Assembly (NCBI RefSeq): GCF_002269345.1
Contig: NZ_CP022889.1
Coordinates: 1,178,001-1,242,000, forward strand
Length of the DNA: 64,000 bases
Direction of reading: 5' to 3'
From: Tsuneonella mangrovi
Lineage (GTDB): Bacteria > Pseudomonadota > Alphaproteobacteria > Sphingomonadales > Sphingomonadaceae
Positions 1 to 64,000 of this stretch are shown here, in pieces. The translations under genes were made by a program, and so were the position numbers. Below the pieces are notes generated by a model that ran no database searches, was not told the DNA's origin, and saw only the letters and a program-made list of their open reading frames with translations. Each line of letters starts with the position of its first letter. Position 1 is the stretch's first letter.

Positions 1-69
1 CCCGATTGCCGGATTTCGATCAAGCGGCGGAAACTGGCTGTGCCCCGCGCGATTCTCCAAGTCTGGCTG

Positions 70-1203
70 CTAGCGGCCGAAGATCGGCAACGTCAGCAGG
101 TCGTTCACGGTCACGAACAGCATCAGTGCCAGCACTACCGCCACACCGGCGCGGAACGCCATTTCCTGTCCACGCGGGTTGACCGGCTTCCGGCGGATCG
201 CTTCTGCCGCGTAGAAAGCCAGGTGCCCGCCGTCGAGAGCAGGGATTGGCAAGATGTTGATGAATGCCAAATTAAGCGAGACGAAGGCAACGAACGCCAC
301 GAACGCCTGCGGCCCGAGGCTGAGCTGTTCGCCCGACCACTTGGCCATCTTGATCGGCCCGCCGAGCTCCTCGACCGAGCGCTGTCCAACGAAGATCTGG
401 CCGATCCCCGTAACCATCATGCGCACCATGTTGGTGCATTCGCCCCATGCAAGGCCGATCGACTGCAACGGCCCGACCGGCTTCATTACGTAGGGGCTCG
501 ATTCGATCCCCAGCAGCCCCAACTTGGCGGTGTTGCCGAATTCGTCCTTCTGTTCGAACGAACCTGTGGTGACGGGGACGCGGATGCGATCGCCGTCACG
601 CTCGATCCCCAGCACGATATTCTCGTCGGGGTGCATGATCACGTAGTTCCTGAGAGCGGAGAAATTGGCGACCGTTCGTCCGTCGACCGATACGATCTTG
701 TCGCCCTTCGCCACCCCTGCAGCCTTGGCCGGCGAATCGGCAGGAAATGCGACCACGACGTTGGTCTGGTCTGGTCCTCCCTGGACCGGCTGGCCATAAG
801 CCATGAAGAACCCGGCGAAGATCGCGATTGCGACGACAAGATTGGTAAAAGGTCCCGCAGCGACGATCAGCGCGCGTTGCCACAGCGGCGTAAACTGGAA
901 CGCACCGTCGCGTTCCTCCGGCGTCATCTTCGCCAGAGTATCGTGGTCGGGAATGCTGGCCGGGTTCATGTCGCCCTTGAACTGGACGTATCCGCCAAGC
1001 GGGAGAAGCGAGAGCTTCCAGCGCGTCCCGAGCTTGTCGGTCCGCCCGAAAATCTCCCTGCCGAAGCCGATCGAAAAGGCTGTCGCCCGGACCTTGAACA
1101 GTCGCCCTACGAGGTAGTGGCCGAGCTCGTGCACGGTCACCAGCGGACCGAGCAGCAGCGCAAAGCCTACGATATAAAGCCAGAAAGGCGGATCAGCGGT
1201 CAA
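70..1203 (-). CDS. rseP: RseP-type site-2 intramembrane metalloprotease
   Basis: Zinc protease of the inner membrane that cleaves anti-sigma factors and leftover signal peptides inside the bilayer. The HELGH zinc site lies at about residues 25-29 in the first membrane segment, a PDZ domain fills the middle, and the conserved LDGG motif with NILPIP just before it lies near residue 323, followed by the last membrane segments. The start is taken as TTG at 1203, because the dxr stop (TGA, 1205-1207) lies directly upstream and GGAG sits about 10 bases before it; the frame stays open to 1248 but would then overlap dxr. About 377 residues, normal for the family. It is the last gene of the rpsB-to-rseP series in this window. 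In relatives bamA usually follows; the 69 bases to the left edge hold no recognisable gene. Confidence 0.93.
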   Translation of the reverse strand: MTADPPFWLYIVGFALLLGPLVTVHELGHYLVGRLFKVRATAFSIGFGREIFGRTDKLGTRWKLSLLPLGGYVQFKGDMNPASIPDHDTLAKMTPEERDGAFQFTPLWQRALIVAAGPFTNLVVAIAIFAGFFMAYGQPVQGGPDQTNVVVAFPADSPAKAAGVAKGDKIVSVDGRTVANFSALRNYVIMHPDENIVLGIERDGDRIRVPVTTGSFEQKDEFGNTAKLGLLGIESSPYVMKPVGPLQSIGLAWGECTNMVRMMVTGIGQIFVGQRSVEELGGPIKMAKWSGEQLSLGPQAFVAFVAFVSLNLAFINILPIPALDGGHLAFYAAEAIRRKPVNPRGQEMAFRAGVAVVLALMLFVTVNDLLTLPIFGR

Positions 1204-1204
1204 T

Positions 1205-2371
1205 TCAGGCAATCTCCAGCAGTTCTCTTGCCCGCGCCCGCGCTTCACCGTCGATTGCCAGCACCTCGGCCAGCGAGGTCGGCGCAGGAGGGATCGCGCG
1301 TTCGAGGATGCGCTCCACTACTACCGCAATACGGGTGAACACAATGTTGCCGGCCAGAAACGCCGCCACCGCCGCTTCGTTGGCAGCGTTGAGCACAGCG
1401 GGGGCGGCCCCGCCTGCCTGCGCCGCTTCGCGCGCCAGCCGGGTCGCGGGAAAACGTTCCTCGTCGGGCGCAAAAAAGGTCAGTTCGCCGAGCGCCGCCA
1501 GGTCAAGCGGCGCGAGCGGAGTGTCCATCCGCTGCGGCCATGCGAGGCAGCTGGCGATCGGCACCCGCATATCGCTCGGGCCCAGCTGAGCGAGCGTCGA
1601 CCCGTCGCGATACTCGACCATCGAGTGGATCACGCTCTGCGGGTGGATCACGATGCGGATCCGCTCGAGTTCCACCGGGAACAGGTGGTGCGCTTCGATC
1701 AGTTCGAGCCCCTTGTTGAACATCGTCGCCGAATCGACGCTGATCTTGGCACCCATGTCCCAATTAGGGTGCGCGATAGCCTGCGCAGGGGTAGCCGCTT
1801 CGAGTTGCTCCGCGTTCCAGGTGCGTAGCGGCCCGCCGCTGGCGGTGAGCGTAATGCGCGCAACGTCCTCGATCCGGTTGCCGTGGAGGCACTGGAAGAT
1901 CGCGTTGTGCTCCGAATCGACCGGCAGCAAGGTCGCGCCATGCCGGGCGACCGCTGCAGTCATCACTCCGCCTGCGGAAACCAGCGCCTCCTTGTTGGCG
2001 AGCGCGATCGTGCCGCCTTGCTCGATCGCCGCCATTGTCGGGGCGAGCCCAGCGCAGCCGACGATCGCAGCGACCGTCAGGTCCGCCGGGCGCGCCGCAG
2101 CATCGCATAGCGCCTGCGTACCGCCAGCCGCTTCGATCCCTGAGCCGGCGAGCGCCTCGCGCAGATCGGGCAAGCAGCTTTCGTCGCCGACCACCGCGAT
2201 CTCGGCGCCGAATTCTCGGGCCAGCGCGGCCAATTCGGCCACGTTGCAGTTGGCGGTCAGCGCGACGACCCGCCAGGCATCGCGGTTGCGGCGAATCAGG
2301 TCGAGCGTCGAAGCACCAACCGAGCCGGTCGCGCCAAGAATTGAGATCGAACGGCTGGCCCCGGCGCTCAC
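1205..2371 (-). CDS. dxr: 1-deoxy-D-xylulose 5-phosphate reductoisomerase
   Basis: Second enzyme of the MEP isoprenoid pathway: converts DXP to MEP with NADPH and a divalent metal in the cytosol. The N-terminal Rossmann motif GATGSVG is at residues 13-19. The metal and substrate motifs follow in order: PVDSEHNAIFQ, LTASGGPLR, HPNWDMGAKISVDSATM and FNKGLELIEAHHLF. The length of 388 residues is normal. The start ATG at 2371 overlaps the cdsA stop by four bases, and the next gene, rseP, begins one base after the dxr stop, so translation is probably coupled along the operon. Confidence 0.97.
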   Translation of the reverse strand: MSAGASRSISILGATGSVGASTLDLIRRNRDAWRVVALTANCNVAELAALAREFGAEIAVVGDESCLPDLREALAGSGIEAAGGTQALCDAAARPADLTVAAIVGCAGLAPTMAAIEQGGTIALANKEALVSAGGVMTAAVARHGATLLPVDSEHNAIFQCLHGNRIEDVARITLTASGGPLRTWNAEQLEAATPAQAIAHPNWDMGAKISVDSATMFNKGLELIEAHHLFPVELERIRIVIHPQSVIHSMVEYRDGSTLAQLGPSDMRVPIASCLAWPQRMDTPLAPLDLAALGELTFFAPDEERFPATRLAREAAQAGGAAPAVLNAANEAAVAAFLAGNIVFTRIAVVVERILERAIPPAPTSLAEVLAIDGEARARARELLEIA

Positions 2372-3066
2372 AGCAGGTTCCGCGTCAGCGTGAGCACGAA
2401 AAACACCGCGATCATCCCGTCAACCCGATCGAGCACGCCGCCGTGGCCGGGGATCAGAGTGCCCGAATCCTTCACGCCCGCGCGCCGCTTCATCCAGCTT
2501 TCGAAGAAATCGCCTGCCTGCGCGATAACCGCGACCACGGCCCCCAGCGCAAGCGCGCCGAACACGGTATGCCAGCCGAAGCTGCCGATCCGGGTGACGA
2601 ACCGCGCGTCCGCCCAATTGAGCGAGATCAGGATATAGACCAGCGTCGCGCCGAAAATTCCGCCCAGCAGCCCCGCCCAGGTCTTCGACGGGCTGATCTT
2701 GGGCGCGATCTTCGGGCCACCGATGGCCCGTCCAGCGAAGTACGCGCCGACATCGACCGCGATAATCGGCAGGATGAACCCGGCGGCGAAGAAAATCGGC
2801 AGGTAGAATTCGCGCAGCTGTATCATCCCCAGCGCGGCAATGCCGATGTAGAGCACGCCGAAAAACAGCCACGCGACTTCGCTGGGGCCACTTCCCGCGA
2901 AGGCTTTCGCCAACCCGTTCCATTCCCACAGCGCGGCAAGGGCAACGGCCACGACGAACGCGGTCCATACCCAGCCGCCGAGCATCAGCGCGATCCCGGC
3001 GACGGCGACCATCACTACCGCCGAGACGACCCGCGTGCCCAGGTCCGCCGGCTTACCGTCCGCCAT
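2368..3066 (-). CDS. cdsA: phosphatidate cytidylyltransferase
   Basis: Integral membrane enzyme that makes CDP-diacylglycerol from CTP and phosphatidic acid, the branch point of phospholipid synthesis. The C-terminal family signature begins at S190 (SWMKRRAGVKDSG, then IPGHGGVLDRVDG) and carries the conserved Lys-Asp pair and the HGG-DR ending. Several hydrophobic segments precede it. At 232 residues it is a little shorter than the E. coli enzyme. Its start overlaps the end of uppS by 14 bases and its stop overlaps dxr by four. The product feeds pssA, which is encoded separately at 7564-8385. Confidence 0.95.
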   Translation of the reverse strand: MADGKPADLGTRVVSAVVMVAVAGIALMLGGWVWTAFVVAVALAALWEWNGLAKAFAGSGPSEVAWLFFGVLYIGIAALGMIQLREFYLPIFFAAGFILPIIAVDVGAYFAGRAIGGPKIAPKISPSKTWAGLLGGIFGATLVYILISLNWADARFVTRIGSFGWHTVFGALALGAVVAVIAQAGDFFESWMKRRAGVKDSGTLIPGHGGVLDRVDGMIAVFFVLTLTRNLL

Positions 3067-3739
3067 AGCGCCGCTCCCTCCCCGAGAAGTCTTCGAGCGC
3101 CTGCTTGAGGTGCCCGGGCGTGAAATCGGGCCACAGGGTATCGACGAACATCATCTCCGCATAGGCCGATTGCCACAACAGGAAGTTGGACAGACGCACT
3201 TCACCGCTGGTGCGGATCAGCAGGTCGAGCGGGGGCAGTTCAGCGGTATCGAGGTGCGCTGCAATGGTATCGGTGGTCACTTCGCCTTCCGCCGCTGCCT
3301 TGGCGGCAGCCCGCGCGATTTCCTGCTGCGAGCCGTAGTTGAGCGCGACTGCCAGCGTGCGCGAACCGCCCGCGGTCCGCTCCAGCGCGTCCTCGAGCAT
3401 CTCGACGATATCGGGCGCGAGCCCGCGCCAATTACCGAGGATATGCAATTTCACGCCGTTGGCGATGAATTCGGGCAAGTCCGACTTCACGAACTTGCGC
3501 ATCAGGTTCATCAGGTCGCCGACCTCGTCTTCGGGCCGCTTCCAGTTTTCCGAACTGAACGCGTAGAGCGTGAGGCACTCGATCGAGGTTTCATTGAGCG
3601 AACGCACCAGCTCGCGCACCGCCTCGACCCCGCGCTGGTGGCCGATCGCGCGCGGCAGGTGCCGCCGCTTCGCCCAGCGTCCGTTGCCATCCATGATGAT
3701 GGCGACGTGGCGCGCGCGGGGTGTCTCGTCAGGCTGCAT
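3053..3739 (-). CDS. uppS: isoprenyl transferase (undecaprenyl diphosphate synthase)
   Basis: cis-Prenyltransferase that condenses FPP with IPP units to give the undecaprenyl carrier for peptidoglycan and other envelope polymers. The N-terminal motif HVAIIMDGNGRWA places the catalytic Asp at D17, followed by GHQRGVEAV. The C-terminal region has the family motif DLLIRTSGEVRLSNFLLWQ and later FVDTLWPDF. The length of 228 residues is typical. It starts 20 bases after the frr stop, in the usual alphaproteobacterial order frr-uppS-cdsA. Confidence 0.96.
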   Translation of the reverse strand: MQPDETPRARHVAIIMDGNGRWAKRRHLPRAIGHQRGVEAVRELVRSLNETSIECLTLYAFSSENWKRPEDEVGDLMNLMRKFVKSDLPEFIANGVKLHILGNWRGLAPDIVEMLEDALERTAGGSRTLAVALNYGSQQEIARAAAKAAAEGEVTTDTIAAHLDTAELPPLDLLIRTSGEVRLSNFLLWQSAYAEMMFVDTLWPDFTPGHLKQALEDFSGRERRYGGR

Positions 3740-3759
3740 CGGCTGCGATCATGGCGCAA

Positions 3760-4317
3760 TCACTGCGTCATGATCTCCTTTTCCTTGTGCTCGGCAGCGG
3801 TGTCGGTCTCGGCGACGTACTTGTCGGTCAGTTTCTGGACCTCGTCCTCGGCGCGCTTGCGCTCGTCTTCGGAGATTTCCTTCTTCTTTTCGTCTTCCTT
3901 GAGCGCTTCCATCCCGTCGCGACGGACATTGCGGATCGCGATCTTGGCCTTTTCGGCATACTGCCCGGCGAGCTTGGCGAGTTCCTTGCGGCGCTCCTCG
4001 GTCAGGTCGGGGATCGGCAGGCGGATCGTCTGCCCGTCGATCATCGGGTTGAGGCCGAGGTTGGCGTGGGCGATGCCCTTCTCCACCGCGATCAGGTTGG
4101 ACTTGTCCCACACCTGCACGCTGAGCATCCGCGGTTCGGGTGCGGATACGGTCGCGACCTGGTTCAGCGGCATCATCGCGCCGTAAACCTCGCACACCAC
4201 CGGATCGAGCAGGCTGACGTTCGCGCGCCCGGTCCGAAGGCCCGAAAGGTCGCTCTTGAGCGAATCGACCGCGCCTTTCATCCGCCGCTCGATGTCGGCC
4301 TTGTCGTACTTTGCCAT
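3760..4317 (-). CDS. frr: ribosome recycling factor
   Basis: Works with EF-G to split post-termination ribosomes. The 185-residue protein shows the family pattern throughout: an N-terminal helix with [21 protein letters not shown], the central [18 protein letters not shown] segment, and the C-terminal three-helix bundle with [10 protein letters not shown] and the charged [18 protein letters not shown] stretch. It begins two bases after the pyrH stop, so it belongs to the rpsB operon. Confidence 0.97.
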
Positions 4318-4319
4318 TG

Positions 4320-5042
4320 TCAGGCTTCCTCTTGCACTATCGTCTGGACGCCCTCGCCCGCCAGCACCCGCGCGAGGTTGCCCTTCTCGCGGATCGAGAA
4401 GACCACGATCGGGATCCCGTTATCGCGGCAAAGCGCCACGGCGGAGGCGTCCATTACTTTGAGATTATCGGCCAGCACCTTGCCGTAGCCGACCGTGTCG
4501 AACCGTTTGGCACTCGCGTTCTTCTTGGGATCGCTGTCATACACGCCATCGACGCTGGTGCCCTTGAGCAGCGCGTCGCAGCGCATTTCGGCGGCACGCA
4601 GCGCAGCGCCCGAATCGGTGGTGAAATAGGGCGCGCCGACACCGGCAGCGAAGATCACCACGCGGCCCTTCTCGAGATGGCGCTCTGCACGGCGGCGGAT
4701 CACCGGTTCGCACACCTGGTCCATCTGGATCGCCGACTGCACGCGGGTCGGCACGCCGACTTGTTCGAGCGCGCTCTGCATTGCCAGCGCGTTCATCACC
4801 GTGGCGAGCATTCCCATGTAATCGGCCTGCGCGCGGTCCATGCCCTGCGCTGCACCTGCCATCCCGCGGAAGATGTTGCCGCCGCCGATCACCAAGCAGA
4901 TTTCCAGCCCGGTGTCCTTGGCCGCCTTCACTTCCTTGGCAAGCTCCATCACGAACGAAGGATCGATCCCGAACTGCTGGTCCCCCATCAGCACCTCGCC
5001 CGAAAGCTTGAGCAGGACGCGTTTGAACTGAGGGAGAGCCAT
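4320..5042 (-). CDS. pyrH: UMP kinase
   Basis: Phosphorylates UMP to UDP, a hexameric amino-acid-kinase-fold enzyme regulated by GTP and UTP. The N-terminal phosphate-binding KLSGE is at residues 12-16, followed by GGGNIFRG and the nucleotide motif [12 protein letters not shown]. The start was set at ATG 5042 (MALPQFKR), which gives the usual 240 residues; the frame continues upstream to 5129, but that extension is not conserved in the family. It is co-directional with tsf but separated from it by the terminator-like hairpin at 5138-5170. Confidence 0.96.
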
Positions 5043-5137
5043 GGAAGAAGTGTCTCGCGCAACTATCGGGTAATCGCGCGCCCTTATAGGGTGAAGGCCC
5101 TTTGCGGCAAGGGCGAAGGCACTCGGCACTTCACACG

Positions 5138-5170
5138 AAAACGGTCACCGAACGCTTAGTCCGGCGACCG
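5138..5170 (-). terminator. hairpin with short U-tract after tsf
   Basis: On the minus strand CGGTCGCCG (5170-5162) can pair with CGGTGACCG (5150-5142), nine pairs including one G-U around an 11-base loop, followed by TTTT (5141-5138). It lies between the tsf stop and pyrH, so it should reduce rather than abolish read-through into pyrH, or mark the end of an rpsB-tsf transcript. Confidence 0.6.
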
Positions 5171-5194
5171 CTTGTTTCGTATCGGCGAGTGCGA

Positions 5195-6121
5195 TCAGCC
5201 GGCGACGGCGGCAGCAACCTCGGCAGCGAAGTCGCTTTCTTCCTTCTCGATGCCTTCGCCGAGCTGGAAGCGGACGTAGTCCTTCAGCACGATCGCTGCG
5301 CCGGCATCCTTGCCGGCCTTGGCGATCACGTCGGCCACCGGGGTCTTGTTGTCCATCACGAAGACCTGGCTGAGCAGCGCGTTTTCCTTGGCGAACTTCT
5401 TCACCGCGCCTTCGACCATCTTGGCCTGCACTTCCGCGGGCTTGCCGCTTTCGGCAGCCTTTTCGGCAGCGATCTTGCGCTCGCGCTCGATCGTGTCGGC
5501 ATCGAGGCTATCGGCGTCGAGCGCCTGCGGGAACGCGGCGGCGATGTGCATCGCCAGCTGCTTGCCGAGCGGCTCGAGTACGTTGGCCGGGGCATCGCTT
5601 TCGAGCGCGACGAGCACGCCGATCTTGCCGAGGCCGTCACCGGCGGCGTTGTGCATGTAGGGCACGACGACGCCGCTCGACACTGCGACCGACTTCATCC
5701 GGCGAACCTGCTGGTTCTCGCCGATGGTGGCGACATTGTCGGTCAGCTTGTCCGCCACGGTGCCGCCATCGGGATAAGCAGCGGCCTTGAGCGCGTCGAT
5801 GTCGTCAGCCGCGAGGCCGAGCGCGACCGCGGTGGTCTTGCGCACGAAATCCTGGAACTTGTCGTTCTTGGCGACGAAGTCGGTTTCCGAGTTCACTTCG
5901 ACGGCAACGCCCTTGGTGCCTTCAACCGCGACACCCACGAGGCCTTCGGCCGCGGTGCGGCTGGACTTCTTGGCGGCGGTGGCGAGACCCTTGGCGCGCA
6001 GCGCGTCGACGGCGGCTTCGATGTCGCCGTTGGCCTCTTCGAGCGCCTTCTTGGCGTCCATCATGCCCGCGCCGGTCTTCTCGCGCAGGGCCTTCACGTC
6101 AGCGGCAGTAAATGCAGCCAT
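5195..6121 (-). CDS. tsf: elongation factor Ts
   Basis: Guanine-nucleotide exchange factor for EF-Tu. The N-terminal UBA-like domain carries [14 protein letters not shown] (residues 16-29), and the core dimerisation domain has the signature [12 protein letters not shown]. The length of 308 residues is typical for alphaproteobacteria. It follows rpsB by about 90 bases that contain the hairpin at 6159-6183. Confidence 0.97.
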
Positions 6122-6158
6122 TGTTCGTATTCCTTCTGGTCAAATTGAAATGCGGGCA

Positions 6159-6183
6159 CCGGGCAGGACTGCTGTCCGCCCGG
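6159..6183 (-). other. intercistronic hairpin between rpsB and tsf
   Basis: CCGGGC (6159-6164) and GCCCGG (6178-6183) are perfect inverted copies, and GGAC/GTCC inside them extends the stem with one bulged base and a four-base loop. There is no U-tract on the minus strand. A role in setting the rpsB to tsf ratio by attenuation or RNA processing is an inference from position only. Confidence 0.45.
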
Positions 6184-6212
6184 CACCGTGAAGTCGCGTT
6201 AGGAAGCGCGTG

Positions 6213-6968
6213 TTACGCTTCGGCGGCGGCTTCCGCCGGGGGCTCGTCCATCGCGCCGATATCGGCACCCGAATCGGCCACCGCGGCGCCCTGGCCCTTG
6301 GTCGCGGCCTCAGCGAAGGCATCGCAGTAAAGGCGCACAGCGCGGCTGGCGTCGTCGTTGCCCGGGATCGGGAAAGCGATGCCGCTCGGGTCGACGTTGC
6401 TGTCGAGCACTGCGACCACCGGGATGCCGAGCACGCCGGCTTCCTTGATCGCGAGGTCTTCCTTGTTGGCGTCGATCACGATCATCACGTCAGGGATGCC
6501 GCCCATGTCGCGGATGCCGCCGAGCGAAAGCTCGAGCTTGTCGCGTTCGCGCGTGAGCTGGAGGATTTCCTTCTTGGTCAGGCCCATCGTGTCGCCCGAG
6601 AGCTGCTCTTCGAGCGTCTTGAGGCGCTTGATCGACTGCGAGATCGTCTTCCAGTTGGTGAGCATCCCGCCCAGCCAGCGGTGGTTGACGAAGTGCTGTC
6701 CCGAAGCGCGGGCGGCCTGTGCGATCGGCTCCTGCGCCTGGCGCTTGGTACCAACGAACAGAACCTTGCCGCCGCTGCGGACGGTGTCCTGCACGAATTC
6801 GAGCGCGCGCGCCATCAGCGGCACGGTCTGCGACAGGTCGATGATATGAACACCGTTGCGGGCGCCGAAGATGTACGGCTTCATCCGCGGGTTCCAGCGG
6901 TGGGTCTGGTGGCCGAAGTGTGCACCGGCCTCGATCAATTGCTGCATGGTGACGACAGGAGCCGCCAT
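6213..6968 (-). CDS. rpsB: 30S ribosomal protein S2
   Basis: Small-subunit protein needed for docking of S1. The N-terminus [20 protein letters not shown] and the motifs [24 protein letters not shown] and [11 protein letters not shown] are diagnostic. The start is ATG 6968, supported by an AAGGAA ribosome-binding site about six bases upstream; the frame is open to 7034 but that part lies in the leader. The 251-residue protein has an acidic, Ala/Glu-rich tail. Its promoter is predicted at 7168-7195, which gives a leader of about 190 bases. Confidence 0.97.
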
Positions 6969-7167
6969 AGGTATTTCCTTTCCGGTTGTGCCTCTGGAAA
7001 GCTGGAACCCGTGCGGAGACCCCGCTGCGGGCACCGGTTGTCAGTGCCTTCCATGTGGATTTGGACCCGAGTTTCCGAGGGCCGGAAGGCCATCGAAGTC
7101 CCGCGAACGGCGCGCCCTTAGCGTTGGGGGAAGCGAAAATCCAGCCTCAATTCATCGCGGGGGACAC

Positions 7168-7195
7168 GCAATATGCCGCAAAATCCGCTTGACAA
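7168..7195 (-). promoter_or_regulatory. predicted sigma70-type promoter of the rpsB operon
   Basis: Reading the minus strand, a -35 TTGTCA (7195-7190) is followed after 16 bases by TATTGC (7173-7168). The spacing and -35 are good, the -10 is weak. The -35 lies inside the palindrome 7185-7199 and overlaps the -35 of the divergent promoter at 7189-7217. Confidence 0.5.
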
Positions 7196-7199
7196 GCGG
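7185..7199. repeat. perfect palindrome at the shared -35 region
   Basis: CCGCTTG-A-CAAGCGG is a perfect 7+1+7 inverted repeat that contains both the rightward TTGACA and the leftward TTGTCA and abuts the LexA box. It could be an operator or simply the result of two -35 boxes sharing bases. Confidence 0.6.
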
Positions 7200-7217
7200 A
7201 ACAAAAAGAGAACATAA
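7189..7217 (+). promoter_or_regulatory. predicted rightward SOS promoter
   Basis: TTGACA (7189-7194) is a consensus -35. After 17 bases follows ACATAA (7212-7217), a weak -10. The LexA box 7199-7213 fills the spacer and touches the -10, the usual position for repression. Transcription would lead into the small gene at 7323. Confidence 0.6.
7199..7213 (+). promoter_or_regulatory. LexA (SOS) box, alphaproteobacterial type
   Basis: GAAC-AAAAAGA-GAAC matches the direct-repeat LexA site of Alphaproteobacteria, GAAC-N7-GAAC (GTTC-N7-GTTC on the other strand). It lies between a -35 and a -10 and upstream of a gene with a good ribosome-binding site, so chance is unlikely. The match is seen in the sequence; LexA binding is inferred. 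Confidence 0.8.
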
Positions 7218-7322
7218 GTTCCTTACCGACCGAATCAGGGGAACCAGTCGGGCGGAGAGTGATTATCACCACGTTGTCCACTGGTTGTCCACAGCCTTAC
7301 GGACCTTGAAGGATAGAGTTTC

Positions 7323-7601
7323 ATGATCGCAGCATCGATCCCGTTCCTGTTCGCCGCCGTCGCGATTGCGGCGTTGGCAGTCCTGACCGACGGGTTCGTG
7401 CGGGGACGCAACGCATGGCGCAGCTTGCAGGCGGATCTCGCGCGACTCGATTCGGTGTACGAGATCATGGTGCGCTTTGAGAGCGGAGTGGAAACCGGCT
7501 GCAGCCGAATTCCCGAACTGCGTCGGGTCCCCGGCCATGCAGGTCGCGCATCTCGCCGTCCGGCTAGTGCGCCTGTGCTGGGGCAGCGCGTTGCCGCTTG
7601 A
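7323..7601 (+). CDS. small single-pass membrane protein under a LexA box
   Basis: I do not recognise a named family. The 92-residue protein starts at ATG 7323 with AAGGA about 9 bases upstream. Residues 2-22 form one hydrophobic segment (IPFLFAAVAIAALAVLTD), followed by a basic stretch with RGRNAWRS, a short helix LQADLARLDSVYEI, and a basic, Pro/Arg-rich tail. The layout suggests a short N-terminus, one inner-membrane anchor and a cytoplasmic tail. Its 3' end overlaps the convergent pssA by 38 bases. Expression is predicted to be DNA-damage inducible. LexA-controlled small membrane proteins that stop division are known (SidA of Caulobacter, YneA of Bacillus), so a checkpoint role is a reasonable guess, not a finding; no sequence kinship to those was seen. 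Confidence 0.72.
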   Translation: MIAASIPFLFAAVAIAALAVLTDGFVRGRNAWRSLQADLARLDSVYEIMVRFESGVETGCSRIPELRRVPGHAGRASRRPASAPVLGQRVAA

Positions 7602-8385
7602 TCCGCGCATAGCGAACGATCGATAGTGGCATCAGCGCAAGGTAGCCCGCGCAGATTACGATCAGCGTCCACCACGGCTCCATCAGCAGCGCGCCGCACA
7701 GCATCCCGATCACCGCGATCAGCTCGAGCCGCACGTTGCGGCGCGGACGCAACGAAGTCCAGCTGAACGTCGCCATGTTCGAGATCATCAGCACCGCGAT
7801 TGCCGACAGCCACAGCGCGACGGCAACCGGCTCGCGAAACTCGTCGCGCCCTGTCGCGATCCACAGGTAAACCGGCAGGAACGCCAGCCCCGCCCCGACC
7901 GGCGCAGGCACCCCGGTCAAGAACCCGGCCGACTTGTGCGGTTGCTCGTCGACGTCGATCATCGCATTGAACCGTGCGAGGCGCAGCGCGCAGCAGATTG
8001 CAAACGCCAGGCTGGCGAACCAACCGAGCCGCGGCAAGTCCTGAAGCGACCACAGGAACAGGATCAAGGCGGGCGCCATCCCGAAGCTCAATGAATCGGC
8101 GAGGCTATCGAGCTCGGCCCCGAACCGCGACTGCGCCTTGAGCAGCCGCGCGATCCGCCCGTCGATCCCGTCGAGCAGTCCGGCGAGCAGGACCGCGAGA
8201 ATCGCTTCGTGCCACATCCCGGCAATCGCAAATCGGATCCCGGTAAGTCCAGAGCACAACGCCGCTGCGGTGATCGCGTTGGGCACTACGGCCCGCAGGC
8301 TCAATCCGCGCGTTCGCCCCGCTGGCCCAAGCGGGACTTCGTCTTCGGCGGCCTTGGGGCCGATCCGCGGACGGTCGTCGCCCAT
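7564..8385 (-). CDS. pssA: CDP-diacylglycerol--serine O-phosphatidyltransferase
   Basis: Makes phosphatidylserine from CDP-DAG and serine at the inner membrane. The CDP-alcohol phosphatidyltransferase motif D-x2-DG-x2-AR-x8-G-x3-D-x3-D is complete (D72, D75, G76, A79, R80, G89, D93, D97), followed by SFGMAP, and about seven hydrophobic segments are present. The length is 273 residues. Its start codon shares one base with the psd stop, so psd-pssA is one transcript and the two consecutive steps to phosphatidylethanolamine are co-expressed. Confidence 0.94.
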   Translation of the reverse strand: MGDDRPRIGPKAAEDEVPLGPAGRTRGLSLRAVVPNAITAAALCSGLTGIRFAIAGMWHEAILAVLLAGLLDGIDGRIARLLKAQSRFGAELDSLADSLSFGMAPALILFLWSLQDLPRLGWFASLAFAICCALRLARFNAMIDVDEQPHKSAGFLTGVPAPVGAGLAFLPVYLWIATGRDEFREPVAVALWLSAIAVLMISNMATFSWTSLRPRRNVRLELIAVIGMLCGALLMEPWWTLIVICAGYLALMPLSIVRYARIKRQRAAPAQAH

Positions 8386-9134
8386 TACTGGCTGACGCCC
8401 TCGATCATCAGCTGGGTGCCGACTTCGGCCAGCACGGTTTCACCGGCAATAACGGTCTGGCCGAGCACCACGCGCGGTGCGGTCCCGGCGGGCAGGTAGA
8501 CATCGACCCGGCTGCCGAAGCGGATCAGCCCGATCCGCTGGCCCACCGCAATCATGTCGCCCGGTTTGACGAACGGCACGATCCGCCGCGCGACCAGCCC
8601 GGCGATCTGGGTGAAGCCGATCGCCAGCCCATCGGGTCGTTCGATCAGCAGGTGCTGGCGCTCGTTCTCTTCGCTCGCCTTGTCGAGATCGGCGTTCATG
8701 AACTTGCCGGGAATATACACCACCCGCTGCACCGTGCCGCCGATCGGCGCGCGATTGATGTGCACGTCGAACACGCTCATGAATATCGAGATCCGGGTAA
8801 CCGGCCCGGGCGGAAGGCCAGGCGCACCGCTGCCGTCATCCTCGACGAGTTCGGCGGGCAGTTCGACTTCCGAAATCAGCGACACCATACCATCGGCCGG
8901 CGAGACGATCAGCTTGTCGCCCTGCGGTACCACCCGTTCCGGATCGCGGAAAAAGGCGAGCACACCGAGCGTGAGGAAGCCAAGCGGCCAGGCGATCGTT
9001 TCCCACGCAAGCAGCGCGGTCACCAGGCTCGCGGCGGCGGTAATGAGGGCGAACTTGCGTCCTTCGGGGTGGATCGCCGGCCATTGCCAGCCCGCGTCGC
9101 CCCGCCCGTGGTTGTCGAGTATTTCTCCGGCCAT
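8385..9134 (-). CDS. psd: phosphatidylserine decarboxylase proenzyme
   Basis: Converts phosphatidylserine to phosphatidylethanolamine; a pyruvoyl enzyme formed by self-cleavage. The cleavage site is the G207-S208 pair in RFGSRVD near the C-terminus, so the alpha chain would be about 42 residues. One or two hydrophobic segments near residues 30-60 anchor the beta chain. The length of 249 residues matches the short alphaproteobacterial class. Overlaps pssA by one base. Confidence 0.94.
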
Positions 9135-9196
9135 GCCCCGGTCCTTAGGGTTCCGCCGCGCGGCTCACAAGCGAAACCGACCCGCTCGAAGGCGCT

Positions 9197-10327
9197 TCAG
9201 GCAACCTTGCGCACGAACACCGTACCCGCCGAATACCCGGCACCGAAACTGCAGATCAGCCCGGCATCGCCAGCCACCAGGTCGGCGCTGTGCTTATGGA
9301 ACGCGATGATCGAGCCTGCGCTCGAAGTGTTGGCATAAGTGTCGAGCACAGTCGGGCTTTCGTCCGCGCTGGCCTCGTGACCCAGCACCCGCTGCGCGAT
9401 CAGCCGGTTCATCCCTGCGTTGGCCTGGTGGAGCCACAACCGGCGCAGCGTTTGCGGATCGATCCCCAGCCTTTCCGCTTCCTCGACGATCATCGCCGCG
9501 ACCATCGGCACCACTTCCTTGAACACCTTGCGCCCTTCCTGGACGAACAGCTTGTCCGCGCCGCCGATGCTTTCCGGATGGGCGCGGTTGAGGAAGCCGA
9601 AATTGTTGCGGATGTTGTTGGAGAACACCGTCTTCAGCTTGGTGCCGAGGATCTCCCAGTGGCTCTCCGGGGCCATCGCCGCGTCTTCCACCAGCACTGC
9701 AGTTGCCACGTCGCCAAAAATGAAATGGCTGTCACGGTCGCGCCAGTTGAGGTGCCCGCTGGTGATTTCCGGGCTCACCACCAGCACGCTGCGCGCGTTG
9801 CCGGCGCGGACATAGTCGGCCGCCGTCTGGATCCCGAACGTGGCCGAGGAACACGCGACGTTCATGTCGAAGCCGAACCCGTCGATCCCCAGCGCGTGTT
9901 GGATCTCGATCGCCATCGCCGGATAGGGCCGCTGCATGTTCGAGGCCGCGCACAGCACCGCATCGACGTCCGCCGGATCGCGACCGGCGGTCTCGAGCGC
10001 TTGCCTTGCTGCGGTCACCCCGATTTCGGCCATGATCGACAGCTCGTCATTGCCGCGCTCTGGCAGGCGCGGGCACATCGTATCGGGGTCGAGCACCGAG
10101 GCCTTGTCGACCACGTGGCGTGCCTTGATTCCGCTCGCCTTCTCGATGAATTCGACCGAACTCGGCTCAAGCGCAGCAACTTCGCCCGCAGCAATCGCAT
10201 CGGCATGCGCGGCGTTGTGGCGTTCGACAAATGCGTTGAAGCTCGCGACGAGCTCTTCGTTGGTGATGGTTTCAGGCGGGGTAAAAAGGCCCGTCGCCGA
10301 AATCACGGGGCGTTGCGTCCAGTCCAT
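9197..10327 (-). CDS. beta-ketoacyl-ACP synthase III-like thiolase-fold enzyme
   Basis: KAS III (FabH-type) family enzyme of 376 residues that probably condenses an acyl-CoA or acyl-ACP with malonyl-ACP. The catalytic triad is visible as C159 (NVACSSATFG), H300 (WLHQANAGMN) and N333 (DTYANTSSAGS). It is about 50 residues longer than FabH, with an insertion around residues 30-60 and AMSSV-less N-terminus; this size class also contains synthases for alkylresorcinol or aryl-polyene type products. It stands alone between psd and the RTX gene, with 62 bases on either side, so the pathway cannot be named from context. It may be an initiating ketosynthase of fatty-acid synthesis. Confidence 0.82.
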   Translation of the reverse strand: MDWTQRPVISATGLFTPPETITNEELVASFNAFVERHNAAHADAIAAGEVAALEPSSVEFIEKASGIKARHVVDKASVLDPDTMCPRLPERGNDELSIMAEIGVTAARQALETAGRDPADVDAVLCAASNMQRPYPAMAIEIQHALGIDGFGFDMNVACSSATFGIQTAADYVRAGNARSVLVVSPEITSGHLNWRDRDSHFIFGDVATAVLVEDAAMAPESHWEILGTKLKTVFSNNIRNNFGFLNRAHPESIGGADKLFVQEGRKVFKEVVPMVAAMIVEEAERLGIDPQTLRRLWLHQANAGMNRLIAQRVLGHEASADESPTVLDTYANTSSAGSIIAFHKHSADLVAGDAGLICSFGAGYSAGTVFVRKVA

Positions 10328-10389
10328 CGACGCGGGTTAGGCCGCGCGATCGTATGCGGCAAGCACCAACGTACCGAGCGCCGGTGTCG

Positions 10390-13300
10390 TCAGAGGATAA
10401 AGTCGCCTGCCTGCAACGCCAGCTGGCCGGTGAGCAGGAGTGCGAAATCCGCAGTGCCATCGCCGTTGGTATCGCCATAGACATAGGTCGTGTTACCGAC
10501 GATTTCAGCGCGCAGCTCGCCCGCATGGCCGCTGAATGCAGCGCCGTCGATCCACGTGAACGCCTGGTCCCCGGCAGTGCCCACGTCGGCGTCGATGTGC
10601 GAGAGATCGATCAAGTCGCCGTCGGCCGAAGTGAAATCGGTGATCCGGTCTGTCAGCGCGGTGTCGGCTGAAAGCGAGCTATCGTCGAAGATGAAGGTGT
10701 CCATACCGGTGCCACCAACCAGGATGTCGCGCCCGGCACCGCCATCAATGAAGTCATCGCCCGCCTGTCCGTTGACGATATCGTCGCCAACTCCGCCGAA
10801 CACCTGGTCGTTGCCGCCGCCGCCATAGACCCCGTCGTTACCGGTACCGCCATAGGCAATGTCGTCTCCGGCGCTGCCGTAGAGCCGATCGTTGCCGGCA
10901 TCCCCGTACAACTGGTCCGCACCGCCACCGCCGAACACGGCGTCGTCCCCGTCACCGCCATAGACCAGGTCGTCGCCCGCCTGGGCGCGCAGTTCGTCCG
11001 CTCCGCCCAGGCCGGTCAATGTGTCATTGCCCGCCCCGCCAATGAGCTTGTTGTCCGCGCCGTTGCCGATCATGACATTGTCCTGATCGTTGCCGTAGGC
11101 GAGCAGAATGCCATCGCTCAGCTGGAGCGTTTCGACATTGGCATCGAGCCTGTACCCGTCGATCCCGACATAAACAGTGTCACCCGTTCCGCCGGACACT
11201 GTTTCGACAATCGAATCCGACAGGTTGTCGACGTAGTACGTGTCGTTCCCGTCACCGCCGGCCATGATGTCGGCCCCGGTTCCGCCATCGAGCAAGTCGG
11301 CCCCGGCCCCGCCATCCAGGGTATCGTTGCCGTCCCCGCCGAGCAGCTGGTCGTTGCCGTCCCCGCCCGCCATGACGTCGGCCCCTGCTCCACCGTCCAG
11401 CAAATCGCTCCCGGCCCCGCCATCCAGCGTGTCATTGCCGTCGCCGCCGAGAAGCTGGTCGTTCCCGTCCCCGCCAAACAGATGATCGGCACCGGTTCCC
11501 CCGTCGAGCACGTCATCGCCGCCGAGGCCGTAGAGATCGTCGTCGTTTCCGCGACCCAGCAAATGGTTCGCGGCGTCATTGCCAGTGATGGAGTTGTCGG
11601 CTGCGTTACCGTTGCCATTGGTAACGCCGCTGCCTAGGATCAGGTTCTCGAAGTTGGCCGGCAACCCATACGTCGGATAAGTCGTGTCGAGTATCTCGAT
11701 CGTGTCGATCCCGCCGCCTTTCGCTTCGACAAGCGTGGCGCTGCGGTCGCTCAGAACATAATAATCGTCGCCCGCACCGCCATCGAGCAGGTCCGCCCCG
11801 GTCCCGCCATCGAGCGTATCGTTGCCGTCGCCGCCATGGAGCTGGTTGTCGAGCGCATTGCCGACAAGCACGTCATTTCCGGCATAGCCGAACAGCTCGA
11901 TTCCCGAGGCCCCCGCATCGATGCGGTTGTCGAGAGCGTTGCCCCCGCCGAGTTGCGCTCCGCCGGAGAGTGTGAGGTTCTCCACCAGATCGGGCAGCTG
12001 CGCGTAGTCGATTGAACTGACGATCGTATCGATATCGTTGGTCCCCTGTTCGGTGACCTGGTCGCCAGCGTAGTCGATGTAATATGTATCGGCACCGAGC
12101 CCGCCCGACATCACGTCGGCACCGGTTCCGCCATCGAGGATGTCGTCACCGCTTCCGCCCACGAGGGTGTCGATGCTGGCACCGCCGAGCAACGTGTCGT
12201 TGCCGTCGCCGCCTTCGATGAGGTCGCGGCCCGAATTCCCCATCAGGGTATCGTTGCCGCCCCCACCGATCAGGTGATCATCGCCGCCTCGCCCATCGAT
12301 GGTGTCATTGCCGAGGAAACCGTCCAGTTCGTTGGCCCCGTTGCTTCCCAGCAACGTGTCGTCGCCATCCGAACCCCTGACCGACTCGATGTTGCGCAGG
12401 ATGTCCTGGCCAGCCGATCCGGCGTCCTGGCGACCGGTAACGTTGAGGTCGATCGTGACCGGCCCGAGGTAGCCCGAATAATTGACGAGGTCGGTTCCGT
12501 CCTTGCCGTCGAAAATATCGTTGCCGAAGCTCCCGTTGAACTCGTCATTGCCGGATCCGCCGACGACGTAATTGTTGAGGTCGTTGCCCTCGAGAACTGC
12601 ATCGCCCGTGCCTACAAAAATGAGGTTCTCGATGTTGTCGGGGAGCGAGGCATAGTTGAACTTGGTGAGGACCGTGTCGTTGCCTTCGCCGGGCTTCTCG
12701 TGGGCCGTATCGCCGATATCATACAGCAAATAGGTATCGTCGCCCGGGCCGCCCGACATCGACTGCCCGCCAGCCGGACCGCCGAGGGTATCGTTGCCCG
12801 CAAGGCCGATGAGGTTCGAACCACGAGTGATGACATCGTCACCGTTGGTGGCCGACGGCTGTGCGGTGGCCAGGTTTATCAACTCGACCCCGTCGGTCGT
12901 GATCGCTGACAGGTAATTGCCGTCGGCGCTCACCTGGAGCAGATCGCCGTACTTTGCTTTGATGCTGGTGAATTGGGTGCTTTGAAAGTCGATGTCGGCA
13001 TCGAGCTGGTAGATTTCCACCGTCTGGCCGGTTGCCAGGTCGACCTTGGCGATCGCGCTTCCGAACAGCGAAATCCAGGCGATATTGTTGACTTCGTCGA
13101 TGTCCGAACCGGCGCTGGAATACTGGTCCAGTTGCTTCACGAATTGAAGGTGATCGTCCACCAGCACGTTCTGGTCGGACGACAGGATCAACGATCCGTC
13201 GGTCGAAATCGCGCCAGCGCCGGACAGCGGCGGCGGTACGGACGCGCCGGCATAGGGATCGGCAATCCTGAGCTCGCTCGCGATGATCCCGACCCCGTCC

Positions 13301-13833
13301 TTGTAGACTTCGGAGGTTTGCTGAACGCTGTTGCTAAGGATGTAGACGGTCGACCCGTCGGCCGAATCGATCAACACTGCGCGGCCGCTGCCAGGCGAAA
13401 TCCCGCTGTCGGAAATCAGGCCGGTTGACGGATCGAATGCACCCAGATTGCTGTTGGTGGAATACGACACGAGCATATCGCCCGACGCGACTGCAGCGAT
13501 GTCGTAAGGCACACTGGGCACATCGGTGTAGAGCACGAACTGCGAAGGGCTCACCGTCTGGTTCACCAGGTCGATCGTGAAGATCGTGACCATGTCTTGG
13601 CCGTTCACCGACACAGTATCGAGCGCGCCGGCCACGAGCGTGCTCCCATCGACCGACACATCGAACGCGCCGACGGCCATACCGAGATCGTAATTGTGGG
13701 TTATCGAACCGGTGGCGACATCGACTACTTTGATCGAGTTGCCCTTGGCGATGTAAACTGTTGCGCCATCCGAAGAGAACTTCGAATCCGAAATGGCACC
13801 CGTCAGAACCTGAACAATCCCCGCACTCGACAT
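10390..13833 (-). CDS. beta-propeller and RTX-repeat calcium-binding exoprotein
   Basis: Large secreted protein of about 1147 residues. The first 330 residues show repeated short blades such as DGATVYIAKGNSIKVVDVATG and DGNYLSAITTDGVELINLA, typical of a YVTN/WD-like propeller. The rest is a long run of nonapeptides GGxGxDxLx (GGDGNDTLDGG and variants) broken by segments like YYVDNLSDSIVE, then a C-terminal module ending in DFALLLTGQLALQAGDFIL that fits a type I secretion signal. There is no Sec signal peptide. The start is ATG 13833 with GGGGG five bases upstream; a GTG at 13845 is possible. Calcium-driven folding after export is known for the family; function (adhesin, S-layer or enzyme) is unknown. 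No ABC/HlyD/TolC genes are adjacent. Confidence 0.85.
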   Translation of the reverse strand: MSSAGIVQVLTGAISDSKFSSDGATVYIAKGNSIKVVDVATGSITHNYDLGMAVGAFDVSVDGSTLVAGALDTVSVNGQDMVTIFTIDLVNQTVSPSQFVLYTDVPSVPYDIAAVASGDMLVSYSTNSNLGAFDPSTGLISDSGISPGSGRAVLIDSADGSTVYILSNSVQQTSEVYKDGVGIIASELRIADPYAGASVPPPLSGAGAISTDGSLILSSDQNVLVDDHLQFVKQLDQYSSAGSDIDEVNNIAWISLFGSAIAKVDLATGQTVEIYQLDADIDFQSTQFTSIKAKYGDLLQVSADGNYLSAITTDGVELINLATAQPSATNGDDVITRGSNLIGLAGNDTLGGPAGGQSMSGGPGDDTYLLYDIGDTAHEKPGEGNDTVLTKFNYASLPDNIENLIFVGTGDAVLEGNDLNNYVVGGSGNDEFNGSFGNDIFDGKDGTDLVNYSGYLGPVTIDLNVTGRQDAGSAGQDILRNIESVRGSDGDDTLLGSNGANELDGFLGNDTIDGRGGDDHLIGGGGNDTLMGNSGRDLIEGGDGNDTLLGGASIDTLVGGSGDDILDGGTGADVMSGGLGADTYYIDYAGDQVTEQGTNDIDTIVSSIDYAQLPDLVENLTLSGGAQLGGGNALDNRIDAGASGIELFGYAGNDVLVGNALDNQLHGGDGNDTLDGGTGADLLDGGAGDDYYVLSDRSATLVEAKGGGIDTIEILDTTYPTYGLPANFENLILGSGVTNGNGNAADNSITGNDAANHLLGRGNDDDLYGLGGDDVLDGGTGADHLFGGDGNDQLLGGDGNDTLDGGAGSDLLDGGAGADVMAGGDGNDQLLGGDGNDTLDGGAGADLLDGGTGADIMAGGDGNDTYYVDNLSDSIVETVSGGTGDTVYVGIDGYRLDANVETLQLSDGILLAYGNDQDNVMIGNGADNKLIGGAGNDTLTGLGGADELRAQAGDDLVYGGDGDDAVFGGGGADQLYGDAGNDRLYGSAGDDIAYGGTGNDGVYGGGGNDQVFGGVGDDIVNGQAGDDFIDGGAGRDILVGGTGMDTFIFDDSSLSADTALTDRITDFTSADGDLIDLSHIDADVGTAGDQAFTWIDGAAFSGHAGELRAEIVGNTTYVYGDTNGDGTADFALLLTGQLALQAGDFIL
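11263..11478 (-). repeat. 108-bp tandem duplication in the RTX gene
   Basis: Two adjacent copies of a 108-base unit, offset exactly by 108 (compare 11263 with 11371), encode 36 residues each: four nonapeptides GGDGNDQLL, GGDGNDTLD, GGAG(S/A)DLLD, GG(A/T)GAD(V/I)MA. The copies differ at only three residues, so the duplication is recent or kept alike by recombination. Confidence 0.85.
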
Positions 13834-13868
13834 TGCGACCCCCACCGCAAACCAATCCGATGTCTATG

Positions 13869-13881
13869 AACCACAATGGTT
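13869..13881. promoter_or_regulatory. short inverted repeat upstream of the RTX gene
   Basis: AACCA-CAA-TGGTT is a perfect 5+3+5 inverted repeat about 36 bases before the RTX start. A role as operator is only suggested by position. Confidence 0.25.
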
Positions 13882-13954
13882 TTTCGGGTGCAAGTATTAC
13901 TTTGAAATCGCGACGAGCCGTTCCGGTCGATTGCCAGCTATTAGCCTGAGAGGG

Positions 13955-14040
13955 TGGTGGACAGGGCTGGATTCGAACCAGCGTACGCTTGCGCGGGCAG
14001 ATTTACAGTCTGCTGCCTTTAACCACTCGGCCACCTGTCC
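13955..14040 (-). tRNA. tRNA-Tyr (anticodon GTA)
   Basis: The minus strand folds into a class II tRNA: acceptor GGACAGG (14040-14034) pairs with CCTGTCC, anticodon loop CTGTAAATC with GTA, a long variable arm (CCGCGCAAGCGTACG region) and T-loop GGTTCGAATCC. The CCA end is encoded (13957-13955). It lies between the RTX gene and rlmB. Confidence 0.95.
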
Positions 14041-14199
14041 ACACAGGGCATCGATTCCGGCGATGAAAAAGGCCCTGCAGGGCAGGGCCGGCCGACCGAG
14101 AGGCGCCCCAATGGCGAAGCGGTGCTTGCCTGTCAATGGGGCGGCTGGCAGGAGGCGCGACGATGACGACGAATGATCACAATTCAGCGAGGGGCCGCA

Positions 14200-15006
14200 A
14201 TGGCCAAGGGTGACCGCAAGCGGGCGATGCGCGGCCGCGCGGGCCGGATGCAGGGCGGGCGCGGCTCGGGCCGAGCCAGCGCGGGCCAGGTGCGCCTGTG
14301 GGGCCGCCATGCGGTCGAGGCCGCGCTCAAGAACCCCGAGCGCCAGCACCGCAAGCTGTGGGCGACCCGCGAAGGCATCGAATCGCTGGACGGCGAACTG
14401 CCGCCCGATTTCCCGGTCGAATATGCCGACGGGCACGACCTTGCCCGACTGGTCGCGCGCGACGCACCGCACCAAGGGCTGGTGCTCGAATGCGCGGCGC
14501 TGGAGGACGTCTTCCTCGCCGACGTGATCGGCGATCCGGAACGCCCGATCCTCGTGCTCGACCAGGTGACCGATCCGCACAACGTGGGCGCTATCCTGCG
14601 CTCGGCGGCCGCGTTCGATGCCGCCGCGATCGTGACGCAGGACCGCCACGCACCGCCCGAATCGGGCACGCTCGCCAAGTCCGCATCGGGCGCGCTCGAG
14701 ATCGTGCCGTGGGTGCGGGTGGTCAATCTCGCTCGCGCGCTCGAGGAGCTCGCCGAGGCGGGATATTGGCGCATTGGCCTCGCCGGCGAAGCCGAAGCGA
14801 CCCTGGCGGAGGCCATGCCCGCGGGACCGGTGGTGCTGGTTCTGGGGGCGGAAGGCGAAGGGATGCGGCACAACATCGCCGCGCACTGCGATGCACTGGC
14901 GAAACTGCCGATCTCGGATGCGATGGAAAGCCTCAACGTGTCGAACGCGGCCGCGATTGCGCTCTACGCCGCGGCGACACGGTCGGCGCCCGGCGCGGAT
15001 TGTTGA
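14200..15006 (+). CDS. rlmB: 23S rRNA (guanosine(2251)-2'-O)-methyltransferase
   Basis: SpoU/TrmH-family SAM-dependent ribose methyltransferase of the peptidyl-transferase loop. The basic N-terminus (MAKGDRKRAMRGRAGR) is followed by the substrate-binding domain with LWGRHAVEAAL, then the knotted SPOUT domain: NVGAILRSAAAFD, VLGAEGEGMR and SLNVSNAAAIALY. The start was moved to ATG 14200, which has GAGGGG six bases upstream; an ATG at 14173 is also in frame. The length is 268 residues. RlmB is preferred over a tRNA methylase because of motif order and size. Confidence 0.9.
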   Translation: MAKGDRKRAMRGRAGRMQGGRGSGRASAGQVRLWGRHAVEAALKNPERQHRKLWATREGIESLDGELPPDFPVEYADGHDLARLVARDAPHQGLVLECAALEDVFLADVIGDPERPILVLDQVTDPHNVGAILRSAAAFDAAAIVTQDRHAPPESGTLAKSASGALEIVPWVRVVNLARALEELAEAGYWRIGLAGEAEATLAEAMPAGPVVLVLGAEGEGMRHNIAAHCDALAKLPISDAMESLNVSNAAAIALYAAATRSAPGADC

Positions 15007-15020
15007 AGCGAGATATGCGA

Positions 15021-15052
15021 ACGCCGCGCACCCTCTCCGGGTCGCGCGGCGT
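15021..15052. terminator. hairpin between convergent rlmB and hupB
   Basis: ACGCCGCGC (15021-15029) and GCGCGGCGT (15044-15052) are perfect inverted copies, extended inside by ACCC/GGGT. It sits between two convergent stops and can serve both strands, but lacks a U-tract on either side, so it may be a Rho-assisted or mRNA-protecting structure. Confidence 0.45.
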
Positions 15053-15082
15053 GCGTGAGACCTTTCGGCGGGCCCTGGCGCC

Positions 15083-15355
15083 TTAGTTGACCGCGTCCTT
15101 GAGGCCCTTGCCGGCCTTGAACTTGGGCTGGTTCGAAGCCTTGATCGTCATCGGTTCGCCGGTACGCGGGTTGCGCCCGGTCGATGCCTTGCGCCGCGCC
15201 ACGGTAAAGGTGCCAAACCCGACCAGCCGCACTTCATCGCCCTTGGTCAGGGCCGTAGAAATGGAATCGAACACGCCTTCCACTGCGCTTGCCGCGTCAC
15301 TCTTGGAAAGGCCTGCCGTTTCGGCGACCGCACTGATCAGATCGTTCTTGTTCAT
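15083..15355 (-). CDS. hupB: DNA-binding protein HU
   Basis: Histone-like protein that bends DNA and organises the nucleoid as a dimer. The 90 residues match the family end to end: MNKNDLISAVAETAGLSK, then VRLVGFGTF, the beta-arm tip with GRNPRTGEPM, and the C-terminal helix FKAGKGLKDAVN. RNPRTG is the intercalating-arm signature. It lies downstream of lon with 219 bases between; lon-hup adjacency is common in proteobacteria. Confidence 0.96.
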   Translation of the reverse strand: MNKNDLISAVAETAGLSKSDAASAVEGVFDSISTALTKGDEVRLVGFGTFTVARRKASTGRNPRTGEPMTIKASNQPKFKAGKGLKDAVN

Positions 15356-15574
15356 CCGCTAAACCCCCTAGGAATCCTCAGGTCGGTGATCCGCGATCCG
15401 AAGAGACTCGGGGAATCACCCTGCGTGAAGGCGCGGAGTTGAGAGATTTTTGGCGCGCGAGTCAAAGGCAAATCCGGCCATAAGCCGGTTGCCGCCCCCT
15501 TTCGGCACAAAACGTGCCGAAACAGCGCCGAACTTGGCGGTTCCGTAGCGGCCGTTAGCGAACGACCCGAGGGG

Positions 15575-17962
15575 TCAGTGCGCGCGGCTGCTGTCGCCAG
15601 CAGACGGGGCCGGCTGGCTGGCGAGGTCGTCGGCCTCGCTCCATTCGATCTCGCTGAGCGGCGCCACCAGCGCCCGTTCGAGCACCTGGTCGACATGGCT
15701 CACCGGCACGATCTCGAGGCCATCCTTGATGTTCTGCGGGATCTCGGCGAGGTCCTTCACGTTCTCTTCCGGGATCAGCACAGTCTGGATGCCGCCGCGC
15801 AGCGCAGCGAGCAGCTTTTCCTTCAGCCCGCCGATCGCCAGCACCCGCCCGCGCAGGGTCACTTCGCCGGTCATAGCTACTTCGGGCCGCACCGCGATCC
15901 CGGTAAGGGTCGAGACGATCGAAGTGACCATCCCCACGCCCGCGCTCGGCCCGTCCTTGGGCACCGCACCTTCGGGCAGGTGGATGTGGATGTTGCGCCG
16001 TTGGAAGAGCGAGGGCTTGATACCATAGGCAGGCGCACGCGCCTTCACGAAGCTGAACGCCGCCGCGATGCTTTCGGTCATCACGTCGCCCAGCTTGCCG
16101 GTCGTCTTCACTTCACCCTTGCCCGGGGTAGTGACGCTTTCGATCGTCAGCAGTTCGCCGCCAACTTCGGTCCACGCGAGCCCGGTGACTGCACCGACTT
16201 GCGCCTCGTCCTCGCTCATGCCGTGCTTGAACTTGCGCACCCCGGCAAACTCACCGAGGTTTTCGGGCGTGACGGTGACGCTGGTCGCCTGCTTCTCGAG
16301 GATCTTGCGCAGGCTCTTGCGGGCCAGCCGGGCGATCTCGCGCTCGAGCGTACGCACGCCCGCTTCGCGAGTGTAGTAGCGGATCAGGTCGCGCAGCGCA
16401 GCTTCGGTCAGTTCGAATTCGCCATCCTTGAGGCCATGCGCCTCGACCTGCTTGGGCAGCAAGTGACGGATCGCGATCTCAACTTTCTCGTCCTCGGTAT
16501 AACCCTCCAGCCGGATGATCTCCATCCGGTCGAGCAGCGGCTGCGGCAAGTTGAGGCTGTTCGCGGTGGTCACGAACATGATGTCCGACAGGTCGAGGTC
16601 GAGTTCCAGGTAGTGATCCTGGAACTTGCTGTTCTGCTCGGGGTCGAGCACTTCGAGCAGCGCCGAGGCGGGATCGCCGCGGAAGTCCTGGCCGAGCTTG
16701 TCGATCTCGTCGAGCAGGAACAGCGGATTGCTGGTCCCGGCCTTCTTGAGGTTCGAAACGATCTTGCCCGGCAGCGAGCCGATATAGGTGCGCCGGTGGC
16801 CGCGGATTTCGGCTTCGTCGCGCACACCGCCCAGCGACTGGCGCACGAATTCGCGGCCCGTGGCGCGAGCAATCGACTTGCCGAGCGAGGTCTTGCCGAC
16901 ACCGGGCGGGCCGACGAGGCACAGGATCGGGCCCTTGAGCTTGTTGGTGCGCGCTTGCACCGCGAGGTATTCGACGATCCGGTCCTTGACCTTTTCGAGC
17001 GCGTAGTGATCGGCGTCGAGCACTTCCTGCGCCTTGGCGATATCCTTCTTCAGGCGGCTCTTCTTGCCCCACGGCAGGCCCAGCAGCACGTCGAGATAGT
17101 TGCGGATGACGGTCGCTTCCGCGCTCATCGGCTGCATCGTCTTGAGTTTCTTGAGCTCGCTTTCGGCCTTAGTCCGCGCTTCCTTGGACAGCTTGGTCTT
17201 GGCGATCTTTTCGGTCAGTTCGGCGATCTCGTCGCCGTCTTCGCCGTCGCCACCGCCAAGCTCGTTCTGGATCGCCTTCAACTGCTCGTTGAGGTAATAT
17301 TCGCGCTGGGTCTTTTCCATCTGGCGCTTCACCCGGCCGCGGATCTTGCGCTCGACCTGGAGCACCGACAGCTCGCCTTCCATGAACGCCATGACCATTT
17401 CGAGCCGCTTAAGCGGATCGCGCTCGGTCAGCAGCGCCTGCTTATCGGCCACCTTGGCACCGATCGAGGCCGCGACGGTATCCGCCAGTTCACCGGCATC
17501 GTCGATGTCCGCCAGTTCGGCACCGGCGCCTTCGCCGACCTTCTTGTTGAGCTTGGCGTATTCACCGAACTGTTCGACCAGCTGACGCATCGTCGCGACC
17601 ACTTCGCTGCCGGCAGCGGTCTGCTCCTCGATCGGCTCGATTTCGGCCAAGTGATGTCCGGCCTCGAGCCGAAGCGAAACCAGCTTCGCGCGCGCGGTGC
17701 CTTCGACCAGCACCCGCACGGTGCCGTCGGGCATCTTGAGCATCTGCAGCACCTGCGCGATCACGCCGACATCGTAGAGGTCGCTCTTCTCAGGATCGTC
17801 GCAGCCCGGCTCGAGCTGGGCAAGCAGGAAGATGTCCTTGTCGCCCTCCATCGCCACTTCGAGAGCGGCGACCGACTTGTCGCGACCGACGAACAGCGAA
17901 ACCACCTGGCCGGGAAAGACCACGATGTCGCGCAAGGGGAGTGTGGGAAGCAGCTGGGTCAT
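15575..17962 (-). CDS. lon: ATP-dependent protease Lon
   Basis: Cytosolic AAA+ serine protease for misfolded and regulatory proteins. N-terminal substrate domain ([11 protein letters not shown]) to about residue 210, then a coiled coil, the P-loop GPPGVGKTS at 351-359, and the protease domain with catalytic S673 in DGPSAG and K716 in GGLKEKL. The start is ATG 17962 ([12 protein letters not shown]), giving 795 residues; the frame is open to 18058 but the added residues are not family-like. A CCCATAT reading leftward at about 18026-18020 resembles the -10 of a heat-shock sigma factor, but no convincing -35 was found. Confidence 0.96.
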
Positions 17963-18164
17963 CTGAAACAGGTCCAATTCATCGCGGTGCGAATGCGGCT
18001 CGCCGCCGCCTTGGTCAGGATATGGGAACCCGGGCCGCCACCCGCAATGCCCCGCCACTCGATAGCTGTGGAAGTGTGATTTGTCGCATTCTTACAATTC
18101 GATTGAGTCGGCTGACCATAGACTTGTCTCGGGATTAGCTGGTTTTTCAGCCGAGCAGGACAGG

Positions 18165-19013
18165 ATGGGACAGCAGGTATCAATCGGTGGCGAAGAGGCC
18201 ACCAATGCGGCGGTCTATGTCATCAAGGCCGAGGATATCGCCGCGCTCAACCACCTGCGCCCGAGCCATCCAAGGCCCGTTCACCTCGAATGGATCAATC
18301 GCGGGACCGACCAGGTGCTGCGCCCGACGACGGTCGAAATGTTGCTGCGCACCCTGTTTCGCGGGGAAGCCTCGCCAAGCGTCGCCAAGCTGCACAATTC
18401 ATCGGGCCTGCGCGCGTATTTCATCTCCGACCAGCAACGTGACCAGTTCGCCCGCCTGTTCGAAGTAGCGCGCCAGAAGCAGCATCTTTTTTCCGAAACG
18501 ATCGTCACGGCGATGTTCGACCGGCAGGAATCGGCGCGCGAAGCGATCGAAGCGCTCAAAAGCGCCGGTGTCCCGGCCAAATCGATTTCGATCATGTGGC
18601 GGGTCGATGATTTCATCGCCACCGGTGGCGAGGCCTACCGCGGCCATTCGAAGCGCAGCGTCGCGGCCGCAACCGCTGCAAGCGGGATTCTCGGATCGAT
18701 CCTCGGGGTCACGACGCTGGCGATCGAAGGAATCGGCCCGGTTGCGATGGCCGGGCCGCTGCTGGCAGTCGCGGTCTCGCAAGTCAGCGCGGTGAGCGGC
18801 ATGATTGGCGCCACCGGCGGGGCGATCGCACGGATGCTGTCCGACCACGACGTCGACGGGCGCGACGCGTCGTTCTTCGAAAGCGAGATCAAGCGCGGCA
18901 GGGTGTTCGTGGGGATCGATCCCGAGGTGGTCTCTCGCGAACGCGAAGAACTGGAAGACATCCTGCGCGCGCACGGCGGCCATTTCGCCGCCCGCAGACC
19001 GACCGTGACCTAA
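18165..19013 (+). CDS. membrane-inserting stress-protein-like protein (general stress 17M/YflT-like domain)
   Basis: Function unknown. The 282-residue protein has an N-terminal globular part, a central segment (VTAMFDRQESAREAIEALKSAGV) that resembles the general-stress YflT/17M domain, and a long hydrophobic, Gly/Ala-rich stretch (ATAASGILGSILGVTTLA to GATGGAIARM) that looks like two glycine-zipper membrane hairpins. A charged C-terminal region with FESEIKRGRVFVGID repeats the sense of the YflT-type domain. ATG 18165 is preceded by AGGA four bases away; a TTG at 18081 is in frame. It is divergent from lon, so a shared stress-responsive control region is possible. Confidence 0.7.
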   Translation: MGQQVSIGGEEATNAAVYVIKAEDIAALNHLRPSHPRPVHLEWINRGTDQVLRPTTVEMLLRTLFRGEASPSVAKLHNSSGLRAYFISDQQRDQFARLFEVARQKQHLFSETIVTAMFDRQESAREAIEALKSAGVPAKSISIMWRVDDFIATGGEAYRGHSKRSVAAATAASGILGSILGVTTLAIEGIGPVAMAGPLLAVAVSQVSAVSGMIGATGGAIARMLSDHDVDGRDASFFESEIKRGRVFVGIDPEVVSREREELEDILRAHGGHFAARRPTVT

Positions 19014-19036
19014 CTTCGCAAGACAGCCCGGCTCGC

Positions 19037-19378
19037 TCAGCCCATCCCCGGCAGGTTGAATCCCGGCGGCAGCCCCATGCCCGACTGGATCTTCTGCATT
19101 TCCTCGTTCGCCACCCGGTCGGCCTTGCCCCGGGCATCGTTGAACGCGGCGGTGACGAGGTCTTCCAGCATCCCCTTTTCTTCGGGCTTCATCAGGCTGT
19201 CGTCGATCGACACACCCATGATCCGCCCCTTGGCGGTGCAGCGGATCTTGACCAGCCCGCCGCCCGACGTGCCTTCGACCTCGATCGCATCTAGCTTCGC
19301 CTGGGCATCGCCCATCTGCTGCTGGATCGTCTCGGCAGCCTTCTGCGCGGCCTGGATCATTTCTTCCATCGATTTCAT
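19037..19378 (-). CDS. ybaB: YbaB/EbfC family nucleoid-associated protein
   Basis: Small dimeric DNA-binding protein of 113 residues. An N-terminal amphipathic helix (MEEMIQAAQKAAETIQQQM) is followed by VEGTSGGGLVKI and the acidic EEKGMLEDLVTAAFNDA segment, all typical. The start at 19378 overlaps the dnaX stop by four bases; dnaX-ybaB is the conserved bacterial pair, often followed by recR, which is absent here. Confidence 0.93.
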   Translation of the reverse strand: MKSMEEMIQAAQKAAETIQQQMGDAQAKLDAIEVEGTSGGGLVKIRCTAKGRIMGVSIDDSLMKPEEKGMLEDLVTAAFNDARGKADRVANEEMQKIQSGMGLPPGFNLPGMG

Positions 19379-21225
19379 GCGGATCGGCTCCGGTTTCGGG
19401 TTTCTGTTTCGTCCTCGTCAAGCAGCTCGGCGTCGGGAAACGCCTCCAGCGTCGCCTTGACCAGCGGATGCTCGCGCAGCTTGGCTATCGCAGCAGCCTG
19501 TGCTGCCTCGTCGCGTTCGACCAGCGTTGGCCTGGCATTTGCCGCTGCCGTTCCTTCGACGCGTTCGACCTCCCACCGGTTCCCGGAAATCTCGAGCAGA
19601 GCCTGCCGCAACTCGGGCAACAGGTCTTCGGCAAAGCCTTCTGCTTGCGCAAAGACCAGCTTGCCGGGTTCGAGCGTGATCGGGCGAACCTGCATCCGCA
19701 GCCGGGTGCCGAGGTGGAGAAAGCGCGCCTCGATGCGCCCCACCAGGTCGGCCCAATCAATCGCGGCGAGAGCCTGGGCGGAAGTTTCAGCGGACGGAGA
19801 TCCGTTAGTTGCAGCAGCAGCAGCAGCCGTCGCAGCCGCGACTCCGTTCGCCGCGAGAGACTCCAGCTTCTTCACCAGGCTGCCCGGATCGGGCATCTCG
19901 CCCGCATGGAGTGTGCGCAGGAGCGCCATCTGCGCGGCCACCAGCGGATCGGGCGCACCGCGCACTTCGTCGTATCCCCTGAGCAGGAGCTGCCACAGCC
20001 GGTGGAGCTGGCCCGGGGCAAGCCGCGCGGCCCATTCCTCGATCGCGGCGCGCTCTTCTGCTGTCGGAGCATCAGCCCCGCTTCCGCCTACCTGCTCCAC
20101 AGTGATCCGGTTGGTCAGGTCCATCAACGCCCGCATCAACGCGAGTGGCTCGACGCCAAGCGCATACTGGTCTGCAAGCGCCGCCATCAGTCCCTTGGCA
20201 TCGCCTTCGAGCAGGCACGCGAACAATCGCCGCTGCGCGCCCTTGTCGGCGAGACCGAGCATGTCGCGGACCCGCGCGGCGGTGACCTTGCCGTCGGCAT
20301 CGAGGTCGGCATGGGCAATCGCCTGGTCGAGGATCGACAGGCCATCGCGCACCGATCCTTCGGCAGCTGAGGCGATCATGTGCAGCGCCTCCGGCTCGGC
20401 ATCGACGCCCTCCTGCTGGCACACGTGGGCGAAGTGATCCTGCAACAGTTCTGCCGGTATGCGCCGCAAGTCAAACCGCTGCGTGCGGCTGAGCACGGTA
20501 ACCGGCAGCTTCTCGACCTCGGTTGTCGCGAACAAGAACTTCACGTGTGGCGGCGGTTCCTCAAGCGTCTTGAGCAACGCGTTGAACGCATTGCGGCTGA
20601 GCATGTGAACCTCGTCGATGATGTAGATCTTGAAGCGCGCGCTGACCGCGGCATATCGCACCGCTTCGATGATCTCGCGCACGTCGTCGACACCGGTGTT
20701 CGATGCCGCGTCCATCTCGATCACGTCGATGTGGCGGCCCTCGGCAATCGCCTGGCACGGCTCGCACACGCCGCACGGATCGATCGTCGGCCCGCCCTGC
20801 CCGTCCGGCCCGATGCAGTTGAGCGCCTTGGCGATCAGCCGCGCGGTCGAAGTCTTGCCGACCCCGCGCACCCCGGTCATCAGGAAGGCGTGGGCCAGCC
20901 GGTCGCGCTTGATCGCGTTGGCCAGCGTGCGGACCATCGGTTCCTGCCCGATCAGTTCGCTGAACGTCTGCGGGCGGTATTTCCGCGCGAGCACGCGATA
21001 GGGTTGCGTGGGCGACGGCGTCGCTTCGGGTGCAGCCTCCGATCGCTCGTGTGCAGCCGGTTCCGCCGGTGCGGGCGCTTCGATGGTAGGCTCGGGCGCG
21101 GGAACCGGATCGCCGAACAGCGCGCGTTGGCCCGCCGCCTCGAGCTCGGCGGCAGATGGCCCAGGAGCCTCCGCTTCGTCGGTCTGCCAGGGAAGGCCTT
21201 CGGTATCGTCCGGTGAATCACCCAT
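19375..21225 (-). CDS. dnaX: DNA polymerase III subunit gamma/tau
   Basis: Clamp-loader ATPase that loads the beta clamp and links polymerase cores. A 75-residue Pro/Ala/Glu-rich extension precedes the core, which begins at YRVLARKYRPQTFSE. Walker A GVRGVGKTST is at about 118-127, a zinc module follows (GPTIDPCGVCEPC), then VIEMDAASNTGV, DEVHML and the sensor loop. The 616 residues include the tau-type C-terminus. Whether a shorter gamma form is made by frameshifting was not resolved. Confidence 0.95.
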   Translation of the reverse strand: MGDSPDDTEGLPWQTDEAEAPGPSAAELEAAGQRALFGDPVPAPEPTIEAPAPAEPAAHERSEAAPEATPSPTQPYRVLARKYRPQTFSELIGQEPMVRTLANAIKRDRLAHAFLMTGVRGVGKTSTARLIAKALNCIGPDGQGGPTIDPCGVCEPCQAIAEGRHIDVIEMDAASNTGVDDVREIIEAVRYAAVSARFKIYIIDEVHMLSRNAFNALLKTLEEPPPHVKFLFATTEVEKLPVTVLSRTQRFDLRRIPAELLQDHFAHVCQQEGVDAEPEALHMIASAAEGSVRDGLSILDQAIAHADLDADGKVTAARVRDMLGLADKGAQRRLFACLLEGDAKGLMAALADQYALGVEPLALMRALMDLTNRITVEQVGGSGADAPTAEERAAIEEWAARLAPGQLHRLWQLLLRGYDEVRGAPDPLVAAQMALLRTLHAGEMPDPGSLVKKLESLAANGVAAATAAAAAATNGSPSAETSAQALAAIDWADLVGRIEARFLHLGTRLRMQVRPITLEPGKLVFAQAEGFAEDLLPELRQALLEISGNRWEVERVEGTAAANARPTLVERDEAAQAAAIAKLREHPLVKATLEAFPDAELLDEDETETRNRSRSA

Positions 21226-21329
21226 TGCTTCGAATAGGTAGGCGCTCGGTCGCCGATTGTCATGCGGACAAGCTGCAAAACCGCGCTATTCCCACGGTTC
21301 AATTCGAATGTGGATGAACTGAAAAAGGA

Positions 21330-21416
21330 GCCGAGCGACCCGCTGCAATCTACCTGGGCTGCTTCCTTCCGGACCTGACCCGGTGAGCAAACGCGAACGT
21401 CCACCCGACTCCCGGC
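21330..21416 (-). ncRNA. ffs: signal recognition particle RNA, small bacterial type (4.5S)
   Basis: The minus strand contains the universal SRP domain IV loop GGTCAGGTCCGGAAGGAAGC, and the flanks GCCGGGAGTC and GTCGCTCGGC can pair to close the long hairpin. The ends are estimated from the pairing and may be off by about ten bases. It lies just upstream of dnaX, a frequent neighbour. Confidence 0.92.
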
Positions 21417-21567
21417 GCGCCATATGGAGATGGCGTTCCTGTTTGTCTAGCACGATACGGGCCATAGACCCGCAAGCGCGAACGCGCGCCCGCAGCGAGT
21501 CCAGCTTGCCAGCACTGAAGCGAGGAAAGCCGGGGCCGCGGATACAGCCTCCAGCTCCTGAGGAAGA

Positions 21568-21846
21568 TTACCTGAAGTTATCCGCGTAGGCCTGGATCTT
21601 GAGCGTCTTGGGCGGCGTTGCGTGGACGCGGGCGGTGATGCCGTATTTCTCGGCATATGCCTGCGCTTCCGCCTTGCTCGGAAATGTCAGCTGGACCTGA
21701 GCCTGCGTATCGCCGCTGCCGGTCCAACCCATCAGCGGGTCCGCCCGGCGCGCTTCGGACTGCTCGAATTCGAGCACCCACTGATCGGTCCGGGCCTTGC
21801 CCGACTGCATTGCGTTCTTCGGTCGCTGGTAGATTCGTGCAGGCAT
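21568..21846 (-). CDS. ETC complex I subunit (NDUFS4-like)
   Basis: A 92-residue accessory subunit of respiratory complex I, related to mitochondrial NDUFS4/18-kDa protein and largely limited to Alphaproteobacteria. Family traits: MPARIYQRPKNAMQSGKA at the N-terminus, WVLEFE, DPLMGWTGSGDTQAQVQLTF and the ending KIQAYADNFR. It probably supports the N-module. It is not in a nuo operon here, which is usual. Confidence 0.9.
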   Translation of the reverse strand: MPARIYQRPKNAMQSGKARTDQWVLEFEQSEARRADPLMGWTGSGDTQAQVQLTFPSKAEAQAYAEKYGITARVHATPPKTLKIQAYADNFR

Positions 21847-21964
21847 CTTGGTCTTTTTCCCTCAAACGCCGGGCGGCGGACATCCGTCCGCCTTGGCTTC
21901 GCGGCAAAAGCCGCGGCGCGCGGTCGCGCTTGCGGGTCGTCTTTGCGACCCGTTGTCAGCGAAA

Positions 21965-24397
21965 TCAAGCGCCACCCTTCGAAAAGGCGTTCTTGGTCTT
22001 GAGGCTCGGCTTCTCGGCCCACGGCTGTTCGGGCCAGCGGTGCTTGGGATAGCGGCCCTTCATGTCCTTCGCGACATCGGCCCAGCTGCCGCGCCAGAAC
22101 CCGGGCAGGTCGCGGGTCGACTGGATCGGGCGGCCCGCCGGACTGGTGAGTTTCAGCAGCAGCGGCGTGGCGCCGACCATCGGGTGCCGCTCGAGCCCGA
22201 ACAGTGCCTGCACCCGCACTTCGACCGAGGGGGCATCGTCGCCCGTGTAATCGATCGGGTGTGTGGTCCCGGCGGGCGACGCGAATTCGCGCGGGGACAG
22301 CCGGTCGAGTCGCTGGCGCGCATCCCAGTCGAGCAGGCCAAGCAGCGCATCGACCACTTTGCCATTGGGCACGTCGAGGTCGCGCCGCCCGGCGAGCAGC
22401 GGGGCGAGCCAGATCGCGGCATTCTCTGCCAGCGCATCGGGCGATAGCGCCTCGACACCGGCATAGCGCGCGCGGGCAAGCAGCGCAGGCGGCACGATTG
22501 TCGACAGGTCCTCCACAGCCTTGTCCACCAGCATATCGACAACCGCCGCCGGATCTGGCTGCGGGTCGGGACCGCTGGCCAGCGTGATTGCATCCAGCCG
22601 CCGTTCGAGCCGCGCTTCGACCCGGCGCTCGTCCGCGTTCCAATTGAGCACCGAGCGGCGTTCGATCCGATTGCCAAGTGCGGTTTCGACATCGGAAACG
22701 GCGAGTGCAATCGCCGAGGTAATCCGCGCACCCTTCGCCTGCCCTTGCGCATCGCCGATCGCCAGCCATTCGGCGCGAGCAAGCGGACTGGCCGGATCGA
22801 GCACGAACCCGCGCCCGCCGGCTGACAACCAGTTCTCGCCCGAGGCGTCGCGCCGCCGAGCAACGAAATCGGGCCGCGCCAACGCTAGGTACGTGCCAGT
22901 AGAAAAGTCGTCGCGCTCCGCCTTTCCAACCAGTCGTTCGGCCTTGTCGGCCCATCGCTGTGCCAGCTTGCGGCTCGCTTCGGCCCGCGCCCCGCGCTCG
23001 CCATCCCAACGCTGAAGCCGCGCGAGCAGGTCTTCCCCACGCCCGCCCAGCCCGCGCTCCTGCAGCAACAGCGCAACCTTGGCGGCGGCCAACGCCTGCC
23101 CATGCCGCGCACCGATCAGCACCATCGCCGCTTCGGACGGTGCCATCGGCATTGCCGAGAGCTGCTCGCCAAACGCCGTCAGGTGGCCCGCATCGTCGAG
23201 CGCACCAAGACCAGTCAGCGCCCTGCGCGCCGCCGCCACCGCCGCTTCGGGAGGCGAATCAAGCCACGGCAGCGAAGCCGGATCAGCGGTGCCCCACTTC
23301 GCCAGCGCGAGCACCAATGGCGCAAGGTCGGCAGTAAGCATTTCGGGTGGGTCGAACGCCTGCCTGCCGGCATGGCCGCCCTCTTCCCAAAGGCGATAGG
23401 CGACGCCCGGTCCTTGCCGAGCCGCGCGGCCCGCCCGCTGGGCAGCGGCAGCTTGGCTCGCCCGATGAGTAACGAGGTGCGTTGTGCCCGCCGCCTTGTC
23501 GAATTCGGCCCGGCGCGAGAGCCCGGCATCGATCACCACCGATACGCCATCGAGCGTGAGCGAAGTCTCGGCGATCGCGGTCGCCAGCACTACTCGTCGC
23601 CGTCCATCCGGATCGCGCCGGATCGCCGCGCGCTGTTCTGCCGGACGTACCTGCCCATGGAGCGGCAGGACCAGTGCATCGGACAGTCTTGCCTCGAGCC
23701 GTTCGCGGGTCCGCTCGATTTCGCCAACGCCCGGGAGGAACGCGAGGATATCGCCTTCCTCCGCCCGCCACGCGGCCACCACCGCATCTGCCACGGCTTC
23801 GTCGGTCCGCGCGTCAGGCCGCGAGCCAAGCCATTCGATCCGCAGCGGCCAGGCTTTGCCTTCGCTTTCGATCACTGGCGTTTCCGCGCCCAGTATCGAT
23901 GCAAACTGCGCACCGTCGATCGTCGCCGACATCACCAGTACCCGCAGGTCCTCGCGCAGCACCGCGCGGCTTTCGAGCGCCAGCGCGAGGCCAAGGTCGC
24001 CGTCCAGGTGCCGCTCGTGCGCTTCGTCGAACAGCACGGCAGAGACGCCCTTCAGCTCCGGGTCTTCGACCAGCCGGTTGACGAGAATCGCTTCGGTCAC
24101 CACCAGCACACGGGTCTTCGCGCTGGTCTTGCTGTCGAGCCGGGTGAGGTAGCCGATCGTCTCGCCCGCCTGTTCGCCGAGAAGTTCGGCCATCCGCTCC
24201 GCCGCAGCGCGCGCTGCGACCCGTCGCGGGCTGGTGAGGATGACTTGCCCCTTGCACCATTCCTCGCCGAGCAGCGCGGGCGCGACCGCAGTGGTCTTGC
24301 CTGCACCCGGCGGCGCGACGAGCACCGCTCCGGTCCCCGCGCGCAAGGCAGCGAGCAGCTCCGGCAGGACGGTTTGGATCGGTAGGTCGGCGCTCAC
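21965..24397 (-). CDS. hrpB: ATP-dependent helicase HrpB
   Basis: DEAH-box helicase of the HrpA/HrpB group, 810 residues. Walker A APPGAGKTTAV lies near residues 28-38, the DEAH box in VLFDEAHERHLDGD, motif III MSATIDG, and motif VI region QRAGRAARQGPG. The C-terminal HrpB-specific domain has PAGTTHPIDY and VKLTSPAGRPIQ-like segments. A role in RNA metabolism is presumed from the family; substrates are unknown. Confidence 0.93.
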   Translation of the reverse strand: MSADLPIQTVLPELLAALRAGTGAVLVAPPGAGKTTAVAPALLGEEWCKGQVILTSPRRVAARAAAERMAELLGEQAGETIGYLTRLDSKTSAKTRVLVVTEAILVNRLVEDPELKGVSAVLFDEAHERHLDGDLGLALALESRAVLREDLRVLVMSATIDGAQFASILGAETPVIESEGKAWPLRIEWLGSRPDARTDEAVADAVVAAWRAEEGDILAFLPGVGEIERTRERLEARLSDALVLPLHGQVRPAEQRAAIRRDPDGRRRVVLATAIAETSLTLDGVSVVIDAGLSRRAEFDKAAGTTHLVTHRASQAAAAQRAGRAARQGPGVAYRLWEEGGHAGRQAFDPPEMLTADLAPLVLALAKWGTADPASLPWLDSPPEAAVAAARRALTGLGALDDAGHLTAFGEQLSAMPMAPSEAAMVLIGARHGQALAAAKVALLLQERGLGGRGEDLLARLQRWDGERGARAEASRKLAQRWADKAERLVGKAERDDFSTGTYLALARPDFVARRRDASGENWLSAGGRGFVLDPASPLARAEWLAIGDAQGQAKGARITSAIALAVSDVETALGNRIERRSVLNWNADERRVEARLERRLDAITLASGPDPQPDPAAVVDMLVDKAVEDLSTIVPPALLARARYAGVEALSPDALAENAAIWLAPLLAGRRDLDVPNGKVVDALLGLLDWDARQRLDRLSPREFASPAGTTHPIDYTGDDAPSVEVRVQALFGLERHPMVGATPLLLKLTSPAGRPIQSTRDLPGFWRGSWADVAKDMKGRYPKHRWPEQPWAEKPSLKTKNAFSKGGA

Positions 24398-24427
24398 TCG
24401 AACGCCCTACCCGCTAGCTGGCAGCGA

Positions 24428-25438
24428 TCAATACCCCCGCGCGACCGCGAAGTGCGCCGCTTCGGTCATCGCCGCGCGGGCGCGATTCTCGGGGAAGATC
24501 GACAGCGCATCGATCGCGCGCACCGCGAAGTGTCGCGCACGCTCCCGGGTATCCTCGACCGCGTCGTACTTGGCGATCAGCGAAACCGCCTCTTCGAGCG
24601 CATCGTCGCCTTCGCGGTGGCCCTTGATCGCGGCTTGCCAGAACTTGCGTTCAGCTTCGTTACCGCGCGAATAGGCGAGGATCACCGGCAGCGTCATCTT
24701 GCCTTCGCGGAAGTCGTCGCCGCGATCCTTGCCCATCGTTGTCGCGTCCGAATCGTAATCAATCGCGTCGTCGACCAGCTGGAATGCGATGCCGAGGTTG
24801 CGGCCGTAGTCGTCGAGCGCCTGCTCGCAGCGCTCGTCGCATTCGGCGACCACAGCGGAAATCCGGCTGGCGGCAGCGAACAGCGCGGCGGTCTTTGCGC
24901 CGATGATCGCGAGGTAGCGTTCCTCGCTGGTCTCGATCTGGCGCTGTGCGGTCAGCTGATCGACCTCGCCTTCGGCGATGATCGCGCTGGCACCGGAGAG
25001 GATCTTGAGCACCTTGAGGCTGCCGTCCTCGACCATCAGCTCGAACGCGCGGCTGAACAGGAAATCGCCCACCAGCACCGTCGCCGGGTTGCCGAACACG
25101 ATATTCGCGGCGGCCTTGCCACGCCGCAGGTCGCTGCCATCGACGACATCGTCGTGCAGCAGGGTCGCGGTGTGGATGAACTCGACCGCGGCGGCCAGCT
25201 TGTGATGGCGCGCGCCGTTGTAGCCGACCAGTTCCGCCCCGGCGAGCGTCAGCATCGGCCGCAGACGTTTGCCGCCCCCCGAAATCAGGTGCCCCGCCAG
25301 CGCCGGGATCAGCGGGATCTTGCTCTGCATCCGCTCGAGGATCACTGCATTGACCGCGTTCATGCCCGGAGCGGTCAGCTCCAGCATCGGGTCGAGCGTC
25401 GCGTTGGGACGCGGCAGCGGGACGATCTCGGCGCTCAT
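24428..25438 (-). CDS. all-trans polyprenyl diphosphate synthase
   Basis: Makes the long isoprenoid tail of ubiquinone from FPP and IPP. The first Asp-rich motif is LLHDDVVDGSDLRRG and the second is FQLVDDAIDYD; GGGKRLRP precedes them. Large residues are absent just before the first motif, which fits a long-chain product (C40-C50; sphingomonads mostly use Q-10, an outside fact). The start is ATG 25438 (MSAEIVPLPRP), 336 residues; the frame is open to 25507, which would overlap the divergent chorismate mutase. Confidence 0.92.
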   Translation of the reverse strand: MSAEIVPLPRPNATLDPMLELTAPGMNAVNAVILERMQSKIPLIPALAGHLISGGGKRLRPMLTLAGAELVGYNGARHHKLAAAVEFIHTATLLHDDVVDGSDLRRGKAAANIVFGNPATVLVGDFLFSRAFELMVEDGSLKVLKILSGASAIIAEGEVDQLTAQRQIETSEERYLAIIGAKTAALFAAASRISAVVAECDERCEQALDDYGRNLGIAFQLVDDAIDYDSDATTMGKDRGDDFREGKMTLPVILAYSRGNEAERKFWQAAIKGHREGDDALEEAVSLIAKYDAVEDTRERARHFAVRAIDALSIFPENRARAAMTEAAHFAVARGY

Positions 25439-25505
25439 GCGGCCCCCATGCGGTGCACGGGCACGCTTGGCAAGCGTGGATTCGCCGCTATCGTGCGCCG
25501 CGACC

Positions 25506-25811
25506 ATGACCGAAACCGCTCAAGACACCGCCCCCGATCCGGTTCTCGCCGGCTTCCGCAAGAGCATCGACAATATCGATGCCGCGCTGATCCATATCCT
25601 TGCCGAGCGGTTTCGCATTACGCAGGCAGTCGGCGCGCACAAGGCGGCGCATAACCTGCCCCCGGCCGATCCCGGGCGCGAAGTGGCGCAGATCGCGCGG
25701 CTGCGAAAGCTGGCCGAAGAATCCGAGCTCGACCCCGAGTTCAGCGAGAAATTCATCCGCTTCGTGATCGACGAAGTGATCCGCCACCACGAAAAGGCGC
25801 GCGGCAAATAA
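25506..25811 (+). CDS. chorismate mutase (AroQ type)
   Basis: Monofunctional AroQ-fold enzyme of 101 residues that turns chorismate into prephenate for Phe and Tyr. The all-helical pattern fits: FRKSIDNIDAALIHILAERFR with the active-site Arg, then AVGAHKA with the Lys, DPGREVAQIARLRKLAEE, and FIRFVIDEVIRHHEKAR. It begins 67 bases from the divergent polyprenyl synthase. No signal peptide, so it is cytosolic. Confidence 0.9.
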   Translation: MTETAQDTAPDPVLAGFRKSIDNIDAALIHILAERFRITQAVGAHKAAHNLPPADPGREVAQIARLRKLAEESELDPEFSEKFIRFVIDEVIRHHEKARGK

Positions 25812-25826
25812 GAAACGTGATCGCGG

Positions 25827-27314
25827 TCAGCCGCGCGGCAGGGCCAGCTTTACCAGCAGGCCGCCGAGATCCTCGCTTTCAGCGAGTTCGACCGTCCCGC
25901 CATATATCTTCGCCACGTCGCGGACGATCGCAAGGCCAAGACCGGTGCCCGGCTTGTCGGTATCGAGCCGAACCCCACGGTCGAAGATGCGGGTGCGCTC
26001 GGCAGGAGGAATTCCGGCACCGTCGTCCTCGACCCAGATCGTGCAGCAGTCCATGTCAAGCGGATCGGCATCGACCGTCACGAACACGCTGCCACCGCCA
26101 TACTTGGCGGCGTTCTCCACCAGGTTGCCGAGCAGCTCGTCGAGGTCCTGCCGTTCGATCGCGACGCGCGCATCGCGGCTCCCGGCGAGGTCGAAGCGCA
26201 CCTCGGGATAGAGCCGCTCAACCGCGCGCTGGACCGCCATTGCGCTGTCGTAGACCTGGGTGCGAGCATGGCCGATCGCGCGTCGTCCGACAGCGCGGGC
26301 GCGGGCCAAGTGGTGATCGACATGGCGGCGCATCGTGCCCGCTTCGCGGATCACGGTGGCGGCCAGATCGGGGGCTTGCGCGGTCGCGGCGTTGTTGATC
26401 ACCGTCAGCGGGGTCTTCAGTGCGTGCGCCAGGTTGCCGGCGTGGGTACGCGCTTCCTCCGCCTGTTTTTCAGAATGCTCGAGCAGCGCATTGAGCTCGT
26501 CGACCAGCGGCTGGACCTCGAGCGGAAGCGGGTCGGTGACGCGGTTCGTGCCGGTTGTGCGCATATGCTGGATCGCCAGCCGCACCCGGCGCAAAGGTCC
26601 AAGGCCGTACCAGGTTTGCAGCATCACCATCATGAACAGGCCGAGGCCGAGGACAGCGAAGCTCCACGCAAGAATCGAACGGATCCTGGCGATCTGCGCA
26701 TCGAGGTCGCCACGGCTCGAAGCTACGGCGAACCACCATTTGGTCTTGCTGCCCGGCAAGTAGACCGGGCGTTCGGCGATCCGCAGCGGCTCGCCTTCGA
26801 ACTGGTTCGAATCGTAAATCTGCGTCCGCGTGTCGGTGGAACCGGTATTCACCTTGAGCGTGCGGTCCCACAGGCTGCGGCTGGGATAGGTTTCGTGCCC
26901 CTTGCCGCTGATCTGCCAGTAGAGCCCGCTGCCCGGTTCCATGAACCGCTGATCGCCGAGCGGGCGATTGAAATAGACCTCGCCGGTGTTGTCGATCTCG
27001 GTCGAAGCGATCATAGCGGTGAGCATATAGTTGAGCTGGTTGTCGAAGTTCTTCTCGACGAGGTCGGTCAGCGTCCGGTCGAGCGCGAAACCGCCGCCGA
27101 GCAGCAGGATCGCAATCCAGCCGGCCGCGATCAGCATCATCCGGCGCGCGAGGCTGCCGGTGTGGCGCTTGCCCGCAGGCGCGTTCGCTTCGCCGCCGAC
27201 CGCCGCGACCGCCTCGCCTACGTCCGCGTCGGGAGTAGCCTCAGGCGCGCGGCTGGTCGTCGGGGTCGTCGAGGCTGTAGCCGAGTCCACGGATGGTCGT
27301 GATGACGTCCGCAC
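25827..27314 (-). CDS. sensor histidine kinase
   Basis: Membrane kinase of a two-component system. Membrane segments lie at about 60-77 and 213-233 with a periplasmic sensor of about 135 residues between them. HAMP linker, then H-box NLAHALKTPLTV (H297), N-box GNLVENAAKYGG, and ATP-lid motifs VEDDGAGIP and GTGLGLAI follow. The architecture resembles PhoQ-type kinases. The start is uncertain: GTG 27314 overlaps the regulator gene by 74 bases, GTG 27290 is possible, and ATG 27140 would begin at the first membrane segment. Operon with the regulator and PepSY gene upstream. Confidence 0.88.
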   Translation of the reverse strand: MRTSSRPSVDSATASTTPTTSRAPEATPDADVGEAVAAVGGEANAPAGKRHTGSLARRMMLIAAGWIAILLLGGGFALDRTLTDLVEKNFDNQLNYMLTAMIASTEIDNTGEVYFNRPLGDQRFMEPGSGLYWQISGKGHETYPSRSLWDRTLKVNTGSTDTRTQIYDSNQFEGEPLRIAERPVYLPGSKTKWWFAVASSRGDLDAQIARIRSILAWSFAVLGLGLFMMVMLQTWYGLGPLRRVRLAIQHMRTTGTNRVTDPLPLEVQPLVDELNALLEHSEKQAEEARTHAGNLAHALKTPLTVINNAATAQAPDLAATVIREAGTMRRHVDHHLARARAVGRRAIGHARTQVYDSAMAVQRAVERLYPEVRFDLAGSRDARVAIERQDLDELLGNLVENAAKYGGGSVFVTVDADPLDMDCCTIWVEDDGAGIPPAERTRIFDRGVRLDTDKPGTGLGLAIVRDVAKIYGGTVELAESEDLGGLLVKLALPRG

Positions 27315-27918
27315 CCAGCTTCTTGCGGATGCGGGTGACGAAGACCTCGATCGTGTTCGAATCGCGGTCGAAATCCTGATCGTAGATGTGTTCGATCAGT
27401 TCGGTGCGGCTGACCACCTTGCCCTTGTGGTGCATCAGGTAGCTTAAGAGCTTGTATTCCTGCGCGGTCAGCTTGACCGGTTCACCGGCCTTGGTGACCC
27501 GGCCCGAGCGGGTATCGAGCCGCACGTCGCCGGCGGTGAGTTCGGAACTGGTATTGCCCGATGCGCGGCGGATCAGCGCGCGCAACCGGGCGATCAGCTC
27601 CTCGGTCTGGAACGGCTTGGCGAGATAGTCGTCCGCCCCGGCGTCGAGCCCGGCGACCTTGTCCGACCACGAATCGCGCGCGGTCAGCACCAGAACGGGA
27701 AAATCGCGCCCTTCCTTGCGCCACATCCCCAGCACCGAAAGTCCGTCGATCTCGGGCAGGCCGAGGTCGAGGATCACCGCGTCGTAGTCTTCGGTCGAGC
27801 CGAGGAAGTGCCCGTCTTCGCCGTCGGTCGACAGGTCGACCGCATAGCCGTTCTGCTCGAGCGTCGACTTGAGCTGCTTGCCGAGCGTAGGTTCGTCCTC
27901 GACGATCAGGATTCGCAT
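27241..27918 (-). CDS. OmpR/PhoP-family response regulator
   Basis: A receiver domain with phospho-acceptor D51 (AVILDLGLPEIDG), Thr and Lys switch residues in LTARDSW and DYLAKPFQ, and a C-terminal winged helix (LTAQEYKLLSYLMHHKG, then TIEVFVTRIRKKLG). The length is 225 residues. It is followed directly by its kinase and preceded by the PepSY protein. This arrangement is common for PhoP-like systems that sense envelope or metal stress; the stimulus here is unknown. Confidence 0.92.
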   Translation of the reverse strand: MRILIVEDEPTLGKQLKSTLEQNGYAVDLSTDGEDGHFLGSTEDYDAVILDLGLPEIDGLSVLGMWRKEGRDFPVLVLTARDSWSDKVAGLDAGADDYLAKPFQTEELIARLRALIRRASGNTSSELTAGDVRLDTRSGRVTKAGEPVKLTAQEYKLLSYLMHHKGKVVSRTELIEHIYDQDFDRDSNTIEVFVTRIRKKLGADVITTIRGLGYSLDDPDDQPRA

Positions 27919-28012
27919 ATCTGGCCGGTCCCCTGTGAAATACCGCCCGCGATGTGGGCTTTTGCCGTCAACGCGTCAACCGAGGGCACGTTTCCCGATT
28001 GCTTGCCTGGCA

Positions 28013-28309
28013 TCAGCGCGAACGGTTGATGACCCGCCCGGATCGCGCATCGACATCGACGAACACCACCCGCCCGTCCTTGATGAACTTCAGGCGATAG
28101 GCCATCGCGGTCGAATCGTAGGCAAAGCCGAGGTATTCGTAGCCGCGCATCTGCGGCAGCACGCGCGCTTCGATTTCGCGCGAACTGAGGATGTTGCCCG
28201 CACGCATTTCCTTGCGCGCAGCCCCCTGGTCGGTGTGCTGGGCGACAGCAACGGGCGCGCCGAGGCCGACCATAGCGGCAGCTGCAAGGAGGCGAGCAAG
28301 CGTCTTCAT
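28013..28309 (-). CDS. PepSY-domain periplasmic protein
   Basis: A 98-residue exported protein. The signal peptide is MKTLARLLAAAAMVGLGAPVAVAQ with cleavage near residue 23. The rest is one PepSY module: ILSSREIEARVLPQM, then YEYLGFAYD and FIKDGRVVFVDVDARSG. PepSY proteins often bind or inhibit near the envelope and accompany two-component genes. The start is ATG 28309 rather than the upstream extension to 28378. It is first in the operon with the regulator and kinase and might tune the sensor, which is inference. Confidence 0.85.
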   Translation of the reverse strand: MKTLARLLAAAAMVGLGAPVAVAQHTDQGAARKEMRAGNILSSREIEARVLPQMRGYEYLGFAYDSTAMAYRLKFIKDGRVVFVDVDARSGRVINRSR

Positions 28310-28393
28310 AACGGCACCGTGCCTGCCATCGAGCCATTGAACAAGGTGTGAATGTTGCGAGCGTGCTTCATTCAGCAAACGTCCCGCCCATGG

Positions 28394-29113
28394 TCACTGC
28401 GTCATCTCGAAACTGGCTGACACCGTCACCGATGTGCCGACTAGACCCGGCTCGACCGGGGTCGGCGGGGCGGCAGCGACCGCATCCATCGTGCGCTTGA
28501 GCATCGGCATCGGCGCACTGGACGAAACCGATTCCCCGACCTGCAGCAGGCGCACCCCGGAGTAGCCGCTCCACTGTGCATATTCCTTTGCCCGCGACTG
28601 CAGTTCGGCAAACGCCGCCTTGCGCGCCTGCTCCTGCAGCGCCGTGTCATCCTCGATCGCAAAGTTCGGGCCGCTGATGTCGGTCGCCCCGGCAGCCACG
28701 AGGGCATCAAGCATCGGCCCCGCGCGTTCGACATTGTGCAAGGTCACGCTCACCCGGTTCGATGCCTGGTAGCCGTCGAACACCTGCTCACGGCTCGTCT
28801 GGTCGTAGCGATAGCGGGCATTGAGGTTGATCCCGGTGGTCTGGACATCCTCCGGCGCGATCCCCAGCGCCTTGATCCGCTTGACCAGCGCATCCATCGC
28901 GGTTGCGTTCTGCTGCATCGCTTCGACTGCAGTCGGCGCAATCGTTGATACGCCGGCACCGACGGTAACCATGTCGGGCTTGGCGCGGATCGTCTTGGTC
29001 ACCGACAGGTCGACGACCGGGCCCTGCGACTGGACTTGCACTTCGGCAGCGGCCGGCGCGGACAGCGCTGCGGTCCCGAGCGCAAGGGCGATAGGAATGA
29101 ACATGCGTTGCAT
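28394..29113 (-). CDS. SIMPL-domain periplasmic protein
   Basis: A 239-residue exported protein with a signal peptide (MQRMFIPIALALGTAALSAPAAA) and a SIMPL/DUF541 domain. Family traits are the TKTIRAKPDMVTVGAGV strand, the ATAMDALVKRIKALGIAPED helix followed by VQTTGINLNARY, and ARKAAFAELQSRAKEYA. The start at ATG 29113 has AGGAG eight bases upstream. The frame stays open to 30379, but that stretch is antisense to the ABC-F gene and is not coding. Function is unknown; relatives are linked to oxidative stress and outer-membrane quality. Confidence 0.88.
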   Translation of the reverse strand: MQRMFIPIALALGTAALSAPAAAEVQVQSQGPVVDLSVTKTIRAKPDMVTVGAGVSTIAPTAVEAMQQNATAMDALVKRIKALGIAPEDVQTTGINLNARYRYDQTSREQVFDGYQASNRVSVTLHNVERAGPMLDALVAAGATDISGPNFAIEDDTALQEQARKAAFAELQSRAKEYAQWSGYSGVRLLQVGESVSSSAPMPMLKRTMDAVAAAPPTPVEPGLVGTSVTVSASFEMTQ

Positions 29114-29215
29114 CGGAGATTCTCCTCTTTTCGACCGCCGGCTTGCGGCATACGGGATTGCGCGCAGGTGAACCGGGTTGTCGCGCCGATGCACCAAGGC
29201 TAGGGCGCGCCGGCG

Positions 29216-31024
29216 ATGGCGCAACCTCCAATCCTCAGCTGGGAAGGACTCGGCCTGCAACAGGGCGGCCGCTGGCTGTTCGGCGGGCCCGATACCGAAG
29301 GGCTCAACCTGCACATCGGCCCGCGCGACCGGCTCGCGCTGATCGGCCGCAACGGGGTGGGCAAGACCACGCTGTTCCGGCTGATCGACAACCAGATCGA
29401 GGCCGACCGGGGCCTGCGCAAGGTCAAGCCCGGCACCCGCATCGTCCTGCTCGAACAGGAACCGGATTTTTCCGGTTGCGATACGCTGATGGATTTCGCG
29501 CTCGGCGGCGAGCATCCGCCCGCCGCGCACGAAGTCGAAGCGATCGCCGGCCAACTCGGGATCGACATGGCAACGCCGGCAAGCGGCGCAAGCGGAGGTG
29601 AAAAGCGCCGCGCAGCAATCGCCCGCGCACTTGCCCAGGAGCCGGACCTGCTGCTGATGGACGAGCCGACCAACCACCTCGACCTCGCCGCGATCGACTG
29701 GCTGGAGGACTGGCTGAGCCGCTACAAGGGCGCGTTCTTGGTGATCAGCCACGACCGCACGTTCCTCAAGCGGCTGACGACTTCGACGCTGTGGCTCGAC
29801 CGCGGAGCGCTGCGCCGCAAGGATGTCGGCTTCGGCGGCTACGAAGCGTGGGAAGAACAGGTCTACGCTGAGGAAGCACGCGCCGCCGAACGGCTCGATG
29901 CAAGGCTCAAGATCGAAGCGCACTGGCTCGAACGCGGAGTGACCGCGCGGCGCAAGCGCAACCAGGGACGGCTCGAAAAACTGTGGCAGATGCGCGCCCA
30001 ACGCGCAGCGATGATCAATCCCCAAGGCACCGCGAAGTTGCAACTGGCGACCGAGGAGGAATTCAAGTCCAAGTCGGTGATCGTCGCCGAGCACGTCGCC
30101 AAGTCGTTTGGCGAGCGCAAGATCATCCGCGACTTCTCGCTGCGCATCCAACGCGGCGACCGGATCGGCGTGGTCGGTGCCAACGGCGCAGGCAAGACCA
30201 CACTCTTGAAGCTGCTGACCGGCGAGCTCGCGCCCGATAGCGGCACTGTCGAAATCTCCGGCAAGCTCACCGGAGTCATGATCGACCAGCAGCGCAGCCT
30301 GATGGAGCCAGACCGCACCGTGCGGCAAGTGCTCGCCGAAGGCGGCGACTGGATCGACGTGGGCGATACCCGCAAGCACGTGCAGGGATACCTCAAAGAG
30401 TTCCTGTTCGATCCGGCGATTGTCGATGCCAAGGTAGGAACATTGAGCGGTGGCGAGCGCAGCCGCCTGCTGCTGGCACGCGAATTTGCCCGCAAATCGA
30501 ACCTGCTGGTGCTCGACGAGCCGACCAACGACCTCGACCTCGAAACGCTCGACCTATTGCAGGAAGTGATCGCCGACTACGATGGCACCGTGCTGATCGT
30601 CAGCCACGACCGCGACTTCCTCGATCGCACGGTCACGATCACGCTCGGCCTCGATGGCAGCGGGTTCGTCGATGTCGTTGCCGGGGGTTACGAAGACTGG
30701 GAAGCCAAACGCCGGACCCGTAGCGCACCGGGCAAAGCGAAGTCGGCGAGCAAGGCCGCGGCACCTCCCGCGCCGCTTCCGCCGCCGCGCAAGAGCGCCA
30801 AGCTGTCGTACAAGGACCAGCGCGACTACGAGCAGTTGCCCGCGCGGATCGAGGAGCTCGAACTGGCGATCGCGCGGGGCGAGGAGATCCTTTCGGACCC
30901 CGAGCTCTACACCACGGACCCGCAACGGTTTGCCAACATTTCCAAGGGCATCGAGAATGCCCGCGCGGAAAAGGATGCCGCCGAAGAGCGCTGGCTGGGA
31001 TTGGCCGAACAAGTCGAAGGCTGA
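29216..31024 (+). CDS. ABC-F family ATPase (Uup-like)
   Basis: Soluble protein of 602 residues with two ABC cassettes and no membrane domain. The first has Walker A GRNGVGKTT, signature ASGGEKRR and Walker B LLLMDEPTNHLD; the second has GANGAGKTT, LSGGERSR and LVLDEPTNDLD. The linker is rich in Arg and Lys (TARRKRNQGRLEKLW), as expected for ribosome contact. A C-terminal coiled coil (DYEQLPARIEELELAIARGE) matches the Uup subgroup. A role in ribosome rescue or protection is inferred from the family. Confidence 0.92.
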   Translation: MAQPPILSWEGLGLQQGGRWLFGGPDTEGLNLHIGPRDRLALIGRNGVGKTTLFRLIDNQIEADRGLRKVKPGTRIVLLEQEPDFSGCDTLMDFALGGEHPPAAHEVEAIAGQLGIDMATPASGASGGEKRRAAIARALAQEPDLLLMDEPTNHLDLAAIDWLEDWLSRYKGAFLVISHDRTFLKRLTTSTLWLDRGALRRKDVGFGGYEAWEEQVYAEEARAAERLDARLKIEAHWLERGVTARRKRNQGRLEKLWQMRAQRAAMINPQGTAKLQLATEEEFKSKSVIVAEHVAKSFGERKIIRDFSLRIQRGDRIGVVGANGAGKTTLLKLLTGELAPDSGTVEISGKLTGVMIDQQRSLMEPDRTVRQVLAEGGDWIDVGDTRKHVQGYLKEFLFDPAIVDAKVGTLSGGERSRLLLAREFARKSNLLVLDEPTNDLDLETLDLLQEVIADYDGTVLIVSHDRDFLDRTVTITLGLDGSGFVDVVAGGYEDWEAKRRTRSAPGKAKSASKAAAPPAPLPPPRKSAKLSYKDQRDYEQLPARIEELELAIARGEEILSDPELYTTDPQRFANISKGIENARAEKDAAEERWLGLAEQVEG

Positions 31025-31091
31025 ATTCCCGCATTGTGACAAACGGGCGATTTACCTTGCCATAGGTGCGCCGGCCCGACATTACAGTTCA

Positions 31092-31817
31092 ATGACGCTG
31101 CATTACGGTTCGATGACGACGGCTTCCGAGGCCGTTCCGCCCCGGCGCATCCAGCGCAACGTACTCGCCGCGTCGGAGCGGCGCTTGCTCGACTGGCTGT
31201 GCGCGCGCCTGCCGCAATGGGTCACTCCGGACCAGCTGACTGTCCTTGCGATGGTGGCAACGGTCGCGATCGGCCTCGGCTACGCGCTCAGCACATTCGA
31301 CCCGGCGTGGCTCGGGCTCTCGATCGGGGCGTTTTTCGTCCACTGGTTCGGCGATTCGCTCGACGGGTCGATCGCCCGCTACCGTCATATCGAGCGCCCG
31401 CGCTACGGCTACTTGGTCGATCACAGCAGCGACGCGATCGGTGCGCTGGTGATGTTCGGCGGGATCGGCCTCAGCCCTTACGTCCGGTTCGATGTCGCGC
31501 TGTTCGTGGTGGTCGCGTACCTGCTGCTTGCGGTGCATACCTTCCTGATGGCCAAGGCTGCGGGCGATTTCCCGCTGTCGCACCTCGGCGCGGGACCGAC
31601 CGAACTGCGGGTGATCATGATCGCGCTGACGATCGGGATGTGGACGCTGGGGCCGGACTATGTCCAGACCGACGGCTACGGATTGTTCGATTTCCTCTTC
31701 GGAGGCGCGGCCTGCCTGATGATCGCGATCTTCGTGGTCCAAACCTTGATCGCGGCACGCAAGCTCGAGGCCAAGGACATCGAGGAGCGCAAGGCGCGCG
31801 ATCAGGCGATCCGGTAG
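31092..31817 (+). CDS. CDP-alcohol phosphatidyltransferase family protein
   Basis: Integral membrane enzyme of 241 residues. The family motif is intact: GDSLDGSIARYRHIERPRYG followed by YLVDHSSD (D-x2-DG-x2-AR-x9-G-x3-D-x3-D). About six hydrophobic segments are visible. The substrate alcohol cannot be told; it is not the pssA of this strain, which is at 7564-8385. The start is ATG 31092, with ATG 31113 also possible. Its 3' end overlaps the convergent DUF6456 gene by 16 bases. Confidence 0.85.
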   Translation: MTLHYGSMTTASEAVPPRRIQRNVLAASERRLLDWLCARLPQWVTPDQLTVLAMVATVAIGLGYALSTFDPAWLGLSIGAFFVHWFGDSLDGSIARYRHIERPRYGYLVDHSSDAIGALVMFGGIGLSPYVRFDVALFVVVAYLLLAVHTFLMAKAAGDFPLSHLGAGPTELRVIMIALTIGMWTLGPDYVQTDGYGLFDFLFGGAACLMIAIFVVQTLIAARKLEAKDIEERKARDQAIR

Positions 31818-32275
31818 AATTCGGCCACGCGATCGAGCGCCAGCCGCAGTACCAGCTTCCCGCTCCGCGCCGGCCATTCGAGCGCCCTTTCCGCCGCCTG
31901 GAGCGTTTCACCCGCGCAAACCACCCGCCACAGCACGTCTGCCAGTCCTGTGCCCGCCTCGGCCAGCGCGCCGTCGAACCGCGCACGCGCTGCGATTTGC
32001 CGTTCGCCGGGGGTCAGCCCGCGATCCCCGGTTCCCTTGATCCGCACCGGGTCCCACCGCATCGTGACATTGGGTGCCAGCTGTGCGCGTTCGTAATCTG
32101 CGCGGAGCCGTTCACCGGCATCGAACAGTCGCTCGCTGAGGTGCCCGTGCGCGTGCAGCCAGGCGAGCGGGCTTTCGGCCTGGTTCACCGTCACGGTGCG
32201 GCGCTTGCCCTTCGGCCCGCCGCTTCGGCGCGGTCCTTCGCTGGTCAGTTCGCGTTCGACGAGTTCGCGGCGCAT
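31802..32275 (-). CDS. DUF6456-like protein
   Basis: A 157-residue basic protein of unknown function, of a type found in Sphingomonadales. A Lys/Arg/Gly-rich N-terminus (GPKGKRRTVTVNQAESPLAW) leads into LHAHGHLSERLFDAGERLRADYE, then GERQIAARARFDGALAEAG and WPARSGKLVLRLALDRVAEFY, which looks like a helical DNA- or RNA-binding domain. The start is ATG 32275 with GGAG seven bases upstream; a TTG at 32314 is in frame. It points away from the regulator gene at 32367. Confidence 0.75.
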   Translation of the reverse strand: MRRELVERELTSEGPRRSGGPKGKRRTVTVNQAESPLAWLHAHGHLSERLFDAGERLRADYERAQLAPNVTMRWDPVRIKGTGDRGLTPGERQIAARARFDGALAEAGTGLADVLWRVVCAGETLQAAERALEWPARSGKLVLRLALDRVAEFYRIA

Positions 32276-32366
32276 CGGCTTCTCCCCGGTTGATGACGAA
32301 TCGCGCCTTGCCAAAGTGGATTGCGTGTAGGAAAGGAGAAACCGATTTGGTTAGGAGCTTTTCGCC

Positions 32367-32939
32367 GTGATCAACCGTATCCGGGCCATCCGCAAACAGA
32401 AGGGGCTGACCCTCGCCGAGTTGGCCGCCGCGTGCGATCCCCCGACCACAGCGCAAACCGTCGGGCGGCTCGAGACCGGGATGCGCAACCTCTCGCTCAA
32501 ATGGATGGACCGCATCGCCGCTGCGCTGGGTGTCGACCCGGAAACGTTGGTCCGCTCCGAAGCCAACGACCGTGCACAGGTGGTGGCGACGCTCGGTCCC
32601 GATGGCGCAGAACCGCTCGCCAGCACACGCGACGCATTGATGCCGACCGAGATCGGCGGCGATGCGGTGCGGGTGGTGCTCGCGATCGAGACCAGCGCGG
32701 GCGAGTATCGCGCGGGTGACCAGCTGTGGCTGCGCCAGCTCGCGCCCGAGGACGCCGCGCAAGCGATCAACCGCGACGTGCTGGTGCCGCGCAAGGGCGG
32801 CCGGTTCGCGTTCGGACGGCTGATCGACCGGCGCGGATCGCTCGTCGGGGTGCTCCCGGTCGGCGCCGGGCAGAAGCAGGTGGTGGTCGACGATCCGGCA
32901 TGGATCGCGGTCGCCGAAATGCTCGTCCGCCCGCTGTGA
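32367..32939 (+). CDS. XRE-family helix-turn-helix regulator
   Basis: A 190-residue regulator. The N-terminal Cro/CI-type helix-turn-helix is INRIRAIRKQKGLTLAELAAA to GRLETGMRNLSLKWM. The C-terminal part (DQLWLRQLAPEDAAQAINRDVLV, GRLIDRRGSLVGVLPVG) resembles a peptidase-S24/LexA-like beta fold without a visible Ser-Lys dyad, so it probably dimerises or senses a ligand. The start is GTG 32367 with AGGAG about nine bases upstream. Its targets are unknown. Confidence 0.82.
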   Translation: MINRIRAIRKQKGLTLAELAAACDPPTTAQTVGRLETGMRNLSLKWMDRIAAALGVDPETLVRSEANDRAQVVATLGPDGAEPLASTRDALMPTEIGGDAVRVVLAIETSAGEYRAGDQLWLRQLAPEDAAQAINRDVLVPRKGGRFAFGRLIDRRGSLVGVLPVGAGQKQVVVDDPAWIAVAEMLVRPL

Positions 32940-32949
32940 GGCGAGGCCG

Positions 32950-34137
32950 GTGACGCGCATCCTTTCGCTTTCGACGCTTTACCCCAATGCCGCCAATCAG
33001 CGGTTCGGGACCTTCGTCGCACGAAGCCTGGAGGCGCTCGCAAAGCGCGAGGGATGGCAGGTTACCGTGATCAACCCGATCGGCGTGCCGCCGCTTGCGC
33101 TTGGCCGTTATCGGGCGCTGAAGGCCGCGGCGATCGATGGCGCTGAGCGCGGCGTCGCGGTCCATCGCCCGACCTTCCCGCTGATCCCCAAGGTCGGCGG
33201 TCCGTTCAACCCGCAGCTGATCGCACGCAGGGTGCTGCCGCTCGCCCGGCGGCTCCATGCAGCGGCACCGTTCGACCTGGTCGATGCGCAGTTCTTCTAC
33301 CCCGACGGGCCAACCGCAGCGGAGATCGCAAGCGAGCTCGGCCTGCCGCTGTCGATCAAGGCGCGCGGCGCGGACATCCACCATTGGGGCACGCAAGGTT
33401 CACCGCGCCGCCAGATGCTCGCGGCGGGCGCGCAAGCTGCAGGGCTGCTCGCGGTGTGCGTCCCGCTCGCAGAGGACATGGCGGCGATCGGGCTGCCGCG
33501 CGAAAAGATCGCGCTGCACTATACCGGGCTCGACCGCGACCGCTTCCGCCCGCTGCAGCACGAGCAGCTGCGCAAACAGCTGGGTGAAAGGCTGGGCATT
33601 GCCTTGCCCGCGAGTGGCCCGCTCCTGGCTACTGTCGGCGCGCTGATCCCGCGCAAGGGGCAGGCGCTGGTGATCGAGGCACTGGCCGGCCTACCAGCCG
33701 ACGCGCACCTGATGCTGGTCGGCAAGGGCGAGGACGAGGCGGCACTGCGCACCCTTGCCAAGCAACTCGGCTTAGAAACCCGAGTCCATTTCCTCGGACT
33801 GCTCGACCACGACCTGCTGCCGCTGGTGCTGTCAGCCGCCGATGCAATGGTGCTTCCCTCGGCGAGCGAAGGCTTGGCCAATGCGTGGGTCGAGGCGCTC
33901 GCCTGCGGCACGCCGCTGGTGATCACCGATGCAGGCGGTGCGCGCGAAGTCGTGACCGGCCCCGCTGCGGGCGTGATCGTCGCGCGCAATGCCCCGGCGA
34001 TCGCCGCTGGCATCCGCAACCTGCTGGCCGATCCGCCAAGCCGCGCGGCTACCGCCGCGATGGCCGAGCGGTTCAGCTGGGAAGCGAACGGCGCCGCGCT
34101 GGCAGAGTACTACGAACGGCTTCTCGCCGCGCGCTGA
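32950..34137 (+). CDS. family 4 glycosyltransferase
   Basis: GT-B fold retaining glycosyltransferase of 395 residues, probably cytosolic and membrane-associated. The N-terminal domain has ILSLSTLYPNAANQRFG; the nucleotide-sugar domain has VGALIPRKGQALVIEAL, VGKGEDEAALR, and the acceptor motif PSASEGLANAWVEALACG, where the E-x7-E pair is typical of GT4. The start is GTG 32950, ten bases after the regulator stop. It stops next to secF on the other strand. The product could be an exopolysaccharide or lipid-linked glycan. Confidence 0.87.
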   Translation: MTRILSLSTLYPNAANQRFGTFVARSLEALAKREGWQVTVINPIGVPPLALGRYRALKAAAIDGAERGVAVHRPTFPLIPKVGGPFNPQLIARRVLPLARRLHAAAPFDLVDAQFFYPDGPTAAEIASELGLPLSIKARGADIHHWGTQGSPRRQMLAAGAQAAGLLAVCVPLAEDMAAIGLPREKIALHYTGLDRDRFRPLQHEQLRKQLGERLGIALPASGPLLATVGALIPRKGQALVIEALAGLPADAHLMLVGKGEDEAALRTLAKQLGLETRVHFLGLLDHDLLPLVLSAADAMVLPSASEGLANAWVEALACGTPLVITDAGGAREVVTGPAAGVIVARNAPAIAAGIRNLLADPPSRAATAAMAERFSWEANGAALAEYYERLLAAR

Positions 34138-35124
34138 TCAGGGGCGCGCGCCACCTTCGCGGGCCAACCGTTCCTGGCGATCCTCGCGGGTTTCGGTCGG
34201 CACGAAGCTGTCCGATTTGACCCCCATCCAGATCAGGATCGGCGCGGCCATGTAGATCGAGCTGTAGGTACCGATGAAGATACCCAGCGTGATCGCAGCG
34301 GCGAGGCCGAACAGGCTCGCCGGACCGAAGATCAGCAGCGGGATCAGCGCGATCAGCAGCGTCAGCGAAGTCATCACCGTGCGCGCCAGCGTCTCGTTGA
34401 CCGACAGGTCAAGCAGCTCGGGCAGCGGCATCTTGCGATACTTCTTCAGGTTCTCGCGAATCCGGTCGTAAACCACGATCGTGTCGTTCAGCGAATAGCC
34501 GATGATCGTCAGGATCGCGGCGACGATATTGAGATCGAACTCGAGCTGGGTGAGCGCGAAAAATCCCAACGTCAGCGAGGTATCGTGGAACAGTGCAAAC
34601 AGCGCCCCGACACCGAACTGCCATTCGAACCGGATCCAGATGTAGATCGAGATCGCGACCATCGCGAAGCCAAGCGCCATCAGCCCCTTGCTGAACAGCT
34701 CGCTCGAGACCTTGCCGGACACCGAATCGATCCCGTCGATGCGTATCTTCGGATGGTCCGCCTTGAGGGTGTCGACGATCTTGCTGGTCATCGTGTTGGC
34801 AAGATCGGGCTTCTGCTCGGAGCCGGCCGGCAGCTTCACGCGGATCGCCGCCTGGTTCGAACCGCCGTAGCTCTGGATGATCGGGTCGCCATAGCCGAGC
34901 GCGGAGATTTCCTTGCGCATCTTCGCCACCGGCACTTCCGGCTGGCCGACGAACGTCACGCGGATCATTTGCCCGCCGACGAAGTCGACCCCGAGGTTGA
35001 GGCCGTTGGTCAGCACCAGCGCCCAGCTGCCGGAGATCAGCAGCAGGCTGACGATGTAGAACGGCAACCGCCACTGGAGGAAGCCGATGTTGGTGTTGTC
35101 GGGGACGAGCTTGAGCAGTTTCAT
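34138..35124 (-). CDS. secF: protein translocase subunit SecF
   Basis: Part of the SecDF-YajC complex that uses proton motive force to pull exported proteins. The first membrane segment is followed by GVDFVGGQMIRVTF, and C-terminal transmembrane helices hold GYSLNDTIVVYDRIREN and the ending with GTYSSIYMAAPILIW. The length is 328 residues. It starts 17 bases after the secD stop. Confidence 0.96.
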   Translation of the reverse strand: MKLLKLVPDNTNIGFLQWRLPFYIVSLLLISGSWALVLTNGLNLGVDFVGGQMIRVTFVGQPEVPVAKMRKEISALGYGDPIIQSYGGSNQAAIRVKLPAGSEQKPDLANTMTSKIVDTLKADHPKIRIDGIDSVSGKVSSELFSKGLMALGFAMVAISIYIWIRFEWQFGVGALFALFHDTSLTLGFFALTQLEFDLNIVAAILTIIGYSLNDTIVVYDRIRENLKKYRKMPLPELLDLSVNETLARTVMTSLTLLIALIPLLIFGPASLFGLAAAITLGIFIGTYSSIYMAAPILIWMGVKSDSFVPTETREDRQERLAREGGARP

Positions 35125-35140
35125 CGCGGTCTCTCCCCGA

Positions 35141-36739
35141 TCAGATGTGGATTTCGCTGGGGCGATGGCGGCGCAGCCAGCCGGCGACCCACATGCGGGT
35201 GATGGTAACGGCGGTAAACACCGAGGTGATCACGCCGATCACGAGCACGACTGCGAAGCCCTTTACCGGACCCTGACCGAACAGGAACAGCAGCGTTGCG
35301 GCGATCACGTTGGTGATGTTGGCATCGTAGATCGCGCGGCTGGCTTCCTTGTAGCCGGTCTCGACTGCCTGCAGCACGCGCCTGCCGCGTCGTCGCTCCT
35401 CGCGTATTCGCTCGTTGATCAGCACGTTGGCATCGACCGCCGCACCGATGGTCAGCACGAACCCGGCAAGGCCCGGCAGCGTAAGCGTAGCGTTGAGCAC
35501 TGCCATGACACCGAGGATCATCAGCACGTTCAGCACCAGCGCGCCGTCTGCATAGAACCCGAAACGGCCGTAAGTCACGAGCATGAACAGCAGGATCAGC
35601 CCGGTGCCCACGCCGAGCGCGATCAGGCCGCTGCGGATCGAATCCTTGCCCAGCTCCGGGTTGACCGTGCGCTGTTCGATCACCTTGAGATCGACCGGCA
35701 GCGCGCCCGAACGCAGCGCGATCGCCAACTCGTTGGCCGAATCGACCGTGAACCCGCCGGCAATCTGGGCCTGCCCGCCGCGGATCGGCTCGTTGATGTT
35801 CGGCGCCGACAACACCTTGCCGTCGAGGATGATCGCGAACGGCTTGTTGACGTTTTCGGTCGTCAGGCGGGCGAACTTGTCCGCCCCCTGCTGGTCGAAA
35901 GTGATGTTGACCACCGGTTCGTTGGTCTGCTGGTCGAAGCCCTGCTGCGCATTGGTCAGGTTGTCACCCTTGATCCCGCCGAGGCGGCGCACTGCGATGC
36001 TCTGCCCGGCGAACCGGCTGCTCGATGCATAAGGCAGGATCTCGCTGCCCGGAGGGGCCTTGCCCGCCGCCACGTCGGACGGCAGCGCGTTCATGTCGAC
36101 CAGTTTGAATTCGAGTTTGGCGGTCTGGCCGATCAGCTTCTTGAGCGCTTCGGGGTTCTGTTGCCCCGGGGCCTGAACCACGATCCGGTCGGTGTCCTGG
36201 CGGATAATCGTCGGCTCGAGTGTGCCGATCGCGTTGATGCGGCGATCGATCACGTCCTTCGCGCTGTCCATCGCCTGGTCGAGCCCCTTGGCGAGGCTTT
36301 CCGGCGTCGGCGTGAGGACGATGCGGGTCTCGTCGACAACCGACAGCGTCCAGTCTCGGGTCAGCCCCGCGCCGTTGATCAGCGGGGTCAGCAGTTCGCG
36401 CGCCCGATCGACATCGGCCGGGCTGGAAACCATGAAGCTGAGCTTGTCATCCTTGGTCGAGATGTCGCCGATGCGGACCGCCGGGCTGGCCTGACGCAGC
36501 TTGGTGCGGACCGATTCCTCCATCGTCTCCAGCTTCTGGGTGACGATCTGATGCGGATCCGCTTCGAGCAGGATCTGGCTGCCCCCAGCGAGGTCGAGCC
36601 CGAGGTTGACCTTGGGGCTGGGCAGGCTGGCGGGCCACTGACCGCCCGAAAGCGAGACGATCGTCGGCAGCGATGCGACCGACACGAACAGCACAAGGCC
36701 CCAGAGCCACAGCTTCTTCCAGCGCGGAAAGTCGAGCAT
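35141..36739 (-). CDS. secD: protein translocase subunit SecD
   Basis: Large subunit of SecDF-YajC, 532 residues. The N-terminal membrane segment leads to LGLDLAGGSQILLEAD, a periplasmic P1 domain, the SIAVRRLGG-type segment and then six C-terminal membrane helices with GFVLTIGAAVDANVLINERIREE, the proton-path motif. Order yajC-secD-secF, the usual one. Confidence 0.96.
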   Translation of the reverse strand: MLDFPRWKKLWLWGLVLFVSVASLPTIVSLSGGQWPASLPSPKVNLGLDLAGGSQILLEADPHQIVTQKLETMEESVRTKLRQASPAVRIGDISTKDDKLSFMVSSPADVDRARELLTPLINGAGLTRDWTLSVVDETRIVLTPTPESLAKGLDQAMDSAKDVIDRRINAIGTLEPTIIRQDTDRIVVQAPGQQNPEALKKLIGQTAKLEFKLVDMNALPSDVAAGKAPPGSEILPYASSSRFAGQSIAVRRLGGIKGDNLTNAQQGFDQQTNEPVVNITFDQQGADKFARLTTENVNKPFAIILDGKVLSAPNINEPIRGGQAQIAGGFTVDSANELAIALRSGALPVDLKVIEQRTVNPELGKDSIRSGLIALGVGTGLILLFMLVTYGRFGFYADGALVLNVLMILGVMAVLNATLTLPGLAGFVLTIGAAVDANVLINERIREERRRGRRVLQAVETGYKEASRAIYDANITNVIAATLLFLFGQGPVKGFAVVLVIGVITSVFTAVTITRMWVAGWLRRHRPSEIHI

Positions 36740-36759
36740 ATCGCGTCTTCGCCCCGCGC

Positions 36760-37080
36760 TCAGTCGTTCGCCGCCGCGCCGCCCGGAGGCACCACGTCAC
36801 CAATGGTGGACTTGACCACCTTGACCTTCACGCCCTGGGCGATTTCGACTTCGGCGTAGTGCTCATCGACCTTGACCACCTTGCCGATCAATCCCCCGGC
36901 GGTGACCACCTGGTCGCCCCGCTTGAGCCCGGCGACCTTTTCGCGATGTTCCTTCTGCTGGCGCATCTGCGGACGGATCAGCAGGAACCAGAAGATTGCG
37001 ACCATGCCGACGATCGGCAACCAGCTCATCCATACAGGGGGGGCGGCGGCCGCGGAGGTAGCGGCAAGAAGATTGAGCAT
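36760..37080 (-). CDS. yajC: preprotein translocase subunit YajC
   Basis: A 106-residue single-pass membrane protein that binds SecDF. The membrane segment VWMSWLPIVGMVAIFWFLLI is followed by RPQMRQQKEHREKVAGLKRGDQVVTAGGL, the family hallmark, and an SH3-like basic tail. It lies 20 bases upstream of secD, forming one operon. Confidence 0.95.
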   Translation of the reverse strand: MLNLLAATSAAAAPPVWMSWLPIVGMVAIFWFLLIRPQMRQQKEHREKVAGLKRGDQVVTAGGLIGKVVKVDEHYAEVEIAQGVKVKVVKSTIGDVVPPGGAAAND

Positions 37081-37243
37081 CGTTGTTTTGGCCTATCGAA
37101 TTGTTGGCATCTCACCCGGTCAAGGGCGCAATATGGGAGCGATCGGCACGCCTGCAAGCAAGCAAACCGTCGATAGCGCGGCGCGCCTAGCAGCATTGCC
37201 GGGCAAGAGCAATCGAGCGGTCCGAAAGTGCGTGCGCAGCGCC

Positions 37244-37271
37244 TTGCCTTGGCTCAAGCTGCGCCCTATAG
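37244..37271 (+). promoter_or_regulatory. predicted promoter of tRNA-Pro
   Basis: TTGCCT (37244-37249), a 16-base spacer and CTATAG (37266-37271) lie 18 bases before the tRNA. The match is fair for a stable-RNA promoter. Confidence 0.45.
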
Positions 37272-37288
37272 GCGCGCCTCCACTGGTA

Positions 37289-37365
37289 CGGGACGTAGCG
37301 CAGTCTGGTAGCGCACCATACTGGGGGTGTGGGGGTCGCTGGTTCGAATCCAGTCGTCCCGACCA
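37289..37365 (+). tRNA. tRNA-Pro (anticodon GGG)
   Basis: Acceptor CGGGACG (37289-37295) pairs with CGTCCCG (37355-37361), followed by A and encoded CCA. D-arm GCGCAGTCTGGTAGCGC, anticodon stem CCATA/TGTGG with loop CTGGGGG (anticodon GGG), and T-loop GGTTCGAATCC are all present. The 77 bases mark the left border of a decayed element. Confidence 0.95.
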
Positions 37366-37710
37366 GTGGTAAATCATATACTTAAGCATGTTTCCGCTGG
37401 GATGGCTAGGTCCTCGTTGAAGATCTGAATCGCCACCATGTCGCCACGCTCCGAATTCTCCAGCTTCGAATCTTGAACGCTTTGAGCCGGCGTGGGGATT
37501 GAGGAGCGCTGTCATATGTCGCCGGGCACAGAGGCTGTCGAAAATTCACCGTGCCGTGAGCAGCAACTGGAGGCGAACCGGATCGCTGCACATGACCTAT
37601 GGGACTTTCAAGTTGAGCGCCGCTTCGTCCAGATTGGACCGACAACCACCATCGCTAAAGCCACAGCCGTAGTGCGATCCGAGCCTCCTACAGTCGTCAT
37701 CTGGCCACAC
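37366..37710. other. spacer after tRNA-Pro, no gene recognised
   Basis: About 345 bases with short open frames on both strands, none with family features. The right part is in the same frame as the broken vapE-like gene and may be its decayed start. I saw no integrase remnant and no second copy of the tRNA 3' end within the next 3 kb. Confidence 0.5.
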
Positions 37711-37719
37711 ATTCACAAC

Positions 37720-38844
37720 CTAACGCTCATGGCCACTAACGGCGCGCGCGACAGCGATTTGCGTCGCGTGTTCGAGGCTCCGAGCACCCAAGGTGTATAA
37801 GGCATCAATGTGACGGGCCGGGTTCTGACCACCGCACTGACGCCAGTCGCGCGCGAACACCAGTTTCACCCCATCCACGAGTACATCGAAGGTCTCACCT
37901 GGGACGGCACTGCGCGCGCCGAATAGATGTTCGTTGTCTATCTCGGGGCACCCGACAACGCCTACATCCGCGACATCGCGCGCATTGCGCTGATCGCCGC
38001 GATGACGCGGGCTTACGAGCCAGACAAAAAGTTCGACTACGCCGTCATCATCGAAGGCTTGCAGGGCCGCGGCAAGTCGACCTTTATTCAGATGCTCGGC
38101 CGCAACTGGTTCGCCGAACTAGACGGCGACTTCCACGACATGAAGCAGATGGTTGAGCTCATGCAGTGCGCGTGGATCATGGAGATCCCCGAACTGTCGG
38201 GCTTCAACCGCGCCGACGTGCGGGCTATCAAGGCATTCATCAGCCGACAGGAAGACCGCGCGCGTCTCGCCTATGCCAAGCGGGTCAGCGAGTTTCCCAT
38301 GCAGTGCGTCTTCATCGGGTCGACCAACGATCGCGAGTACCTCAAGGACGATACGGGCGGCCGCCGCTTCTGGCCCGTGCATTGTACGCTCGACTCGGTC
38401 AATTTCGCCGCCTTCGGGAAGAACGTCGATCAGATATGAGCCGAGGCACTGCACCTCTATCGCGAGATGCGCGAAGCCCAGCCGAACGGCCCTCTTCCGT
38501 TGTATTTGACCGACAGCACGTCGCGCGCGATCGCGTCTTCGATGCAGGAAAGCCGCCGGGTCGAGAGTGCAGACGATGGTATGATCGGCACAATCGCCGA
38601 ATGGCTTGAACGGCCGATCAATACCGGTGGCCTCGACGAGAAGGAAGGCGAACAGCGCAACGAGACCTGCTTGCTGCAAATCTGGGTCGAGTGCCTCGGC
38701 GGACGCAGCGACAACTACGGCCAGGTGCAGGCCCAGTCTCTCGGCCGTGCGATGTCACGGGTCGAGGGTTGGTCGTCAAGCGGAGAGCGTGCCCAGTTCA
38801 CCAAGTACGGGCGCCAGCGCGTCTATCAGCGGGTGGATGGGTAG
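37720..38844 (+). pseudogene. broken vapE-like phage/island primase-helicase (virulence-associated protein E family)
   Basis: One reading frame runs through the whole interval but is cut by three stops: TAA at 37798-37800, TAG at 37924-37926 and TGA at 38437-38439. Either side of the stops the protein matches VapE-type ATPases: VAREHQFHPIHEYIEGLTWDG, Walker A EGLQGRGKSTFIQMLG, then WIMEIPELSGFNRADV, RQEDRARLAYAKRV, and DDTGGRRFWPV. The last two stops fall where the family has Trp (before MFVVYLGA and before AEALHLYR), so both are TGG changed by a single G-to-A step. The frame is intact otherwise, so decay is recent. The frame is also open back to 37492. Typical of tRNA-linked islands and satellite prophages. 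Confidence 0.85.
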
Positions 38845-38846
38845 CC

Positions 38847-39310
38847 TTCATCTTAGAAATCTGTCGCGCGTTTCATCTTAAAATCCGTCGAGCGCTGACA
38901 GTGCTTCATCTTAGAATACTGCTCGATCACAAGATTCTAAGATAGCGGCAACTTTTGGACAGGTAACCCCGTCCAGGGCTGTCCACCTATAAAACTACGC
39001 AAACCCAGATACTTATTGCTGCCTTTCGGGCATCGTGGACAGGTGGACGGGTACTTCCCATACATTCTCTCCCATCGGATGATTCACGTTTTGCCCTACG
39101 CGGGTCTACCACCGGTTCCCCTAGGGTTAAATATGGGTCCTGTGTTGTGTCTCTTATAGAAATACCTGTCCACTTGTCCCATTTTACAGTTATCTAAGTG
39201 AAATCAGATATTTGAAGCTGGACAGGGTATTAGGACAGGTTCGGGACAGGTAAAACAACCTGTCCAGCGTGTATTACTGACCTATAACGCTGATACGCAT
39301 TCTAAGATGA
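38847..39310. repeat. repeat block A: TCATCTTAGAA, three direct and two inverted copies
   Basis: Direct copies start at 38847 (followed by ATCTGTCGCGCG), 38872 (one base changed, followed by TCCGTCGAGCG) and 38905 (followed by TACTGCTCGATC); inverted copies lie at 38935-38943 and 39300-39310, the latter again next to a GCGCG. The copies share the 3' extension TnCTG(T)CG, so the unit is about 24 bases. The spacing is 25 and 33 bases. Not a CRISPR: spacing is uneven and too short. It brackets repeat block B. Confidence 0.75.
38956..39265. repeat. repeat block B: GGACAGGT iteron-like copies
   Basis: GGACAGG(T) occurs forward at 38957, 39037, 39220, 39233 and 39244 and inverted (CCTGTCC) at 39165 and 39259, with a partial CTGTCCACC at 38979. 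The last pair forms a perfect palindrome: GGACAGGT (39244-39251), six bases AAAACA, ACCTGTCC (39258-39265). The stretch is AT-richer than the neighbours and has no credible frame. It could be a protein-bound control or replication region of the decayed element. Confidence 0.75.
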
Positions 39311-39377
39311 GCGCGAAATGTCTGGATTTCCGGGGCTCAGCGCCACCCCCGACGCTCCACCCCTGCAGGAAGGACCC

Positions 39378-39827
39378 GTGACTCTGTTGCTAGCTGAGAA
39401 GATGCCGGTTATTCTTCTCATTGCACTTGCGGCGGCAGGCTGCACTTCTCGCACCAGTCACGCGCCGCTACGACCCGAACCAATCGCTACGACTTGTTCG
39501 GTGACCGATGCCGATACGGTGCGCTGCAGAATTCAACGAATCTGGCTACTGGCGATCGATGTGCCCGGGTTGCCAGACCATTTTCGACCATTGCGTAATT
39601 GCCCACCGGGCGGCTCGTTTGCGTCGACGAAAGATTGTCGTGTGGGAATGCCGGGGAAGCCATTGTCGATCGCACGGGACGGGACCGATCAATACGGTCG
39701 AATGCCAGCATTTGTATATGCCGTCGGTGAGAATCTCACGTGCTTGCGGGGGCAAGTCGGCCATGCGATCTACGTGCAGCGCTATGATGATTACGGCTGG
39801 GTTAGTAGCGAGTGCGGGTTATGGTGA
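39378..39827 (+). CDS. thermonuclease-like lipoprotein with lost catalytic residues
   Basis: A 149-residue protein. The start is GTG 39378 with AGGA three bases upstream; ATG 39402 is in frame but has no site. The signal ends in LAAAGC (Cys22), a lipobox, so it is membrane-anchored. The rest is a staphylococcal-nuclease fold: VTDADTVRC at 42-50, RIWLLAIDVPGLP at 54-66, DQYGR at 104-108. In active relatives the second motif reads RIRLLGIDAPEL; here the catalytic Arg is W56 and the catalytic Glu is G64, while the Arg of DQYGR is kept. So it is likely inactive. The C-terminus is short. It lies in the decayed element; selection could be relaxed or the fold reused for binding. Confidence 0.7.
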   Translation: MTLLLAEKMPVILLIALAAAGCTSRTSHAPLRPEPIATTCSVTDADTVRCRIQRIWLLAIDVPGLPDHFRPLRNCPPGGSFASTKDCRVGMPGKPLSIARDGTDQYGRMPAFVYAVGENLTCLRGQVGHAIYVQRYDDYGWVSSECGLW

Positions 39828-40308
39828 TCTGCGATATCGGCACCACATGGCACCCGGCAACGACCATATGCGTAGTCCATAGCATAATCTCTGGAAGTTC
39901 TCAAAATACCAATGAGTGCGGTTTCTCAATATTAAACTCTCATTACCATTATTTACGAATTTCATCTATCTTCCATTATTAATTGCGATAATTTATTTAA
40001 ATACAAATTATCTTCACTTGTTTAATGCAATATCGATGGATTCAGTTTTCAATTTTCAAATTGACCAGTGCGAATAGTAGCCCACAAATCCGCAAGCGCT
40101 CCTTCCCCCGGAGAAATCAGCGCGACTAGCCCAGACAAATTGCCTCAATTCCGCTGTTAGCGGATCGAGACATGCGTTGAGTCAGAAGGGTCAGCGATGA
40201 GCCTTCATCTCGGTAATTCGGAGAGTTGGCACGCTCGCCCGAATGCGGAAAGACCACGCTATTCCCGACGGTTTTACTGAATGTCCGCTCCGGGATGGAA
40301 AACGGACA
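39828..40308. other. AT-rich spacer, no gene recognised
   Basis: About 480 bases. From 39,890 to 40,070 the base composition is clearly AT-rich against a GC-rich genome, with no open frame that could be supported. At its right end ATGTCCG (40281-40287) and CGGACAT (40303-40309) form an inverted repeat around a 15-base loop, next to the end of the GH35 gene, where it may act as a transcript end. Confidence 0.6.
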
Positions 40309-41889
40309 TCAATTGATCTCATGAACCGTCACCATCAGAGACCGACCTTCGGGTGGGAGCCACAATCCAAACGCAGTCTCATCGCCGTTTAGCAAATGCT
40401 CACCGATCCACCTGCCTTCCGCGAAGTGACCTTGCTCGACCGTCACGAGTTCGATTGAACCGTGATCGCCAAGCTTGGGGGAGAATTTCAGGTTGGCCGA
40501 AGCGCCGGTCAGGATGAAACGATCAGGAGCTACTTGAGTAACCAGCACCCGCCCCGAGGTATCGCTGGTGCCCTGCCCACGGCGACCGCCATATCCAGAC
40601 CTGATGTCACCGAAACGGGCGACGACATCGACATCGGGAAACGACATCGGGACATTTGCCAATCCATCTTCTTCCACCGCTACGCGCATATCGCCTTGGT
40701 TCCGCAGGGGGACAAGCATCGGGCCAGCTCCCTGCAGCAACCGATAGTCTACCGCGATCGGATCGTTGCCTTCATCGCCTTTCTGGAGGTTAAAATCCGG
40801 GCCGATCCCGAACTTCGAAATGCCGACACTGAATGGCTGGGCGATGGTCCAGAAGGCATGACGAGCATGCGCCATGCTGCCGCCGGTCTCCGGCACGTAA
40901 AGCGGATTGCCTGGAACGTCGTACGCCTTGGCTATTTCGGTGTAGGGCGCAATGTTGGTATCGTAGTTGTCGACGCCGATTACGTCGATCGCTGGTGCAA
41001 GCGCTCGCCACTGCGGCAGCAGCCAGGAGACTGCCCCGCCCGAAGGTGAGCTTTCCCCTGGACGCAGGAGGCCTGGCTGTTGGCGCGGCCAGACATTGGC
41101 ATAGAGTGGAAGGCCGTAGGCATTCTTTCCCGCCGCTGCGACAGCGCCAATATATTTGGCGGTGTAGTAAGCCATGAACGCCTCCGGTGCGCGGACGCCG
41201 TAATTGTCGGTCCATGTGCCGGGCTTGGCGCCGAGCATGTCAGTCGGCACCTGGCCTTCGAACAAATCCTGGGCAGCAGGAGAATAGTCACGATCGGAAC
41301 CCAGAGTGCCGGCTTCGTTCTCGACTTGCGCCATTATGACGGTGCGCTGCGCACTATCGGTCGCCTTGAGGTGCGCCATCAGTGCAGCGAAGGCCTTCGC
41401 GTCAGCCTGCATCCCCTCCCTTGAAAGCGGTGAAATGACGTCGATCGGATGGCCGTCGCGATCTATTACCCGAGGGAATCTCTTCGTGTCGCGTTTCACC
41501 CACGCAGGAACATAGCTCATCTTGGCGTTCTTCCAGGTCCCGAACCAGAGCAGCGCAACCCGCACATTCTGCGCTCGGGCCTCACGCACGATCCCGTCAA
41601 CGACCGACCAATCGAACTTGCCCTCTTCGGGCTCGACCGACTCCCATCCAATCGGCACCATGACGGTGTTCGCGTGGCTTCGTGCGATCGCGTTGGCGAG
41701 CTGATGGAAGACCGGCGCAAAGCCGCTTGAATTGTTGAGCTGAATGCCGAGGACCAAGTATGGCTTTCCATCCACCATTAGCTCCGGTTTACCGGACGAA
41801 GTGGCAACGAACCGGCTGTCATTGGCCGCCGCTGGATTGGTTACAAGAGCGGCAAGCGCAAAGGCGATGGCGATGGCGATCCGAAGCAT
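40309..41889 (-). CDS. GH35 family beta-galactosidase with DUF5597 domain
   Basis: Secreted hydrolase of 526 residues. The signal peptide is MLRIAIAIAFALAALVTNPAAA. The (beta/alpha)8 part begins MVDGKPYLVLGIQLNNSSG; the acid/base is E192 in VENEAG and the nucleophile E334 in PETGGS. The C-terminal third is a DUF5597-type beta-sandwich. The start is ATG 41889 with AGAGGA about ten bases upstream; the frame is open to 41949. The likely role is removal of terminal beta-galactose in the periplasm. An operator-like AACTCAGACAA lies 67 bases upstream. Divergent from the halogenase-family gene. Confidence 0.86.
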   Translation of the reverse strand: MLRIAIAIAFALAALVTNPAAANDSRFVATSSGKPELMVDGKPYLVLGIQLNNSSGFAPVFHQLANAIARSHANTVMVPIGWESVEPEEGKFDWSVVDGIVREARAQNVRVALLWFGTWKNAKMSYVPAWVKRDTKRFPRVIDRDGHPIDVISPLSREGMQADAKAFAALMAHLKATDSAQRTVIMAQVENEAGTLGSDRDYSPAAQDLFEGQVPTDMLGAKPGTWTDNYGVRAPEAFMAYYTAKYIGAVAAAGKNAYGLPLYANVWPRQQPGLLRPGESSPSGGAVSWLLPQWRALAPAIDVIGVDNYDTNIAPYTEIAKAYDVPGNPLYVPETGGSMAHARHAFWTIAQPFSVGISKFGIGPDFNLQKGDEGNDPIAVDYRLLQGAGPMLVPLRNQGDMRVAVEEDGLANVPMSFPDVDVVARFGDIRSGYGGRRGQGTSDTSGRVLVTQVAPDRFILTGASANLKFSPKLGDHGSIELVTVEQGHFAEGRWIGEHLLNGDETAFGLWLPPEGRSLMVTVHEIN

Positions 41890-41955
41890 TGTCAGGAATC
41901 CTCTGTTCTGGTTGTCGACCGCGAGTCGTATTCCAGTCTCATAAGCCAATCAATA

Positions 41956-41966
41956 AACTCAGACAA
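41956..41966 (-). promoter_or_regulatory. operator-like palindrome, site 1 (GH35)
   Basis: AACTCAGACAA, or TTGTCTGAGTT on the minus strand. It keeps the GACAA half of the locus palindrome TTGTC-n-GACAA; the other half is degenerate. The flank CATATTTGTCTGA is shared with site 5 at 52055-52067. Confidence 0.55.
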
Positions 41967-42004
41967 ATATGGAATTCCTCAAACTCGACTGAAACGGCTC
42001 CAAC

Positions 42005-42015
42005 CCGTCTGACCG
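42005..42015 (+). promoter_or_regulatory. weak operator-like palindrome between GH35 and halogenase genes
   Basis: CCGTCTGACCG keeps the GTCTGAC centre but not the outer TT/AA. It is palindromic and in the divergent spacer. Confidence 0.3.
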
Positions 42016-42091
42016 AATGTCATATCAAGCAGGATTGCAGTCACTTCGCCATTCCATAAGCGCCCACTTTGAGAGATTGAATCTGGGTGCG

Positions 42092-42117
42092 ACTAGTGCA
42101 TAGTCGATTGCCGACTA
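42092..42117. promoter_or_regulatory. nested inverted repeats upstream of the halogenase-family gene
   Basis: GACTA-gtgca-TAGTC (42092-42105) and TAGTCG-attgc-CGACTA (42101-42117) overlap. A further TAGTCGGCAGTC follows at 42141. They lie in the 338-base divergent spacer 41890-42227, where no gene is seen. Operator function is inferred. Confidence 0.35.
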
Positions 42118-42227
42118 CTAATGTCATACAAAAATAGATGGTAGTCGGCAGTCAAGTGATGATCTGAAACGAGTGGCGGTAACGCGATAGATGTGCTGGA
42201 ATGCGAAGCAATGGGAGATCGCAAGGG

Positions 42228-43739
42228 ATGAGTGAGGAGCCGATCGGACGTATAGTTATCGTCGGCGGCGGCACTGCGGGCTGGATGGCCGCCGCGGCTC
42301 TCTCTCGTTATTTCGGTACGGCAGATCGCCGTGTGACACTCATCGAATCCGACGCGATCGGGACCGTTGGGGTAGGAGAGGCGACAATCCCGCCGATCCG
42401 AACATTCAATGCCAAGCTAGAAATTCCCGAAGACGAGTTCCTGCGCGCGACCAACGGCACGTTCAAGCTCGGCATCGAGTTTGTAAATTGGGGTCAAATC
42501 GGCGACCGCTACTTCCACCCGTTCGGCTTTTACGGTCAGGAATTTCACGGGATAGCCTTCCACCAGCTCTGGCTAAGTGAAAGAGAGCGAGGCGGAGGAG
42601 GGAAGATCGACGATTACGCGATGAGCGCAGTCGCAGCAGCTGAGCGCCGGTTCGCCCGTCCCGAACCGGGTATCCAATCCCCACTCGCGCATCTCCAATA
42701 CGCTTTCCACTTCGATGCCAGCCTTTATGCCAGATATCTTCGCAAGCGGGCGGAGGCACAGGGCGTTGAGCGATGCGAGGGGAAGATCGTAAAGGTCCAT
42801 CGCAATAGCGAGAGTGGCGATGTCGACTCGGTCCAGCTTGAAAACGGTGAACGCATCTCAGGAGACATATTCCTCGATTGTTCGGGCTTTCGCGGATTGC
42901 TGATCGAAGAAGCTCTTGGTGCCGGTTACGAAGACTGGAGCCATTGGCTACCTATGGACAGTGCGCTGGCGATGCCGACTGCGAACGCTGGTTCCCCCGA
43001 TCCCTTCACACGTTCGACCGCGCACTCTGCAGGGTGGCAATGGCGAATTCCGCTCCAGCACAGGACAGGCAACGGTCATGTGTTTTGCAGCGAGTACATG
43101 AGCCAGGAAGAAGCCGACCGACTTCTCAAGGAAAATTTAGGGGGCGAAATCCTGAGCGAGCCGCGCTTGCTACGATTCAAGACGGGGATGCGCAAGAAGG
43201 CATGGAGCCACAACGTTGTGTCGCTGGGGCTTTCCTCTGGCTTTCTCGAACCCCTGGAATCAACCAGCATTCACCTGATCCAGAACGGGATCGCCAAGTT
43301 CATTTCGCTTTTTCCCGACCGGTCGATCAGCCCAGTCGAGCGTGATGAATACAATCGCATCATGCGCGCATCCTATGAGGACATCCGCGACTTCATTATC
43401 CTGCACTACAAGGCGACCCAACGCGACGACAGCGAGTTCTGGCGATATGTGCGCGACATGGACATCCCCGAGACACTGAAGCGCAAGTTCGATCTGTGGA
43501 GGTTACACGGGCGGATCTTTCGCGATCAGGCAGAACTGTTCGCTACGCCGAGTTGGGTTGCCGTGATGATCGGGCAGAATATCTGGCCAGGGGGTCATGA
43601 CCCGATCGTAGCTTCGCTCAACAGCAATGAGGTTGCAGCGACACTGCGACACATTGCCAACGCCTACAGCCAGACTGCCAAGCAATTGCCGACACAAGAA
43701 GAATACCTGCGCCGCACTGGTGCGTGGTCAAACGCGTAA
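42228..43739 (+). CDS. tryptophan-halogenase-family flavoprotein
   Basis: FAD-dependent protein of 503 residues. The FAD-binding GGGTAG is at 13-18, the halogenase motif WxWxIP is complete (W270, W272, I274, P275), and the residues equivalent to PrnA Lys79 and Glu346 are present (K80 in GTFKLG, E344 in FLEPLESTS). It therefore has the full active-site set of a flavin-dependent halogenase. No flavin reductase is nearby. Members of this family are regular partners of TonB receptors in sugar loci of Caulobacter, xanthomonads and sphingomonads, with unproven substrates. The start is ATG 42228 with GGGAGA about nine bases upstream; ATG 42201 is possible. Confidence 0.88.
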   Translation: MSEEPIGRIVIVGGGTAGWMAAAALSRYFGTADRRVTLIESDAIGTVGVGEATIPPIRTFNAKLEIPEDEFLRATNGTFKLGIEFVNWGQIGDRYFHPFGFYGQEFHGIAFHQLWLSERERGGGGKIDDYAMSAVAAAERRFARPEPGIQSPLAHLQYAFHFDASLYARYLRKRAEAQGVERCEGKIVKVHRNSESGDVDSVQLENGERISGDIFLDCSGFRGLLIEEALGAGYEDWSHWLPMDSALAMPTANAGSPDPFTRSTAHSAGWQWRIPLQHRTGNGHVFCSEYMSQEEADRLLKENLGGEILSEPRLLRFKTGMRKKAWSHNVVSLGLSSGFLEPLESTSIHLIQNGIAKFISLFPDRSISPVERDEYNRIMRASYEDIRDFIILHYKATQRDDSEFWRYVRDMDIPETLKRKFDLWRLHGRIFRDQAELFATPSWVAVMIGQNIWPGGHDPIVASLNSNEVAATLRHIANAYSQTAKQLPTQEEYLRRTGAWSNA

Positions 43740-43783
43740 CCGCTCTCTCTATACGGCAGGCATCTTCCAATTGACCGGCTCTA

Positions 43784-43794
43784 TTGTCTGACAT
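43784..43794 (+). promoter_or_regulatory. operator-like palindrome, site 2 (DUF3422 gene)
   Basis: TTGTCTGACAT, 10 of 11 matches to TTGTCTGACAA, 38 bases before the ATG at 43833. Confidence 0.6.
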
Positions 43795-43832
43795 AAAGTC
43801 CCTCCGACTGATCGTTAGGCTGGGAGGCCGAT

Positions 43833-45119
43833 ATGAACGGCGGCGACGAATTCAAGGCGGCACAGGCGACGGACGATCACCCATTGCGCCGCTCGCTGTC
43901 GTTCGAAATGCACATGCGCAAATTGCCTCACTTCGAGGTGCCAGCTCGCATCCTACAGTTCGTCTACATTGGCACCCCGGGCATTGCGCGCTCCGCGATC
44001 CTCAACTTCCTCGAGGAACGAAGCGCACGAGCCGGTGAGGCAGAATCGAATGAGCCCTTCCTGTCTCAACGGATTGGCGATCTGATGTTCTGTTGGGAAG
44101 CCCATAGTGAATTCTACACAGTCACACTGATCTCTGACGACAAAACAAGCGACCTGTTCGATCTTTCGAGCTTTGGCGAGGCGGGGGCAGCACTGGCGCA
44201 ATTCCCGGGCCAAATCATGCGCTCGACAAACATCAATATATTCCGCTCGACCGACGCCGCTAGCGAGAATGACTGGAGCCAGTTTTTCTCCGAACCCGAT
44301 CTCGTCGTATCCGATGTAAGGGATAGTAGGGCGCGCGTGTGGTGCGACTTCCGACTACACAGCGATGGCTTCGGTCGAATGCTGATCGAAGATCGCGGCC
44401 TGGCCGGCAAGGAGCCGGTCGAGCTGGTCCAGCGGCTCCAGGAGCTCGGCAACTATCGCAAGATGGCTTTGCTGGGTCTGCCAATCGCTAAGCAAAACAT
44501 CACGCGTATCGACACCTTGGAAGCTGAGCTTGCGGAAATTGCTGAGATGCTGTCTGGCGAAACTGTCGCGACCGACCGCGTGATGGAACGGCTAAGCAGG
44601 ATTAGCTCCGAACTTGCCTTGCTATCCGCACAAACGCGCTACCGCATGTCGGCAACTACGGCATATTCAGCAATCGTCGGCGACAGACTCGACAACCTCG
44701 GAGCCACCGCACAGCCTGGGCAAATTTCGCTTACCGAATTTACCGAACGGCGCTTCCTGCCAGCCATCCGGACATGTGAGGCATTCGCTCGACGCCTGCA
44801 GGAACTTTCGCAGCATACTGCCGAAATTTCGGATATGCTGCGCACTCGCATCGACAGCGAACTCTCGCGACGAAACCAGGAGTTGTTGGCTTCGATGGAC
44901 CGGCGAACCGAGTTACAACTACGCCTGCAACAGACGGTCGAAGGCCTCTCGATTGTTGCGATCACATATTATGCCCTGGCAGTCTGGAAGTTCCTCTCAG
45001 GACATGTCGCCGGCGGAGCGGAAGGTAAGATCGCACAGACGATCGATATCGCGCTGGTGGTGATCGTGCCGTTGACCACCTGGTTCGTTCTTCATCGAAG
45101 CAGGCGAGATCGCGACTGA
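43833..45119 (+). CDS. DUF3422 family membrane-anchored protein
   Basis: A 428-residue protein of unknown function that matches DUF3422 along its length: HPLRRSLSFEMHMRKLPHFE, CWEAHSEFYTVTL, DFRLHSDGFGRML, LVQRLQELGNYRKMALLGLP, a long coiled coil, FTERRFLPAIRTCEAF, LRTRIDSELSRRNQELLASM, and RLQQTVEGLSIVAITYY. Two hydrophobic segments at the C-terminus anchor it in the inner membrane, with most of the protein in the cytoplasm. A GGGAGG site is 5-6 bases before ATG 43833. The gene carries the locus palindrome upstream, which ties it to sugar use; no such role is known for the family. Confidence 0.85.
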   Translation: MNGGDEFKAAQATDDHPLRRSLSFEMHMRKLPHFEVPARILQFVYIGTPGIARSAILNFLEERSARAGEAESNEPFLSQRIGDLMFCWEAHSEFYTVTLISDDKTSDLFDLSSFGEAGAALAQFPGQIMRSTNINIFRSTDAASENDWSQFFSEPDLVVSDVRDSRARVWCDFRLHSDGFGRMLIEDRGLAGKEPVELVQRLQELGNYRKMALLGLPIAKQNITRIDTLEAELAEIAEMLSGETVATDRVMERLSRISSELALLSAQTRYRMSATTAYSAIVGDRLDNLGATAQPGQISLTEFTERRFLPAIRTCEAFARRLQELSQHTAEISDMLRTRIDSELSRRNQELLASMDRRTELQLRLQQTVEGLSIVAITYYALAVWKFLSGHVAGGAEGKIAQTIDIALVVIVPLTTWFVLHRSRRDRD

Positions 45120-45168
45120 TTGCGGCAGCACATATTCACAGGTGTTGTCATCACACAATCCCACGTAT

Positions 45169-45179
45169 ATGTCCGACAA
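45169..45179 (+). promoter_or_regulatory. operator-like palindrome, site 3 (GH42-GH43)
   Basis: ATGTCCGACAA keeps TGTC-C-GACA, 36 bases before the GH42 start. Confidence 0.6.
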
Positions 45180-45215
45180 TAATAATTCAATTTGCTATTT
45201 GGGGAGGCGACACCG

Positions 45216-47333
45216 ATGAGCGGGATGTACCGCATCTTGGGCAATTTGCTTGCGATCTTTGCGTCGATCGCCACTGCCTTTCCGGCGGCAGCTGCCAACG
45301 AGGGCGGTCCGCAGTTGCCGAAGACAGTGCTCTACGGCGTTGCCTATTACGACGAATACACCCCGGTCGATCGCGTTGAGCAAGATGCCCGCATGATGCA
45401 GGCGGCGCATATCACGGTGGTCCGCATTGCCGAATCGACCTGGGGCACGCTCGAGCCGCAACCGGGTGTGTTCGATTTCAGCCATGTAGACCGGGTTCTC
45501 GATGCCATGCATCGGCACGGCATCCGCGTGATCGTCGGCACGCCCACCTACGCCATCCCGACGTGGCTTGCGCGCGAGCATCCTGACGTGCTTGTGACCC
45601 GAGCAGATGGGCAAGCCAAGTTCGGCTACCGCCAAAACATGGACATCACCAACCCGAACTACCTCGCCGCCGCGAAGCGTGTGATCGTGGCGCTGGTGAG
45701 CCATGTAAAAGATAACCCTGCAGTCATCGGCTACCAGATCGACAACGAAACCAAAGCCTACGGCACGGCAGGGCCGAATGTGCAGGCGGCCTTCGTTGCC
45801 GCGATGAAGAAGAAGTGGCCAAGCCTTGAGACGCTCAACAGAGCGTGGGGGCTCGACTACTGGAGCAACCGCATCAATCGCTGGGAGGATTTCCCTTCAA
45901 CCAACGGGACGATGAATGCGAGTGTCGGCAATGCCTTCGCCGAGTTCCAGCGCGGACTGGTCACCGAATTCCTCGCCTGGCAAGCGGCATTGGTGCGCAA
46001 GCATGCGCGGCCGGACCAGTTCATCACCCAGAACTTCGACTTAGGTTGGCGTGGCTATTCATACGGCGTCCAACCAGAGGTCAATCATTGGGATGCGGCT
46101 CGAGCCCTCGATATTGCCGGCGTCGACATATACCATCCGACGCAGGATGATCTGACCGGGGCCAATATAGCATTCGGGGGTGACCTCACACGATCGCTCA
46201 AGAACGGCCAGAACTACCTCGTTATGGAGACCGAGGCGCAAGGTTTCCCGCAATGGACACCTTACCCTGGGCAGTTGCGCCTGCAGGCTTTCAGCCACCT
46301 CGCATCGGGCGCGAACATGGTGGAATACTGGCACTGGGCGACCACACAAAATGCGGTTGAGACCTACTGGCGGGGGCTTCTCACCCAGGATTACCAGCCG
46401 AACGAACTCTATGAGGAGGCCAAGGGCATCGGCGCCGACTTTGCCCGGTTAGGCCCGACCCTCGTCAACATGAAGAAGGAAAACCAGGTTGCAATCTACG
46501 TCAGCAACCGGGCGCTAAGTGCTTTCGATTGGTTCAAGCTGCCGGGCAATCATGACTACAATCAAGTGATGCGCCCGTTTTACGATGCGCTCTATCGGCA
46601 GAATATCGAGGCCGACATCGTATCTCCGGACGAACATGCGGACCTGAGCAAATACAAGATGATCGTCGTTCCTGCGCTCTATGCCGCGAGCGACGCCGAA
46701 ATCGCCAAACTCAACGCCTACGCCAAGAATGGCGGGCACCTCGTTTATACTTTCAAGAGCGGGTTCTCCGACGAAAATACAAAGGTCCGCTATACGACCC
46801 AGCCAGGCGACATAACCGCCGCTGCTGGCGTGACCTACCAGCTCTTCACAGAGCCGAAAGGCGTGTCGCTCGACACCGATCTTTACGGCCTGTCTGAAAA
46901 GGACTTGCAAGCTCGCTGGTGGATGGAGTTCATCAAGCCGACTACTGCCCAGGTTCTAGCCCGATACAAGCACCACAGCTGGCCCGCCTATGCAGCCATC
47001 ACCCGCAATGAATATGGCAAGGGCGAAGTAACCTACATCGGATTCATGCCGAGCGATGCTTTGATCGCGCGGCTGCTGGCCGACACTGCCCATCGCGCAG
47101 GGGTTACATGGCCGGTATCGGCGCATTTCCCGCTGATCGTTCGTAGCGGCCTGCTCACTGACGGTCACCGAGTGCATTACCTGCTCAACTATTCTCGCGA
47201 GCCAGTGACAGTGCCGGCAGCCTTAGCTGTAGGGACCGACCTGATCGACTGCAAATACCACGATTCCCCGTTCCAGATAGGTCCGTGGGGCGTCGCCATC
47301 CTTCGCGATAGCAGCCTGGCAAACGGCCAGTAA
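45216..47333 (+). CDS. GH42 family beta-galactosidase, exported
   Basis: Hydrolyses beta-galactosides, here probably galactan side chains. The signal peptide is MSGMYRILGNLLAIFASIAT followed by AFPAAAANE. The catalytic barrel holds acid/base E178 in YQIDNETKAYG and nucleophile E338 in LVMETEAQG; the GH42 trimerisation domain follows with NAYAKNGGHLVYTF, and a C-terminal beta domain. The start is ATG 45216, with GGGGAGG eight bases upstream; TTG 45192 is less likely. The length is 705 residues. It is 24 bases before the GH43 gene, so one transcript. Site 3 lies upstream. Confidence 0.9.
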   Translation: MSGMYRILGNLLAIFASIATAFPAAAANEGGPQLPKTVLYGVAYYDEYTPVDRVEQDARMMQAAHITVVRIAESTWGTLEPQPGVFDFSHVDRVLDAMHRHGIRVIVGTPTYAIPTWLAREHPDVLVTRADGQAKFGYRQNMDITNPNYLAAAKRVIVALVSHVKDNPAVIGYQIDNETKAYGTAGPNVQAAFVAAMKKKWPSLETLNRAWGLDYWSNRINRWEDFPSTNGTMNASVGNAFAEFQRGLVTEFLAWQAALVRKHARPDQFITQNFDLGWRGYSYGVQPEVNHWDAARALDIAGVDIYHPTQDDLTGANIAFGGDLTRSLKNGQNYLVMETEAQGFPQWTPYPGQLRLQAFSHLASGANMVEYWHWATTQNAVETYWRGLLTQDYQPNELYEEAKGIGADFARLGPTLVNMKKENQVAIYVSNRALSAFDWFKLPGNHDYNQVMRPFYDALYRQNIEADIVSPDEHADLSKYKMIVVPALYAASDAEIAKLNAYAKNGGHLVYTFKSGFSDENTKVRYTTQPGDITAAAGVTYQLFTEPKGVSLDTDLYGLSEKDLQARWWMEFIKPTTAQVLARYKHHSWPAYAAITRNEYGKGEVTYIGFMPSDALIARLLADTAHRAGVTWPVSAHFPLIVRSGLLTDGHRVHYLLNYSREPVTVPAALAVGTDLIDCKYHDSPFQIGPWGVAILRDSSLANGQ

Positions 47334-47357
47334 TCTCCCGAGGGCAGAGGAAAAGAA

Positions 47358-48497
47358 ATGTTCAAACCACTCAACTCATTGCCGATCGTTGCGGTCGTGG
47401 TCGTGGGTCTTAGCGGCTGCGCCCACTCGCACGCTGCGAGCGTGTCCGACGCAACGCAGACCAATCCGCAACTCCAGATCGTCAAATCGATTGCGTCGAC
47501 GAAGCAGTCACGCAAGGACAGTGCCGGAGCGAAATCGGCCTACCTGCTGACCTACTTCAAGGACGAGACCCACTCGCTCTACTTCGCAACGTCGCGCGAC
47601 GGATACACGTGGACCGATGTCAACGGAGGCAAGCCGGTGCTGTCGGGTTACGGTATTGCTGAACAACACGGCATCCGTGACCCGCACATCATCCGTGGCG
47701 CAGACGGGGTATTCTACCTGACGATGACCGATCTGGACATCTACGGGCAGCGCGATGGCTATCGCACTACCGAATGGGAAAGAGCGGGCGACAAATACGG
47801 TTGGGGCAACAACCTCAACCTCATCTTCATGAAGTCGTATGACCTGATCCACTGGACGCACGCAGAGGTCACAATCTCGAAGCTGTTCGCCGATTACGCT
47901 GATGCCGGCTGCACCTGGGCGCCACAAACGATCACCGACCCCGACAATGGACGAATGATGGTCTACTTCACCACCCGGCACGGCGACGGGCCGAATTTCA
48001 TGGTCTGGTCGTATGCAAACAAGAACTTCACTTCGCTGGTGACCGATCCAAAACAGATCCTCTATTATCCGGACGCCAAGGTGAACACGATCGACGCCGA
48101 CATCACCAAAATCGGCGACACCTACCACATGTTCTATGTCGCCCACGATAATCCCGGCAACATCCACGAGGCACTGTCGCACGACATCAACAAGGGATAC
48201 GTCGCCGAGCGCAAGAAGGTCGATCCAGAGCCGAAGGCGGCCGAAGCGCCAAACCTTTGGCATCGCTTCGGCACCAACACCTACGTACTGATGTACGACG
48301 TGTTCGGCGCGGACCCGCACAACATGGGCTTCGCCGAAACAACCGATTTCAAGACCTTCAAGAACATCGGTCGATTCAACGATCCCGATTCACCCATGCG
48401 CGCGACCAATTTTTCCGGCCCCAAGCATGGGGCCGTGATGCCAATCACGCCTGCCGAAGCCTCCGAAATAGAGAGTTATTTCGCAACTCGCCAATAG
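47358..48497 (+). CDS. GH43 family glycosidase, lipoprotein
   Basis: Five-bladed propeller glycosidase of 379 residues; members act on arabinans, xylans or beta-1,3-galactan. The lipobox LSGC places the lipid on C21. The catalytic base is D108 in GIRDPHI, the pKa-setting Asp lies in NTIDADITKIG, and the acid Glu is in AEAPNLW. Given the neighbours, exo-galactanase or arabinofuranosidase is likely, but the subfamily was not fixed. AGAGGAAAAG precedes ATG 47358. Second gene of the GH42 transcript. Confidence 0.86.
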   Translation: MFKPLNSLPIVAVVVVGLSGCAHSHAASVSDATQTNPQLQIVKSIASTKQSRKDSAGAKSAYLLTYFKDETHSLYFATSRDGYTWTDVNGGKPVLSGYGIAEQHGIRDPHIIRGADGVFYLTMTDLDIYGQRDGYRTTEWERAGDKYGWGNNLNLIFMKSYDLIHWTHAEVTISKLFADYADAGCTWAPQTITDPDNGRMMVYFTTRHGDGPNFMVWSYANKNFTSLVTDPKQILYYPDAKVNTIDADITKIGDTYHMFYVAHDNPGNIHEALSHDINKGYVAERKKVDPEPKAAEAPNLWHRFGTNTYVLMYDVFGADPHNMGFAETTDFKTFKNIGRFNDPDSPMRATNFSGPKHGAVMPITPAEASEIESYFATRQ

Positions 48498-48542
48498 GCC
48501 TAGGGACAAAAGCTTCCTTTATTCGGCAAGAGCCTCCAAGCC

Positions 48543-48792
48543 ATGCTCGTGGCATCCGATCTGACACTGCCGGCGCAGACCTACAAATATCCCGACGCGC
48601 CAGTCGAAGGACGCGCTTAGGACCTCGTCTCTTGCATGACGCTCGACGGGAAGGCCCGCCAGATGCAGGGTTCTGCGCCCGCGATTCCACGGCTCGAGGT
48701 GCCAGCTTGTAACTGTTGGAATGAGCGGCTTCACGGACTTGCTCGCTCGGGTGAAGCGACTGTCTTTCCCCACTTCCCGCGCTTGCGCTGAA
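48543..48792 (+). pseudogene. remnant of a GH3 beta-glycosidase N-terminus
   Basis: The frame from ATG 48543 gives about 83 residues with one internal TAG at 48618-48620 and a TGA at 48790. The text around the stop reads YKYPDAPVEGRA, stop, DLVSCMTLDGKARQMQ, SAPAIPRLEVPACNCWNERL, HGLARSGEATVFPH. This is the N-terminal signature of GH3 beta-xylosidases/glucosidases ([40 protein letters not shown] in intact members). About 90 percent of the gene is missing. It lies between GH43 and the TonB receptor. Confidence 0.85.
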
Positions 48793-48831
48793 GCCTTGGT
48801 CGAACGCGATGCTTAATTTGCGACCGTCCAC

Positions 48832-48863
48832 AAAAAACCTGGCCGGCGAAATGCCGGCCAGGT
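48832..48863 (-). terminator. rho-independent terminator of the TonB receptor gene
   Basis: ACCTGGCCGGC and GCCGGCCAGGT form a perfect 11-pair stem (48837-48847 with 48853-48863) around GAAAT. On the minus strand it is followed by a run of six T (48837-48832). It sits 44 bases after the receptor stop. Confidence 0.92.
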
Positions 48864-48906
48864 CAAGTGCAGCCCTTGGGAGAGAAGGAAAGGGTTGCGC
48901 GTTGGA

Positions 48907-51900
48907 TTATTCGCCGAAGCGCCAGCGAAGTGCGAGGCCGTAGTACCGCCCTTCGTCGCGAATATCCTGTGTGTAGTAGCCGCCCGGCTTGTAGTTCACA
49001 TAGTCGTGGAACGGCTTGGCGAGGATATTGCTGACGTCGGCGTTGACCGTGAAGTTCTTGGTCAACTTGACACTGAACGATGCATCAAGCCTCGAGCGGG
49101 CATAAACGCCGCCACCGGTGTACTGGTTGCCGGTCTGGGGATCGAGATTGTACCAGCTCACCCAGCTCGAGCGCCAGTTGTAAGAGATGCGCGCCTGGAT
49201 GGGGCCCTTCTCATAAAACCCGGTAAGGTTGTAGGTCCACTTCGAAAGGCCAGGGATCTTGAGATATTCCCCTGGGCCGGTGAAGGTATCGGTGTTGGGG
49301 TCATACCCGTTGGGGTAGCGGCTCTTGCCTTCCAGATACGTCAGGTTCGCCTGCACGCCAAAGCCGTTCCAGGGAGAAGGTAGGAAGTCCAGGAACGACT
49401 GCAGGTTGAGCTCGAAGCCCTTGATGCTTGCATCCCCGGCGTTGATCGGTGTCGACAGCTGCAGCACGCCATAGACCGGATCGTTCTTGTAGCGGGTAAC
49501 GTTTGTCGTGAAGCCATAGATGTCATGATAGAACACGGCAGCGCTGGCATAGCCGGTCCGAGAGAAATACCACTCGAGGCTCGCATCGTAGTTCTTAGAA
49601 GTGAACGGCTTCAGCTCCGGATTCCCCTGCGAACCCGAATAGCTCGGATAGATCGTGCCCGGATGACGGCAACTGGTAATGTCCGTCGGATCGTAGTTAG
49701 GATCGGTCGGGACGCCGCAAGGCGAATACGACACCGGATAAATCTGCAACGCCGGATTCAGCTGCGCGAAATCGGGTTTCGTCCGGGTGTAAGTCCAGCC
49801 CAGGCGTAACTGAAGCTTGTCGGTGAACTTGATGCGCATGCTCGCGTTGGGCAGCCAATCGAGATAGTTCTGGCGTTCGGTTCGCGGCGTGAGCGTCTGA
49901 GTGCAAGAGAAGTCGGTTGTGCTGTTCGGGAAGTTGCGCAAGCAAACGCTGGACGTCCCGAAGGTATGCCCGTCGGTGAGGACAGCACGGATACCCAGAA
50001 GACCATCGACCTGCAGAGTGCCGACGTCAAAGTTGTAGTGGCCCTGCGCATAACCGGCCCAGGTATTTTCTTTCGCCCTCCAGCCGCTCGTCGAAGGTGC
50101 CTGGACATCGGGCGTGCTCCAGTCCTGAATCGCCTGGCTGTAATCGTTTTGCGGGTACAAGGCCTGGAGCTGCAGCAAGGCATTGTACGAGTACTGACGC
50201 AATGCCTCCTTGTTGGTGTAAATGCTGTCGCCCGAAGCAGAGAGCCACTGGGTGAAGCCCTGAGCGTTGCCGCGGAACGGATCGAGCGTCTTGGAAAGCT
50301 CACCGATTGGCAGATCTGTGTAAGGAATCCCCAGATCCATCGTGTAAGCGTAACGGGCGTAGTTCTCGACCATCGCGGCCTTGCGCTCCGTCAGGCGAAC
50401 GCCAACCTGCACCTTCGACAAGAAGCTGGAACCTGTGTCCCAATCCATGTCCCCGCGCCATTGCCAACCGCTCCCCCGCACCCAGTAGACGGACTGGTAA
50501 TAGCCGCGCCACAGGTAGGTAGTCGGATCGAACTGGTTCCAGTTGGGGAAATTGAACGAAACGCCGCCGTCGACGGCGAACGCGGCGTCCACAGTGAGCG
50601 GATCGGCCCCAGTCGCGCGCCAGTCGAGGCTGGACGAATCGTCGCGGTATTCGCTCCAGCTATACGCAAAATCGGTCGAGAGCTTCACTTGCTCGCCACG
50701 CCAACTTGCACCAGAAGCGATCTGGAACGTGTTGGTGTAGTTGTTGTCAGCGCGGCGCCAGCCCTGAGGCTCGGAGCCCGAGGTCTTTGTCAACGAGGCT
50801 GCCTGAGGGACTGTGTTAGGATCATAGGCACCTGGCCCGGTAAAGGCGGTATCCGAATAGGACTGGCCATCCTTCAACACGACATTGGTGAACACCGGAG
50901 GCGTACCGTTGGGACCCCACAATTCGAGCGGGACATCGACGTTGTCAGTCTGGCCACGCCCGCGGAAGCCCTGGTATATACCTTCCACATAGATATCGGT
51001 GTCGGGATTGGGATCCCACTGGAACGAGAAGTTGGCCGACGGCCGGTAGCGGCGACCGTGCTCGTTGTAGATGCCGATATTGTTCGGGAAGTAGAACAGG
51101 CCGGTAGCGTCATTGCTCCCAAACACGCCATCGCGAACGTGATTGCCCTGCGTGCCGAAATCCGACCACAGATCGTCGCGGATCCAGGTTGAGTTGTAGC
51201 GCACGCCATTGTAGTATTGCGACTGCGCGAAGGTCACGTTGGCGAGGAAGCCCATTTCCCCGTCACCAGCCTGCCAGCGATCTGAGAACAGCAGGTTGTA
51301 GTCCGGATCGAACTTGCGGCTCTGGTCGTTGTAAGTGCCGTGGATACCGCCGGCGATCACCATTCCCTTGAAATCGAGCGGGCGGCGGGTGCGAACGTTG
51401 ACGAGACCAGCAAGGCCAGCCTCGACCTGGTCGGCAGAACCGGACTTGTAGACCTCGATCGCCGAAATCGCCTGAGATGGAAAGTCCTGCAGCTGGACGC
51501 GGCGCAGTTCCGCCGTGAAGATCTCGCGACCGTTGTAGGTTGTTGCGACATCGGGCAGGCCGCGGATAAGCACCTGGCTCGCCTCGTCGTTGTAGCGCAC
51601 GACCTGGACGCCAGCAATGCGAGCGATCGTTTCAGCTGCAGTGTTGTCCGGCAACTTGCCGATATCTTCCGCTACGATCGCATCGACGATCTGGTCCGCG
51701 TTCTTTTTGATCGACTGCGAAGAAGTAAGACTGGCTCGAATACCCGAGACGACAATCGCGCCGTCGCTCGCAGTTTCACCCGTTACTCCGGTAGTGTTGC
51801 CAGTGGTCTCCGCAGCGCCAGTGCCCTGTGCAGACGCAGACGCGGTTGCCTCTGCCTTCTTCTTGGCTGCGGCTTCCTTCTTGTCCTTTGCCTTTTTGGC

Positions 51901-52002
51901 AGCGACAGTCGAAGCATCATCGGTCGATTGCGCGTGAGCAGGCATCGCAGCCAGCATCAGCGGCAGAGTAGCAACGGACATCAAAAGCGGAAAACGCCGC
52001 AT
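48907..52002 (-). CDS. TonB-dependent receptor, carbohydrate type
   Basis: Outer-membrane transporter of 1031 residues. The signal peptide ends at AHA-QS (residue 24). Residues 34-52 form an unusual Lys/Ala-rich stretch (AAKKAKDKKEAAAKKKAEA), then a Ser/Thr/Gly linker, a TonB-box-like GAIVVSGIRASL near 81-92, the plug with DAIVAEDIGKLPDNTAAE and VLIRGLPDVATTYNGREIF, and the beta-barrel ending in YGLALRWRFGE with a terminal-type strand. This plug style is typical of Caulobacter/sphingomonad oligosaccharide receptors. Three operator-like sites lie upstream, more than for any other gene, so it is probably the best-controlled gene of the locus. A strong terminator follows. Confidence 0.94.
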   Translation of the reverse strand: MRRFPLLMSVATLPLMLAAMPAHAQSTDDASTVAAKKAKDKKEAAAKKKAEATASASAQGTGAAETTGNTTGVTGETASDGAIVVSGIRASLTSSQSIKKNADQIVDAIVAEDIGKLPDNTAAETIARIAGVQVVRYNDEASQVLIRGLPDVATTYNGREIFTAELRRVQLQDFPSQAISAIEVYKSGSADQVEAGLAGLVNVRTRRPLDFKGMVIAGGIHGTYNDQSRKFDPDYNLLFSDRWQAGDGEMGFLANVTFAQSQYYNGVRYNSTWIRDDLWSDFGTQGNHVRDGVFGSNDATGLFYFPNNIGIYNEHGRRYRPSANFSFQWDPNPDTDIYVEGIYQGFRGRGQTDNVDVPLELWGPNGTPPVFTNVVLKDGQSYSDTAFTGPGAYDPNTVPQAASLTKTSGSEPQGWRRADNNYTNTFQIASGASWRGEQVKLSTDFAYSWSEYRDDSSSLDWRATGADPLTVDAAFAVDGGVSFNFPNWNQFDPTTYLWRGYYQSVYWVRGSGWQWRGDMDWDTGSSFLSKVQVGVRLTERKAAMVENYARYAYTMDLGIPYTDLPIGELSKTLDPFRGNAQGFTQWLSASGDSIYTNKEALRQYSYNALLQLQALYPQNDYSQAIQDWSTPDVQAPSTSGWRAKENTWAGYAQGHYNFDVGTLQVDGLLGIRAVLTDGHTFGTSSVCLRNFPNSTTDFSCTQTLTPRTERQNYLDWLPNASMRIKFTDKLQLRLGWTYTRTKPDFAQLNPALQIYPVSYSPCGVPTDPNYDPTDITSCRHPGTIYPSYSGSQGNPELKPFTSKNYDASLEWYFSRTGYASAAVFYHDIYGFTTNVTRYKNDPVYGVLQLSTPINAGDASIKGFELNLQSFLDFLPSPWNGFGVQANLTYLEGKSRYPNGYDPNTDTFTGPGEYLKIPGLSKWTYNLTGFYEKGPIQARISYNWRSSWVSWYNLDPQTGNQYTGGGVYARSRLDASFSVKLTKNFTVNADVSNILAKPFHDYVNYKPGGYYTQDIRDEGRYYGLALRWRFGE

Positions 52003-52032
52003 CAGAACCTCCCAAACCCAAACGTTTTTAAC

Positions 52033-52043
52033 TTGTCTGACAA
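52033..52043 (-). promoter_or_regulatory. operator-like palindrome, site 4 (TonB receptor)
   Basis: TTGTCTGACAA, the perfect 5+1+5 palindrome and best copy of the locus, 31 bases before the receptor ATG. Confidence 0.7.
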
Positions 52044-52059
52044 ACTGGCTAACCCATAT

Positions 52060-52070
52060 TTGTCTGACTT
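52060..52070 (-). promoter_or_regulatory. operator-like palindrome, site 5 (TonB receptor)
   Basis: TTGTCTGACTT, centred 27 bases from site 4; nine of eleven matches. The two sites could bind two dimers on nearly the same DNA face. Confidence 0.6.
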
Positions 52071-52143
52071 ACAAGAGGGCTTGCGTCGATTTCACTAAAT
52101 AGTGCGGAAAAGTCACAGTCTGGCGTGGTGAGACAGCAATTCA

Positions 52144-52154
52144 AAGTCTGACAA
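52144..52154 (-). promoter_or_regulatory. operator-like palindrome, site 6 (TonB receptor, distal)
   Basis: AAGTCTGACAA, nine of eleven matches, 142 bases before the receptor ATG and 53 bases after the GH30 stop. Confidence 0.5.
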
Positions 52155-52206
52155 CAAGCCATTCGGTGGATGGCAGCCATTGGATTCTTCACCCAATTGC
52201 ACTGAC

Positions 52207-53691
52207 TTAGCGGCAAGGCGATTGGCGCGGGTCGCGATACAAAACGACCGTCGAGATCGATCTCGGCGGCGCGATGCGCCCTGCAACGCAGGCTGCATTG
52301 TGGTCGAGATCAGTCGCTACCAAAGCGAATTTCCAGCCTTGAGGTAGGTCCAAATTTCGCGCGACTGGTCCGGCATTCACGTGCACCAAAACGATTCTCT
52401 TACCATCGGGTCCAATCGCGCCCACAGTGTCGGGATCGGCAACCGGCAGGAGCCGAAAGCCCGGGCGAATGAACCGACTGAACTGAGCCATCGCCCAATA
52501 CTTCTTGGTGATCGTGATCCGGTGGTCTTGATCGGAAGGATCTCGCAGGTCAGCTTTGACCAGGCCCCAGTTCGTGCCCTTGCGACCGTCGATAGCGCTG
52601 ATGGTTTCAACAGCCTGCCAGAACACCCACGCTGACGGCTCGAGCCGTTTCAAATCGCGCACAACGTGTTCGGCAAACGCGATCGGAGTGTCCATGCCCT
52701 CGAAGTCTTCCGGTTCCCCGGCAAGCGGCGTATCGTCTTCGCTCATCCACAAGCGAAGTCCCTGCGACCGAGCAATGTCGCGTACCGCAGTCTGGTTCTG
52801 CGTGCCGTAACTATGGACATTGATCTGCCCAATGTCCTGGCGCGCCTCTTCCGGATATGCCTCCCAGTCTTTGACGAACAACTGTGAGCTGGTCTCGTCG
52901 GGTGCGGCCACTACTGTTGACAGGCCGCGATGCTTCAGTGCGTCGGCCGTCGCCATGATCATGCGGGCTTGGCTGGCCGGATCCCAATGCGATCCCTCCT
53001 GGGTGTTGCTCGCATGCCAGTAGTTCGTGCCCGGCTCATTCACCGGAGATAGTGTGCGAAATCGGATCCCGTCTCGCTCCTGCAGCTGCTGAACTACGGT
53101 GGCGAGATAGTCGGCGAACTTTCCCTCAAAGCCCGGACGAAGGTTGTCTTCGTCACCCTTCTCGTTTCCTGAAACTCGACCCGATATGGTCATGAAATAC
53201 GGCGGCGAATTGGAGAACGCTTCGAAGATCGGATGATCGACCCGCCGTTTGATTGCGCCGAGCCACCAGCGTTGGTTGGTATCGGCGTGCCAGTCCCACA
53301 TTGACGGATCGGCAGGGTCCCACCAATCCTTACCCGTAGTGCCAGCCGGTCGCTTCCAGAACCCAGGGACAGCGGCCCCGACCCTCATGCAGTCCGATGT
53401 GTCGGGAGAATTGCCGCCACCAATATTATAGCGCGCGATGTTCCAGCCGAGACCGCTAGGGCCGTAGAAGAGATCTGCGAGCCGCTCTCGCTCCGGTTCA
53501 GGCCAACCGCCCGTGACGTTCGCGAACCACGCCAGCGCTGTGCCCCAACCCTCGAACACCGGCCCACGATGTGCGAGGTCGGGACTGAGGTCGATTTCGA
53601 CAACACGATCGGGCCTAGCCGGTGCCTCGGCTAAGCTCGTGGCAGGCAATCCCAGCAATACAATCAGTGCAGCAGCGATCGCCAACTTCAT
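52207..53691 (-). CDS. GH30 family endo-beta-1,6-galactanase-like hydrolase
   Basis: Exported hydrolase of 494 residues. The signal peptide is MKLAIAAALIVLLGLPATSLA. The family opening is FEGWGTALAWFANVTGGW with LGWNIARYNIGGG; the acid/base is E219 in SPVNEPG and the nucleophile E318 in LWMSEDD. This sequence style is that of GH30 subfamily 5, whose described activity is endo-beta-1,6-galactanase. It would cut the 1,6-galactan side chains of arabinogalactan proteins. The start is ATG 53691, overlapping the GH27 stop by four bases; the frame is open to 53775. Last gene of the dgoK operon. Confidence 0.84.
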   Translation of the reverse strand: MKLAIAAALIVLLGLPATSLAEAPARPDRVVEIDLSPDLAHRGPVFEGWGTALAWFANVTGGWPEPERERLADLFYGPSGLGWNIARYNIGGGNSPDTSDCMRVGAAVPGFWKRPAGTTGKDWWDPADPSMWDWHADTNQRWWLGAIKRRVDHPIFEAFSNSPPYFMTISGRVSGNEKGDEDNLRPGFEGKFADYLATVVQQLQERDGIRFRTLSPVNEPGTNYWHASNTQEGSHWDPASQARMIMATADALKHRGLSTVVAAPDETSSQLFVKDWEAYPEEARQDIGQINVHSYGTQNQTAVRDIARSQGLRLWMSEDDTPLAGEPEDFEGMDTPIAFAEHVVRDLKRLEPSAWVFWQAVETISAIDGRKGTNWGLVKADLRDPSDQDHRITITKKYWAMAQFSRFIRPGFRLLPVADPDTVGAIGPDGKRIVLVHVNAGPVARNLDLPQGWKFALVATDLDHNAACVAGRIAPPRSISTVVLYRDPRQSPCR

Positions 53692-55055
53692 GACAGGCGA
53701 TAGAGCACCGAGCCATGCGGGACGATTTCCGCCTCGACGCGACGGTCCGCTCCGCCAATCTGTTCGCGTTGCCACAAGTCTCGCACGGTCACGCTTCGCT
53801 CGATGCCCAGAAATTTCAGATCCACGCCCACCCGCCGAGTGCTATCACTCGGATTGAACATCGCAAGATAATGATCGCCGTTGGTCGCGCGCGCCCGCCA
53901 GATACGAGCCACATCGTCCAAGAACATTGGGCAGTTAGACGTTGATTGCTGGCTGACGGCAACGACCTCAGGATTGGTCAGCAATGCCTTGGTCGCTTCG
54001 TCGAGGTGGCGAAGGTCACCACCCATAATCAGTGGTGAGCGCGCAATCGCCCATAAGGTCATCAGTGTTTGTTGCTCGTCCGGGGTGAATTTGGTGTCCC
54101 TTTGACCCAAATGCAGCCTTCCGAGCGGCAGCATGTCGGCATCAGGCCACGATCCGGGGCCCATGTACCGGTTCCAGTTTTCAAGCCGCGTGAACTGGGC
54201 CGAAAGCATCGACCATTCATCCCAGAAGTCATCCGAAATACGCCACATCTGCGCGAACTTCTGGGCATGCGCTCCGCGCGCGACTGGGGTCTCGCCGGGC
54301 GACATGCTGAGGATCATCGGTCTGCCTGTCTTGCCTATCGCACGATGGATTGCCTCGATCTCGGGAGCGTGTGCATCGAATGGACGAGACAAGTCGTCGA
54401 CCTTGACGAAATCGACGCCCCACGATGCCAGCAATGCGAAGACGCTGTCGTAGTACGCTTGCGCACCCGGCTTCGTCATGTCGACACCGTACATGTCGGG
54501 GTTCCAAGAACAGGTGCTGGTGGTGTCGGAGACAGCCTGAGCCGTTGTTTTCGTCCCGAAGACCGGCAGGTTGCGTTCGACCGCAAGCCGCGGAATGCCT
54601 CGCATCAAATGCACTCCGAACCGTAGTCCCAAGGCGTGCACGCTTTGAGCGAGGGGGCCAAAACCTTTCCCGCCCTTGCTCGACGGAAAACGATTGGGCG
54701 CGGGCAACAGCCGACCGAAGCGATCCATGGTCGGCAACGGTTTCGCATCGTAGTCGTAACTCGATGCATTGGGCTCGTACCACTGGATATCGACCGTAAA
54801 GACATCGTAACCCGCCGGCAGCAATTCCCGCGCCATAATGCTCGCCTGTTCACGAGCTTCGACTTCGGTGATGGTGGTGGCGAAACTGTTCCAGCTGTTC
54901 CAACCCATTGGCGGCGTCGGTGCGAGCAAGTCACCTTGAGTGCTGGCACTCGCATGTGCGGGTATGGGTCTTCCGGCGGCCAGGGTCGTCCCGGCGGCAA
55001 GTCCGGCCGAACTGCCCAGCAAAGTCCGACGGGTAAGGCCCTCGCCCTTGGTCAT
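53688..55055 (-). CDS. GH27 family alpha-galactosidase-like enzyme, Tat-exported
   Basis: Hydrolase of 455 residues. The N-terminus LTRRTLLGSSAG with a hydrophobic run is a twin-arginine signal, so it folds before export. The GH27 opening is PPMGWNSWNSF (49-59); the nucleophile is D220 in VDFVKVDDLS and the acid/base Asp is in RISDDFWD (R272, D275-276). GH27 also contains beta-L-arabinopyranosidases, which would equally suit arabinogalactan. Four-base overlaps join it to gal upstream and GH30 downstream. Confidence 0.87.
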   Translation of the reverse strand: MTKGEGLTRRTLLGSSAGLAAGTTLAAGRPIPAHASASTQGDLLAPTPPMGWNSWNSFATTITEVEAREQASIMARELLPAGYDVFTVDIQWYEPNASSYDYDAKPLPTMDRFGRLLPAPNRFPSSKGGKGFGPLAQSVHALGLRFGVHLMRGIPRLAVERNLPVFGTKTTAQAVSDTTSTCSWNPDMYGVDMTKPGAQAYYDSVFALLASWGVDFVKVDDLSRPFDAHAPEIEAIHRAIGKTGRPMILSMSPGETPVARGAHAQKFAQMWRISDDFWDEWSMLSAQFTRLENWNRYMGPGSWPDADMLPLGRLHLGQRDTKFTPDEQQTLMTLWAIARSPLIMGGDLRHLDEATKALLTNPEVVAVSQQSTSNCPMFLDDVARIWRARATNGDHYLAMFNPSDSTRRVGVDLKFLGIERSVTVRDLWQREQIGGADRRVEAEIVPHGSVLYRLS

Positions 55056-55993
55056 TCGTGGAATTCCTCGACCGAGGTAATTGCGCCGCAGAGAAATGCG
55101 TCTGCGACGAGCCGCAGCGGGCTTACGTCGACATCCGAAATTCCGGCGCGGATCAGCGCAAGGAAGCGCCGATAGATCCCGGGGTATTCTCCGGCGAGAT
55201 CGCCCTCTTCGGCATGGACTTGCTCACCGCCAATGAACAGCTCGGCTCCGCCTTTGGCGAGCCGCAATTCGCCGCCATCGGTGTCGACGAATATATCCCA
55301 ATGCTGCGGCCCCTCCTGGCGGAAATCGAGATCCATATCGATCGTCACATCCCGTCGATCACGCAATGTCATTTGCGCGGCGATCGGAGCGCCGAGGTTC
55401 GACGGAAATTGCAGGGCTGAAGATTCCACGAACAGCGGCCGAGGAAGAATGCGGGTAATGATCGAAAGCGCATTGATGCCAGGGTCGAAGACCCCGAACC
55501 CGCCCGATTTCCAGATCCATGCCTGACCGGGGTGCCAGACACGTACATCTTCACGCCACACAATCCGCGCGCTGCGGATTGTCTTGTCGGCCAGCCAGGC
55601 AGTTGCCGGCTCGACCCCGCGCGCGAATTGCGAATGCCAGGCGGTGAAGAGCGTCAACTTCCGTTCAGCGGCAGACTCACGAAGCGCCACAACCTCTGCT
55701 AGGGTAGCACCAGGGGGCTTCTCGAGAAGCACGTGCCAGCCCTGATCAAGCGCCTGTTGCGCTACATCATGGCGCACTTGCGGCGGCGTGCAGACCGATA
55801 CTGCATCGACCTCGATTCCGCTTGCCACCAACTCTTCTATGCTGCGGAAGAACGGCAGATCTGGTTCGCCCTCTCCCGCGCGATCGACCGTCGCAACAAG
55901 GTCGAATGCCTTGCTTTTGGCAACCGCGGGTAAATGCTGGTCATGGGCGATCTTGCCCAAACCGACGATGGCAAGTTTGACAGGAGCAGTCAT
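55052..55993 (-). CDS. gal: D-galactose/L-arabinose 1-dehydrogenase (Gfo/Idh/MocA family)
   Basis: Cytosolic NAD(P)-dependent oxidase of aldoses at C1, 313 residues. The Rossmann motif is GLGKIAHDQHLPA, the catalytic-region motif is EKPPGATL, and the segments WREDVRVWHPGQAWIW and GGFGVFDPGINALSI match the Pseudomonas fluorescens galactose dehydrogenase closely as I remember it. L-arabinose has the same configuration at the relevant carbons, and enzymes of this group often accept both sugars. ATGA overlaps join it to araD1 and GH27. The product lactone would go to the SMP-30 enzyme at 60161. Confidence 0.88.
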   Translation of the reverse strand: MTAPVKLAIVGLGKIAHDQHLPAVAKSKAFDLVATVDRAGEGEPDLPFFRSIEELVASGIEVDAVSVCTPPQVRHDVAQQALDQGWHVLLEKPPGATLAEVVALRESAAERKLTLFTAWHSQFARGVEPATAWLADKTIRSARIVWREDVRVWHPGQAWIWKSGGFGVFDPGINALSIITRILPRPLFVESSALQFPSNLGAPIAAQMTLRDRRDVTIDMDLDFRQEGPQHWDIFVDTDGGELRLAKGGAELFIGGEQVHAEEGDLAGEYPGIYRRFLALIRAGISDVDVSPLRLVADAFLCGAITSVEEFHE

Positions 55994-56985
55994 AGGACTT
56001 TGACCTCCACCGCAGTTTGCTCCGCTTGCGCAAGGCGATTTCGCACCGGCAACGCGAAGGGAGCGGCAGATATCTCGAATTCGTCACCGATCCGCGTACT
56101 CACGCCATCTGCGAACGAGAGGGTCGCTGTGCCGAAGAAGTGTACGTGAATGTCTCCCGGACCTCGGAAGCCGGCATATTTGAAATGGTGGGCTTCTAGG
56201 TTGGCGAGGCTGTGTGACATATTGTCTTCGCCGGTCAGGAAAGGCTTCTCCCAAATGCACTTTCCGCCCCGGTAGATCCGGCTGGTGCCGCGAATGTCTT
56301 GCGGAACTTCGCTTAGCAGGAGCTCCGCTCCCAAAGCAGCCGGGCGAAGTTTTGAATGCGCGAGCCAGAGGTAATTGTGGCGCTCAGTAATGTGATCGCT
56401 GAATTCGTTCGCCAGTGCTATACCAAGCCGGAAGGGGGTCCCGTCGTCGCCGATCAAATAGATGCCGGCCAATTCTGGCTCTTCGCTTCCGTCGAGCGCA
56501 AAGCCAGGCGAAGTCAGGTTGTCGCGCGGTCCAACCAGTGTCTGGCCATCGCCTTTGAAGAACCATTCGGGTTGCTGGCCGGATTCACCCGCAACAGGTT
56601 TTCCGCCCTCAACCCCTTCGAGAAACATCTTCATCGAGTCGGTCTGGCTGTCGCTATCGGCCATTGCCTTGTGCATCTTGTCGCGGCCCTCGGCGGAACC
56701 GAGATGGGTCAGCCCTGTGCCTGTCATCAGCAAGTGCGCGGGATCTTCGTGATCGATCGCCGGCAGAAGATGCCCAGCCTCAAGTTCTGCCGCCAGGTCA
56801 ACCTTTTCGCTCGCGCGATATTCGCGCGCCAAGTCCAACAGGCTGCGGTGCGAAGAAATAGCCTCGCCGGCCAGTTCCCGCGTAGTGTGCGGCCCGGACA
56901 GGATCGATGCCGCGCCATCTTCAGCGAGGATCAATCGCCGAGCGCCGTCGTCGGCGCGATGTTGGATCAGGCGTGCGTGGGTCAT
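55990..56985 (-). CDS. araD1: AraD1-type 2-keto-3-deoxy-L-arabonate dehydratase (FAH superfamily)
   Basis: A 331-residue enzyme of the fumarylacetoacetate-hydrolase fold, of the GguC/AraD1 group. It begins ARLIQHRADDGARRLILAED, and the catalytic half has NEFSDHITERHNYLWLAHSK and GDIHVHFFGTATLSFADG. The expected step is 2-keto-3-deoxy-L-arabonate to alpha-ketoglutarate semialdehyde, which the dehydrogenase at 58544-60076 would then oxidise. The activity of the group is taken from its annotation and context. The start is ATG 56985, overlapping the dgoA stop by four bases; the longer open frame to 57462 is antisense to nothing useful and covers dgoA. Confidence 0.82.
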   Translation of the reverse strand: MTHARLIQHRADDGARRLILAEDGAASILSGPHTTRELAGEAISSHRSLLDLAREYRASEKVDLAAELEAGHLLPAIDHEDPAHLLMTGTGLTHLGSAEGRDKMHKAMADSDSQTDSMKMFLEGVEGGKPVAGESGQQPEWFFKGDGQTLVGPRDNLTSPGFALDGSEEPELAGIYLIGDDGTPFRLGIALANEFSDHITERHNYLWLAHSKLRPAALGAELLLSEVPQDIRGTSRIYRGGKCIWEKPFLTGEDNMSHSLANLEAHHFKYAGFRGPGDIHVHFFGTATLSFADGVSTRIGDEFEISAAPFALPVRNRLAQAEQTAVEVKVL

Positions 56986-57614
56986 GTCAGTTTCCTTACG
57001 GCGCGGACAAGCGCCTCGGCATCTGCGGCGACCGTCGCCGCGTCCTTGCCTGGCTTGTAGAGATTGGAACCAAGCCCGAAGCCGTCGGCGCCGACGTCGC
57101 GCCAGCTTTGCATCGTGGTTTCGGAAATGCCCCCCACTGCGAGCACCTTGGTGCCCTGAGGCAGCACCGCGCGCTGCGCTTTGAGCATGGCGGGCGATGC
57201 GCCGTCGGCGGGAAACAGCTTGAGCGCACTGGCCCCGCTGGAAAGCGCCGCGAAGGCCTCGCTTGAAGTATAGTAGCCCGGCAGACTGACCATCCCGGCA
57301 GCCAGGGTCGCTTTGATCACCGCCGTATCGACATTGGGCGAAACGATGAATTGGCAGCCGACCGATGCAACCTCGGCGACCTGTGCAGGAGTCAGGACCG
57401 TACCGGCGCCGATCATGGCTCTGCCAGCCAAGGCTTCTGCGAGGATGCCGATCGACTTGCACGGGTCTGGCGAGTTGAGCGGAACTTCAATGAGAGTGAA
57501 ACCGGCTTCGACCAGAGCCTCGCCAATGGCCGGCGCTTCGGCAGGCGTGAGCCCACGGAGTATGGCGACAAGCGGGCAAGCAGCGAATGCTCTTTCGAAT
57601 TGAGCGTGGTTCAT
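56982..57614 (-). CDS. dgoA: 2-dehydro-3-deoxy-6-phosphogalactonate aldolase
   Basis: Class I aldolase of the KHG/KDPG family that splits KDPGal into pyruvate and glyceraldehyde 3-phosphate, the last step of the De Ley-Doudoroff route. It has 210 residues. The general base E43 lies in LIEVPLNSP and the Schiff-base lysine K132 in ALKLFPADG; GAGTVLTPAQV and VAVGGIS-type phosphate loops are present. The start ATG 57614 shares four bases with the dgoK stop. Confidence 0.94.
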   Translation of the reverse strand: MNHAQFERAFAACPLVAILRGLTPAEAPAIGEALVEAGFTLIEVPLNSPDPCKSIGILAEALAGRAMIGAGTVLTPAQVAEVASVGCQFIVSPNVDTAVIKATLAAGMVSLPGYYTSSEAFAALSSGASALKLFPADGASPAMLKAQRAVLPQGTKVLAVGGISETTMQSWRDVGADGFGLGSNLYKPGKDAATVAADAEALVRAVRKLT

Positions 57615-58489
57615 TGCGCGCTTTCCCAAATTGCATGGATGCCCGCAGCAAATGAGGCTTGTGAGTCGATTGGAACGGTGCGGCCACCTGCATATTCAAT
57701 GGCCTGCGCATAGAGGGCGGCCAGAGAGCCCGAAGCCAGAAGGAACACGTCATTACCATCAATATCGTTGCGTGCCGCAACATCGGAACCGATAAGCATC
57801 CCACTGACATAGGAAGCGGCTTCGCTGCGATCCATCAGGCCCAGCAAGCATGACGCGCGAGCCGAAAAAAGTGCAGTCACGAGATCGCAGGCAGCTCGGC
57901 TTCGTTTCAGGCCTGCGCTGAAGGCCGGACCGATCGCGGGTTCACCAACGATCATTTCGGACAGGATCGAATGCTGCCGGAGCAATGAATACAATTCACC
58001 TGTCATCGCCGTCGCAAAGGTCTCGATCCGGCCGCCGCTGACCTTGATCCACTTATTGTGCGTGCCCGGTTGGCAGAAGAGCCCATCTTCGGGGACCAAT
58101 CCCGCGGCCAATGCGCCAAACACCTGTACTTCTTCTCCGCGCATGACGTCTGCATGACCGACGACCCGCTGTGCAACCCCGGGAACAAGAAAGACGTTCT
58201 CGCCACAGTCGGTGACCATTTCTGCGAGCGTCGACAATTCTATCGGTGCACTGCAATAGGGTACCTCGCGCCAGCCTCGGCTCGAACCGACCATGCCTGC
58301 CGCAATGATAGGGAATGCACCGAAGCGTTCGCGAATTGCAGAGAATTCTCCGGAGTATGCCATGGCGGACATTGCCAGAACCCCGCGATCATCGCGTTCG
58401 CTACGCACAACAAGCCCATCCGCGCGCATCAGATAGATGCGGCGATTGGTCGTACCCCAGTCGATAGCGATGTAATCACCGCCAGACAC
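57611..58489 (-). CDS. dgoK: 2-dehydro-3-deoxygalactonokinase
   Basis: Phosphorylates 2-keto-3-deoxy-galactonate at O6. It has 292 residues; the ATPase fold opens with YIAIDWGTTNRRIYLM, followed by GMVGSSRGWREVPYC, VPGVAQRVVGHADVMRGEE and FCQPGTHNKWI, all typical of DgoK. First gene of the coupled run dgoK-dgoA-araD1-gal-GH27-GH30. Its own operator-like site lies 24 bases upstream, in the 54-base gap after the aldehyde dehydrogenase gene, so it can be driven separately from that gene. Confidence 0.94.
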   Translation of the reverse strand: MSGGDYIAIDWGTTNRRIYLMRADGLVVRSERDDRGVLAMSAMAYSGEFSAIRERFGAFPIIAAGMVGSSRGWREVPYCSAPIELSTLAEMVTDCGENVFLVPGVAQRVVGHADVMRGEEVQVFGALAAGLVPEDGLFCQPGTHNKWIKVSGGRIETFATAMTGELYSLLRQHSILSEMIVGEPAIGPAFSAGLKRSRAACDLVTALFSARASCLLGLMDRSEAASYVSGMLIGSDVAARNDIDGNDVFLLASGSLAALYAQAIEYAGGRTVPIDSQASFAAGIHAIWESAQ

Positions 58490-58512
58490 CGCAAACTCCC
58501 ACTGCCGCTTAT

Positions 58513-58523
58513 TTGTAAGACAA
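58513..58523 (-). promoter_or_regulatory. operator-like palindrome, site 7 (dgoK operon)
   Basis: TTGTAAGACAA, a variant that keeps TTGT-n3-ACAA with one changed inner base, 24 bases before the dgoK ATG. Confidence 0.55.
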
Positions 58524-58543
58524 TAACGAAGTCCTCGATGGCG

Positions 58544-60076
58544 TCAAGCAGGATTCCCATCGAGCAGTTTGGGAACATCGCTTCCATCGCGCAGCTCGGG
58601 CGCAAGCAGGCTGGCAGGAATATCCTGATAGCAAACCGGGCGCAGGAAGCGCTCGATCGCCAGTGTCCCGACCGATGTCGTTCTCCCATCTGAAGTCGCC
58701 GGGAATGGGCCGCCGTGGACCATGGCATGAGCCACTTCCACCCCCGTTGGCCAGCCGTTCGCCAGGATCCGACCGCAAGTCACCTCCAGAATCGGTAGAA
58801 GCGCGCGCGCATCCTCGATGTCGGCATCTTCAAGATGGAGCGTAGCCGTGAGCTGGCCCTCCATTGCCGTGAGCACGGCCTTCATTTCGGCCAGGCTCGT
58901 GCAACGTACGACAAGAGAAGAAGCCCCGAAGACTTCCTCGGCTAGGCCGGGTTGCGCAATGATGTCATGAGCAGCGACGGAAAACAGCTGCGCTGCCGAA
59001 CAGGTCGTACCATCGCCTTCCTTCCCGGTTGCGACGACAATTGTTTCAGCCTCTTCGGCAAGCCGTGCGCGACCAGCATCGTACGCCGCGCGGATGCCGG
59101 TCGTCAGCATGGTCTGCGGTTCATTGCCTGACAATGCGTTGCTCGCAGCCCTTATGAATGCCTCGAGCCCCTCGCCTTCTATTGCCAGCACCACCCCGGG
59201 GTTTGTGCAAAACTGGCCGGCGCCGAGCGTCAGCGAACCAACGAATGCGGTGCCCAACTCGGCCCCTCGTGCAGCCAATGCCGCTGGCAAGAGGATGACT
59301 GGGTTCACACTCGACATTTCGGCATATACGGGGATTGGGACTGGCCTCTGCTGAGCGATCCGGCACAATGCCAGCCCGCCCCCTCGCGACCCTGTAAAGC
59401 CGACGGCGGCAATGCGTGGATCGTTCACCAAGGCTTCGCCCAACTCGTTTCGGGGACCGCGTACATGGCCGAAAACACCGTCAGGCATGCCGGTCTTTTC
59501 TGCAGCGCGCACGATCGCCTCCGCAACCATAGAATCGGTTCCTGGATGAGCCGGATGACCTTTGACGACCACCGGGCAGCCAGCGGCCAGTGCCGATGCA
59601 GTGTCCCCTCCGGCAGTCGAAAATGCGAGCGGGAAGTTGGAAGCACCGAAAACGGCCACCGGACCTACTGGAATCATTCGCATCCGCAGATCAGGACGCG
59701 GCAAAGGCTGGCGATCGGGCATTGCCGGATCGATCCGCACGCCGCGCCAGCGATCTGCCCGCACGACTTGGGCGAATAACCGCAATTGATTGACCGTGCG
59801 GCCGCGCTCGCCAGTCAGGCGCGCTAGCGGCAGGCCGCTCTCGATGACGGCCCGTTCGAGCAGAGCATCGCCGAGCGCCATGATCTCGTCACCGATCGCT
59901 TCGAGGAACAGGGCACGTGATTCTGAAGGTATGGCGCGGAAGCTGTCGAATGCAGCTTCGGCTGCAGAACAAGCCGCAGCCACGTGGTCCAGCGAGCTGA
60001 CGCTGAATTCGGGCTCGATCGGTTGGCCTGTCGCAGCTGCGTAGCCGCGAAACGCTTTCAGATTGACCTGCTCCAT
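58544..60076 (-). CDS. alpha-ketoglutarate semialdehyde dehydrogenase (aldehyde dehydrogenase family)
   Basis: NAD(P)-dependent aldehyde dehydrogenase of 510 residues. The catalytic Cys is C290 in GAGQFCTNPG and the general-base Glu is E253 in VYAEMSSVNPV; the cofactor region has VAVFGASNFPLAFS and VGFTGSRGGG. This spelling of the motifs matches the sugar-acid type KGSA dehydrogenases. The product is alpha-ketoglutarate, the end of non-phosphorylating L-arabinose oxidation. The start is ATG 60076 with GAGA upstream; ATG 60088 is in frame. Divergent from the SMP-30 gene with a shared operator-like site. Confidence 0.87.
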   Translation of the reverse strand: MEQVNLKAFRGYAAATGQPIEPEFSVSSLDHVAAACSAAEAAFDSFRAIPSESRALFLEAIGDEIMALGDALLERAVIESGLPLARLTGERGRTVNQLRLFAQVVRADRWRGVRIDPAMPDRQPLPRPDLRMRMIPVGPVAVFGASNFPLAFSTAGGDTASALAAGCPVVVKGHPAHPGTDSMVAEAIVRAAEKTGMPDGVFGHVRGPRNELGEALVNDPRIAAVGFTGSRGGGLALCRIAQQRPVPIPVYAEMSSVNPVILLPAALAARGAELGTAFVGSLTLGAGQFCTNPGVVLAIEGEGLEAFIRAASNALSGNEPQTMLTTGIRAAYDAGRARLAEEAETIVVATGKEGDGTTCSAAQLFSVAAHDIIAQPGLAEEVFGASSLVVRCTSLAEMKAVLTAMEGQLTATLHLEDADIEDARALLPILEVTCGRILANGWPTGVEVAHAMVHGGPFPATSDGRTTSVGTLAIERFLRPVCYQDIPASLLAPELRDGSDVPKLLDGNPA

Positions 60077-60093
60077 CGAATCTCTCATATAAT

Positions 60094-60104
60094 TAGTCAG
60101 ACAA
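60094..60104. promoter_or_regulatory. operator-like palindrome, site 8 (between KGSA dehydrogenase and SMP-30 genes)
   Basis: TAGTCAGACAA, one change from the perfect TTGTC-n-GACAA, 18 bases before the leftward ATG and 57 before the rightward ATG, so it could control both genes. Confidence 0.6.
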
Positions 60105-60160
60105 TAGGGTGTATATATGGGCGGAAGCGTGCTTTCGCAACCCACAGGGAGGCATCTGCG

Positions 60161-61045
60161 ATGACGCAGGTATGGAATGTTTGGGAAGGCGCAGCGACAC
60201 TTGGCGAAGGTCCGGTGTGGGATACCCAGCGCAACCAGTTGTGGTTCGTTGACATCAAGCAGCGCAAAATCCACCGCTTTGACCCGTGCGCCAAAGCGGT
60301 CCGGTCGTGGGACGCTCCCGGTCAGATCGGCTGGGTATTGCCTGCGGCTGACGGGACGCTGATTGCTGGGTTACAACAAGGGTTGGCGCGATTCGATCCG
60401 AATGACGGTAGTTTCGAAGTGTTTGCCGAAGTCGAGCCAGAACAGCCAAGCAACCGACTCAACGATGCCACCGTCGGGCCCGACGGAACGATCTGGTTCG
60501 GCTCCATGGATGACGGAGAAGAAAACGATTCCGGGCGGTTCTACCGCTGGAACGGCAAGTCGGTCCGTCCGGTCGACCTCGAACCAGTCTGCATCACCAA
60601 CGGGCCGGCCCTGAGCCCCGATGGCAGGAAACTCTATCACGTCGACACGGCGGGTGGGGTCATCAATGTCGCGACCCTCGATGAAGCGGGCAAAGTGTTA
60701 GAGAATCGTGAGTTTGCCCGGATTGATCCTGCTGATGGCCATCCCGATGGCTGCATCGTCGATTCGCGCGGCAACGTCTGGGTCGGACTATGGGGCGGCT
60801 GGCGCGCCAGACTCTATTCGCCCGACGGAACAGTTCTTCAGGAAGTGAAGCTTCCGGCTTCCAACGTGACCAAGATCGCGCTGGGAGGAAAGGACCTTAC
60901 GACTGCGTACGCGACCACGGCGCGTGCGGGATTGAGTGAGGAAGAACTCGCGGGGCAGCCCGAAGCTGGCAGCTTGTTCGCATTTAAGGTCGATGTGCCC
61001 GGGCTGTGCATTCAGCCAGCCAACGTAGCGACCTCGGTCAACTGA
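60161..61045 (+). CDS. SMP-30/gluconolactonase family sugar lactonase
   Basis: Six-bladed propeller lactonase of 294 residues, presumably opening galactono- and arabinono-lactone made by gal. The metal ligands fit: Glu in LGEGPVWD, Asn in NRLNDATVGPDG, Asn/Asp in ITNGPALSPDG and HPDGCIVDSRGNVWVGLWGG. AGGGAGG sits about eight bases before ATG 60161. No signal peptide, so it is cytosolic like gal. Its 3' end overlaps the convergent GH127 gene by eight bases. Confidence 0.9.
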   Translation: MTQVWNVWEGAATLGEGPVWDTQRNQLWFVDIKQRKIHRFDPCAKAVRSWDAPGQIGWVLPAADGTLIAGLQQGLARFDPNDGSFEVFAEVEPEQPSNRLNDATVGPDGTIWFGSMDDGEENDSGRFYRWNGKSVRPVDLEPVCITNGPALSPDGRKLYHVDTAGGVINVATLDEAGKVLENREFARIDPADGHPDGCIVDSRGNVWVGLWGGWRARLYSPDGTVLQEVKLPASNVTKIALGGKDLTTAYATTARAGLSEEELAGQPEAGSLFAFKVDVPGLCIQPANVATSVN

Positions 61046-63389
61046 CCGAGGCCGCCTCGGTAGGCGCTTCCATCATGCGAATTTCGTAGACGTCGGTATC
61101 TCCGATGAGCCCGTCAAGCCGGATATTCGCGGTCTTCTTCGTTCCACCGACATCGTCTGGCAGCGGATAGTCGATTGTGACGAAATGGTCCTGGTGCCTG
61201 TTCTTGCGGTCTTCCCGCGCCACCAACTCGCCATCGATGGAAATGTCCAGGCTGCTATCGGCATCCCAGCCCCAATACACGATCTGTAACAGTGCCGGGC
61301 CGGCCCGCCGCGCCAGAGTGACATCGATACTTTGGCCCGCCTTGAGCTTGCGGGCAGATCGGCCATGAAGTTGGATCGTGGGTGCATCAGACGTTTTGAA
61401 CGCATGATCCCGTTCGGGTTGCATTTCGCCCAGGTAGATAACGTCGGCTGTGCGTCGGGCAATGTCGCGATGAGCTGCCTGAGCTTGCAAGTATGATGCC
61501 TTCGCTTCGCTCCAGCCTGCCGCCGAATAGTGCGGGAAATATACTGCTGTACGCCGATCGTATTGTGCAAAATATGGATGAAGGTTGAGATTTTCGCCAA
61601 GCGTCGTCGTGGCAGTAAAAGTCGCCTCTCGGGCCGTATCTTCTGCCCGATGTGGTGGATGAGCCTCAAAGAGTGCAGGGCCGATATCGTCGAACGTCGT
61701 GTCGGCCGCTCCCATATCTGCGGCGAGTACTATCGGCCCGTAAGTGTACGCTTGCAGCGAACTATCATCTGGTGTCGCGTGACTCGCCAACGCCATTGGC
61801 AGGTTCATCGTGATCTTGTCGCCGCGTCGCCAATGCCGGGTGATTTTAGCATAGCCGCGCTCGTTGATCCAGGAGGCCGGCTTGCCGTTGATCGCGATTC
61901 GCGGCGCCGCCGCCCAGCCAGGCAGGCGCAGCGCTATAGTTGAGGAGCCGCGCGGCGCACGCTCCACGCTTATCGCGACATCTCCAGCGAACGGCATGCC
62001 CGTGTCGAGCGCTAGAGCGAATCCCTGTTCCGCCCAGTCGAGCCGCGCAGGGATGTAGAGATTGACCAGCAGCGCCTCTCCATCGTGCCAGAAAATCGAA
62101 TCGGCATGCTTGGAATGGCTTTCCATGCCCGTGCCCACGCAGCACCAGAAACTGTCTTCGGCAGTCGAGTAGCTGCGGCGCGCGCCAGCTGCGAGCGGCA
62201 TGAAGTAGACGAACTGGCCGGTATCCGGGCGCTGCTGCGCCATGATGTGGTTGAGGTGTGTCCGCTCGTAGAAATCGAACAGTCGCGCATCGGGCTGCCA
62301 GCTGAACAGATGCCGCGTAAGCTTGAGCATGTTGTAGCTGTTGCAGCCTTCGCAAGTGGTTTCCGTAATTCGGTGCGCAAGCTTATCGGGCGGGCCGAAA
62401 TGCTCTCGGTCCGAATTACCTCCGATCACGTAGCTGTGATGGTCGACCACTGCATGATGGAAGAACTCTGCCGCCACGCCCTTCTTGGGTTCGCCCGTAA
62501 GTTCGCGGATCCGGGCCAGACCGATGATTTTGGGAATCTGTGTATTAGCGTGAAGGCCGTCGAGCCTGTCTTCTTCGGCCTCCAGCGGGTCGAGCACAGC
62601 GCGATGATAAATCTTCTCTGCCATCCGCAGCCAACGCGGATTGCCGGTAAGGGCATAGGTTTCGGCATAAGATTCGTTCAAACCGCCGTGTTCCGCTTGG
62701 AGCACCTTCTGCATCTGCTGGTCATCGAGCGGTTCGAGCACGCCCGCCATGTAGCCAGCCACTCCGAGAAGGATCGGCATTGCCCGCGGATTGCCAGCAA
62801 AGCGGTGCGCATCGATAAGCCCGGCGTGAATCTTGTGCCAAGTGTATAGAGGGACCCAGCCGCCATTCAGGTCGAAGCCTCCGGACCAAATCTTACCGGC
62901 CCGAATTTCCTCGAACACGATCTTGCCGTCGACCGTCTTGCCGTCACGTTCGACCGTCGTCCCGCCACAATAGCCATCGCCGTGCGCCGCCTGGATACGT
63001 GCCATTTCGGCAAGCGCAAAGTCGAGCTTGCTGGCAAGTCCGCTGTCTCCAGTGTTGGCAATCGTGAACGACACCGCACTCAACCAATGGCCGAGCGAGT
63101 GCCCGGCAATTCCCAGCGCCTCCCAGCCGCCATAGACGGGCTTCGGTGCTGGCAAGCCAGCCGAGAGATAGAAGTTGTGCAAGAATCGCTCGGGCTCGAG
63201 CGAAGCCAGATAGACGCGGTTGGCATGCAATGCGTCCGCGTAAATGGATGGCTGGAGCGACACCGCGCTCAATGGTGCGGAACCTACCTTTCCCGCCTTC
63301 AGCCTTGGCAGGCCGGCCAGTGCCGGGCCCGCAAGAGCCACAGCACTGGTTCCGATCAGCCATTGCCGACGATTAACGAGCATGGTCAC
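61038..63389 (-). CDS. GH127/GH146-type beta-L-arabinofuranosidase, Tat-exported
   Basis: A 783-residue hydrolase (former DUF1680). The N-terminus NRRQWLIGTSAVALAGPALAG is a twin-arginine signal. The zinc-cysteinate centre typical of the family is present: E347 and C349 in TCEGCNSYNM and C416-C417 in FWCCVGTGMESH, where the second or first Cys of the pair is the nucleophile. An alpha/alpha barrel is followed by beta domains. It removes beta-L-arabinofuranose from plant glycans such as hydroxyproline-rich glycoproteins. The start at 63389 overlaps the transporter stop by four bases. Confidence 0.9.
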   Translation of the reverse strand: MTMLVNRRQWLIGTSAVALAGPALAGLPRLKAGKVGSAPLSAVSLQPSIYADALHANRVYLASLEPERFLHNFYLSAGLPAPKPVYGGWEALGIAGHSLGHWLSAVSFTIANTGDSGLASKLDFALAEMARIQAAHGDGYCGGTTVERDGKTVDGKIVFEEIRAGKIWSGGFDLNGGWVPLYTWHKIHAGLIDAHRFAGNPRAMPILLGVAGYMAGVLEPLDDQQMQKVLQAEHGGLNESYAETYALTGNPRWLRMAEKIYHRAVLDPLEAEEDRLDGLHANTQIPKIIGLARIRELTGEPKKGVAAEFFHHAVVDHHSYVIGGNSDREHFGPPDKLAHRITETTCEGCNSYNMLKLTRHLFSWQPDARLFDFYERTHLNHIMAQQRPDTGQFVYFMPLAAGARRSYSTAEDSFWCCVGTGMESHSKHADSIFWHDGEALLVNLYIPARLDWAEQGFALALDTGMPFAGDVAISVERAPRGSSTIALRLPGWAAAPRIAINGKPASWINERGYAKITRHWRRGDKITMNLPMALASHATPDDSSLQAYTYGPIVLAADMGAADTTFDDIGPALFEAHPPHRAEDTAREATFTATTTLGENLNLHPYFAQYDRRTAVYFPHYSAAGWSEAKASYLQAQAAHRDIARRTADVIYLGEMQPERDHAFKTSDAPTIQLHGRSARKLKAGQSIDVTLARRAGPALLQIVYWGWDADSSLDISIDGELVAREDRKNRHQDHFVTIDYPLPDDVGGTKKTANIRLDGLIGDTDVYEIRMMEAPTEAASVS

Positions 63390-64000
63390 TCAGCCGGGGT
63401 GTCTTCTTCCGAGAGCTTTACGTCGGGCAAGGCGTTGGTCGGCTTCGATCCGACCAGAGCATACCAAAGCACGTAAAGTGCGCAGCAAGTGGTGACTAGG
63501 AAACCCCACTGCAGTCCATAGGTATCACCGACTTTGCCTTGAAGGGAAGCAAGCGCGCCTCCTGCAATCGACATGATCAGCAGACCGGAGCCCTCCTCGG
63601 TCAGCGGCCCGAGCCCGCGGATCGCCAACGCGAATATTGCGGGGAACATGAGCGAAATTCCCAGGCCGACCGTGATCAGGCCGTACATAGCCATTGGGCC
63701 GGAAGCGAATACCGCGGTCAAAGATCCGGCAATTGCGATCATGGCGAACATTGCCAAAACACGTTCCGGTGCGATCTTTTGCATGAGAGCCGCGCCCGCG
63801 AAGCGACCGACCATCATCCCACCCCAGAACAGCGTCAGGTATGATGCCGCATTTTCCTGAGTCAGGTTGGCGATGTCAGGCTGCGAAACGAAATTGATGA
63901 AGTAGCTTCCTACGCCGATCTCCGCGAGCACGCACAACGCAATCCCGATGCATCCGAAGACAAGGTTGCGATGGGTCCACAGAGAGAGGCCTGCTCGCAC
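63386..64000 (-). CDS. FHS/FucP-type sugar:proton symporter, C-terminal part
   Basis: Major-facilitator permease cut by the window edge; the last 204 residues are present. Six hydrophobic helices are visible, with FVSQPDIANL, LFWGGMMVGRFAGA (the MFS loop motif) and GLGISLMFPAIFALAIRGLG, which fit the fucose/glucose/galactose group. It would bring galactose or arabinose across the inner membrane. Its stop overlaps the GH127 start by four bases, so both are in one transcript whose promoter lies outside the window. Confidence 0.87.
   Translation of the reverse strand: MRAGLSLWTHRNLVFGCIGIALCVLAEIGVGSYFINFVSQPDIANLTQENAASYLTLFWGGMMVGRFAGAALMQKIAPERVLAMFAMIAIAGSLTAVFASGPMAMYGLITVGLGISLMFPAIFALAIRGLGPLTEEGSGLLIMSIAGGALASLQGKVGDTYGLQWGFLVTTCCALYVLWYALVGSKPTNALPDVKLSEEDTPAE

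Follow-up and report, generated by a model that had tools for sequence, protein, structure and literature searches.

The window analysed here, a stretch of 64,000 nucleotides from Tsuneonella mangrovi, runs at its end into a block of receptor, glycosidase and sugar-catabolic genes, and the gaps between these genes repeatedly hold a palindrome close to TTGTC-n-GACAA. The question was whether these palindromes are the operators of a single regulator and, if so, which protein and which sugar are concerned. A sequence-only reading had listed eight such sites together with a weak copy at 42005, and had placed one GntR/FadR-type regulator outside the window. We consider it highly probable that the palindromes serve as operators for a single repressor of the GntR/FadR family, which has an FCD domain, is encoded locally and would control an arabinogalactan-type locus of 42 kb.

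Palindromes in the gaps of a 42-kb locus

The locus extends over approximately 42 kb, from 40309 to about 82195 (Table 1); coordinates above 64000 continue the window numbering past its end. Sites were scored with a matrix trained solely on 16 sites from other genomes. The repeated palindrome, present at nearly all promoters of the locus, was confirmed. Seven of the eight first-noted sites carry at most 2 mismatches to TTGTCNGACAA; the eighth, 41956, has 3 mismatches, and its ACTCAGACAA form recurs in other genera, in the gap between transporter and epimerase. With the other-genomes matrix, all of the eight except 52144 (13.2 bits), as well as 42121, 64781, 69196 and 77911, reached 14-22 bits. 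The weak copy at 42005 scored 2.7 bits and was dropped in favour of 42121, the better site in that gap. The operator form is TTGT-C-n-G-ACAA with A/T flanks, the C and G beside the centre being present in most sites. Pattern matches at 51644 and 59124 and the 11.4-bit match at 67722 lie inside genes and were excluded from the operator count. The 16.3-bit match at 78019 also falls within a gene, about 67 bp from its start at 77952, and may serve as an auxiliary site.

Table 1. Genes and probable operator sites of the locus
Feature	Position	Strand	Evidence	Context
GH35-like glycoside hydrolase with DUF5597	40309..41889	-	PF18120 83 bits; PF01301 24.7 bits, below cut-off 27	
Operator AACTCAGACAA	41956..41966	.	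16.0 bits	divergent gap GH35-like/halogenase-like
Operator ATGTCATACAA	42121..42131	.	15.5 bits	same gap, upstream of PF04820 halogenase-like gene
Flavin-dependent halogenase-like protein	42228..43739	+	PF04820 647 bits	
Operator TTGTCTGACAT	43784..43794	.	19.8 bits	before DUF3422 gene
DUF3422 protein	43833..45119	+	PF11902 389 bits	
Operator ATGTCCGACAA	45169..45179	.	20.5 bits	before GH42-GH43
GH42 beta-galactosidase and GH43/32-like gene	45216..48497	+	PF02449 265 bits; second gene just PF00251, 26 bits	
TonB-dependent receptor	48907..52002	-	PF00593, PF07715; TIGR01782 571 bits	
Operator TTGTCTGACAA	52033..52043	.	19.1 bits	first of three before TonB receptor
Operator TTGTCTGACTT	52060..52070	.	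14.0 bits, in range of best background matches	second before TonB receptor
Operator AAGTCTGACAA	52144..52154	.	13.2 bits, in range of best background matches	third before TonB receptor
Likely operon dgoK - KDPG/KDPGal-type aldolase - AraD1/GguC - L-arabinose/D-galactose 1-dehydrogenase - GH27 - GH30	52207..58489	-	PF05035, PF01081, NF040903 494 bits, PF01408 and PDB matches, PF16499, PF14587	
Operator TTGTAAGACAA	58513..58523	.	19.4 bits	before dgoK operon
Aldehyde dehydrogenase, probable KGSA dehydrogenase	58544..60076	-	PF00171	
Operator TAGTCAGACAA	60094..60104	.	21.6 bits	divergent gap KGSA dehydrogenase/SMP-30
SMP-30 sugar lactonase	60161..61045	+	PF08450 254 bits	
GH127 beta-L-arabinofuranosidase	61038..63389	-	PF07944 408 bits	downstream of MFS transporter gene
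MFS sugar transporter, GluP/FucP type	63386..64000, continues past window end	-	PF07690; TIGR01272 260 bits, above cut-off	
Operator 64781	64781, past window end		matrix score	belongs to MFS sugar transporter gene
GntR/FadR-type regulator	68380-69114	minus	Pfam GntR 64 and FCD 85 bits	mid-block, 4.4-5.1 kb past window
Operator 69196, perfect TTGTCTGACAA	69196, past window end		matrix score	adjoins regulator gene
Operator 77911	77911, past window end		matrix score	

In the window, 37 matches to TTGTCNGACAA were counted at up to 2 mismatches, compared to 17.1 +/- 3.9 in 100 shuffles, none of which reached 37; the sites at 43784, 45169, 52033, 52060, 52144, 58513 and 60094 are among them. When all 1,024 palindromes of the same form were compared at promoter-proximal positions (Poisson, at most 1 mismatch, background of 400 kb of the focal genome), TTGTC-n-GACAA showed the strongest excess in the locus, with 6 copies seen and 0.18 expected. 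In 19 orthologous loci, compared with the same focal-genome background, its excess was again the strongest (15 seen, 1.85 expected; 25th by raw count), and at up to 2 mismatches GC-rich palindromes stood above it (rank 9).

Among the gaps tabulated, a site of at least 13 bits was present in all five divergent gaps, in four of nine tandem gaps (those upstream of the DUF3422 and GH42 genes, of the receptor gene and of dgoK) and in none of five convergent gaps. The five tandem gaps lacking such a site comprise three of 24-41 bp, one filled by the aldolase gene and one of 187 bp past the locus.

Relatives and the locally encoded regulator

The absence of these sites in related species had been named beforehand as grounds for giving up the regulon, and the sites were found to be kept. 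In Aurantiacibacter luteus, which retains most of the locus, sites occurred in 7/7 matching gaps; in the alignment, 45169, 58513 and 60094 had a site at the aligned position, the 52060 11-mer was identical, and 52144 was aligned with a 14.3-bit site. The sole perfect site before the receptor, 52033, had no counterpart at its aligned position in A. luteus. The site of the MFS/epimerase gap was conserved in 11 of 12 aligned loci, and in 6/6 loci whose gap supplied no training site the matrix scored 16.6-22.4 bits there. Among 76 named loci, which are not independent because close relatives are included, 48 had a site of at least 15 bits, where 60 column-permuted matrices gave 4.2 on average and 25 at most; the other 28 loci had none.

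A regulator of the proposed type was found past the window, inside the locus. Its product, of 244 aa, matched PF00392 (64.3 bits) and PF07729 (85.3 bits), both above cut-off, which corresponds to an N-terminal GntR winged helix and a C-terminal FCD domain. It is the only transcription factor recognised by Pfam among the 31 ORFs of 40309-83590, and the same Pfam search of these ORFs gave no SusD, two-component or ECF-sigma match. The closest solved structure was 7c7e (E 4.8e-35), which is DgoR (PMC7674646). Orthologues of the regulator accompany the same catabolic genes and sites, and the sites co-occur with them in Sphingomonadales, Caulobacter and Methylobacterium records. In whole-genome pattern counts over 199 family genomes, the 42 regulator carriers were not visibly apart from the rest (carrier median 9, read from the table). 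The palindromes are very probably docking sites of this DgoR-like repressor, whose gene lies within the cluster itself.

Genome background and alternative explanations

Since the 11-mer is short, and 78 copies at up to 1 mismatch were present genome-wide compared to 54 for the reversed control, the palindromes might be a chance or compositional trait of A/T-rich gaps. However, in an evenly spaced 400-kb genome sample the top score was 14.5 bits, with no site of at least 15 bits compared to ten in the promoter gaps of the locus. The results with permuted matrices and the cross-species conservation also contradict chance, which we regard as extremely improbable. An A/T-flanked 17-mer pattern, made after the sites were seen, had 4/4 of its places at up to 1 mismatch and 9/13 at up to 2 within the 42-kb locus, approximately 1.6% of the genome. 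Equal density of the motif in unrelated intergenic regions had also been named beforehand as a refuting result; window positions 1-40300 contained no site of at least 12 bits, in line with the first reading of the core genes. The matrix-read genome outside the locus consisted of the 400-kb sample, 20 further stretches (19 around pattern matches, one around a second FCD gene) and short loci, about 0.51 Mb with overlaps. In it, matches of at least 14 bits inside called genes were C1:2302030 (18.0), C1:199076 (14.9), C1:1467676 (14.5) and C1:1075547 (14.4); given the 18.0-bit match, the motif is not quite exclusive to the locus. C1:533176 (14.5 bits) is intergenic, 20 bp ahead of a glutathione S-transferase-like gene, and is a probable chance match.

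The sites could also belong to another regulator, with the locus GntR protein regulating just its neighbours. The genome encodes two FCD proteins, the second being a GntR+FCD gene at C1:1421431-1422000, and sites across the FadR subfamily share a common form (PMC4494728). However, nothing above 11.9 bits was found within 10 kb around the second gene, and it is with orthologues of the locus regulator that the sites occur together, so that this assignment appears very unlikely. An activating or dual role of the locus regulator, rather than pure repression, is somewhat less improbable but still unlikely. The centres of 42121 and 52144 lie far upstream of the start codon (102 and 147 bp, respectively); the other 11 measured distances, however, are 23-87 bp, and the 64781 operator overlaps the -10 of a predicted sigma70-like promoter (TTGACC-16-TATAGT), which is the geometry of repression. 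Furthermore, DgoR, the closest structural match, is a repressor (PMC7674646, PMC12288454).

Known systems, pathway and proposed switch

The FadR-subfamily operator is an A/T-rich palindrome with TKGT and ACMA boxes, usually with 3 nt between GT and AC (PMC4494728); the locus operators agree with it, as the sequence-only reading had anticipated from their form. Footprints of LhgR, a GntR-family protein of Pseudomonas putida W619, cover TTGTCTGACAA in the promoter of its own gene and TAGTCTGACAA in a second fragment (PMC8206213). On comparison of the operator words, the former is letter-identical to 52033 and 69196, and the latter equals the 60094 word except for the central base; LhgR, however, governs L-2-hydroxyglutarate catabolism, whereas the locus regulator is tied to sugars. 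DgoR, the FadR-family regulator for D-galactonate in Escherichia coli, has an operator, IR1, that holds TTGTAGTACAA (PMC12288454). The TTGT-n3-ACAA frame is shared, but the locus sites differ from the TTGTA-n-TACAA type of DgoR in mostly having C/G beside the centre. The DgoR metal triad, D146, H150 and H195 (PMC7674646), was kept as Asp and two His in 20/20 regulators aligned, whereas its R179/W181 stretch reads WTTxFK in the locus-regulator orthologues. While DgoR controls the dgo operon, the locus regulator would control 42 kb. For Halomonas AraR2, also of the GntR family, comparative genomics predicted an L-arabinonate regulon of genes for oxidative L-arabinose use (PMC5507952), genes to which the locus regulator is likewise tied; the passages on AraR2 name no receptor or glycosidase genes, unlike the locus.

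The gene families of oxidative L-arabinose/D-galactose breakdown, for which we infer the substrates, are all present: 1-dehydrogenase, lactonase, IlvD/Edd dehydratase, a C5 branch (KDA dehydratase and KGSA dehydrogenase) and a C6 branch (DgoK and aldolase). Among PDB entries, the sugar 1-dehydrogenase matched D-galactose and L-arabinose 1-dehydrogenases. The top match of the dehydratase was an entry named galactonate dehydratase; against the L-arabinonate dehydratase model, the protein stayed under the cut-off. The aldehyde dehydrogenase fell below the cut-off of every one of the 25 NCBIfam models shown, and therefore its KGSA substrate is taken from context. The earlier proposal is corrected on the sugars: the enzymes indicate L-arabinose along with D-galactose rather than galactonate alone. 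In Gram-negative TonB-receptor carbohydrate utilisation loci, receptor, inner-membrane importer, glycosidases and catabolism stand in one block; the present block has the same make-up, and nine of its promoter gaps seem to fall under a single FadR-family regulator.

Arabinogalactan is the probable target of the cluster. The presence of arabinofuranosidases and galactosidases beside these oxidative enzymes makes an aldonate the probable trigger, sensed by the DgoR-like Asp-His-His metal site; the enzymes suggest L-arabinonate and/or D-galactonate as the effector. Without substrate, a repressor dimer would sit on TTGTC-n-GACAA, at the promoter or just downstream, and keep the outer-membrane receptor, the glycosidases, the MFS importer, both catabolic branches and its own gene off. 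Once the polymer yields L-arabinose and D-galactose, a common dehydrogenase and lactonase would oxidise both sugars, and the resulting L-arabinonate and/or D-galactonate would bind the FCD metal site and free the DNA. The aldonates of the two sugars have identical configuration at C2-C4. A wider picture is offered tentatively: in a DgoR-like lineage widespread in Alphaproteobacteria, one metal-centred pocket might sense both aldonates, a single switch might read both arabinogalactan sugars and co-ordinate outer-membrane import, depolymerisation and both branches, and the DUF3422 and halogenase-like proteins might be true parts of polysaccharide use.

A local catabolic regulon under a FadR-family protein is a well-known, ordinary kind of bacterial switch, of which the present locus would be a new example. 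Among the literature matches listed, there was no account of such a regulon in sphingomonads. A set of look-alike words can now be tested as a regulon: its regulator, a candidate aldonate sensor, is identified, its operator is defined and nine promoter gaps are named. The DUF3422 and PF04820 halogenase-like genes become linked, through their regulation, to the use of plant polysaccharides in this group. Two halogenase-like genes and DUF3422 are unusual passengers of the locus.

Predicted operators in the locus and the genome

The genome (2.70 Mb) is a single contig, C1 (NZ_CP022889.1), and the window corresponds to C1:1178001-1242000. The numbering was continued beyond the window end (64781 is C1:1242781), and the locus spans 40309 to about 82195. 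A 17-column matrix was derived from 16 sites, all from other genomes, and was then run over the locus. Since the training sites were chosen for motif resemblance, the matrix is a test of how the motif carries over from one genome to another and not of de novo discovery. All eight TTGTC-n-GACAA palindromes proposed by a sequence-only reading scored between 13.2 and 21.6 bits; its weak site at 42005 scored 2.7 bits and failed, and 42121 in the same gap passed. In a 400-kb genome sample, the top match was 14.5 bits and three matches reached at least 13 bits. Moreover, window positions 1-40300 held no match of at least 12 bits, in agreement with the same reading, which had noticed no gap copies in the 40 kb of core genes. 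The 41956 site is poor as a perfect palindrome, yet it has the ACTCAGACAA form, and in many loci of Methylobacterium, Caulobacter and Sphingomonas the operator in the transporter/epimerase gap takes this form.

Predicted operators (matrix scores) and genes of interest; in L008, a stretch of DNA read, position 7722 is 67722
Feature	Position	Score (bits)	Remark
Site	41956	16.0
Site	42121	15.5
Site	43784	19.8	precedes DUF3422 gene
Site	45169	20.5
Site	52033	19.1
Site	52060	14.0
Site	52144	13.2
Site	58513	19.4
Site	60094	21.6
Site	64781	21.0
Site	69196	21.0	between regulator and GH2 genes
Site	77911	22.3
Halogenase-like gene (PF04820)	42228-43739		in window
Halogenase-like gene (PF04820)	L008:18943-19900
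DUF3422 gene	43833-45119
Aldolase gene	56982-57629		KDPG/KDPGal-type
Regulator gene	68380-69114		GntR+FCD, minus strand
ORF, 170 aa	L008:7830-8342		no Pfam match
ORF, 232 aa	L008:16135-16833		no Pfam match
Second GntR+FCD gene	C1:1421431-1422000		L011, L105

With up to two mismatches, 37 copies of TTGTCNGACAA were present in the window versus 17.1 +/- 3.9 in shuffles. All 1,024 words of the form ABCDE-n-E'D'C'B'A' were counted at promoter-proximal positions with our own simple gene caller and ranked by their Poisson excess relative to 400 kb of the focal genome. At no more than one mismatch, the TTGTC palindrome ranked first both in the locus (6 versus 0.18 expected) and in 19 orthologous loci from other genomes (15 versus 1.85 expected); by raw count it was first and 25th, respectively. 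At up to two mismatches, it kept first place in the locus and came ninth in the orthologous set, behind GC-rich palindromes, probably because the background was the focal genome. Across the whole genome, 4 of 4 places of the A/T-flanked 17-mer at up to one mismatch and 9 of 13 at up to two lie inside these 42 kb; at up to three, the 17-mer had 63 places and its reversed control 23. Among the stretches of the genome that were read, the sole strong match outside the locus (C1:2302030, L006:1501-1511; TTGTCGGACAA, 18.0 bits) lies far away within a called gene and is probably due to chance. The only gap match of at least 14 bits outside the locus, in those same stretches, is AATCTGTCAGACACAAT at C1:533176 (L088:2077-2087, 14.5 bits); a glutathione S-transferase-like gene lies 20 bp downstream.

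Among the gaps tabulated, sites of at least 13 bits occupied 5/5 divergent, 4/9 tandem and 0/5 convergent gaps. Five tandem gaps had no site: three are 24-41 bp long, one (GH5/S9 peptidase, 187 bp) lies past the locus, and the fifth is dgoK/GguC. This last, apparently long gap is occupied by the aldolase gene, so the genes from dgoK through GH30 can form a single operon under 58513. Eleven of 13 site-to-start distances were 23-87 bp (the other two, 102 and 147 bp), and a predicted promoter, TTGACC-16-TATAGT, overlaps the 64781 operator; this geometry is that of repression.

The proposed regulator and similar known systems

A GntR/FadR-type regulator outside the window had been anticipated, and a GntR+FCD gene was indeed found within the locus, past the window end. 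The genome has four GntR-domain matches, three of them over the cut-off, and two FCD domains over the cut-off. By Pfam, no other transcription factor was found among 31 ORFs between 40309 and 83590 (one probably antisense, one truncated). The site next to the regulator gene is TTGTCTGACAA; with T or A at its centre, this word has just two exact copies in the genome, both in the locus. Next to the second GntR+FCD gene, inspection by eye shows an MFS transporter gene and one for a propeller-repeat protein. Since the 10 kb around this second gene (near C1:1421800) held no site above 11.9 bits, its product should have another operator.

FadR-subfamily sites have TKGT and ACMA boxes in common, and their GT and AC are mostly 3 nt apart (PMC4494728). 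In Pseudomonas putida, LhgR protects two such words: TTGTCTGACAA, exactly as at 52033 and 69196, and TAGTCTGACAA, identical to the 60094 word save for the central base (PMC8206213). IR1 of Escherichia coli DgoR contains TTGTAGTACAA (PMC12288454), and Halomonas AraR2 is a GntR-family regulator predicted for L-arabinonate genes (PMC5507952). None of the literature matches listed describes this regulon in sphingomonads. We consider the finding real and well supported, and its kind familiar.

The FCD domain of the regulator keeps the metal-site Asp-x3-His and second His of DgoR, and neither protein shows, by eye, a third His where one would be expected. These residues suggest by analogy that the effector may be an aldonate. 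A WTTxFK-like stretch is invariant among the orthologues in the region of DgoR R179/W181; two alignments place it in different registers.

Conservation among relatives

At E <= 1e-40, the regulator was detected in 42 of the 199 family genomes sampled, T. mangrovi included, and in none of the three further genomes from its genus among them; the locus is thus patchy. In the 19 orthologous loci read, the regulator has varying sets of neighbours (dehydratase, MFS importer, epimerase, GguC-type, Gfo/Idh, GH51, GH43 and TonB receptors), the dehydratase being 78-86% identical where present. Of 12 loci aligned at the MFS/epimerase gap, 11 keep GTCnGA(C/G)TATAT; L068 and L076, which also have the gene pair, were not among the 12. 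All six such gaps without a training site (window, L064, L066, L068, L076, L080) gave a match of 16.6-22.4 bits; L082, without the pair, had no matrix site.

Among the loci of the best 80 of 580 relatives, 76 share no context with the training sites. These gave 101 matches of at least 15 bits (mean 5.0, maximum 45, with 60 column-permuted matrices), and 48/76 had at least one (mean 4.2, maximum 25), although the loci are not independent since close relatives are among them. The 28/76 loci without a strong site count against the reading, as do whole-genome motif counts in the 199 genomes, in which regulator carriers were not visibly apart from non-carriers.

The nearest regulators among those best 80 are of Qipengyuania algicida (81%) and Aurantiacibacter luteus (79%; Erythrobacteraceae). 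From GH42 onward, most of the block is present in A. luteus in nearly the same order, with proteins drifted to 42-84% identity; its 57 kb read had no GH35-like, first halogenase-like or DUF3422 counterpart. Loss of the sites in relatives that keep the locus had been named as a refutation; instead, A. luteus has sites in 7/7 matching gaps (GH42, receptor, dgoK, KGSA dehydrogenase/SMP-30, MFS/epimerase, GntR/GH2 and GH43/nucleoside hydrolase-like). In pairwise alignments, 6/7 sites lie in the same column, and 67/75 aligned positions match in sites versus 452/602 outside. The exception is 52033, whose aligned place has no site; 52060 and 52144 are both matched.

Towards its 3' end, the dehydratase coding sequence contains an TTGTAGGACAAATG-like word both here (67722, L008:7722) and in A. 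luteus (L188:2000), probably reflecting protein conservation. In Q. algicida (L189, G200:C15:112001-131000), a further cluster, some 55-64 kb away from the regulator, contains GH51, TonB-receptor, halogenase-like and aldehyde dehydrogenase genes and five sites of at least 15 bits, one within a GH51 gene; the regulon appears split there.

Enzymes and the likely substrate

Against known structures, the dehydrogenase matched D-galactose 1-dehydrogenase at 340 bits and L-arabinose 1-dehydrogenases at 313-317 bits. The best match of the dehydratase is named galactonate dehydratase; in NCBIfam it exceeded the cut-off of general dihydroxy-acid dehydratase models only, and the L-arabinonate dehydratase model was not reached. 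GguC/AraD1 scored 494 bits (cut-off 340) and, with the aldehyde dehydrogenase, would give an L-arabinose branch; DgoK and the aldolase would give a D-galactose branch. GH127, GH51, GH43, GH42, GH2 and GH27 suit the removal of arabinose and galactose, and we infer that the polymer is arabinogalactan.

Two halogenase-like genes are present in this sugar regulon, and in some related loci similar genes again lie close to the regulator. The DUF3422 gene likewise sits in a polysaccharide regulon with a predicted operator of its own. In A. luteus, an ORF 42% identical to the 170-aa one occupies the corresponding position.
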